The position numbers and the translations under genes are program-made. From the IMG/VR virus record IMGVR_UViG_3300050821_008877, positions 1 to 29,810 of that record: a stretch of 29,810 nucleotides of DNA, one strand, 5' to 3'. The notes beneath the pieces were generated by a model, which worked only from the letters and a program-made list of their open reading frames with translations, searched no databases and had not been told where the DNA came from. Source of the stretch: a virus. Shown in pieces: positions 1 to 29,810 of this stretch (within the stretch, counting starts at the first letter, position 1; every line of letters starts with the position of its first letter).

Positions 1-1
1 T

Positions 2-586
2 CTCGCCGTCGACATGCTGGCAACTGACGAAGCGTTCGGCGGTGTTCCCTATGTTTCGCCGAGCAATAAGGGTGTCAATATTACCGGCGGTTGCCTGGCG
101 GACGGCACGATTGTCGATATCGACCTGGCGCAATCCGATGCCATCGAGCAATGGGGGTTAATGTCGCCGATCAATCAAAACGGTTGGCGCTTGATCGGTG
201 ATTACACTTGCGCCTATCCGGCAAATACCGATGTCCATGATTTCTGGATCAACGAGCGCCGCATGTTCAATTGGCTCGGGAATTCGCTTAACCTTACTCT
301 GGCGCAATATATCGATCTGCCCGGGAACCTGCGCACTCTGGCGTCAATCGGGGAAACGATCCAGCAATTTGGCAACTCCTTGGTTGCCGCCGGTCAATCG
401 AACACGTTCCGGGTCCGGTTCTTGCCGGAGGAAAATCTCGCCGAACAGGTTATGGCCGGTATTTACACGTATCATATCCTATGGACGCCGCCGACCCCGA
501 TCCGCACCTTGAGGTTGTTACTCGAGTATTCGGTCGAAGATCTCACAGCTTGGATCTCTCTGGTCACCATTCCCGGCACGACTTAA
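2..586 (+). CDS. Tail sheath protein, C-terminal part (partial)
   Basis: The reading frame is open from the first bases of the window, so the true start lies upstream and only the last 194 residues are seen. The sequence has the look of the C-terminal domain of contractile tail sheath proteins. It contains GWRLIGDYTC, then an RRMFNWLG segment, and a C-terminal beta strand region ending in LLEYSVEDLTAWI. Sheath subunits polymerise around the tail tube and contract on infection; this domain makes the inter-subunit contacts. The tail tube gene follows after 19 bases, the order found in P2-like phages (FI then FII). The call rests on motif style and gene order, not on a database search. Confidence 0.85.
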   Translation, partial: LAVDMLATDEAFGGVPYVSPSNKGVNITGGCLADGTIVDIDLAQSDAIEQWGLMSPINQNGWRLIGDYTCAYPANTDVHDFWINERRMFNWLGNSLNLTLAQYIDLPGNLRTLASIGETIQQFGNSLVAAGQSNTFRVRFLPEENLAEQVMAGIYTYHILWTPPTPIRTLRLLLEYSVEDLTAWISLVTIPGTT

Positions 587-605
587 TTTTAAAGGAATCT
601 CCGCG

Positions 606-1118
606 ATGAAATATCCGAGCGTAATCAAGAATTTTAAGGTGTACGGCGACCAAGGAGTGTTGACCGGTGCGGCCGACATTACGTTGCCGAAAATCACGTT
701 TGAGAAAGATGCGCTTAAAGGCGCCGGGATCGCCGGCTCACTGAATTTGCCGGTTCCCGGCAACGTGCAACCGATGGAGTGCGTTATAAATTTTCATACC
801 CCAACAGCAGAAGCGCTTTCGATGTTCAAAGGCCAAAAACAACAGATCCGGTGCCTCTCATCGATCGAGTATGTTGACACATCGAGCGGCGAATTCGATG
901 AGGATCCCGAAGAGATCATCATGGGGGTTTTCGGTGGCGAGTACGATTCCAATAAACGGGAACCGTCGACGAAAGGTGTCGTTGCACTCCGGTTCGATGT
1001 CGCGACCTTGGCGATTTATTTTGCCGGGATCGCATACTATCAAATCGATCCGATGAACGGGATCTGTATCTTTAACGGGGTTGACCTGAACGCCAAAACC
1101 CGGGCGAATATCGGTTAA
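606..1118 (+). CDS. Major tail tube protein (P2 FII-like)
   Basis: A 170-residue protein of the size of P2 FII-type tail tube proteins, which stack as rings inside the sheath and form the DNA channel. The N-terminus (KNFKVYGDQG, then GAADITLPKITF) and the block ECVINFHTPTAEAL fit that family. The start follows an AAAGGA ribosome binding site about 9 bases upstream. It comes directly after the sheath gene. Its stop codon overlaps the stop of a gene on the opposite strand at 1115-1118, so the two transcripts converge here with no spacer and no visible terminator. That is unusual for a tail operon. Confidence 0.88.
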   Translation: MKYPSVIKNFKVYGDQGVLTGAADITLPKITFEKDALKGAGIAGSLNLPVPGNVQPMECVINFHTPTAEALSMFKGQKQQIRCLSSIEYVDTSSGEFDEDPEEIIMGVFGGEYDSNKREPSTKGVVALRFDVATLAIYFAGIAYYQIDPMNGICIFNGVDLNAKTRANIG

Positions 1119-1264
1119 GGCTGAAGGGTTAATCCTTCCTTGGTTTCGCTCAATAGTTGTTCAAAACTATCGGCCCATGCAATCGCGTCTTCGATCGATA
1201 GATCGAGCCAGAAATCAATCGAAGTCTTTGAAGCATACGCAAGCCCGAGATAGAACTTGCGCAT
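1115..1264 (-). CDS. Small tail assembly chaperone partner (gpE'/GpE-like)
   Basis: A 49-residue ORF on the minus strand lying directly after the chaperone gene, where P2-like phages carry the short E' partner or extension. It contains WLDLSIEDAIAWADSFEQLL, the helical pattern expected of this small domain. Relative to the upstream chaperone it is in the -1 frame. That frame stays open far back into the chaperone gene, so the product could be a frameshift extension, as in P2, rather than a free protein. I found no in-phase XXXYYYZ slippery heptamer and no good Shine-Dalgarno before the ATG at 1264. Stop codons of this gene and the tail tube gene overlap. Confidence 0.55.
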   Translation of the reverse strand: MRKFYLGLAYASKTSIDFWLDLSIEDAIAWADSFEQLLSETKEGLTLQP

Positions 1265-1290
1265 ATTGTTAATGTCGGTCTTTGCGGGCG

Positions 1291-1710
1291 TTAGCTTTCC
1301 ATGAGGGTCTTCATCACCCCGCCCGAATATTGAAAAGCACTCGCGCGCAACATCAGAAGGGGAAGCTCCGTATAATCGAGCTTGTAGAGATCTTCCGGGG
1401 TGATCTTGTTCAGCCTGGCAATAACCAGGGAAAGAAAATTGATTTCGCTGAATAGATTGAACGTGACTCGGTAAATATCTGGGTATTGCCGCCGGAATTC
1501 GGCGACTACATTGAAAAATCCGCGGCCGCCGAGCGATTTCGGATCGATCAAAAGCCGGGTAAGTTTCTCTTTACCAGCAACTAACGGTTTCGATAAGACG
1601 AAGTAGCGATCGTCATCGGAGACCGTCAGCGAAGCATCAACTTCGATTGGTTCAGATTCGGGTCTCGATTCATCGGTATTGGGTGCGGGTATAGAAACAG
1701 AGGGTTCCAT
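1291..1710 (-). CDS. Tail assembly chaperone (gpE-like), on the opposite strand
   Basis: A 139-residue protein whose central part (FFNVVAEFRRQYPDIY, INFLSLVIARLNKITPEDL, YTELPLLMLRASAF) is typical of gpE/gp41-type tail assembly chaperones. These coat the tape measure during tail assembly. The N-terminal 30 residues are acidic and proline-rich. It sits at the expected place between tube and tape measure, but is transcribed leftward against every neighbouring tail gene. An ATG at 1710 is preferred; a GTG at 1713 is adjacent. Upstream on this strand lies AGTATTTA, eight bases before the ATG. The inversion is clear from the sequence; its consequence (separate dosage control of the chaperone) is inference. 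Confidence 0.82.
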   Translation of the reverse strand: MEPSVSIPAPNTDESRPESEPIEVDASLTVSDDDRYFVLSKPLVAGKEKLTRLLIDPKSLGGRGFFNVVAEFRRQYPDIYRVTFNLFSEINFLSLVIARLNKITPEDLYKLDYTELPLLMLRASAFQYSGGVMKTLMES

Positions 1711-1718
1711 CACCCTGC

Positions 1719-1740
1719 TAAATACTGAGATCGGTATTTA
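1719..1740. promoter_or_regulatory. Divergent RGTATTTA inverted repeat between chaperone and tape measure genes
   Basis: TAAATAC (1719-1725) and GTATTTA (1734-1740) are perfect 7-base inverted arms around an 8-base spacer. Read on each strand, TATTTA lies exactly eight bases before an ATG: the chaperone at 1710 on minus and the tape measure at 1749 on plus. The same octamer recurs before four other late genes. I infer a two-faced late promoter or regulator site; the actual role is unknown. Confidence 0.5.
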
Positions 1741-1748
1741 GTAGCGAA

Positions 1749-4028
1749 ATGGCACGTGTTGTTCACGCGGTTGATGTCGAGATTGAAGGTCATTTAGATC
1801 CTAGTCTCGCGAAAGCTGTCGGCATGACGGAGGCGCAATTTAAGCGCTTGGAATCGGCCGCTAAAACGTTCAATTCGCTCGTAAGCAAGATAACGGTTCC
1901 GTCTTCAGTAGTTACCGCTACGGAAAAAATCGATTCGAGTTTGGGCAAAATGGCGAGCCATTCGGACCAGGCCGCACGTCGGGTCGAACATAACTTTCAC
2001 CGAATTGCCGAAGAAGCGCACAAAGCCGGCGAAACGATCCAGAAAAATTTAGCTGGCGCATTTGATCGGGTGCTTGAATCGGCCATGCATATGACTGGGA
2101 TTGGTGGGCTGATTGGCGGAGTCGGCGCTGCATTTGCCGGCGAGGAATTCATGCGCGGCGCATTTGAGGTGCGAGCCGAGCGTGGCGTACTGCAAAACCA
2201 ATTGCGCACACTCTCCGAAAGCCAGGGGCGCGGCTTTCTCTCAAGCCAGATCGATACGTTGTTGCGGAACATGGAAGGTCGCGAGACCGCGGTCCGGTAT
2301 GAACCGTTGCTCGAGACAACGAACATGATGCTTTCAGCGGCACCGCAACGGTTCCAGAACATTGAACAAGTGCACAAGATGCTTTCCCAGCTTGCCGATG
2401 TGTCACGCACTCCGCAGGCGTTTGCAATGGTCAGCCAGGCGTTTACCCGGATCCTGGCCGAAGGCAAGGTTGACGCGCAACATCTGAATGAAATGTCGAT
2501 CGATACCGGGTTTGCGTTCAAAAAAGCGATGGCTGACGCACTTAAGGTTACCCCGGAACAGCTTTCTGAGATGCTAAAAAAGCATAAAATACCCGGTGAA
2601 AAACAGATTGAGGCTTTGATGCAAAGTTTCGATGTGTTGACCGGGCCGGGCGGGCCGGCATATCATCATGCCGAGGCGCAACTTGCTGGGCTTGCCGGTC
2701 TTCAGGAACGGTTTATCGGGCATTGGCGCGATTTTCAGGAATCGTTCGGGATGCAATTGGAAAATTTCATTTCGCCGATTGCTGAAAAGGTCTTCTCGAT
2801 CCTTACGCCGGCGGCGCTTACCCATGCGTTTGATGGGCTCACAAGCTACGTCAAAGGCATTGCGACCGCACTTGCCAGTCTGGTTGATCATTTGCAGCAT
2901 GGGCGCGCTGCAGCCGAGCTCCAGGCGATCGGGACCGCGTTCAGTAATTTCTTTTCCCGGGTGTTTGGCGCGGGGAGTTTTGCTGGATTCTTTAAAGAGG
3001 TTCAAGATCCGATTAACGGAATTCATACGGTGCTGACCGAGACCGGCAAAAATTGGGCCGATGTGACCAGCGGCAAATGGGCCGACTCGATCGCGAAAGC
3101 TTTGGAAACCGTTCGCAAAACTGTCGAATTCATTTCCCAGCATTTCGAGGCGATCAAAAATACGTTGCTCGGTATTTTTACCGCAATGGGAATTGCCAAG
3201 GCGACCGAGGTCGGCAAAGGAGTCTGGGATTTTGCCAAAGCAATCTGGAACATCGGTCGAATGATCGTTACCGCCGGCCAGGTTACTGTAATGGGAGGCG
3301 CTGGAGGCGCGGCCGCGGAAAAAGCCGAGGGCACAGTTGCAAAAGCCGCCGGCTTTTCAGGATGGGGGGTGCTCGGGGGCGGCGTATTGGCTGGCGTGAT
3401 CATGCAACAGATCGAAAAGGCGGCTTACCGGAATTTGCCGCCCGGGTACTCGCTCGGCGCCGAAAGCCAGAAACGCGGTGACGTTCAGAGAGCACAACAA
3501 AACCTTGATGCACTTCGCGATCAGCAAGCGTTGCAGCACAATGTGAGCGCCGAAAGCATTCATGCGGCCGAGCAACAGTTGGCCGCGACCCAAGCCGCAC
3601 TTGCCGATTATCTGCGGATTAAATCGGCGGCCGATCAGACGGTCAGCGTTATGGAAAAGTTGCCGGGAATCGCGAGTCAGACGGCGAGCGCTTTCGCCAG
3701 TGTCGCGGCCGCAGCAAATGCGGCTAATCGGCCGAGCCCTTTGTTGCCGGTTCCCGCGCTTACTCCGGTCGCGCCGCATGCTGTCGGTGGGATCTTTACC
3801 CGGCCGCATATCGGACTAATCGCTGAACGCGGACCCGAAGCGATTATCCCTCTTCGCGGCCGGCATGGTGGTTCGGCAATCACGGTTAATTCGAACCCGA
3901 CAATCAATCTGGGGGCTGGTGGGGATGTCGGTTCGTTGCAAGATATTTTAGCCGAGCACGCCCGCCAGATCGCTGCGGAAGTGCGCCGGATCTTTGAAAT
4001 GGAGAATGAGGAGATTGCGCCGGTATGA
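1749..4028 (+). CDS. Tail tape measure protein
   Basis: This 759-residue protein sets tail length. An N-terminal coiled region is followed by a lambda/TIGR02675-type tape measure domain at roughly residues 130-290 (LRTLSESQGRG, VSQAFTRILAEGKVDAQHLNEM). Then come hydrophobic glycine-rich stretches (about 450-560), an alanine/glutamine helix (about 585-640), and the usual C-terminal signature HAVGGIFTRPHIGLIAERGPEAIIPL near residues 676-701. At the usual 0.15 nm per residue the tail would be about 110 nm, which is an estimate. The start was chosen after the GGTATTTA motif; no clear Shine-Dalgarno precedes it. Its stop overlaps the next start in ATGA. Confidence 0.93.
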   Translation: MARVVHAVDVEIEGHLDPSLAKAVGMTEAQFKRLESAAKTFNSLVSKITVPSSVVTATEKIDSSLGKMASHSDQAARRVEHNFHRIAEEAHKAGETIQKNLAGAFDRVLESAMHMTGIGGLIGGVGAAFAGEEFMRGAFEVRAERGVLQNQLRTLSESQGRGFLSSQIDTLLRNMEGRETAVRYEPLLETTNMMLSAAPQRFQNIEQVHKMLSQLADVSRTPQAFAMVSQAFTRILAEGKVDAQHLNEMSIDTGFAFKKAMADALKVTPEQLSEMLKKHKIPGEKQIEALMQSFDVLTGPGGPAYHHAEAQLAGLAGLQERFIGHWRDFQESFGMQLENFISPIAEKVFSILTPAALTHAFDGLTSYVKGIATALASLVDHLQHGRAAAELQAIGTAFSNFFSRVFGAGSFAGFFKEVQDPINGIHTVLTETGKNWADVTSGKWADSIAKALETVRKTVEFISQHFEAIKNTLLGIFTAMGIAKATEVGKGVWDFAKAIWNIGRMIVTAGQVTVMGGAGGAAAEKAEGTVAKAAGFSGWGVLGGGVLAGVIMQQIEKAAYRNLPPGYSLGAESQKRGDVQRAQQNLDALRDQQALQHNVSAESIHAAEQQLAATQAALADYLRIKSAADQTVSVMEKLPGIASQTASAFASVAAAANAANRPSPLLPVPALTPVAPHAVGGIFTRPHIGLIAERGPEAIIPLRGRHGGSAITVNSNPTINLGAGGDVGSLQDILAEHARQIAAEVRRIFEMENEEIAPV

Positions 4029-4243
4029 GCCCGACTTACACAACCGTTCAGGGTGAAATGTGGGATTTTATCTCGCGCAAAGTCTACGGATCGGAACGGT
4101 TTATGAATGTCTTGATTCGTGCGAACCGGGCTTATTTGCAGGTTGTCTCTTTCGATTCCGGTGCGGTGCTGCAAACGCCGGAAATCGTTACCACAAGAAA
4201 AATCAGTTCGGTCCCCTGGGGAACCATTTATGCATTGAACTAG
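4025..4243 (+). CDS. Tail protein gpX-like (LysM-type baseplate/tail protein)
   Basis: A 72-residue protein matching the P2 gpX type. It has a TVQGEMWDFISRKVYGSERF core (the GDTWD..A.RVYG pattern), then LIRANRAY and a C-terminal proline-containing strand. The fold is LysM-like, and in P2-type phages it helps complete the tail near the baseplate hub. It overlaps the tape measure stop by four bases (ATGA), suggesting translational coupling, and precedes the gpD hub gene by seven bases, the P2-like order. Confidence 0.85.
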   Translation: MSPTYTTVQGEMWDFISRKVYGSERFMNVLIRANRAYLQVVSFDSGAVLQTPEIVTTRKISSVPWGTIYALN

Positions 4244-4250
4244 TGCAAAA

Positions 4251-5153
4251 ATGGCAGCTTTAACCGACATTCCCGGGATCGGGCCGGCACTCGCCGGAAT
4301 GCTTTCGCAGGTGCGTTCGGCTCGGCCCATCATTTCGTATTCTGGTGCCGATGTGAGTCAGGAGGTTTACCCGTCTCTTCAGGAATTGACATACAAAGAA
4401 GGGACCGAATCCAAAGGTGACAATGTCGAGCTCAAGCTTGCCGATCCCGAGGGTCGGTTCCGCCTTACCTGGTCACTCAAAGTCGCCGTCCCGCTCAATC
4501 TGTCTCTGGAATCGCAAAATTGGTTGTACCAAGGTGAACGCACCCATCGCGATTGCGGTTCATTCGAGATTAAACGGATCTCGATCCGGCAAGATAAACG
4601 GTCCGGAACGATTGTCTCTCTATCGGCGTCAAGTATCCCGGTATCATGTTCGGGCCGGCTCGAGCGCAAAAACCGAGCATGGACTAAAACAACACTCAAA
4701 GCGATCGCGCAACAGGTCGCAACCGATAACGGATTGGCGCTCCGGTACATCGCCAAGGAAAACCCGAAGATTGCCCGAACCGATCAACATGATGAATCCG
4801 ATTTCGTGTTACTCGATCGGCACGCACATGAAAACGATCTTTTCGTTAAGGTTAAACAGAAAACGCTCTGGATCATTTCCAAGGAAGAGCTCGAGCAACA
4901 GGCGCCGGTTGGCACGATCGTTTGTCCGACCCCGGGGAATCCCGGTGGGGTGAACGGGCGCGGCGGGATCACCTCATGGGAGATCAGTGAATCTACGGAA
5001 GACATCTACAAGGCGGCCGAGGTCAAGTTCCGAAATAATAAGACGGGCATGACCGTGACCGGGACCGCAACCGATCCGAAAGCGGTTGTCGGGTCGGTCT
5101 TGCGCGACAAATACAATCCGCATACCGAATCTAGCCAGGATACCGAAGGTTGA
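4251..5153 (+). CDS. Baseplate hub / late control protein gpD, N-terminal part (split gene)
   Basis: A 300-residue protein corresponding to most of gpD-type hub proteins. A beta domain comes first (ISYSGADVSQEVYPSLQ, LKLADPEGRF), then the second hub domain with DQHDESDFVLLDRHAHENDL, a classic gpD/gp27-like segment, and the ITSWEISESTEDIYKAAEV strand. P2 gpD is about 387 residues, and this one lacks the final 100. Those are encoded in the next ORF in a different frame, starting inside the stop of this gene. The hub trimer connects tail tube to the gpV spike. Whether the two chains assemble as a split hub or arise from a recent frameshift cannot be decided here. Confidence 0.85.
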   Translation: MAALTDIPGIGPALAGMLSQVRSARPIISYSGADVSQEVYPSLQELTYKEGTESKGDNVELKLADPEGRFRLTWSLKVAVPLNLSLESQNWLYQGERTHRDCGSFEIKRISIRQDKRSGTIVSLSASSIPVSCSGRLERKNRAWTKTTLKAIAQQVATDNGLALRYIAKENPKIARTDQHDESDFVLLDRHAHENDLFVKVKQKTLWIISKEELEQQAPVGTIVCPTPGNPGGVNGRGGITSWEISESTEDIYKAAEVKFRNNKTGMTVTGTATDPKAVVGSVLRDKYNPHTESSQDTEG

Positions 5154-5476
5154 ATCTGCCGCCTTTAATTTCGAATCCCTGGCAGCTTGTCAAGTTGCCG
5201 GCGCCATTGCCGGTTGCCGAAACCGATTCCGGCGCGGTCACTAAAGCCCATCGGACGGCCCGCGGCAAACTCAAGAAAAAGAATCGGAAAGGCAAAAAAC
5301 ATCGAATCGTTGTGCCGCTTAATCTGACGCTTGAAGCCGGCAACGTTTACACCCTGGAAGGGTTCTCGCCGGATTTTGACGGCAACTGGTTGCTTATCGA
5401 ATGTGAACACAAGTTCGTCGGCAAGAGTGGGAGCACGACCAGCCTTGATTTCGAGAAGGTGATCACCGGGTACTAG
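5150..5476 (+). CDS. Baseplate hub gpD, C-terminal part as a separate ORF
   Basis: A 108-residue ORF starting with TTG in a TTGA overlap with the previous stop. An AGGA lies about nine bases upstream. It carries the terminal gpD domain: a lysine-rich linker (KLKKKNRKGKKH), VPLNLTLEAGNVYTLEGF, then FDGNWLLIECEH and SGSTTSLDFEKVITGY, which is the usual gpD ending. It is in the -1 frame relative to the first half. That frame has a TAG about 18 bases upstream of the TTG, so a frameshift could only happen within a very short stretch and no slippery heptamer is visible there. Termination-reinitiation is the simpler reading. Confidence 0.78.
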   Translation: MNLPPLISNPWQLVKLPAPLPVAETDSGAVTKAHRTARGKLKKKNRKGKKHRIVVPLNLTLEAGNVYTLEGFSPDFDGNWLLIECEHKFVGKSGSTTSLDFEKVITGY

Positions 5477-5481
5477 ATTTT

Positions 5482-6117
5482 ATGTTTCGCGATTACGGGA
5501 GTGCGGAAAAGCCCGATCCTACGGGTTTCAATGTCGTTCGCAGCGGCATGGTTGTCGATCGGCGGTTCGGTAAAAACGGGCCGGAAGTCCTAATCGCTTA
5601 CAATGACCGCGGCGTGACTAGCGATTGGTTGCCGGTTGGTAACCAGGGGTCAGCCGGTGCGACCATGTTCTATTGTCCGCGGCTCAATGATAATGTCACC
5701 GTGCTGCATTATCCGACAGCTATCGAACAGGGAATCGTTGTTTGCACTAACCCGACTAAAAACGGGGGATCGATTCAGCCGGATTCAATCAATTCGGTGG
5801 CGATGCTTGCCGATGACGGGTCGCAGTTTTCCTATAATCCGGATACGAAAACCCTGGCGATCCAGGGGGTAGGCACTATCACGATCTCGGCCAGCGGCGA
5901 TACCTCAATTCAAAGTAACGGCAATTTAAATGCGATTGTCGGCGGGAACTTGTCGGCATCGGCCAATGGATCGGCAACGGTTACCGCACCTACTATCACG
6001 CTGCAAGGCAACGTCACGATCACCGGTAACCTGACCGTGCAAGGCGTGACCAGTTTGCAACTGGCGAGCGCCAACCCGCATTGCACGAATACGGACGGGA
6101 GCGGTGGCGGAACTTGA
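5482..6117 (+). CDS. Baseplate assembly protein gpV (tail spike)
   Basis: A 211-residue protein of the gpV/spike family. An N-terminal OB-like domain has RSGMVVDRRFGKNGPEVLI and SDWLPVGNQGSAG, GDNV-like LNDNVTVLHYPT, and EQGIVV. A repetitive beta-helix follows from about residue 125 (TITISASGDTSIQSNGNLNA, then TITLQGNVTITGNLTV). The spike trimer caps the tube and pierces the outer membrane. The C-terminus ends in PHCTNTDGSGGGT rather than the usual HxH tip motif, so iron binding at the tip is uncertain. It follows the split hub by five bases, with a T-rich leader and no Shine-Dalgarno. Confidence 0.88.
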   Translation: MFRDYGSAEKPDPTGFNVVRSGMVVDRRFGKNGPEVLIAYNDRGVTSDWLPVGNQGSAGATMFYCPRLNDNVTVLHYPTAIEQGIVVCTNPTKNGGSIQPDSINSVAMLADDGSQFSYNPDTKTLAIQGVGTITISASGDTSIQSNGNLNAIVGGNLSASANGSATVTAPTITLQGNVTITGNLTVQGVTSLQLASANPHCTNTDGSGGGT

Positions 6118-6121
6118 GCTG

Positions 6122-6129
6122 AGTATTTA
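6122..6129 (+). promoter_or_regulatory. RGTATTTA motif before gpU gene
   Basis: AGTATTTA, with TATTTA at 6124-6129, stands nine bases before the ATG at 6139 and just after the gpV stop. It is one of six such sites preceding late genes in this window. The function is inferred, possibly a -10-like element or a late-factor site. Confidence 0.4.
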
Positions 6130-6138
6130 CTCACCGAT

Positions 6139-6609
6139 ATGGTCATCGGTTCTTTAGGTGTGATCCCGTTTGTTGCCGGATACGGTACGGCGAACACGTT
6201 CCATTCGATCCATAAAGCCAATAAAATTTCTTACGTGAAACATGCGGTGATTGCCGGTCTTGATCTGATTGAAGCTACCGGGGATGACCCGATCGATATT
6301 CAGATTGAGATGATGTTTTTTGCGCCCTATACATTGCCACCGTCCCAATCGATTCCCGCAGTTGAAGCTTTATTGGCCGCCAAGATTCCGATGCCTCTCT
6401 TTGCCGGTGATGCGCCGGTCGGCCGCGGGATCATGTCATTGTTCGTGATTGAATCTTTGTCGGTCAGGATGACGAAATGGGTTGGCGCCGAGCTCGCGAT
6501 TGCGACACTCGATGTGAAACTGGTCGAATACTCTAATCCGTTCAACCTGGCCGGGCCGCTCGGTGCGCTGGCGAACCTGGCCGGGAGCGTTGTCGGCCGA
6601 ATCATTTAG
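6139..6609 (+). CDS. Tail protein gpU-like (tail terminator/completion)
   Basis: A 156-residue protein with the P2 gpU pattern: an N-terminal beta hairpin, KISYVKHAVIAG around residues 30-41, then a conserved IMSLFVIESLSVRMTKW block, and the final strand ATLDVKLVEYSNPF. gpU caps or completes P2-type tails. The C-terminal 25 residues are small and hydrophobic (GPLGALANLAGSVVGR). The start follows the AGTATTTA motif and lacks a ribosome binding site. The order V, U, W, J, I differs from P2, where U lies after the tape measure, but similar orders occur in other myophages. Confidence 0.75.
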   Translation: MVIGSLGVIPFVAGYGTANTFHSIHKANKISYVKHAVIAGLDLIEATGDDPIDIQIEMMFFAPYTLPPSQSIPAVEALLAAKIPMPLFAGDAPVGRGIMSLFVIESLSVRMTKWVGAELAIATLDVKLVEYSNPFNLAGPLGALANLAGSVVGRII

Positions 6610-6619
6610 GGAGCGGGAT

Positions 6620-7093
6620 ATGGCCAACCCGATCAAATCCTATTCGGCGATCGCGAACGGTAAACGCTGGATCTTTGACGGTGCGTTCCAGTTCGATTTC
6701 GATGCGCCGGCAAACTCTGTTCAGGAAGTTTTACAGAACGTTTTTAACATCATCGCGACGCCGTTAGGCACCCAACCGTTGTTTCGATTATTTGGTTCAG
6801 ATCAGAACTGGATCGATTCCCCGGGGAACCTGATCGGGTTTCAGGCGAAAACGGCATTCCTTCTCGCGATCCGGCTTTGGGAACCGCGGGCAAATATTCA
6901 ACAAATCCAGTTCGCGCTTAATCCGCTGGACGTCATGGCCGGCCAGTACACGCTTTCATTGGTTGTCGAGGTGGATTTGTCCCGGTCGATCACGCAAGCG
7001 CTCTACGCACCGCCTAGCGACGCGGCAACGTGGCTTATAGACGGACCGGTTGACGGGGTTCTTTCGGTTCAACAGGAGACCGTCACCGTCTAA
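6620..7093 (+). CDS. Baseplate wedge protein gpW (gp25-like)
   Basis: A 157-residue protein fitting the GPW/gp25 wedge family. It shows FQFDFDAPANSVQEVLQNVF with a following N..ATPLGTQPLFRLFG segment, the place where the family has its typical 'eil.T..GeR' motif. Then comes IRLWEPRANIQQIQF near residue 90. The C-terminal part is extended compared with T4 gp25 (132 residues). An AGGGAG Shine-Dalgarno lies seven bases before the chosen ATG. Upstream ATGs in the same frame lie inside the gpU gene. It works with gpJ and gpI to form the baseplate wedges. Confidence 0.85.
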   Translation: MANPIKSYSAIANGKRWIFDGAFQFDFDAPANSVQEVLQNVFNIIATPLGTQPLFRLFGSDQNWIDSPGNLIGFQAKTAFLLAIRLWEPRANIQQIQFALNPLDVMAGQYTLSLVVEVDLSRSITQALYAPPSDAATWLIDGPVDGVLSVQQETVTV

Positions 7094-7101
7094 GGTATTT
7101 A
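7094..7101 (+). promoter_or_regulatory. RGTATTTA motif before gpJ gene
   Basis: GGTATTTA stands directly after the gpW stop, 11 bases before the gpJ ATG at 7113. A weak GGGTAAAG lies between the two and could serve as ribosome binding site. It is one of six sites of this kind; the function is inferred. Confidence 0.4.
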
Positions 7102-7112
7102 TTCGGGTAAAG

Positions 7113-8291
7113 ATGCCGGATCCATTCGTTAATCTGCCCGCGATCAGTTTCGTCAATACCGATGTTGCCGCACTTCAGAATGCCGTCGTTAAATCATTCC
7201 AAGACATGTGGCTGGCGGATACCGGTGAAACCCTGATTCTCACCCAAGCCGATCGGCGATACCATTTCCTTTTATCGTTGACCGCCTACCTGGTTCAGGA
7301 ACGCGAGCTCATCGACGCATCGGCGAAACAGAACCTTTTGCCGTTCGCGCAAGGCGGATTTCTCGATCAGCTTTGTTCGCTGTACGGTCCGCGTGGGCTG
7401 CGGTTGCCAGCAAGCGCGGCAATTGTCCAGATGAGTTTCACGCTTTCCGCACCGCTTAACACCGATGCGGTGATCCCGGCCGGCACCCTGATCGCTTCGA
7501 CTGATGCGACCGGGCTCGTGTTCGCTACAGTGGCCGATCTGACTATCCCGATCGGCAATTTTATCGGGTATGTCAATGCCGCCTGCCAGACAATCGGGCC
7601 GATCGGCAACGGGTTGTTGGCCAATACAATCACAAATCTTTTAAGCTGGAACGCACCCTTTTCAGTCGCGGCGACCAATGTCGAGACCTCAGCCGGCGGT
7701 GCGGATACCGAAAGCGATTATGCTTACAGCCGGCGCATTTATCTGGCGACGCAATCGTTTTCCAATGCCGGCTCATACGGCGCCTATGAATTCTTTGCGC
7801 TCTCAGCGAGTGCCTCAATCGCGCAAGTCAGCGTTACGGGTCCCGAAGATGGCATTGCACCCGGCAACGTTCTGATCACGGTTCTTTTACAAAACGGCGA
7901 TTTCCCGAATCAGGCCATGCTTGACCTGGTTTATGGTGCGGTTAATCCGGACACGATCCGCGATCTGTGCGCCAAAGTCACCGTTCAGGCGCCGGATCCT
8001 ATCGCTTATTCCGTCTGGGTCGATTATTACATTGATGCGAGCCAGGCGAACCAGGTCACCCAGATCCAAAGCGATGTGAATCTCGCGGTCGCCAATTGGG
8101 TTAATGCGCAAAGGCTGAACCTGAAAGGCTCAATTAACCCATCGCCATTGATCGTGGCGATGATGAACGCCGGCGCAAGTTATGTGATCGTTTCGCAGCC
8201 GACGCACCAAATCTTGACTAAATCGCAGGTGCCGTCGCTGACTAATGATCCGGTTGTCGTTTATGTCGGGACCGAGGCTGACTTGCCATGA
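7113..8291 (+). CDS. Baseplate protein gpJ (Baseplate_J family)
   Basis: A 392-residue wedge protein. Typical Baseplate_J features run in order: LVQERELIDASAKQNLLPFAQGGFLDQL near residues 75-105, VIPAGTLIASTDATGLVF around 135-150, GPIGNGLLANTITNLL, the TSAGGADTESDYAYSRRI motif near 205-220, and a C-terminal region with IAYSVWVDYYID. Family members join the baseplate wedges and trigger sheath contraction. The start is placed at 7113 because the upstream part of the open frame overlaps gpW and does not resemble the family. The stop overlaps the gpI start in ATGA. Confidence 0.92.
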   Translation: MPDPFVNLPAISFVNTDVAALQNAVVKSFQDMWLADTGETLILTQADRRYHFLLSLTAYLVQERELIDASAKQNLLPFAQGGFLDQLCSLYGPRGLRLPASAAIVQMSFTLSAPLNTDAVIPAGTLIASTDATGLVFATVADLTIPIGNFIGYVNAACQTIGPIGNGLLANTITNLLSWNAPFSVAATNVETSAGGADTESDYAYSRRIYLATQSFSNAGSYGAYEFFALSASASIAQVSVTGPEDGIAPGNVLITVLLQNGDFPNQAMLDLVYGAVNPDTIRDLCAKVTVQAPDPIAYSVWVDYYIDASQANQVTQIQSDVNLAVANWVNAQRLNLKGSINPSPLIVAMMNAGASYVIVSQPTHQILTKSQVPSLTNDPVVVYVGTEADLP

Positions 8292-8851
8292 AAAGTTTCC
8301 CGAGCGCAAGCCTGCTCGATTTCTGTAACCCGGCTATTGCCGCCGATCAGACGTTCGTTGCCATGGCTAAAGCGCTCGATCCGCAACTGGCCGAGATCCG
8401 TTCTTTGATTCAGAATAACCAGATCATTTGCAGCCTGTTCACGATCCCGGAGAATGTCGTCGATTTCATTGCCATCTATCATTTCAATACTCCGTATTAC
8501 AATTTGACTTTGCCGCTCAATACGAAACGGCGCCTGGTCGAGAATTCGATCCTGAATTATTTGCCGTTCGGGACCGCCAGTGCAGTGCGCGGGTTGCTCT
8601 CGATCGCGTTTAATTACGCCGAGGTCGTCGAATGGTGGCAGGATACGCCGCCGGCCGAGCCGCACACGTTCCGGATCGTGATCAGCGATCCCCTGGTTGA
8701 TCCGGCTAAGGTTCACGAAATGATCCGGCTGATCCTGGTCATGAAAAATGTCCGGTCCTGGTTCGCCGGCATCTCGTCATTCACGACGGCGCAAATCCCG
8801 CTCAAGATTTCATGCTCGGTTGCAACCTACAAATATCAGGTGGTGCGGTGA
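8288..8851 (+). CDS. Tail protein gpI-like (baseplate/fibre attachment)
   Basis: A 187-residue protein in the position and of the size of P2 gpI. Family-like features are FVAMAKALDPQLAEIRSLI near the N-terminus, the helix pair leading to KRRLVENSILNYLPFGTASAVRGLL (the gpI 'R.lv..a...hr..GT..ai...l' region, about residues 79-103), and the EWWQDTPPAEPHTFRI strand. In P2, gpI joins the baseplate to the fibre protein gpH, and here too the next gene is a fibre. It is coupled to gpJ through a four-base overlap. Confidence 0.87.
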   Translation: MKSFPSASLLDFCNPAIAADQTFVAMAKALDPQLAEIRSLIQNNQIICSLFTIPENVVDFIAIYHFNTPYYNLTLPLNTKRRLVENSILNYLPFGTASAVRGLLSIAFNYAEVVEWWQDTPPAEPHTFRIVISDPLVDPAKVHEMIRLILVMKNVRSWFAGISSFTTAQIPLKISCSVATYKYQVVR

Positions 8852-8855
8852 CCCT

Positions 8856-8863
8856 GGTATTTA
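8856..8863 (+). promoter_or_regulatory. RGTATTTA motif before the collar-type fibre gene
   Basis: GGTATTTA begins four bases after the gpI stop and ends ten bases before the fibre ATG at 8874. No Shine-Dalgarno is visible between. It is one of six sites; the function is inferred. Confidence 0.4.
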
Positions 8864-8873
8864 CTTTCTTGAA

Positions 8874-10277
8874 ATGGCCAACTTCTCTCAGGTCACCGTT
8901 ACCGATGCCGGCCGGCAATTGATCAATTCACTGGTTGCCGGTCAAACGATCGAGATCCCGCAGGCGCAAGTCGGGAGCGGTACGCCGGCAACCGGCGTTG
9001 ATCTCGATGGATTAACACAACTGGTCCATTTCGTCATGGACGCGGATGCCACAAGCGCCAATGACCAGGTTCTTTATCAGACGACCGTCCGGATCCGGGT
9101 CTCGAGCCAGTATGCGCCATATCAATTTCAACTAAATGAAATCGGGATTTTTGCGGCTATTGGGGCTTCGACCCCGATCTTGTTCGCTTATGCAAGCGCC
9201 GGAACTACCGGCGACACAATTACGCCGGACCCGACTCCGAGTGCCGTCGTTTACGATTACGCGGTTCTGATTCAGTACGAGAGCGATGTTCCGACCAATA
9301 CAACGGTCACAATAACTCCAGTCTTGGAACTTCACGCGGCAACCCATCGCGGCAACGGGATCGATCCGATCGGGCTGGCCGATACTACCGCAAGCGGGTT
9401 GCTTACTACAGTGCCGGGTGATGCGACGAAAGTTTTGCTTGGGTCAAATCCGCAATCCTGGGGACCGATCCCTTTACCGGCTGGCGTCATGATGGAATAT
9501 GGCGGCGCGACTGCACCGCCTGGTTGGTTGCTTTGTGATGGCTCGGCAATCAGCCGGACAATATTCGCCGCACTTTACGCCGTGATCGGCACGACCTACG
9601 GCGCCGGGGACGGAAGCGTGACGTTCAATTTACCGGATGCGCGCGGGCGCACCATGATCGGTGCGGGGCAAGGAACCGGGCTTTCCTCGCGTACTCTCGG
9701 CGCGAAAGGAGGCGAGGAATCGCATGTTCTTTCCATGCCCGAGCTCGCCGCGCACACCCATACCGTTAATGATTTGGGGCATACCCACACTTTGAATGAA
9801 GGGAGCGGGCACAGTCACGTGGTCACTGATCCGGGTCACGCCCACACACTCAATGAGGGTGCCGGCCATACTCATGGAATAACACAAACCGCGCATGCTC
9901 ACGATATTGATGATACTGGCCATACGCACAATACCGAAACCCTGAATTTCACTTACACGCCGCAACCGCCGATCATGCAAGTGCCACTTTATGATCCCGT
10001 TCCGAATCAATGGTGGGTGCGGGATATGCGTGCTGTGTCGAGTAAGAATGCAACTGGCGTCAATGTTAAGCCAGCCTTAGCGAATCTGGTAATGGCTACG
10101 GTTACGACCGGCGCATGGATCGCGAATTCAGTAAGTCGAGTCACGATTAATCTAGCCCAAACGGGGATGGCTATAATTTCGCAAGTCACCGGGATCACAA
10201 ACGCTAATACCGGTGGCAATGGGGCGCATAATAATATGCAACCATTTCTGGCAGTGAACATGATCATCAAGACCTGA
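8874..10277 (+). CDS. Tail fibre with N-terminal gpH-like domain, tail collar domain and His-rich rod
   Basis: A 467-residue fibre. Residues 1-150 resemble the N-terminal baseplate-binding domain of gpH-type fibres (SQVTVTDAGRQLINSL, FQLNEIGIFA). Around 154-180 is an ATHRGNGIDPI linker. A phage tail collar domain follows at about 203-275 (PAGVMMEYGGATAPPGWLLCDG, NLPDARGRTMIG). Between about 293 and 356 there are seven or more H-x-H pairs in a repetitive stretch. In T4 gp12 and related fibres such pairs bind metal along the trimer axis. The C-terminus ends in NNMQPFLAVNMIIKT, typical of this family. It likely binds the host surface. The first part of the open frame overlaps gpI and was excluded. 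Confidence 0.88.
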   Translation: MANFSQVTVTDAGRQLINSLVAGQTIEIPQAQVGSGTPATGVDLDGLTQLVHFVMDADATSANDQVLYQTTVRIRVSSQYAPYQFQLNEIGIFAAIGASTPILFAYASAGTTGDTITPDPTPSAVVYDYAVLIQYESDVPTNTTVTITPVLELHAATHRGNGIDPIGLADTTASGLLTTVPGDATKVLLGSNPQSWGPIPLPAGVMMEYGGATAPPGWLLCDGSAISRTIFAALYAVIGTTYGAGDGSVTFNLPDARGRTMIGAGQGTGLSSRTLGAKGGEESHVLSMPELAAHTHTVNDLGHTHTLNEGSGHSHVVTDPGHAHTLNEGAGHTHGITQTAHAHDIDDTGHTHNTETLNFTYTPQPPIMQVPLYDPVPNQWWVRDMRAVSSKNATGVNVKPALANLVMATVTTGAWIANSVSRVTINLAQTGMAIISQVTGITNANTGGNGAHNNMQPFLAVNMIIKT

Positions 10278-10286
10278 ATCCTTCTG

Positions 10287-10682
10287 ATGCCGTACCCGAA
10301 CACATTAATCGCGACGTCGTTTGAGGATGCGTTCAGTATCCCGCTCGCCTGTTTCCGGAACCAGGGATGGAATCCTTCGTTTCTGATTAGTGATGACAAT
10401 GATTCCCCGATCGATATCTCTGGGGATCGCCTGGCGCTCATGATCGTGCCGCTATCTTATGACGGAATCACAATCGGGGATCCGATTTTAACCGATAAAA
10501 CGTTCACCGTCGATTCAACCGGTGCCGCGGTCTTTAACGTGTCTAAAACCGATCTGGACGGGCTTTCGCCCGAGGGCACCTATCAATGGTTTCTTGAACG
10601 CCAGGAACTCGGCCAGACCGATTCCAGCGTGGTTGTAGCCGGTCCTTTGCAGGTCAGCGATTCGCCTCCGTTTCCGCCATGA
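10287..10682 (+). CDS. Small baseplate/fibre-associated protein, Ig-like (BppU-N-like)
   Basis: A 131-residue all-beta protein. It has the pattern DNDSPIDISGDRLALMIVP, a middle strand ending in GAAVFNVSK, EGTYQWFLER, and a final strand before SDSPPFPP. This layout resembles the N-terminal Ig-like domain of BppU-type baseplate proteins and is shared with the gene at 11146-11514, so the two may be paralogues. It lies in the fibre cassette and is probably a virion surface component. There is no Shine-Dalgarno, and it overlaps the next gene by four bases. Confidence 0.6.
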   Translation: MPYPNTLIATSFEDAFSIPLACFRNQGWNPSFLISDDNDSPIDISGDRLALMIVPLSYDGITIGDPILTDKTFTVDSTGAAVFNVSKTDLDGLSPEGTYQWFLERQELGQTDSSVVVAGPLQVSDSPPFPP

Positions 10683-11149
10683 ATACAACGATCTCTAATC
10701 CGACGATCAAAGTTTCCGTTGCTGGGGTGCGGAGTGTGGAAACCGCGCGTTGGTATGGCGGCCTATTCGCCGGATCATCAATCCCGGCTAATAATACGCC
10801 GATGGTGATTCCGTTAGCCGATTCGGGTTCAGTCATCGGTGCGGCCGCGTTTCTGACCGTTCTCTCCGATGGAATTGCGTTTACCGACGATCTCACCGTT
10901 GAAGCCAATGTTTGGGCGCAATGTTCGGATCTCGGGTCCGCACCTAAGTATCTCGGGGTTCGTTTGGATTCTGATCCGGCGAATCAAATGAGGATGCAAA
11001 CAAGTTTCGTGAACGGTGTCGCAACGTGTGTTGTTTCAATCGTTGTCGGGGTCGGTGACACCTTGCGTTTCGTTGGTTTAGGCACAACGCAGGCGTTCTC
11101 GATTCTGGCTGGGTCAATCAGTTTGCGCGCCGATTCAATGCTTTCATGA
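10679..11149 (+). CDS. Putative virion surface protein, jelly-roll-like
   Basis: A 156-residue protein I do not recognise firmly. It begins with a polar strand, then ETARWYGGLFAG, and continues with alternating beta strands rich in Val, Ala and Ser (TVEANVWAQCS, MQTSFVNGVATCVVSIVVGVG, FSILAGSISLRADSML). The composition and its place between two Ig-like genes suggest a trimeric jelly-roll head or decoration domain attached to the fibre complex. That is inference. Both ends overlap neighbours in ATGA, so the three small genes are translationally coupled. Confidence 0.55.
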   Translation: MNTTISNPTIKVSVAGVRSVETARWYGGLFAGSSIPANNTPMVIPLADSGSVIGAAAFLTVLSDGIAFTDDLTVEANVWAQCSDLGSAPKYLGVRLDSDPANQMRMQTSFVNGVATCVVSIVVGVGDTLRFVGLGTTQAFSILAGSISLRADSMLS

Positions 11150-11514
11150 GTGCGAATCAATCCCTCACATTTTATGCGAAACGTGATAACACGCTCGATA
11201 TCACGATCCGCACCAATGCGGGGAACCCGGTTGATCTCACCGGCTATAAGCTCCAACTGACAATCAAAGCGTTGCTTTCCGATGTCGATACCGCGGCGCT
11301 TTACCAGGGACCGCCGAGCTTTGTTAATCTGCAATTTGGCCGGTTCAGTTTCCTGGTGCCAATTGCAACCACAAATGACACATCTTGGGTCGCGGTAACC
11401 GCCGGATTCTATGATGTGTCGACCGTGACACCGAGCGGGAAAACTTCAACACTGCTTGGCGGCAACGTCACGATCGTTCAACCCGTCGCGCAAACGATGG
11501 CCAAAGCAGGATAA
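11146..11514 (+). CDS. Small baseplate/fibre-associated protein, Ig-like (BppU-N-like)
   Basis: A 122-residue protein with YAKRDNTLDITIRT, NPVDLTGYKLQLTIK near residue 30, a central strand (FGRFSFLVPI), GFYDVSTVTPSGKTSTLLGG and a final strand VTIVQPV. This is the pattern of Ig-like N-terminal domains found on phage baseplate and fibre-linked proteins. The order of strands parallels the gene at 10287-10682, which suggests duplication. It begins in an ATGA overlap and is followed by the large fibre after five bases. Confidence 0.6.
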   Translation: MSANQSLTFYAKRDNTLDITIRTNAGNPVDLTGYKLQLTIKALLSDVDTAALYQGPPSFVNLQFGRFSFLVPIATTNDTSWVAVTAGFYDVSTVTPSGKTSTLLGGNVTIVQPVAQTMAKAG

Positions 11515-11519
11515 TTTTT

Positions 11520-13334
11520 ATGCCGACCTCTCCGACCGATATCGTTGATCCCGGGTACACCGTTAATGCGATTACCCCGATTATTCTCTCTTTAGATCCG
11601 ACTAAAGGCGAGAACGGTGCGCCCGGTGCGCCTGGCCAAAGTATCAATTGGCGCGGGGTTTGGGCGACCGGGGTGCAATATGCGGCGTATGATGCAGTCT
11701 CGCGTAATCCGCCAGGTGCATCGTATTTGGCGGTTGTCGCTAATATCAGCGTTGACCCGGCAACGGATAACGGAAGTGTTTGGGGTGTTCTTTCGGCACC
11801 CGGTGCCACCGGTCCACAAGGCCCTGCCGGCACGACTTATCGCGGCGCTTGGGTCTCGACTACGACGTATGTCAAGAATGATTTGGTCACCAAGCTGGGC
11901 ACGACCTATATCGCGGTCAGTGCGAGTACAAACATTGATCCGGTAACCGACGGCGGCACACACTGGCAGGTGTTTGCCGCTGGCGGCACCGGCGACATGT
12001 CCAAGGCAGTTTATGATGTTAACAATGACGGCATTGTTGATCATGCCGCTGCTGTGCCTTGGGTCGGGATAACCGGTACACCGGCAAGCTTTACGCCGGC
12101 CGCCCATGAATCAACGCACGAGCTCGGTGGATCGGATCCGTTGCCGGCCGCCAGCACGACGAAAAGCGGTTTACTAAAACCATTAACCGGTTTAACCACC
12201 GACTATGTCGGTGGCGACAACGCGTGTCATGATATTGTTTCTGCAGTCCAACCGGTGATCTGGAGCGTGCGCCTGCGCAGCTTTAACGCGGTCGGCAATC
12301 CGACGTTTGAGGTCGATCAGCGTAACGTCGGAACTGCGTTAGCAAATCCTGGAAGTGGCACACTGACTCAGGATCGTTGGGCTTACAATCATGTTGGAAC
12401 CAGTGCTTGCTCAATAGTTCAGCAACCGCTCAATATAGTCATTCCCGGAACGAACTTTCTTATTACGAGATCAGTGTGTCGGGTAACGCTGACAACGGCT
12501 CAAGCAAGTTTGGGAGCTGGTGATTACATCTTTATTTCCCAGAGTGTGGAAGGCCCACAATGGCGAGAGCTTGCAACCGATGTACATTCAGTCTCACTCC
12601 TTGTGCAATCGAGTGTTGCCGGATTAAAATTTGGGATGTGTGTTCGTGATGGCATTAGTACTACCAAAAGCTTAGTTAAACTTTGTACGATTCCTAGCGC
12701 GAATACACCGATATTGATTACTTTACCAAATTTGCCAGTGTGGCCGTCTGGCAATTTCACTTATGCGCCTGGGGTTTTTGGTTATTTTCTTAACATTTGT
12801 CTTGCCGCGGGAAGCACGTTTATTGCTCCGGCAAATGACACTTGGCAGAACGGGACTTTTATAGGTGCTGCTGGTCAAAGCAACTTCGCCGCGAGCCCGG
12901 TCAATTCCACCTTTGATATTGCCTTCATCCAGCACGAGCCCGGCGCGCTTTGCACGACGCCGATCGATTGCCCGTTCGGTCAGAACCTTGACGGCGATTT
13001 TGGATGTCTGCGGTATTTTTCAAAAAGTTATGATTATGCGACAAAACCCGGTTCTGTGAGTAATTCAGGCTACTATTTTGCGGCACCAGGGGCATCAACT
13101 TTCCCGAAGGCTAATGCTCGATGGCCAAAGATAATGGCAAAGACACCGACTGTTTCAATTTATGCAACTGCAACGGGTGCTGTAAATACGGCAACTGATG
13201 ACTCGACGGGTGGAGCTATTGCAGCTACTGCAAACGACATAAACTCCGCAGGAATGGGGTCACTATCGATCCCCGGCGGGCTCACTGCAGGGCATGCCGC
13301 GCTATTCCACTACACCGCCGACACCCTCTGGTGA
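11520..13334 (+). CDS. Large modular tail fibre with collagen-like and carbohydrate-binding-like modules
   Basis: A 604-residue fibre assembled from modules. A collagen-like triplet run (GENGAPGAPGQ, residues 30-40) comes first. Then follows a W/Y-rich carbohydrate-binding-like repeat (about 43-93), a second collagen run (GATGPQGPAG, 95-104), and a second copy of the repeat (about 107-156). Next is a Ca-binding-like loop DVNNDGIVD (166-174), then STHELGGSDPL (198-208). From about 250 there is a long beta-rich C-terminal domain with an unusual number of Cys residues. The repeats resemble CBM5/12-type chitin-binding modules by spacing of W, Y and P. The C-terminal 330 residues are encoded by visibly more A+T-rich DNA than the neighbours. 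It is probably the receptor-binding fibre; the receptor is unknown. Confidence 0.75.
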   Translation: MPTSPTDIVDPGYTVNAITPIILSLDPTKGENGAPGAPGQSINWRGVWATGVQYAAYDAVSRNPPGASYLAVVANISVDPATDNGSVWGVLSAPGATGPQGPAGTTYRGAWVSTTTYVKNDLVTKLGTTYIAVSASTNIDPVTDGGTHWQVFAAGGTGDMSKAVYDVNNDGIVDHAAAVPWVGITGTPASFTPAAHESTHELGGSDPLPAASTTKSGLLKPLTGLTTDYVGGDNACHDIVSAVQPVIWSVRLRSFNAVGNPTFEVDQRNVGTALANPGSGTLTQDRWAYNHVGTSACSIVQQPLNIVIPGTNFLITRSVCRVTLTTAQASLGAGDYIFISQSVEGPQWRELATDVHSVSLLVQSSVAGLKFGMCVRDGISTTKSLVKLCTIPSANTPILITLPNLPVWPSGNFTYAPGVFGYFLNICLAAGSTFIAPANDTWQNGTFIGAAGQSNFAASPVNSTFDIAFIQHEPGALCTTPIDCPFGQNLDGDFGCLRYFSKSYDYATKPGSVSNSGYYFAAPGASTFPKANARWPKIMAKTPTVSIYATATGAVNTATDDSTGGAIAATANDINSAGMGSLSIPGGLTAGHAALFHYTADTLW

Positions 13335-13341
13335 ACCTTTT

Positions 13342-13689
13342 ATGGCAACTCCCTACACTTCAAGCTATGCGCTCCGGTATCAGATCCCGAGCGTGCAACA
13401 ACAGATCGAAGTCGCCGTCATTCATGACGTCGAGGATATCAACAACGAAGACCCGGCAACCCCAGATCATGCCAACCGGCTAGCATGGGCGACTTGGGCA
13501 AACAAGAATTCCAGTGTCGCCTGGAATCCCTTTGCCTGGCCGGTTGCGATGAATCCTACAATCCAAGCCAGCGTTCAGACCGATCCAAGCGGTCAAAGCG
13601 TGCAAGACAGCGATGTGCAGTTTGTCGTGACAAGCGCGTTACCGCAAGTAATTGCCGACTTTATCGCCCATCCGCCGCCGGGGGCCTAA
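13342..13689 (+). CDS. Hypothetical phage protein at the end of the fibre cassette
   Basis: A 115-residue soluble protein beginning seven bases after the large fibre gene, with a CCTTTT leader and no Shine-Dalgarno. It shows SYALRYQIPSVQQQIEVAVIHDVEDINNEDP, a tryptophan-rich centre (LAWATWANKNSSVAWNPFAW), and a beta-like end. The position suggests a fibre-assembly or structural helper, but nothing in it shows a function. The open frame extends upstream to 13294, but that part overlaps the fibre gene. It is the last gene of the rightward tail block. Confidence 0.55.
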   Translation: MATPYTSSYALRYQIPSVQQQIEVAVIHDVEDINNEDPATPDHANRLAWATWANKNSSVAWNPFAWPVAMNPTIQASVQTDPSGQSVQDSDVQFVVTSALPQVIADFIAHPPPGA

Positions 13690-13806
13690 AGCGATTCAAT
13701 TTTCCGAGATCATCCACGAAAGCGTATATCTTCATCGGGTCTGGAAACGAGATTTTTTCGAACTCTACCGCAAAAAACGGTGTTACATTGGTGATACCGA
13801 GCAAAG

Positions 13807-13849
13807 AGTGATTTCGTAAATCGCATAAGTTCAATCACTTATCTTTTTT
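13807..13849 (+). terminator. Possible terminator of the late tail operon
   Basis: AGTGATT (13807-13813) and AATCACT (13833-13839) can pair, and a run of six T residues follows at 13844-13849. The stem is short, A+T-rich and has a long loop, so it is weak by itself. It stands at the right place, between the last tail gene and attP. The stretch 13690-13806 has no gene I can support. Confidence 0.3.
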
Positions 13850-13855
13850 CCGCCA

Positions 13856-13903
13856 ACGCCCTTTTAAGGCGTGGGTTGTGGGTTCGAGCCCCACCCAACC
13901 CAG
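13856..13903 (+). other. attP core: 3' half of a tRNA-Lys(UUU) gene
   Basis: The stretch reads as the 3' half of a tRNA. It has an anticodon stem ACGCC/GGCGT around the 7-base loop CTTTTAA (anticodon TTT, Lys; 13856-13872) and a 5-base variable region. The T arm GTGGG-TTCGAGC-CCCAC follows (13878-13894), then the acceptor strand CCAACCC and discriminator A (13895-13902). No D arm or 5' acceptor strand precedes it; the sequence upstream is a T-rich tract. The integrase gene lies 190 bases downstream. Temperate phages commonly carry such a tRNA 3' end as attP core so that integration restores the host tRNA. Phage genes on both sides fit attP rather than attL or attR. Confidence 0.85.
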
Positions 13904-14023
13904 ATCCTTATTTCTCCTCGAGAAACTGCTCTAATACTTGATCCGCAGGTCTGTGGTAGTCTCCAAATTTGCCGACTTGGAATCAGACAAAAAAGACGTA
14001 TCGGACAAAGAAACATTGATTTT

Positions 14024-14075
14024 CTGTTACAGTAGCAGTAGTAGCAGTCGTTATCTGCTACAGGAAAACTGCTAC
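14024..14075. repeat. Repeat cluster before the integrase (possible Int/Xis arm sites or operator)
   Basis: AGTAGCAGT occurs twice in perfect tandem (14031-14039 and 14040-14048). Its inverse ACTGCTAC lies at 14068-14075, and CTGCTAC at 14055-14061. CTGTTACAG (14024-14032) is a palindrome around a central T, and CTGCTACAG (14055-14063) is its near copy. The cluster ends 19 bases before the integrase ATG. The gene-free stretch 13904-14094 therefore looks like an attP arm and integrase control region. The protein that binds is not known. Confidence 0.5.
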
Positions 14076-14094
14076 AAAAAACAGGAACCAAGAA

Positions 14095-15282
14095 ATGAAA
14101 GTTAAATTCTACGAAACAAGAAATTGCTGGCGGGTCATTGTGCCGGCTCGGTTGACTGATACCGGCAAAGATCAGGCCCGATACTTCAAAACCAAGGAGG
14201 AAGGCGAAACCGAGGTTCGCCGGATACTCGGCCGCGGTGCATCGGCCAAACCGCAACTTAATGATCGTCAGAATGCGATCCTTTCAATGGCAGAAACCGA
14301 AGGGTTAAACCTCGAGGATATTCAAACAGCTTTCCGCCATTATCGCGCGACTGTCCTTAACGTCAGCAAACGTGCTCATCTGTTCGAGCTTGTGGAAAAG
14401 TTTCTCGAGCGCCAGGTGCACGAGGGTCGAGCACCCCGCACCCTCGACGATGATCGGCAACGATTATCGAAACTATGCACCTCATTTGAAAATATCGACG
14501 TTTCCCGGCTGACCGAGACTGGACTCCGGCAATATCTCGAGCACTACCCGCCCGGATCCAATCGCCGAAGCCATTATAAAGCGGTGCGGAAATTCATTCG
14601 GTGGGCGCATGAATCCGGTTACCTGGCAATCGATCTCATGGCCCGGATCCGACCTCTTGATCAATGGGGCGTCAACAACGAGATCGTGCCAATCGAAGAT
14701 TTTCGCCGACTGCTTTTCGTGACGGCCGGCCTCGAGCCGATCGAACCGGCTGAGATTCCCACTACCCGCTATATCGGGTTGTTCCCCTATTTCGTGCTTG
14801 GGGGCCTGGCCGGCATGCGGCGAGCCGAGCTCTTACGGGATCGTAATAGCCAATCGATTCTCGAATGGAGCGATATTCTTTGGGATGAAAATCTAATCTC
14901 GGTGCGGGATGAAGTCGCCAAACAAACCCGGGCCGCGGATCGACGTCGGTTTATTCCCTTAGAGCCGGCAACCCGGGAATGGTTGAATCTGGTTCGCCAA
15001 GATTCTGGCCCGGTCGTTAATATCTGGCAATCAACGCACACCAAGCTTTGTCGGGAACTCTTCGGCAAGCTCGAGATTGATCTTCCGGAGAACGGTCTGC
15101 GTAACTCCTATGCGTCCTATGCGCAAACGTTCCGGAGTGCGGGCGAGGTTGCGAAAGCTTGTGGCGATCTTGAATCGACGATCAAACGGTTCTACACGCA
15201 ATTGCGTAAACCTGAGAGCGGGCGTCCCTGGTTCGATATCCGGCCGAATGTTAGCCGGAAAATCATTTCAATCGCAGTTTGA
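14095..15282 (+). CDS. int: Tyrosine recombinase (phage integrase)
   Basis: A 395-residue tyrosine recombinase expected to join attP to the host tRNA-Lys gene. An N-terminal arm-binding region comes first, then a SAM-like core-binding domain at about 95-180. The catalytic domain has Arg242 in GMRRAEL, a likely Lys276, and Arg336 in NGLRNSYASY. Asp358 sits at the usual His/Trp position, and the nucleophile is probably Tyr367 in KRFY. The usual HxxR histidine is Asn333 here. I associate this variant with integrases of Verrucomicrobiota and related phyla, which is the main host clue. It lies beside attP, and two small genes follow before a strong terminator. The ATG comes after ACAGGAACCAAGAA. 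Confidence 0.9.
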   Translation: MKVKFYETRNCWRVIVPARLTDTGKDQARYFKTKEEGETEVRRILGRGASAKPQLNDRQNAILSMAETEGLNLEDIQTAFRHYRATVLNVSKRAHLFELVEKFLERQVHEGRAPRTLDDDRQRLSKLCTSFENIDVSRLTETGLRQYLEHYPPGSNRRSHYKAVRKFIRWAHESGYLAIDLMARIRPLDQWGVNNEIVPIEDFRRLLFVTAGLEPIEPAEIPTTRYIGLFPYFVLGGLAGMRRAELLRDRNSQSILEWSDILWDENLISVRDEVAKQTRAADRRRFIPLEPATREWLNLVRQDSGPVVNIWQSTHTKLCRELFGKLEIDLPENGLRNSYASYAQTFRSAGEVAKACGDLESTIKRFYTQLRKPESGRPWFDIRPNVSRKIISIAV

Positions 15283-15291
15283 TTCTGACCC

Positions 15292-15540
15292 ATGATTAAA
15301 CCTGAACAAATTAAATCCTTTATTGAGACTCGGCCATTTCGCCGATTCTACTTGGAAACCAGCGGCGGAAACTATCTCGTCGTTCAAACTCCGGATCACA
15401 TAAAAATGCCGCCTCCGGCTTTCGATCTGATCATTATTTTTGGCGAGGACGGTCTCGTCCATCATATCGATAAAAACACCGTCTTGAATGCGGCGGTTGT
15501 CGGACCAACACCGAAGTCACAAGATTCTGAAATAAAATGA
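15292..15540 (+). CDS. Conserved hypothetical small protein
   Basis: An 82-residue protein beginning nine bases after the integrase stop, so probably co-transcribed. It has the pattern KSFIETRPFRRFYLETSGG, then a strand pair and DGLVHHIDKNTVLNAAVV. I recognise this as a small family frequent in Planctomycetes and Verrucomicrobiota genomes ('qpF.pF.l...dG...v..P..i'), without a known function. A four-base ATGA overlap joins it to the secreted protein gene. Its presence supports the host inference but does not prove it. Confidence 0.6.
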   Translation: MIKPEQIKSFIETRPFRRFYLETSGGNYLVVQTPDHIKMPPPAFDLIIIFGEDGLVHHIDKNTVLNAAVVGPTPKSQDSEIK

Positions 15541-15857
15541 AAAAATTACTGTTCACATTATTGATCGGTGTGGGACTCGCTAACATGGCCTTTGCCGAGC
15601 CGTGCAAGGTCGGAGACCGCGTTGTTGTCCAGATCGGCTATCTGGTATTTGAAGACCGGCACAAACAAGAGGAAATGGCGGCAACGCATGCCGGCAAGGC
15701 TGAGATTAAAGCGGCGATCGAGGATGGCGATTGCGTCATGCTCAAGCATCCAGTCGAGGCGACGGTGGTCGATGAGGTCGGCCAGGAGATCCAGATCGAG
15801 CAAGATGCCGGCATGCGTTGGTGGACAACCAAAAGCGCGGTGCGCGTGGCGCGTTAA
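15537..15857 (+). CDS. Small secreted protein
   Basis: A 106-residue protein with a clear signal peptide: MKK, a hydrophobic stretch LLFTLLIGVGLANM, and an AFA cleavage site before EPC. The mature part is about 86 residues with two Cys that could form a disulphide (EPCKVGD, DGDCVML) and a compact beta-like fold (KVGDRVVVQIGYLVF, WWTTKSAVRVAR). It is coupled to the upstream gene through ATGA and ends 24 bases before a strong terminator. A secreted protein in the integrase transcript could be a lysogenic conversion gene acting in the periplasm. That is inference and the specific function is unknown. Confidence 0.65.
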   Translation: MKKLLFTLLIGVGLANMAFAEPCKVGDRVVVQIGYLVFEDRHKQEEMAATHAGKAEIKAAIEDGDCVMLKHPVEATVVDEVGQEIQIEQDAGMRWWTTKSAVRVAR

Positions 15858-15864
15858 GGCAACC

Positions 15865-16122
15865 TTATTTCAATCCCTTACCCCGGTGCTGAGAGGATTT
15901 CTCGGCGCCGGGTTTTGTTTTTTCAACAAAGCGCAAAGGCGGTTCAATTTCTCGACCTCCTTCGCTTTGCTCAATCATTTGGGTTATGATGCGCCGCCAA
16001 AGCTGCGCAAGTTTCTCATATCCAAGTTGTTCAGCTAGTTCGTGAAGTCTAGCTTCTTCAGTTTCCGATGCCCGACAAGTTGGTAAATTGATGTTTCGCT
16101 TTTCTCGTTTTCTTCTAGGCAT
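15865..16122 (-). CDS. Putative leftward regulator, small DNA-binding-like protein
   Basis: An 85-residue basic protein on the minus strand. It begins with MPRRKREKRNINLPTCRAS, followed by a helical segment (EEARLHELAEQLGYEKLAQLWRRIITQMIEQ). A basic N-terminus, one strand (INLP) and two helices are what a ribbon-helix-helix repressor would show; I cannot confirm the family. It is the only leftward gene between the integrase operon and the early operon, as expected for a lysogeny regulator. A perfect palindrome lies 28 bases upstream of its start. Its 3' end overlaps the terminator of the convergent integrase operon, which shapes its last 20 codons. Confidence 0.5.
   Translation of the reverse strand: MPRRKREKRNINLPTCRASETEEARLHELAEQLGYEKLAQLWRRIITQMIEQSEGGREIEPPLRFVEKTKPGAEKSSQHRGKGLK
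15882..15923 (+). terminator. Strong intrinsic terminator of the integrase operon
   Basis: CCCGGTGCTGAGA (15882-15894) pairs with TCTCGGCGCCGGG (15900-15912) over 13 positions with two G-T pairs and a 5-base loop. TTTTGTTTTTT follows. This is a textbook Rho-independent terminator for rightward transcripts. It lies inside the 3' end of the leftward gene. Confidence 0.85.
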
Positions 16123-16150
16123 AGAGCGTTTCCGAGAAAAACCAAGCCAT

Positions 16151-16167
16151 GCATCGAAATTCGATGC
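16151..16167. promoter_or_regulatory. Palindromic operator candidate upstream of the leftward gene
   Basis: GCATCGAA-A-TTCGATGC is a perfect 8-base inverted repeat with a single central base. It stands 28 bases upstream of the leftward regulator's ATG, a usual place for an autoregulatory operator. Which protein binds is inferred. Confidence 0.5.
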
Positions 16168-16175
16168 GACTTAAG

Positions 16176-16205
16176 AATTGCCAATAATTGCCTAGAATTG
16201 TGCAT
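16176..16205. repeat. Three 10-base tandem units beginning AATTG
   Basis: AATTGCCAAT, AATTGCCTAG and AATTGTGCAT follow one another at exactly ten-base spacing, so AATTG recurs on the same face of the helix. It lies in the leftward control region; a protein array site is possible but not shown. Confidence 0.4.
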
Positions 16206-16219
16206 GCATTCCGTGCAAG

Positions 16220-16261
16220 TTGCAATATCCCTGATTATTACTGTAAAATTAGGAATTTTAC
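16220..16261 (+). promoter_or_regulatory. Possible promoter with overlapping palindromic operator
   Basis: TTGCAA (16220-16225) and TAAAAT (16244-16249), separated by 18 bases, resemble sigma70 -35 and -10 elements. The -10 lies inside GTAAAATT-AGG-AATTTTAC (16243-16261), a perfect 8-base inverted repeat. A repressor bound there would block the promoter. The rightward early operon would be the target, though a terminator-like hairpin follows at 16419. Confidence 0.4.
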
Positions 16262-16418
16262 TTGCTGTTCGTAATCAAGATTCCTATTTCTGATAGTTGC
16301 CTCTCGAGCAATGGAGGCGTGATTTGAATAGCGATTTTTCGAACCATGGACAGGCGGAACTTTTTTTCTTTACAGGAAGCTGCGATTCCCCCGCCTCGTT
16401 TTTCCTCTTTAAAAGAGA

Positions 16419-16457
16419 ATCGGCTCAGGATCGTGAGTCCCGAGCCGATCTTTTGTT
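16419..16457. terminator. Hairpin terminator, usable in both directions
   Basis: ATCGGCTC (16419-16426) pairs with GAGCCGAT (16442-16449). The inner part GGA/TCC can pair too, and TTTTGTTT follows. AAAAGAGA precedes the left arm, so the reverse direction also ends in a T-rich tract. It splits the gene-free region 16123-16657 into a leftward and a rightward half. Confidence 0.7.
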
Positions 16458-16462
16458 TCTCT

Positions 16463-16477
16463 AAGGTGGTCCACCTT
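16463..16477. promoter_or_regulatory. Palindromic operator candidate
   Basis: AAGGTGG-T-CCACCTT is a perfect 7-base inverted repeat with one central base, right after the hairpin terminator. It could bind a dimeric regulator of the early operon. This is inference from symmetry and place. Confidence 0.4.
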
Positions 16478-16482
16478 TGCTA

Positions 16483-16529
16483 AACAATACGCAAGATTGA
16501 TCAATGAAGATCAACAATGCGCAACGTTG
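16483..16529. repeat. Direct repeat pair spaced 30 bases apart
   Basis: AACAATACGCAAGATTG (16483-16499) and AACAATGCGCAACGTTG (16513-16529) agree at 14 of 17 positions. Their starts are 30 bases apart, about three helical turns. TTGATCAA stands between them. The arrangement suits cooperative binding of a phage regulator before the early operon. Confidence 0.45.
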
Positions 16530-16582
16530 TGATTTCTGTCTATTTTGTGGCGGAAATGCAAGCGTGATTTTCAAGTGAGCTT

Positions 16583-16611
16583 CTGATTTCTTAAGTATCA
16601 AAAGAAATCAG
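16583..16611. promoter_or_regulatory. 10-base inverted repeat before the first early gene
   Basis: CTGATTTCTT (16583-16592) and AAGAAATCAG (16602-16611) are perfect inverse arms around nine bases. No T-run follows, so an operator or a leader hairpin is more likely than a terminator. It ends 46 bases before the GTG start at 16658. Confidence 0.45.
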
Positions 16612-16657
16612 GATCACATTTCCTCGCAAACGTTTTCCAAGTTCGAGGGTTCCTATC

Positions 16658-16948
16658 GTGGACCGGCTCGAAGCGTATCTAAAACTGATCGAGCTCGATG
16701 AAGGGGTTCGGAAACACCTGATCGAATTGGCGGGTGGGTCCGAACAACTGGCGCTTCGCATTGCTCAGAATCTCGGCATTGACGTCAGCGCCAAGGATGC
16801 GGCACGCGTTCTTGGACTGTCACCGAGCGGCATCAGAAAACGACTGACAAAAATCAAGGGGAAAAAATCGCCAAAAAGTGACGCTAAAGTGACCCGAAAA
16901 CGTCCTGAAGTGACCCAAAAGCGTCCTTCGCGCAAAAAGCCGAAATGA
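16658..16948 (+). CDS. Helix-turn-helix regulator, first gene of the early operon
   Basis: A 96-residue protein starting at GTG with GAGGG eight bases upstream. Residues 1-45 are helical (LEAYLKLIELDEGVRKHLIEL). A helix-turn-helix follows at about 48-65 (SAKDAARVLGLSPSGIRKRL). The last 30 residues form a strongly basic tail with a repeated K/R-V-T-x-K-R-P motif (KVTRKRPEV, then VTQKRPSRKK) that could grip DNA non-specifically. Its place behind the palindrome-rich control region suggests a Cro-like or early regulator; this is inference. It overlaps the next gene by four bases (ATGA). Confidence 0.65.
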   Translation: MDRLEAYLKLIELDEGVRKHLIELAGGSEQLALRIAQNLGIDVSAKDAARVLGLSPSGIRKRLTKIKGKKSPKSDAKVTRKRPEVTQKRPSRKKPK

Positions 16949-17208
16949 AATTCAAGCCATTAATGCACCATGCACGCATTTCTTGCATGGCCGTTATGAG
17001 CGAATTGCTTCTCCCTCCATTCAGTAAGAAGTCGGCGCCGTTGACGGTTGCCGAGGTCGCCAGAATCATGCGGTTTCACGAACGCACCGTGTCGCGGCTG
17101 GCGCGCACCGGACAGCTTCCCGGTGCTTTCCAGGTCGCCGGCAAACGCGGCGGCTGGCGGTTCAAACGCAAAGCGTTCCTTGATTGGTGGGACCGACAAG
17201 GAAACTAA
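16945..17208 (+). CDS. Excisionase-type helix-turn-helix DNA-binding protein
   Basis: An 87-residue protein with a winged-helix excisionase/MerR-like domain at about residues 31-82. LTVAEVARIMRFHERTVSRLARTG forms the recognition part, then RGGWRFKRKAFLDWW the wing and helix, the usual pattern of the 'excisionase family' DNA-binding domain. It may act as Xis with the integrase or as a regulator. ATG at 16945 overlaps the previous stop; internal ATGs at residues 15 and 18 are possible alternative starts, and the first 30 residues are not part of the domain. Confidence 0.7.
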   Translation: MKFKPLMHHARISCMAVMSELLLPPFSKKSAPLTVAEVARIMRFHERTVSRLARTGQLPGAFQVAGKRGGWRFKRKAFLDWWDRQGN

Positions 17209-17211
17209 AAA

Positions 17212-17292
17212 ATGAAGATCGCAATCATTCTCGCTCTGATCTGGCTTGCCGGCATCACTCTGGTTCTGCGGTTCTTCCGATTCAATAAATAG
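17212..17292 (+). CDS. Very small membrane protein (26 residues)
   Basis: MKIAIILALIWLAGITLVL followed by RFFRFNK and a stop: a single transmembrane segment with a basic, cytoplasmic-type end. AAGGAAAC stands seven bases upstream of the ATG. It lies between two genes of the same operon, with eleven bases to the next start. Single-span peptides of this kind occur in many phage early operons; no function can be read from it. Confidence 0.5.
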   Translation: MKIAIILALIWLAGITLVLRFFRFNK

Positions 17293-17303
17293 GAAACCTT
17301 GAT

Positions 17304-17750
17304 ATGGGCATTCCCCCCGGACAATTGACTGATCAATTTCTTTCTAAGATCGATCGGCGCGATCGGAAACCTCTGGGTAAAGCCGGCATGACCCAAGCCG
17401 AGATCCGCGATAAACGGTGCAAGATCCTGGAACGCCGGATTCATTATCAATTCAGCGGATTCGCTAAACGGAACGGGTTCATTGTCTGGCATTCGAGCCC
17501 GGTCAAAAGATCGAGCATCCGGACGGGGCTGCCCGATTTTCTGCTTTGGAAAGATGGTCGCGCACTCGGGATCGAGTTCAAGGTGCCGCCGAACGATCTG
17601 ACGACCGAACAGCGGACAGTGTTCACCGAGATCGGTGGTGTCGGATGTGAAGTTATTGTCTGTACTGAGACTGACCCAGGTGCGGCTTACGTACAAGCTA
17701 CCCGCGAAACTGCCAAATTCTTCAATCTGCCAAACGATTTCAATTTATGA
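17304..17750 (+). CDS. VRR-NUC domain nuclease
   Basis: A 148-residue protein with the VRR-NUC type of PD-(D/E)xK nuclease. Glu44 sits in the first helix (ILERRIHYQF), followed by SIRTGLPDFLLWKDGRALGIEFKV with the G-x-PD motif (Asp78) and Glu91-x-Lys93. Gln103 is in TTEQRTVF, then VGCEVIVC. Family members cut branched DNA or act as Holliday-junction resolvases. In phages they accompany replication and recombination genes, as here. AGGAAACC lies ahead of the ATG. The stop overlaps the next start. Confidence 0.82.
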   Translation: MGIPPGQLTDQFLSKIDRRDRKPLGKAGMTQAEIRDKRCKILERRIHYQFSGFAKRNGFIVWHSSPVKRSSIRTGLPDFLLWKDGRALGIEFKVPPNDLTTEQRTVFTEIGGVGCEVIVCTETDPGAAYVQATRETAKFFNLPNDFNL

Positions 17751-18076
17751 GCAAACCTGACAGCGAAAAGATAATTGAACAACTCGTTTCCAATACCCGG
17801 GCTCTGCTCCAGGATCATTGGAAAAAAGCCGAGGCGGTTTTTGCCGCCACTAATATCAAAATCAATATGCAACACCTGATTGATTTTGAGCCGGCCGACG
17901 TGACTGCGAAAACTACAATCGCGTTTGGCGCCCGAGTTAAAGATAGCGTCGAAATGACGATCCCCGATGGTGATTCCATGTTGCCAATGGGCGAGATCCC
18001 GCAAAGACCGAAACGCGGCCGGCCGCCAAAAACGCAAACTTTTTCATCTAATGTTCCACCAGAACAAGCGAGATGA
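17747..18076 (+). CDS. Hypothetical protein with AT-hook-like motif
   Basis: A 109-residue protein. The N-terminal half is helical and charged (SEKIIEQLVSNTRALLQDHWKKAEAVF). A beta part follows (AKTTIAFGARVKDSVEMTI), then a proline/basic stretch PKRGRPPKTQ at about 88-97 that looks like an AT-hook (RGRP core). DNA association is therefore possible. It is coupled to both neighbours by four-base overlaps. I do not recognise the family; a small phage protein adjacent to VRR-NUC genes is common. Confidence 0.6.
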   Translation: MSKPDSEKIIEQLVSNTRALLQDHWKKAEAVFAATNIKINMQHLIDFEPADVTAKTTIAFGARVKDSVEMTIPDGDSMLPMGEIPQRPKRGRPPKTQTFSSNVPPEQAR

Positions 18077-18465
18077 ACCTTACAGAAATGTTTAGTCGCG
18101 CTGCGACGCTGCCAAGCTGCGACCAGGTCAAAACTATTTGGGTCGATAACGGCGAAGTGCCGGCTTGGTTGCATTTGCTCGCCGAATGGGAAAACGCCTT
18201 GCCGGTGCTCTCCCTGATTAAACGCCAGAAAGCATCCGGGATCATTGCCGGTGTTGCCAATTTTCAGGATCACCGGGTTCCCTATTTCTTTTTCGTTAAC
18301 GGCACAGCATCAGGCCGACTGCAGGCGACCGGAATCGTGATGTTAGCCGCATCGGATCACGAGGAATGCGCCGAAAGCGTGCTCCGTACCATGATCTATA
18401 AAGCGCGCGAAAACGCCGGCCGAGCCGGGGTCAATTTCCTGAGCATGGAGAAAACCAATGATTGA
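18073..18465 (+). CDS. Hypothetical protein of the early operon
   Basis: A 130-residue soluble alpha/beta protein. It has AEWENALPVLSLIKRQKASGIIAGVANFQDHRVPYFFF in the middle and DHEECAESVLRTMIYKARENAGRAG near the end. No motif identifies it. It begins in an ATGA overlap with the AT-hook-like gene, and its end overlaps the next start by eight bases, so it is part of the same transcript. Confidence 0.55.
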   Translation: MNLTEMFSRAATLPSCDQVKTIWVDNGEVPAWLHLLAEWENALPVLSLIKRQKASGIIAGVANFQDHRVPYFFFVNGTASGRLQATGIVMLAASDHEECAESVLRTMIYKARENAGRAGVNFLSMEKTND

Positions 18466-18646
18466 TGCGGAACTCTTCCTTCGCGGGATGCTGATTATTG
18501 CCGGCGTATGCGTTGTCGTATCGACCGGGCTGGTGTGTGCGACCGGCTACTATCTACTGGAAGCGCGCAAACTCTGGCGCCAAGTCCATCGCTGGCCGCA
18601 GGTGGCGCGGGATAGTAATGGGCGGCCGATCAAAGAACGAATCTGA
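18458..18646 (+). CDS. Small single-span membrane protein
   Basis: A 62-residue protein with one hydrophobic span (MLIIAGVCVVVSTGLVCATG, about residues 11-30). A basic tail follows (EARKLWRQVHRW) that would stay in the cytoplasm. The start has a GGAG seven bases upstream, inside the previous gene. The function is unknown. It is the second membrane peptide in this early operon. Confidence 0.55.
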   Translation: MIDAELFLRGMLIIAGVCVVVSTGLVCATGYYLLEARKLWRQVHRWPQVARDSNGRPIKERI

Positions 18647-18649
18647 TAA

Positions 18650-19492
18650 ATGAAAATTCATCCAGTTGCCGAAATGTTTCCGATGATGACTGAGGAAGAG
18701 CTCGACGAGCTCGCCGCGGATATTAAGGCGAACGGGCTTTTAAATCCGATCACCAAAGATAACGACGACACACTAATCGACGGGCGCAACCGCTTAGAAG
18801 CGTGCAGCCGAGCCGGTGTTGAACCGAAATTTGAAACGCTCAACGGTACCGATCCCGTCGCCTATATCTTGGCGCAAAATGTTAAGCGTCGGCATTTGAG
18901 CAAAGGTCAGCAAGCGATGGCGGTAGTTTTAAGTAGATCACAAATGGAAGTCACTTCCATTCTACAAAAGGAACAAGCGGGTCAATTAAAGATTAGCGAA
19001 AAATGGATGTCGCACGCTTCGGTTGTTCTAGAACACGCTCGAGAACTTGCACCGCAAGTTTTGTCAGGCGCTTTAGCCTTAGATAAAGCCTACGAAACCG
19101 CGGTCGCGAACAAAAAAGCCGGCGAAACCGAAGCTGGCAAAATGGAACAGTTGCGCCTCAAAGCCGCGGATCTGCATAGTCAAGTCACCGAAGGCACGCT
19201 TTCACTCGCCGAAGCAATCGGCGCTTTGGATGCCCGCGAAAAGGAGAAAGCCATAGCTGAAAAGGATGCTCAAGACCAGAGGGTAGAACGGGCTAATAAT
19301 TTACACATGATTCTAGGAACTCTGGCCATTGGCCCAACCGATTCTGATGTTAAGGCGCAATTAGCTTTGGACGTTGATTGGCCCACTTTCGCTTTCATGA
19401 ACAAAGGTATTAGCAAAAAGGACTGGCTGAAAGCCGCTAAAACTATTTCGGCAATTGCCAAACTCTGGGATGATGACTATGCCAACCATTGA
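18650..19492 (+). CDS. ParB/Srx-type N-terminal domain protein
   Basis: A 280-residue protein with a ParB-like domain in the first 85 residues: EELDELAADIKANGLLNPITK, TLIDGRNRLEACSRAG, and AYILAQNVKRRHLSKGQQAM. A possible HTH region follows, then a charged helical part rich in Ala, Glu and Lys (about 150-225), and a WPTFAFMNKGISKKDW end. ParB-domain proteins bind CTP and DNA or act as phage regulators or nucleases; which one applies here is unclear. A perfect palindrome lies inside its gene at 18943. The part after about 18900 is visibly more A+T-rich than the surrounding operon. Confidence 0.75.
   Translation: MKIHPVAEMFPMMTEEELDELAADIKANGLLNPITKDNDDTLIDGRNRLEACSRAGVEPKFETLNGTDPVAYILAQNVKRRHLSKGQQAMAVVLSRSQMEVTSILQKEQAGQLKISEKWMSHASVVLEHARELAPQVLSGALALDKAYETAVANKKAGETEAGKMEQLRLKAADLHSQVTEGTLSLAEAIGALDAREKEKAIAEKDAQDQRVERANNLHMILGTLAIGPTDSDVKAQLALDVDWPTFAFMNKGISKKDWLKAAKTISAIAKLWDDDYANH
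18943..18961. promoter_or_regulatory. 19-base perfect palindrome inside the ParB-domain gene
   Basis: AATGGAAGT-C-ACTTCCATT has 9-base arms and one central base. parS sites are palindromes of similar size and often lie in or near parB. The sequence differs from the widespread parS consensus, so a dedicated site for this protein is only a guess. Confidence 0.3.
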
Positions 19493-19940
19493 TATTGATG
19501 CATTAATTGAAAAGTTGTTAGCTAAACATACTGACGCAACCGGAGCTCAAGATCCTGATGCAGCGGAAACAGAATTAGCTAATCAGGGCAGGAAAGATCC
19601 TGATTTAATGGAGCCTGAACTCTGGGCTTCTCAAAAATTCTCTATCTATAAAAAGAGTCACACCTTGAAGCCTGCGGGTACTGCCTCGGGCCAAACCGTT
19701 TTTGGTTTTGCGATTAATTTTGAGGCTATTGTGGTTTTAAGCGAAGGCAAAAAACGCACCTGGGTCCGGTTTAAAGATATGAGTGAGCAACGAATCAATA
19801 TGCGCCAAACGTTGATCACGAAAAAAGCGGCTGAATCAATGAGTGCGGCGGCTCTAGAAATGCAATTCTGGAACCAATTGCGAACCAAATGGGATCATCA
19901 AGTATATCCTAATTTTTTGGATTTTGTGCAAAGCCTATGA
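19479..19940 (+). CDS. Hypothetical protein of the early operon
   Basis: A 153-residue protein. Its N-terminal helix is MPTIDIDALIEKLLAK, followed by an acidic linker, then a beta-rich middle (TVFGFAINFEAIVVL, KRTWVRFKDM) and a helical end with WNQLRTKWDHQVYPNFLDF. The family is unknown to me. Starts at 19470, 19473 and 19479 are all possible; the last gives the most natural N-terminus. The base composition is more A+T-rich than the recombination genes that follow, which hints at a separate origin together with the end of the ParB gene. It overlaps the next gene in ATGA. Confidence 0.55.
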   Translation: MPTIDIDALIEKLLAKHTDATGAQDPDAAETELANQGRKDPDLMEPELWASQKFSIYKKSHTLKPAGTASGQTVFGFAINFEAIVVLSEGKKRTWVRFKDMSEQRINMRQTLITKKAAESMSAAALEMQFWNQLRTKWDHQVYPNFLDFVQSL

Positions 19941-20818
19941 CTAACAATTCTGAACCCGAGCCCAACTTTCCCGGGCTTAGCATCGGCCGCAAGATCCGGC
20001 CGATTTTCGGACTCCTTTACGGTATTGATGGCGTCGGCAAATCGACGTTCGCGAGCCAAGCGCCCGACCCGATTTTTATTGTCACCGATCCCGGCGCCGA
20101 TCATTTGCCGGTTGCCCGGTTGCCGGTCGAATCGCTCGGCCAATTCCGGGATAAAGTTAAATTACTAACATCGCAACCGCACTCCTATCGCACGATCGTG
20201 GTCGATCACGTGACCGCGTTGCAACCGATGGTCTGGCGCCAGGTATGCGCCGAGGGCAAAGTTAAATCGATCGAGCTCTATGCCGACGGATTCGGCAAAG
20301 GTTACGTTCGCGCGCTGGAAATCTGGGACGGGTTGTTAGGTGAGCTCTTGGTTTTGGCCCGGAAACATCATGTTCTTTTAATCGGGCATTGTACGGTCAA
20401 AAAGTTTGATGATCCGACGCAACCGGCCGGTTATGATCGGTACCAAGTTTCGCTCAAGGAAAACCTGGCCGCATTGATCCGGCAAAAGTGCGACGTCGTG
20501 TTGTTCGCGAATTTTGTTTCGACCGTCAAAAACATTAGGAACGATACCGGCAAAGCGACGGGCGAGGGGGTGCGGCGCATGTACACCGAAAACCGGCCGG
20601 CGTTCGACGCGAAAAATCGGTACAATCTGCCGTTCGAAATGGCGCTTGAATGGAAACCGTTCGGCGAAGCGGTACACGCTTTCTATGTCGCCGGCGCCCG
20701 GGAAGCGTTCTCCGCATCCGCACCGAAGCCGGCCGAGCCGGTGACCGAACGCGCGGCGCGCGAGCCCGAGCAACCGTTGCCCGAACCGCAAACCGAACCT
20801 GAGCCGGTCGCGTCATGA
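19937..20818 (+). CDS. Sak4-like phage recombination ATPase (RecA-fold, AAA_24 type)
   Basis: A 293-residue ATPase. Walker A is GIDGVGKST (residues 29-37), preceded by a beta strand GLLY; Walker B is TIVVDH with Asp90. IGHCTVKKF near 148-156 and VVLFANFV further on match the sensor strands of this class. Sak4/AAA_24 proteins are small RecA-like ATPases that assist single-strand annealing with an SSB; both an SSB-like protein and an exonuclease are encoded next door. The last 35 residues are rich in Glu and Pro and probably disordered. It is coupled on both sides by four-base overlaps. Confidence 0.78.
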   Translation: MTNNSEPEPNFPGLSIGRKIRPIFGLLYGIDGVGKSTFASQAPDPIFIVTDPGADHLPVARLPVESLGQFRDKVKLLTSQPHSYRTIVVDHVTALQPMVWRQVCAEGKVKSIELYADGFGKGYVRALEIWDGLLGELLVLARKHHVLLIGHCTVKKFDDPTQPAGYDRYQVSLKENLAALIRQKCDVVLFANFVSTVKNIRNDTGKATGEGVRRMYTENRPAFDAKNRYNLPFEMALEWKPFGEAVHAFYVAGAREAFSASAPKPAEPVTERAAREPEQPLPEPQTEPEPVAS

Positions 20819-21570
20819 CGCCGATCGAGAATTTTTGTTTCGACATCGAAACGGCGCCGCTTGATGACGCCGTTCTCGATCTCATGATTCCGCCATTCAA
20901 CCCGGATGAGGTCAAAACCGGCAACATGGGTGCGGAGAAAGCGAAGGAAAAGATTGACCGGCTTCGAGATGAATATTTCAAGACCTTTCGCCGGCGGGCC
21001 GCACTTAGCCCTTTGACCGGCCAGATTGCCGCGATCGGGATCATCGGACCTGAACCCGACGAGCGCGCGATCATGATCGACCCGAATGAATCCGAGCTCA
21101 TCAAAACGTTCTTCGCTATTTTCGCCGAATCGATCCGGAGCCCGCGTATTAGTCGCTGGATTGGGTTTTGCATCGAAACGTTCGATTTGCCGTTCATCAT
21201 ACGGCGAGCCTGGCGCTTACAGGTGCCGATTCCAGCGGGTTTATCGCTTCACCGCTATCTGTCATCGCATTTCACCGATCTGGCCGCCCTATGGCGCTTG
21301 AGCGATTTCCGCGGGCCGGTCCCGAGCCTGGCCGAGCTCGCCAGCTTTTTCGGGTTGCCGCCTAAAACCGGCAAAGGCGCCGATTTCGCCGAGCTTTTGC
21401 GTTATGATCACGCCGCGGCACGCGAGTATCTCACGAACGATCTCGTGATTACCTGGCGCCTGGCCGAACGGCTCGGCGCCTTTCATGTCGAAAGCCCCGA
21501 GCCGGCGCCGCCGTCCGATTTTGAGCCGGAGCCCGAGCCCGAGTCCGAGCCTGAATTCAGATTTTTTTGA
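20815..21570 (+). CDS. DEDD-type 3'-5' exonuclease (PolB-exonuclease-like)
   Basis: A 251-residue protein with the ribonuclease-H-fold exonuclease motifs. ExoI is FDIET (Asp10, Glu12), ExoII is GFCIETFDLPFI (Asp124), and ExoIII is YLTNDLVITWRL (Tyr205, Asp209), the DEDDy type. It fits predicted 3'-5' exonucleases of the PolB class found in phage recombination modules. ASFFGLPPKTGKGADFAEL (about 177-195) is the usual pre-ExoIII segment. The C-terminus is a Glu-Pro repeat (EPEPEPESEPE), like the neighbouring ATPase tail, perhaps for partner binding. It overlaps the ATPase stop. Confidence 0.82.
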   Translation: MTPIENFCFDIETAPLDDAVLDLMIPPFNPDEVKTGNMGAEKAKEKIDRLRDEYFKTFRRRAALSPLTGQIAAIGIIGPEPDERAIMIDPNESELIKTFFAIFAESIRSPRISRWIGFCIETFDLPFIIRRAWRLQVPIPAGLSLHRYLSSHFTDLAALWRLSDFRGPVPSLAELASFFGLPPKTGKGADFAELLRYDHAAAREYLTNDLVITWRLAERLGAFHVESPEPAPPSDFEPEPEPESEPEFRFF

Positions 21571-21602
21571 ACCCAAAAAAACCAAAAACAAAAGAATACC
21601 TA

Positions 21603-22100
21603 ATGCCTACGTACACACAGAAACAGGAACCGACCATTTTGCCCGACGGCTTTTATTGGTTCCGGGTAAAGAATGCCAAGGAAAACACGTCCACGAAAGG
21701 GAACGATAAAATCGAGCTCGAGATCGAAATTCAGGGATCGCCGACGATCGTTTACGAAAACCTGACGTTCTCGGAAAAATCGTTCTGGCGAATCGACGAA
21801 TTCCGGACCGCAACCGGGGAAAAGCTCGCATCGAGCGGCGAAGTCACTTTCAACGCCGAGGATTGCATCGCGCGGACCGGATGTTGCGAACTTTTCACCG
21901 ACGATTTCGAAGGCCGGCACCGGAATAAAGTTACCCGATTCATGCACCCGGATGCGGTGCCGGCCGATATCGTGAAGATGCGCGAAAGTCGGTTTGCGCC
22001 GCCGAGCCCGAGCGCGGCCGCGGGCCCGATGCGGGTGCCGGGACCGCCCAAAATGGCGAAGCCAGATGCGGACAACGAGCCCGAGGAAATTCCGTTCTGA
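21603..22100 (+). CDS. SSB-like / DUF669-like protein with acidic tip
   Basis: A 165-residue protein. A beta-barrel-like core is seen (DGFYWFRVKNAKENTSTKGNDKIELEIEIQ, SFWRIDEFRTATGE, EDCIARTGCCELF), then a proline-rich linker (about 130-150), and an acidic end EPEEIPF. The core matches DUF669-type proteins that replace SSB in phage recombination modules. The terminal acidic DxIPF-like tip is the hallmark of SSB tails that recruit partners. ATG at 21603 is chosen for its family-like N-terminus; a TTG at 21567 overlapping the previous stop is the alternative. Confidence 0.75.
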   Translation: MPTYTQKQEPTILPDGFYWFRVKNAKENTSTKGNDKIELEIEIQGSPTIVYENLTFSEKSFWRIDEFRTATGEKLASSGEVTFNAEDCIARTGCCELFTDDFEGRHRNKVTRFMHPDAVPADIVKMRESRFAPPSPSAAAGPMRVPGPPKMAKPDADNEPEEIPF

Positions 22101-22279
22101 TGGCTAAGCATGAATACAAAAGATATTTAGGTGATGGCGTCTATGCCGATATCGATCGCGGGATGGTTAAGCTCACGACCGAGGATGGCATCAGCGTAAT
22201 CAACATCATCTATCTCGAGCCCGAAGTCATCGACGCACTGATGCGCTACGTGACCACTGTTGTGCGAGCGCAAACCTAA
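22100..22279 (+). CDS. Conserved small phage protein (59 residues)
   Basis: The ATG shares a base with the previous stop (TGATG). The product KRYLGDGVYADIDRGMVKL, then TEDGISVINIIYLEPEVIDAL, belongs to a small, widespread phage family of unknown function ('YLGDGVY...D...I.L.T.dG....n.I.LepeV'). It usually lies among replication and recombination genes, as here. The compact beta-sandwich-like pattern and strong conservation support a real gene in spite of its length. Confidence 0.8.
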   Translation: MAKHEYKRYLGDGVYADIDRGMVKLTTEDGISVINIIYLEPEVIDALMRYVTTVVRAQT

Positions 22280-22287
22280 AGCGCATA

Positions 22288-22635
22288 ATGCTCTCGGAAA
22301 AAGAAGAGAAGCTTTTGCGCCTGGCGCTTCACGCGACCGCGTTCAACGGCGAATCGGACAATGCCGCTCTTGCATTGTTCCGGTTGTTGCGTGGACGCGG
22401 CGCGCAACCCGAAGAGTTCACGCTTCCGAACGCTCTGGTCGTATCCGAGCCGATCTATTCCCGACCCGATTACGGCCTAGTCGCGATGCCGTGGGGCAAA
22501 CACAAAGGAAGTTTGCTCAAGGATATTCCGCCGGCATACCTGCTTTGGGCGCTCGGGTGGATCCGCGAAAGCGAGGACCGGGCCGAGAAAATGGCCGATC
22601 TCGCCGAGGCGATCGAAAATTTTCTGAATCAATGA
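22288..22635 (+). CDS. DUF3820-like protein
   Basis: A 115-residue protein. The C-terminal half has AMPWGKHKGSLLKDIPPAYLLWAL, the DUF3820 signature that often accompanies exonucleases. The N-terminal half (EKEEKLLRLALHATAFNGESDNAALALFRLL) resembles the DUF2786 helical repeat. It lies in the recombination-replication block and likely works with DNA-processing proteins. The exact role is unknown. Its stop overlaps a possible ATG of the next gene at 22632. Confidence 0.75.
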   Translation: MLSEKEEKLLRLALHATAFNGESDNAALALFRLLRGRGAQPEEFTLPNALVVSEPIYSRPDYGLVAMPWGKHKGSLLKDIPPAYLLWALGWIRESEDRAEKMADLAEAIENFLNQ

Positions 22636-22652
22636 AACAGGAACCAAAAACC

Positions 22653-22952
22653 ATGAAGAAACAAATGCGTGATGATGTGCTCAACAGAAACTACGAATTG
22701 GCAAAGCGAAACCTGCGTCGCGCTTACGCGACAATCTGTAACCTCGATGATCAGGATTTGATCGGCGGTGCGCGAGCTTATGCGCTCGATGCCGTTGAAG
22801 CCTTGGAAATCATTCTCGGGTTCCGCGATGAGAACGGAACCGAGATCCCCTTGGCGCCTCTCAGTCCCGAGATGCAACAAAAGATCGACGAATGGACCCG
22901 CTATTATGCCAGTTTACACTCAAAACCTCCCCCGAAAGAACTTCTCTCCTAA
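22653..22952 (+). CDS. Hypothetical helical protein
   Basis: A 99-residue protein: KQMRDDVLNRNYELAKRNLRRAYATICNLDDQDLIGGARAYALDAVEALEIIL, two long helices, then a short tail PLSPEMQQKIDEWTRYY. No family is recognised. AGGAA lies nine bases before this ATG; an ATG at 22632 overlapping the previous stop lacks such a site. The longer frame that reaches back to 22260 is an overlap with earlier genes and was excluded. Its end overlaps the primase-helicase start by 47 bases. Confidence 0.55.
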   Translation: MKKQMRDDVLNRNYELAKRNLRRAYATICNLDDQDLIGGARAYALDAVEALEIILGFRDENGTEIPLAPLSPEMQQKIDEWTRYYASLHSKPPPKELLS

Positions 22953-24996
22953 TCCGAAAGGCCCGATTTTCCCGAAATGGGTCTGGGATTATTTACAAAC
23001 CAAAATTCCCAACGGCAACCGCAACAACATGGTGTTTCATGTTGCCGGGCAATTCCGCGATGCCCGGATACCGATCGCTGAAGCGTTGCCGCAAATTACT
23101 GCATGTGCGGTCCGAGATGGGTTAAGCGTCGCGGAAGCCGAGAAATCAATCCGGAGCGCTTATTCGATGGCGCCGCGGGAACCTTTAGGCGGCAACGGCA
23201 ACGGCTCGTATTCGCCCAACGGCGCGCATAGGCGGCCGCCTGGCGCATTTTCCGGTTCGGGTAATGGCAATATAGCGGGACCGAAGTCCGGCGCGTCTGC
23301 AGCTAACGTGACGCAATTGCCGGCACCGATTGCCGACGGGTTCCGGGTTTTACTCGAAAACATCTTTTTGGCCGGTGAAGGGGTGGCACTTTCCGGCATC
23401 GTCATCGAACCGAACGGCGATCGCCGGCCAGGCCCGGGTGACGTGCTCTCCCGGGAACGATGGCTCGAGCGAATTAATCAGGCGCCGATCGGTCAGATTT
23501 ATTTTGATTCCGACGGCGCTTACATTCGAATAAATCCAATGTGTCCGGGTGGCCGGCGTGATCTGGACGTGACAGATTTGCGACATGTCCTGGTCGAGTT
23601 CGACGAGGACGAAAACGGAAACCGGATTCCGAAACTTACTCAGTACCAGGCGCTTGTGAGCTCTGGGTTTCCGATCGCCGCGATTATTGATTCGGGCAAC
23701 AAATCGCTTCACGGCCTGGTCCGGGTCGATGCCCGGACTGATCGCGGCCTGTTCGACGCCAGGCGCGATATCGTTTTTAAGTATTTCGCGGCCTGGAACG
23801 TCGACCCGAAAAACTCGAATCCGAGTCGTTATTCCCGGTGTCCGGAAATTGCGCGAGCCCTTTACGATGACGTCGGAAATGTCACCGGAACCGTGAGCCA
23901 GGAACTTCTGGCAATCGGTCTCGGCCCGACGTCATGGGCTGAGTGGGAAAAGGCGCAAGAGGATGAAGTGCGGAAACAATTTCGTGCGTTAATCCGGCTT
24001 CGCGATCCTGACGAACTGCCGCACATTGCACCGTTGCAACTGGTCGAAGGGTTGCTTTACCAAGGCGCCAAACTCTCGTTTTCGGGCGGGTCGAAAATGT
24101 TCAAAAGCTGGAATTTTCTTCATTTCTGCTTTTGTGTCGCGAACGGGTTGCCGTTTCTCGGGTTTCCGACGGCCCGGGTGCCGGTCGCGATTTTTGATCT
24201 CGAGCTTTTCGAGTTCGATCTCTGGTTCCGGCTCAAGACGATTGCCGACGTTTACAAGTTGCTCGGGAACCCGTTTGCGAATCTGCGGGTCGTGCCGTTA
24301 CGCGGGCGTTACGTCAATTTCGGCGATCCAGTTTTTCAAGAGGTTTTTATCGAGGTTTTATCTGAGTTCGCCGTTGGCCTTTTCGGGATCGATCCGCTCT
24401 ACAAAGCTTTGGCCAACATTGAGCGTTACGACGAAAATTCGAACTCGGATGTTACCCGGGTTTTGCGGCCGTTTGAAGAGTTCACGCTTTCGGCTCGAGC
24501 TTCCTTCGTTTATTGCCAGCATTTTTCCAAGGGAAACCAATCCGCCAAAGATCCGATTGACCGGATTGCCGGCGGCGGCGCGTTCGGGCGCGATCCGGAT
24601 GTGCTTTCGACCTTTACCGCACACCGGGAGCCCGACGCTTTCACGATCAACGTATCGCAACGAAGTTTCGCGTTCATTGATCCGTTCGTTGTCCGATGGC
24701 AATTCCCGGTTTTCGTTCGTGACGATAGCTTGGATCCGGACAACCTGGCGCCTGGTCGATTCGGCCGGCAAAAAGATTCGTGCCGGCAAGAGCTCATCAT
24801 GGCGGCCTTACGCGGCGCTGAAGATTCCGGCGGTTTATCCGCACCGCGATTGTGTGCTGCGACCGGGATCCCGAAACGGTCGTTTTTCCGATACGTAAAA
24901 GGATTGATCGACAAAGGCGAAGTCATGAAATCGGTCGCGACGGGCACCTATCAACTAGGCCTTAAAAATGCCCAAACCTGGCATCAAACCATTTAA
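22906..24996 (+). CDS. Primase-helicase: PrimPol-like domain fused to RepA-like (AAA_25) ATPase
   Basis: A 696-residue replication protein. A helical N-terminal domain (about 20-90) resembles PriCT-type domains. Residues about 165-320 look like an AEP primase: VLVEFDEDENG, IIDSGNKSLHGLVRVDA, and NPSRYSRCPE. The ATPase part has a RepA-type P-loop FSGGSKMFKSW near 391-401, Walker B GLFGIDPLYKAL near 490, and QHFSKGN...GGGAFGRDPD near 545-565. A winged helix closes the protein (about 628-685). It most likely starts and unwinds phage DNA replication. The start at 22906 is chosen because the earlier frame has no family character. Confidence 0.8.
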   Translation: MPVYTQNLPRKNFSPNPKGPIFPKWVWDYLQTKIPNGNRNNMVFHVAGQFRDARIPIAEALPQITACAVRDGLSVAEAEKSIRSAYSMAPREPLGGNGNGSYSPNGAHRRPPGAFSGSGNGNIAGPKSGASAANVTQLPAPIADGFRVLLENIFLAGEGVALSGIVIEPNGDRRPGPGDVLSRERWLERINQAPIGQIYFDSDGAYIRINPMCPGGRRDLDVTDLRHVLVEFDEDENGNRIPKLTQYQALVSSGFPIAAIIDSGNKSLHGLVRVDARTDRGLFDARRDIVFKYFAAWNVDPKNSNPSRYSRCPEIARALYDDVGNVTGTVSQELLAIGLGPTSWAEWEKAQEDEVRKQFRALIRLRDPDELPHIAPLQLVEGLLYQGAKLSFSGGSKMFKSWNFLHFCFCVANGLPFLGFPTARVPVAIFDLELFEFDLWFRLKTIADVYKLLGNPFANLRVVPLRGRYVNFGDPVFQEVFIEVLSEFAVGLFGIDPLYKALANIERYDENSNSDVTRVLRPFEEFTLSARASFVYCQHFSKGNQSAKDPIDRIAGGGAFGRDPDVLSTFTAHREPDAFTINVSQRSFAFIDPFVVRWQFPVFVRDDSLDPDNLAPGRFGRQKDSCRQELIMAALRGAEDSGGLSAPRLCAATGIPKRSFFRYVKGLIDKGEVMKSVATGTYQLGLKNAQTWHQTI

Positions 24997-25267
24997 CCGA
25001 AAGCCGAACTTGTGGACCGTGCTTTGGATACGCCGCGGAGCGGGTTTGCCGAGCCTGTCGAGTGCTGTGACTAGGGCCAGGCAGCGTTTCGCTGCCATAG
25101 TGCCAAAAATGACCTTTAGGTCATTTGGCACTGGCACTAGGCACACCCGAACCGCGGTGAATCCAATTGGCGGTCCGTCAATGGCATCGAATTTCAGAAA
25201 CAAAAAAGAAAAAAGAAAACATGCCGACCTATATCGAAAACCAGCAACTCAAACTCGCGATTCCTAA
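24968..25267 (+). CDS. Doubtful ORF invaded by a structured repeat
   Basis: A 99-residue frame whose first part (MPKPGIKPFNRKPNLWTVLWIRRG) looks protein-like and starts inside the helicase gene. From about codon 33 to 59 it is encoded by the three-way-junction element at 25067-25144, and the rest is basic and unstructured. A small gene disrupted or extended by insertion of that element is possible, or no gene at all. The vWA gene starts in another frame before this one ends. Confidence 0.25.
   Translation: MPKPGIKPFNRKPNLWTVLWIRRGAGLPSLSSAVTRARQRFAAIVPKMTFRSFGTGTRHTRTAVNPIGGPSMASNFRNKKEKRKHADLYRKPATQTRDS
25067..25144. repeat. 78-nt three-way-junction element (double hairpin in an outer stem)
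   Basis: Outer arms 25067-25079 and 25132-25144 pair at 11 of 13 positions. Inside stand two hairpins. GGCAGCG-TTT-CGCTGCC (25080-25096) is perfect. AGTGCCAAA+TGACC / GGTCA+TTTGGCACT (25099-25132) has 14 pairs with an AA bulge and loop TTTA. One base is shared between hairpin 2 and the outer stem. It resembles REP-like or non-autonomous mobile repeats of bacterial chromosomes. The origin is inferred. Confidence 0.6.
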
Positions 25268-25901
25268 ACCGCAACCGCGACGAATAGCGATTGCTCGCAG
25301 CGGGCCATTAGAGATCGGGTTCACCTTGGATCGATCAAGCTCAATGGGCCATTTGCGCATGGCCGCATTACGCGGGTTCAACCAATTGTTACTTGAGCAA
25401 CGGGCAAACTCGGTGATCTCATTCTCGACGTTCTCGGATTCGATCAAGTTCGTTTATGACCGCGTTGCCGGAGGCGAGGTGCGAAACCTCGAGCCGGCCG
25501 ATTATGTCCCGTACGGCAATACGGCGCTCTTGGACGGGATCGGCACCATGATCGAACACATTGCCAAGACGTGGGATCCGGCCGAGCTCAAAAGCCCGGT
25601 ACTGATCGGCATACTGACCGATGGTGCGGAGAATTCGAGTGACCGATTCACGGTTCATCAGATTTTTAAGGCAATCCATTACCGGCGGTTGACGTGTCTT
25701 TGGGAATTCCTCTTTCTGTGCGCCGATGAGCGCGGCGTTGATTACGGGCTCAAGCTCGGCATCAAGCGCTCGAACATTGTGCGGTTCGATGCTAACGAGG
25801 GGGAAATCACTCAGCTTTTGCTCAGAGTTTCGCGCGCGGTCACGGCATTTCGGCTCGGTGATCGGAATTTTGCGCGGTTGCTGCTTACCGATAAACCATG
25901 A
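25221..25901 (+). CDS. von Willebrand factor A (vWA) domain protein
   Basis: A 226-residue protein that is nearly all vWA domain. The metal site (MIDAS) is complete: DRSSSM (Asp37, Ser39, Ser41), Thr101 in YGNTALLDG, and Asp134 in ILTDGAEN. Other strands are NSVISFSTFSDSIKF and WEFLFLCADE. vWA domains bind partner proteins through Mg. Phage copies lie near replication genes, their task being unknown. It has an A-rich leader (AAAAAAGAAAAC) instead of a proper Shine-Dalgarno, like the SSB-like gene. The next gene starts in ATGA. Confidence 0.88.
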   Translation: MPTYIENQQLKLAIPKPQPRRIAIARSGPLEIGFTLDRSSSMGHLRMAALRGFNQLLLEQRANSVISFSTFSDSIKFVYDRVAGGEVRNLEPADYVPYGNTALLDGIGTMIEHIAKTWDPAELKSPVLIGILTDGAENSSDRFTVHQIFKAIHYRRLTCLWEFLFLCADERGVDYGLKLGIKRSNIVRFDANEGEITQLLLRVSRAVTAFRLGDRNFARLLLTDKP

Positions 25902-26116
25902 ATCAACCACCGATGAGCAACCTTTGCATATCCTGCGGTAAACGTGCCGTTAATTGGCCGCGCGTTTGTCCTGATTGTACTGATCAGGAGGCTCAAGCGA
26001 TATTGGCGTCGGAGGACTACGAGGAGTGCAAAAGTTGCGGGATGCTTTACGACGGCGGGATGCGTTGCACCTATTGCGGTGATCCGGATCCGTTGGATCA
26101 GGGCGAGGCCCTATGA
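25898..26116 (+). CDS. Zinc-ribbon protein with four CxxC pairs
   Basis: A 72-residue protein with CISC, CPDC, CKSC and CTYC, making two zinc ribbons in tandem (about residues 10-27 and 45-61), joined by an acidic helix. Zinc ribbons bind nucleic acid or protein partners. It follows the vWA gene in ATGA overlap and overlaps the next small gene, so the unit vWA plus zinc ribbon is translated together. No catalytic residue is seen. Confidence 0.75.
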   Translation: MNQPPMSNLCISCGKRAVNWPRVCPDCTDQEAQAILASEDYEECKSCGMLYDGGMRCTYCGDPDPLDQGEAL

Positions 26117-26292
26117 CACCGCAAGATCAAGATGACGCCAAAGTGCGCGCGGATTTGGCAAAAATAGCGCTCCTAGTCGATTTGCAACTTCCTTTTGGCT
26201 GGGGGTTTGTTGTGCTCGAACTCGGCCGGTTGCGGCAACGGGTGGCCGAACTTGAACGTCATCTTGCAAACTTAGGAATCGGCGAGGCATGA
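26113..26292 (+). CDS. Small helical protein (59 residues)
   Basis: The ATG overlaps the previous stop (ATGA). The protein has an acidic helix, a short hydrophobic middle (LQLPFGWGFVVLEL) and a leucine-spaced helix RLRQRVAELERHLANLG that could form a coiled coil. Its end overlaps the next gene in ATGA again. Strict overlap on both sides supports it as a gene although it is short. The function is unknown. Confidence 0.6.
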   Translation: MTPQDQDDAKVRADLAKIALLVDLQLPFGWGFVVLELGRLRQRVAELERHLANLGIGEA

Positions 26293-26480
26293 AGCGCAAT
26301 CACTTCGAAAAAACTTACCAGGTGACTGCGGATCATTTTACGGCCGGCGTTGTCGTGTCGGGCGATCGGATCGTTCGCACGGCGCCGATTCTGTCCTGGT
26401 TACGTCGCGAACCGTTCGGCCGATTGCAACTGATTGCGGCCGGCAACCGATGGAAAATTGAGGAGGTCGCAACTCGGTGA
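26289..26480 (+). CDS. Small hypothetical protein (63 residues)
   Basis: A basic beta-rich protein: YQVTADHFTAGVVVSGDRIVRTAPILSWL, then FGRLQLIAAGNRWKIEEV. Small phage proteins with the 'HFcaGvv..g..v..aaPIl.wm.G' pattern are common in phages of several hosts, and this fits them. The function is unknown. It begins in an ATGA overlap and ends in a GTGA overlap with the next tiny ORF. Confidence 0.65.
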   Translation: MKRNHFEKTYQVTADHFTAGVVVSGDRIVRTAPILSWLRREPFGRLQLIAAGNRWKIEEVATR

Positions 26481-26587
26481 GCCCTTACGAAGAAAGAGTT
26501 TTTTGGCTCGGCAAATTTCAGGCCCGGCAAGAGGTTTGCTCGTGGGTTCAGGGATTTCCAGGGGAAAATCGTAATCTGTCAGATTAG
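26477..26587 (+). CDS. Tiny ORF (36 residues)
   Basis: A GTG start in a GTGA overlap gives MSPYEERVFWLGKFQARQEV and a short end. GAGGTCGC lies just upstream. Only the overlap pattern, continuous with four preceding genes, supports it. It has no motif, and it could be a chance frame. Confidence 0.35.
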   Translation: MSPYEERVFWLGKFQARQEVCSWVQGFPGENRNLSD

Positions 26588-26592
26588 AGAGA

Positions 26593-26742
26593 ATGACACC
26601 GAAACAGGAAAATTGTCAGGGATCACTGGTCATGGGTGATGACGGAATCTGGCGGTGTCCGAAGTGTGGGCTGGAAGTCAGGCCGAAACCGACCAAGCCA
26701 AAAAAGAAACCCGACGCAAACCGGCGCCGGGTTCCGCGATGA
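26593..26742 (+). CDS. Small zinc-ribbon-like basic protein (49 residues)
   Basis: MTPKQENCQGSLVM, then WRCPKCGLEV and a strongly basic proline tail (RPKPTKPKKKP, RRRVPR). One CPKC pair plus a single earlier Cys gives a partial zinc-knuckle look. The tail suggests nucleic acid binding. TTAGAGAGA precedes the start. It is too short for a firm call. Confidence 0.45.
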   Translation: MTPKQENCQGSLVMGDDGIWRCPKCGLEVRPKPTKPKKKPDANRRRVPR

Positions 26743-26780
26743 ATGAAGACGATTAACAAAATGATTTTTAATGCATTTCA

Positions 26781-26969
26781 ATGAACCGGGCAATTACACA
26801 AAAATTTGATCGGCTCAAAGCTTACTTGGATCGGATCCGAGACGATCTCCGGGCCGGCGATCCGGTTCAAGCTATGGCCGACACAGCCGAGCTCGCCGAG
26901 ATCGCACGCCGCCTGCATGATGATTTTGCCGCGGTTGCTAACGGCGAATTACGAAAGGCGGTGGAGTGA
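26781..26969 (+). CDS. Small helical protein (62 residues)
   Basis: An all-helical protein: KFDRLKAYLDRIRDDLRAGDPVQAMADTAELAEIARRLHDDFAAV. The heptad-like spacing of Leu, Ile and Ala suits a helical hairpin. No Shine-Dalgarno is visible before the ATG. Proteins of this look ('i...L..g....a.a.laEla.lar.l...l') are frequent in phage genomes without known function. The next ORF begins one base after the stop. Confidence 0.55.
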   Translation: MNRAITQKFDRLKAYLDRIRDDLRAGDPVQAMADTAELAEIARRLHDDFAAVANGELRKAVE

Positions 26970-27152
26970 TTGGCTGAGGAATCTAAGCCGACCCAATCCG
27001 GTTATTTCTGGTCAAGTATGACCGGCACGGTCGTCAACATCGATCATAAGGATGATGGCTTAGAACGGCGATTAGGTGAGGGTTTGCCGGCAATGAACGA
27101 GAAAGCTTGGGCAATGGTGTGCGCTCTCTTTAACGATAGTCCGCAGATATAA
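26970..27152 (+). CDS. Hypothetical small protein (60 residues, TTG start)
   Basis: The frame starts with TTG directly after the previous stop, with AAGGCGG eight bases upstream. An ATG at codon 17 would give only 44 residues. The sequence SGYFWSSMTGTVVNIDHKDDGLERRLGEGLP shows no known motif. Moderate support comes from tight packing and the absence of any other frame here. Confidence 0.4.
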   Translation: MAEESKPTQSGYFWSSMTGTVVNIDHKDDGLERRLGEGLPAMNEKAWAMVCALFNDSPQI

Positions 27153-27165
27153 AGCTTTCAGTGCC

Positions 27166-27173
27166 GGTATTTA
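27166..27173 (+). promoter_or_regulatory. RGTATTTA motif before the holin-like gene
   Basis: GGTATTTA stands with its end eight bases before the ATG at 27182, the same spacing as at the tape measure and chaperone genes. It marks the first lysis gene, as would be expected for a late signal. The function is inferred. Confidence 0.4.
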
Positions 27174-27181
27174 AGCAATCA

Positions 27182-27427
27182 ATGATAGAACCGCTTTGGC
27201 GCAAAGCATTATGCTGGGGGACGGTGATCATCTTTTTAGTCCTCCCGCTGACTATTTTTAGCGCCCGCCTCTTCGGCGTGCCTAATATTTCCGAGACGGT
27301 GGATGCCTCCAAGTTTCTGCTGCCCTATTTTCAAATTATTACCGGCTTAATTTTCGGTTTAGCCGGGCTGAATACGTTCGACCGCCATATCGTCAAGCCG
27401 CCACCGAAGAAAGATCCACCGGCTTAA
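27182..27427 (+). CDS. Holin-like membrane protein
   Basis: An 81-residue protein with two hydrophobic spans (about 10-30: LCWGTVIIFLVLPLTIFSA; and 45-64: LLPYFQIITGLIFGLAGL). A short loop lies between, and the end is basic and proline-rich (VKPPPKKDPP). Size, topology and its place directly before two cell-wall hydrolases indicate a class II-type holin or other lysis helper. An in-frame GTG at 27161 would add seven residues; ATG at 27182 is chosen because of the upstream GGTATTTA motif. The call is based on topology and context only. Confidence 0.65.
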   Translation: MIEPLWRKALCWGTVIIFLVLPLTIFSARLFGVPNISETVDASKFLLPYFQIITGLIFGLAGLNTFDRHIVKPPPKKDPPA

Positions 27428-27442
27428 GGAGGGCAACCCTTT

Positions 27443-28138
27443 ATGATCGAATCCGATATCGATTTTATTCGCCGCGTTCTTTCGGTGGCCGAATGTGGAA
27501 CCGAGGAATTCAAATATTCGGATGTCTATATTTATGCCGATGATTCGCGTTTTTCCCCGGCTCGACGCCAGATCACTTATTCAATCGGATTTACCGAGGG
27601 CGGCGGTAATCTGAAAAAAGTTCTCGAAGCTTACATTGCCGCAGGCGGCGCTTTCGCCCGCGATCTCCAGACATTTATTCCTGGCCTCGGCGATAAATCC
27701 CGTCGTTCACTGGCCGGTAACCAAGCTTTTATCGCATTGCTTAAAGTCGCCGGCAAAGAACCGACCATGCGCGAGGTCCAACACCAACAGTTTGACCGAA
27801 TGTATCTGCGGCCGGCTATCACCTGGGGCGAAAGTTATAAATTTACGCTCAACCTTTCGTTTCTGGTAATTGCTGATTCGTATTTGCATTCGGGTTCGAT
27901 GCTCGGTTTCCTTATGGCCAGGTTCCCAGAGAAAAAGCCGGTCGATGGCGGTGACGAAAAAGAATGGATCAATGCCTATCTGCAGATACGCCATGATTGG
28001 TTGCGAACCCATTCCAATAAGATCCTGAACAAAACGACTTATCGGGCCGATTGCTACTTGCGCGAGGCTGCCAAAGGCAATTGGGATTTGATCGGCTCGT
28101 TCATGATGAATGGGATACCGGTTGCAAGGATCGTATGA
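27443..28138 (+). CDS. GH46 (chitosanase-like) hydrolase, probable endolysin
   Basis: A 231-residue protein resembling family 46 glycoside hydrolases. The pattern QITYSIGFTEGGGNLKKVLEAYI is followed by a long helical part. MREVQHQQFDRMYLRPAITW, LVIADSYLHSGSM, KEWINAYLQIRHDWLRTHSNKILNKT and a YR..C.LRE motif match the core of the family. GH46 enzymes cut beta-1,4 links in chitosan; phage copies beside holins probably cut peptidoglycan sugar strands. Acidic residues in the first 50 residues (AECGTEEF, YADDSRF) are candidates for the catalytic pair. AAGGAGGG gives an excellent ribosome binding site. No signal peptide is seen, so a holin would be needed. Confidence 0.8.
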   Translation: MIESDIDFIRRVLSVAECGTEEFKYSDVYIYADDSRFSPARRQITYSIGFTEGGGNLKKVLEAYIAAGGAFARDLQTFIPGLGDKSRRSLAGNQAFIALLKVAGKEPTMREVQHQQFDRMYLRPAITWGESYKFTLNLSFLVIADSYLHSGSMLGFLMARFPEKKPVDGGDEKEWINAYLQIRHDWLRTHSNKILNKTTYRADCYLREAAKGNWDLIGSFMMNGIPVARIV

Positions 28139-28208
28139 AATGAAAGATTTTACCCCGCAGGAGGGCCGCCTGGCGTGACCGTTTGAAAATCAACAATCCG
28201 GTTTCTGC

Positions 28209-28271
28209 ATGACCATGACACTTGAGGAAAGAAGGGAATTGATAAAACAGCAGGGACAAGGAAATCATTAA
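28209..28271 (+). CDS. Possible leader peptide before the amidase (20 residues)
   Basis: ATG at 28209 opens a 20-codon frame (MTMTLEERRELIKQQ, then GQGNH) whose stop directly abuts the amidase ATG. The Shine-Dalgarno of the amidase lies within it. Coupling to the amidase is possible, but the frame is short enough to be chance. The region 28139-28208 holds nothing else I can name. Confidence 0.25.
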   Translation: MTMTLEERRELIKQQGQGNH

Positions 28272-28919
28272 ATGAGCGTCAAAATTTGTATTGATCCCGG
28301 GCATGGCGGACATGATCCAGGCGCAGTCGGGCCAACTGGATTAACTGAGGCTAGTGTTGCGCTTGCCATCAGTCTCAAGCTTTCTGATAACCTCAACGCA
28401 ATCGGTGTCGATACCCTCATGACTCGGTCGACCGACGTTTTCATCGAGCTCGGCACACGATGCAAAATCGCCAATGATTGGAAAGCTGATTATTTTGTGA
28501 GTGTTCATTTGAATTCCAATGGTTCATCGGCGGTCGGGATCGAAACTCTCTACAAAACCAACAACGGCAAAGCATTGGCGTCACCGATCCAGGAATCGAT
28601 GATCGTCGCAACGGGTGATACCGATCGCGGTCTCAAACAGCGTACCGATTTGTACGTTCTTAACGGAACCAATATGCCGGCGGCATTGGCCGAAGTTGGA
28701 TTTATCTCTAATCCGGGTTTTGAAGCAAAATTTCGGACCGATGATTATCGGCAACTCGTTGCCGATGCGATTGCGGCCGGATTAGCCGATTTTTTGCATC
28801 TTTTGTCGGTGCCAGCACCGATTCCACCGGCACCCTCTGATCTCATTGTCACAATCACGATCGACGCACCCACTGGCGTCACCGTGAAAATCAATAATCC
28901 CGTTTCTGGCGCGCTTTAA
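28272..28919 (+). CDS. N-acetylmuramoyl-L-alanine amidase (Amidase_3), endolysin
   Basis: A 215-residue zinc amidase that cuts the bond between muramic acid and the stem peptide. Zinc ligands are His11 in IDPGHGGHDPGA, Glu26 in LTEASVAL, and a His in YFVSVHLNSNG near residue 79. The catalytic Glu lies in ALAEVGFISNP near 140. The Amidase_3 core ends at about 178, then a Pro-rich linker (PAPIPPAPSD) leads to a short beta segment. AAGGAA stands nine bases before the ATG. It lies after the holin-like and GH46-like genes, so the phage carries two different wall-degrading enzymes. Confidence 0.92.
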   Translation: MSVKICIDPGHGGHDPGAVGPTGLTEASVALAISLKLSDNLNAIGVDTLMTRSTDVFIELGTRCKIANDWKADYFVSVHLNSNGSSAVGIETLYKTNNGKALASPIQESMIVATGDTDRGLKQRTDLYVLNGTNMPAALAEVGFISNPGFEAKFRTDDYRQLVADAIAAGLADFLHLLSVPAPIPPAPSDLIVTITIDAPTGVTVKINNPVSGAL

Positions 28920-28990
28920 CGCTTTGGCAATGTCATGTAGCTGGCAATCAATCAAACGCGCTTATAAACGGTTTTAGGAGGTTTTAAAAA

Positions 28991-29344
28991 ATGGCCGCAG
29001 TCAGTTTCTCGATTCCGCCGGGACAAGGGCTCCCGAATCCGCCAATCAATATTCCGCCCGGGCAGGGATTGCTTACTTTGCCAGTGCCGACAATTAGTGC
29101 ACTTTCACCCAATACTGGGCCGGCTAATGCAGATATCACGGTTGATATTACCGGCACCGGATTTGATTCGAGTGCAACTGTAAATATTGGCACTGCTCAT
29201 ATGCTGGTTCCGATAAGTGTCACCCCAACCGATCTACACGTGTTGATCAAAGCAATTAATATTACTCAAGCCGGAGTTTTGCCCGTGAGCGTCCAGAACG
29301 CAGGCCCGCAAGTGAGCAATCAACTGAATTTTACGGTTACGTGA
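28991..29344 (+). CDS. IPT/TIG-domain protein with PPGQG repeats
   Basis: A 117-residue protein. Residues 1-30 hold two PPGQG repeats (SIPPGQGLPNPP, then NIPPGQGLLTLP). A single Ig-like IPT/TIG domain follows (TISALSPNTGPANADITVDI, the typical 'P.isslsP..gp..G...i.i.G..f' start, at about 34-117). The domain is used for binding and adhesion on virions. AGGAGG is nine bases upstream of the ATG. The next gene shares the PPGQG part without the Ig domain. It is possibly a virion decoration protein, as IPT domains often are; that is inference. Confidence 0.75.
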   Translation: MAAVSFSIPPGQGLPNPPINIPPGQGLLTLPVPTISALSPNTGPANADITVDITGTGFDSSATVNIGTAHMLVPISVTPTDLHVLIKAINITQAGVLPVSVQNAGPQVSNQLNFTVT

Positions 29345-29417
29345 ATATCTCTTTCTCGTTTTCTTTTTGCTGACCCCGGTGAGGGTCGAATTTAAAATAT
29401 TCTAACGAAAGGAAAAT

Positions 29418-29561
29418 ATGGCTGATGATGTTCCTGTTCTCTCCGTTCCGCCCGGGCAAGGCGCGGCTGATCCCTGGATTAATGTTGCACCCGGTCAAGG
29501 TCTGGCCGTTCCGGCCGAACCGCCGGCCAAGTCCGAACAGCAATCCGTACCGTCAACTTGA
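29418..29561 (+). CDS. Small PGQG-repeat protein (47 residues)
   Basis: VLSVPPGQGAADPWINVAPG and QGLAVPAEPP form two P-G-Q-G repeats with the same spacing as in the preceding gene. A polar tail (KSEQQSVPST) follows. GAAAGGAAA stands just before the ATG. The conserved pattern across two neighbouring genes supports a real protein. The function is unknown; a short binding motif or linear tag is possible. A small GACCC/GGGTC hairpin lies upstream at 29372-29387. Confidence 0.6.
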   Translation: MADDVPVLSVPPGQGAADPWINVAPGQGLAVPAEPPAKSEQQSVPST

Positions 29562-29637
29562 AGGTTGGGATTCCTTCATGATATGTCATCCATGTGATCT
29601 GGGTGCCCCAGTGATTTGCGAGTGTACCTTTCGGCTA

Positions 29638-29666
29638 TTGACTTATAACAAATATTTCGATGTTAT
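29638..29666 (+). promoter_or_regulatory. Putative sigma70 promoter at the right edge
   Basis: TTGACT (29638-29643), a 17-base spacer and TGTTAT (29661-29666) resemble -35 and -10 elements. The start of the last ORF lies 25 bases beyond. It would drive rightward genes outside the window, perhaps the head module. Before it, 29562-29637 shows only a small CTGGG/CCCAG hairpin. Confidence 0.5.
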
Positions 29667-29690
29667 GGTCGACCTGATGAGATCGGTAAC

Positions 29691-29810
29691 ATGCGGCTCA
29701 CAAAGCCGATCCCCGGGCCGATTCCCGAGATTTCGGTACCTTCTTTGGAAGCTTTTGAAGCTTGCACTCCCGGGTCCTTATTCCCACTTTTGGGACACGG
29801 GCTCCGCGAG
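29691..29810 (+). CDS. N-terminal fragment of an unknown protein (partial)
   Basis: The frame opens at ATG 29691 and continues past the window end (40 codons): MRLTKPIPGPIPEISVP, then SLEAFEACTPGSLFPLL. It follows a sigma70-like promoter and has a weak GAG-type site upstream. Nothing in 40 residues identifies it. Its position after the lysis block is where packaging or head genes begin in many phages, but that is a guess. Confidence 0.4.
   Translation, partial: MRLTKPIPGPIPEISVPSLEAFEACTPGSLFPLLGHGLRE

Follow-up and report, generated by a model that had tools for sequence, protein, structure and literature searches.

Why do several virion genes of an uncultured phage start a few nucleotides behind the same octamer, RGTATTTA? 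The stretch in which the octamer was noticed, referred to here as the window, is a 29.8-kb virus record whose 5′ end lies inside the sheath gene and which lacks the head and terminase genes. An earlier note, made without database searches, had listed seven copies, six of them ahead of supposedly late genes. It read the octamer as a late promoter of the −10 type whose mRNAs would have little or no leader, with a translation signal or an RNA-processing site as alternatives. The coordinates and strands of all seven copies held, as did the six spacings to ATG, and no other copies are present on either strand, as seen in Table 1. One hundred dinucleotide shuffles gave a mean of 0.78 copies and a maximum of 3, compared to the 7 observed, so the note's estimate of one or two by chance was slightly generous. 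Six of the seven copies sit 8–11 nt ahead of an ATG. The remaining one was correctly said to have no ATG behind it, and we now read it as sheath coding sequence because it spells three sheath codons and recurs at the same codons in the relative L137 (10461). The claim that most of the six genes lack a Shine-Dalgarno also held: none of them (0/6) carries a GGAG/AGGA/GAGG-type word, whereas many other genes in the window do. The label "late" is inferred from the functions of these genes and does not rest on expression.

Table 1. Octamer copies in the window and the genes that they accompany
Feature	Position	Strand	Remarks
Late motif AGTATTTA	1719..1726	-	8 nt to ATG (1710) of the minus-strand tail assembly chaperone
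Late motif GGTATTTA	1733..1740	+	8 nt to ATG (1749) of the tape measure gene
Back-to-back pair TAAATAC-N8-GTATTTA	1719..1740	.	Serves the divergent chaperone and tape measure genes (putative)
Late motif AGTATTTA	6122..6129	+	9 nt to gpU (6139)
Late motif GGTATTTA	7094..7101	+	11 nt to gpJ (7113)
Late motif GGTATTTA	8856..8863	+	10 nt to the collar/tail fibre gene (8874)
Late motif GGTATTTA	27166..27173	+	8 nt to the holin-like 81-aa gene (27182), head of the lysis group
Octamer copy in the sheath gene, chance/coding, outside the set	458..465	+	Codons GGT ATT TAC (Gly-Ile-Tyr)
Tail assembly chaperone, single gene inverted relative to its neighbours	1291..1710	-	Identity from position and length
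Tape measure protein	1749..4028	+	PHROG 167
gpU tail protein	6139..6609	+	PF06995
Baseplate J protein (gpJ)	7113..8291	+	PF04865
Collar/tail fibre protein	8874..10277	+	Identity supported
81-aa holin-like protein, followed by GH46 and amidase lysis genes	27182..27427	+	Holin identity inferred

The chaperone had no match in Pfam or PHROG, and no family was found for the holin-like protein itself. On the minus strand at 1115-1710, the chaperone runs opposite to all its neighbours and is followed by a short ORF (1115-1264), a possible frameshift extension as in P2 E/E′. The lysis module includes, beside the amidase, a glycosyl hydrolase family 46 (chitosanase-like) protein at 27443-28138 (PF01374, E 8e-16). 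Further along the window, at 13868-13905, GGTTCGAGCCCCACCCAACCCA resembles the 3′ half of a tRNA just ahead of an integrase-like gene (14095-15282) and is probably the attP core.

Relatives were collected by searches with gpJ and the sheath. The window's close relatives are L008, which is identical, L009 (74% at the amino acid level) and L137 (79% in the sheath; from the same sample as L009), and a sister group stands at about 50%. The nearest cultured phages reach about 37% or less in gpJ. L009 retains GGTATTTA ahead of gpU and gpJ. L137 retains it ahead of three head-region genes and, as a back-to-back pair with an 8-nt spacer, ahead of the chaperone and tape measure genes (11950/11959), in a geometry identical to that of the window. 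The sister phages carry AGTATTTCT, AGTAGTTC or CGTA(G/A/T)TTA at sites homologous to those of the window. Over approximately 20 related phage contigs and 111 distinct sites, the general motif is [CAG]GTA[GTA]TT[AC], located 5–11 nt ahead of the first gene in late gene groups. RGTATTTA is one form of it, and the sub-clade variants are RGTATTTA, AGTATTTC, AGTAGTTC and CGTARTTA. The comparison with related phages that the earlier note had proposed as a check was, therefore, strongly positive, with the motif kept before homologous genes while its exact letters vary by sub-clade. This conservation does not extend to distant relatives. A looser motif scan gave 83 sites in near relatives against 6.8 expected and 15 in distant relatives against 20.6 expected, and among 56 distant gpJ relatives no enrichment was seen except in L077 (34% identity).

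The placement of the motif was quantified by counting GTANTT(A/C) 4–15 nt before starts in the 12 records with called genes. It precedes 71 starts in total, at a spacing of mostly 5–11 nt with a mode of 8–9. Among starts located behind a gap or a change of strand, 67 of 217 have it, compared to only 4 of 196 where genes are tightly packed (Fisher p 7e-17). GTANTT(A/C) was the best of 840 letter permutations, with 67 such starts compared to a mean of 2 for the 839 others. An unbiased k-mer scan before ORF starts ranked GTATTTA first in the window's clade (7/13 copies at starts, p 2e-10), and the same type of scan placed CGTAGTTA (24/32) and GTATTTCT (16/26) among the highest-ranked words of sister clades. 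Of the 67 motif starts that lie behind a gap or a change of strand, just 6 have a GGAG/AGGA/GAGG word as well. A palindromic operator was ruled out since the motif is strand-oriented, with 2 reverse-complement matches against 71 in the same windows.

Mapping the motif on homologous genes across genomes showed that it stands where a gene group begins and does not mark each start site. It heads gpU in 11/11 genomes, gpJ in 10/12, the fibre gene in 9/12 (G001, G007 and G011 have no motif there), the chaperone in 10/11, a 646-aa head gene in 8/10 and the tube gene in 8/11. It was never found before gpW (0/12) or gpI (0/12), the genes behind gpU and gpJ, nor before the portal-like gene (0/10). For these counts, the chaperone of G010 was taken from a separate gene calling, and two entries of the gene table, the sheath in the window and the hub in G001, are artefacts that the script produced at contig ends. 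Gene orientation differs among the phages: in one sub-clade the gpU–gpW pair is inverted relative to gpJ, and in other sub-clades the chaperone is inverted relative to the tape measure gene. Each inverted unit retains its own motif, and the divergent neighbours share a gap of 36–45 bp that holds two back-to-back copies.

It is mainly these inversions that lead us to favor a promoter over a ribosome signal. An inverted gene that stands alone must have a promoter of its own, and the obvious site for one is the 36–45 bp gap with its two opposed motifs. The rival view is that the octamer is a translation initiation signal replacing the Shine-Dalgarno on mRNAs started elsewhere. Its fixed position 5–11 nt ahead of start codons, the lack of a Shine-Dalgarno in the window's motif genes, and the scarcity of the motif at tightly packed, possibly translationally coupled genes would all be in keeping with this. 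However, the letters vary by sub-clade at homologous genes, and a host ribosome signal should not vary with the phage clade. The motif also has no GGAGG-type letters and no complementarity to the CCUCC anti-Shine-Dalgarno, and for inverted single genes the only room for a promoter is the short gap that the motif pair occupies. Thus, a translation signal, one of the earlier note's alternatives, fits poorly, and we consider it very unlikely.

Another possible explanation is that the motif is an RNA-processing site, the earlier note's second alternative, or a recombinase site for gene inversion. Motif pairs are indeed located at gene inversions, but the genes behind most motif sites have not been inverted. 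Processing is further disfavored since lone inverted genes would still need an upstream promoter. The recombinase site was rejected because there is no motif on the far side of the inverted genes, which are not flanked on both sides (none in the window at 1115-1290). Both can be all but dismissed.

If the motif is a promoter, it appears to stand alone. Late transcription in P2-like phages is understood as host-sigma transcription aided by an activator, and late promoters that depend on P2 Ogr or Mu C are read by the host main sigma while the activator binds further upstream. The 45–50 nt upstream of the motif hold neither conserved columns nor strongly shared words that could represent a P2 Ogr or Mu C-type activator site. 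Nor is there a conserved −35 element: over 69 sites no upstream column exceeded 0.22 bits except the position adjoining the motif, and at 68 sites of the CGTARTTA clade nothing was conserved upstream beyond the four adjoining positions. The phages here resemble P2 in their virion genes, with a gpA terminase and a tail and baseplate of the P2 type, and differ in having no such upstream element.

A candidate reader is encoded beside the terminase. A Pfam Sigma70_r2 search matched three records, and a sigma-like protein of 270–300 aa is encoded directly behind the terminase large subunit (PF05876) in G002, G005 (start of the protein only), G007, G010 and G011. With further loci included, the sigma-like gene is found behind the terminase in every relative that covers this slot. 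One of these is L137, which belongs to the window's sub-clade (profile E 1e-84). No sigma gene was found inside the window, whose bounds exclude the terminase slot, and the window phage's own sigma is inferred from L137. The motif was not found before the sigma gene itself (0/10).

Sequence evidence for the sigma identity is weak for each protein but consistent. Seven of ten members match NCBIfam sigma70-ECF (TIGR02937; best E 2.7e-8), and seven of ten match Pfam Sigma70_r2 (PF04542) weakly, with all but one stretch of the Pfam matches below the curated cut-off. A profile search of the PDB returned sigma factors only (best E 0.009), and a later, more diverse profile returned sigma factors mixed with designed helical proteins and interleukin-8. 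The N-terminal domain is predicted to be sigma region 2. Its AF2 model has a pLDDT of 88, the 21 PDB entries closest to it in fold are without exception sigma factors, and the query TM is 0.72 against T4 gp55 (7d7c_F) and about 0.5–0.78 against other sigma-2 domains, with a best Foldseek E of 0.014 that falls short of strict significance. The full-length model likewise suggests a sigma factor, with no significant E-value. It aligns end to end with two-domain sigmas with a poor superposition, leaving region 4 in question. The family was not found in cultured phages by tblastn, where the one match was marginal (E 0.8). A shallow sigma profile aligned by hhalign with the single phiEco32 gp36 sequence gave no match, which is a weak test.

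Extra sigma-like proteins are encoded after the tail fibre module in G007 (6734-7666), G009 (9496-10359) and L033 (7446-8357). They have a different, repeat-like N-terminal part with a weak NUMOD3 hint, and G007 has three sigma-like genes in all. In G011 the sigma gene is apparently split across the record ends (1-823 and 41941-42135), which suggests that this record of about 42 kb is a nearly complete, circularly permuted genome.

That this sigma reads the motif is inferred solely from their co-occurrence. In G011 the sigma is present with few motif sites, and the 56 distant gpJ relatives are uninformative on this point since none covers a terminase relative. The same −10-like promoter could instead be read by a host sigma, such as an ECF or group 3 factor, or by another phage sigma-like protein. 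In favor of this, one or two further sigma-like genes occur in some relatives (the three phages named above), and the GTA-type −10 core resembles the GTAAAA bound by an engineered sigma-E region 2 (title of PDB 5or5). Also, the host has not been identified; a search by genome scan gave a Desulfosporosinus relative at 36% as its sole match. Against it, no sigma-like protein other than the one next to the terminase is shared by all covered relatives, those of the window's sub-clade included, and the way in which the motif varies by clade suggests that it co-evolved with a reader encoded by the phage. We consider another reader unlikely.

The reading that probably explains the data best is that the octamers are phage-sigma-dependent, single-element late promoters giving nearly leaderless mRNAs. 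In it, phage-specific late promoters would be recognized through the octamer alone, placed at −10, and the sigma-70-family protein encoded behind the terminase large subunit would most likely bring host RNA polymerase to the octamer. With initiation 6–8 bp past the element, as it occurs with phiEco32 gp36, transcripts would begin with the start codon or just a few positions upstream of it, and each late unit would be a nearly leaderless mRNA. Applied to the sites, the 6–8 bp rule places the start between about 3 nt inside and 5 nt before the start codon, mostly within 3 nt. Promoter and start codon would then form one module of about 20 bp, and single genes or pairs could therefore be inverted and still be expressed. 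The promoter role, the transcript start and the late timing are all inferred. The earlier note's −10-like late promoter is, thus, well supported by the unit heads, the inversions, the absence of a −35 element and the sigma-like proteins. Its leaderless or nearly leaderless mRNAs are plausible and remain an inference from spacing, without mapped transcript ends.

Several known systems come close to this scheme. The phiEco32 sigma gp36 uses single-element middle and late promoters without a −35, with starts 6–8 bp downstream (PMC8948821). A phage-encoded sigma (seen here in relatives and not in the window), a single element and the missing −35 are shared, and the start distance is compatible with the 5–11 nt between motif and ATG, again without mapped 5′ ends. 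However, the late motif GTANTT(A/C) does not meet the phiEco32 consensus tAATGTAtA, which only a separate, early-type motif (CGAAATGTA) resembles. Unlike in phiEco32, the motif abuts start codons, and the phages are P2-like with contractile-tail genes rather than podoviruses. Late promoters of T4 have one 8-bp element at −10 and no −35 (PMC2988020). The likeness to gp55 lies in the short −10 element, the many scattered late promoters, and a small divergent sigma with domain 2 whose predicted fold matches gp55 (PDB 7d7c). T4 differs in its TATAAATA octamer (8-bp TATA box), which it uses with gp33 and the gp45 clamp, and the sigma-like protein here is longer (about 270–300 aa) and has a C-terminal region. 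The phiKZ non-virion RNA polymerase is reported to use late promoters of sequence TATG with the G as start site (PMC5312081), likewise a tiny element that allows a start codon at the transcript start. The reader there is a phage multisubunit RNA polymerase, and nothing comparable was seen here. Phage 7-11 late promoters are also read by a phage sigma, gp47, but are bipartite (GTAAtg-16-aCTA; PMC8948821) in contrast to the single element here.

A phage sigma with minimal start-fused promoters would be a separate late solution in uncultured P2-like relatives, and the natural series of motif variants with cognate sigma sequences would be useful for studying −10 specificity. If the reading is true, virion proteins are predicted to be made mainly by leaderless translation, and late genes could change order and strand without loss of expression. 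A bolder version, which we rate slightly less likely than not, is that of a phage lineage with genomes of about 40 kb whose late program runs from self-contained modules of about 20 bp. Each would consist of a −10-only promoter and a start codon, produce a truly leaderless mRNA and depend on the dedicated terminase-adjacent sigma. Late genes would be free to invert and shuffle, promoter letters and sigma would co-diverge between sub-clades, and CGAAATGTA would serve another gene class.

This second motif lies 5–9 nt ahead of starts outside the late region in the CGTARTTA sub-clade, and 8 of 20 copies of its GAAATGTA form are before starts (p 2e-14). It was seen before the ATG of non-late genes in G002, G009, G010 and G012 (e.g., G010 32535, 35435 and 36439), often shortly after an AAAANCC(C)CG stretch. 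The occurrence of this second motif is not correlated with that of the extra sigma-like genes and, therefore, no reader was assigned to it. Within the window, two non-late starts (14080-14094 and 22636-22653) share the leader AACAGGAACCAARAA before the ATG and have a Shine-Dalgarno, unlike the motif-headed genes. Another class of start-proximal repeat was seen in G005, where early genes at 3500-5500 are preceded by GTCAGTGCAACTCAACTCTCAACACAACA-ATG repeats.
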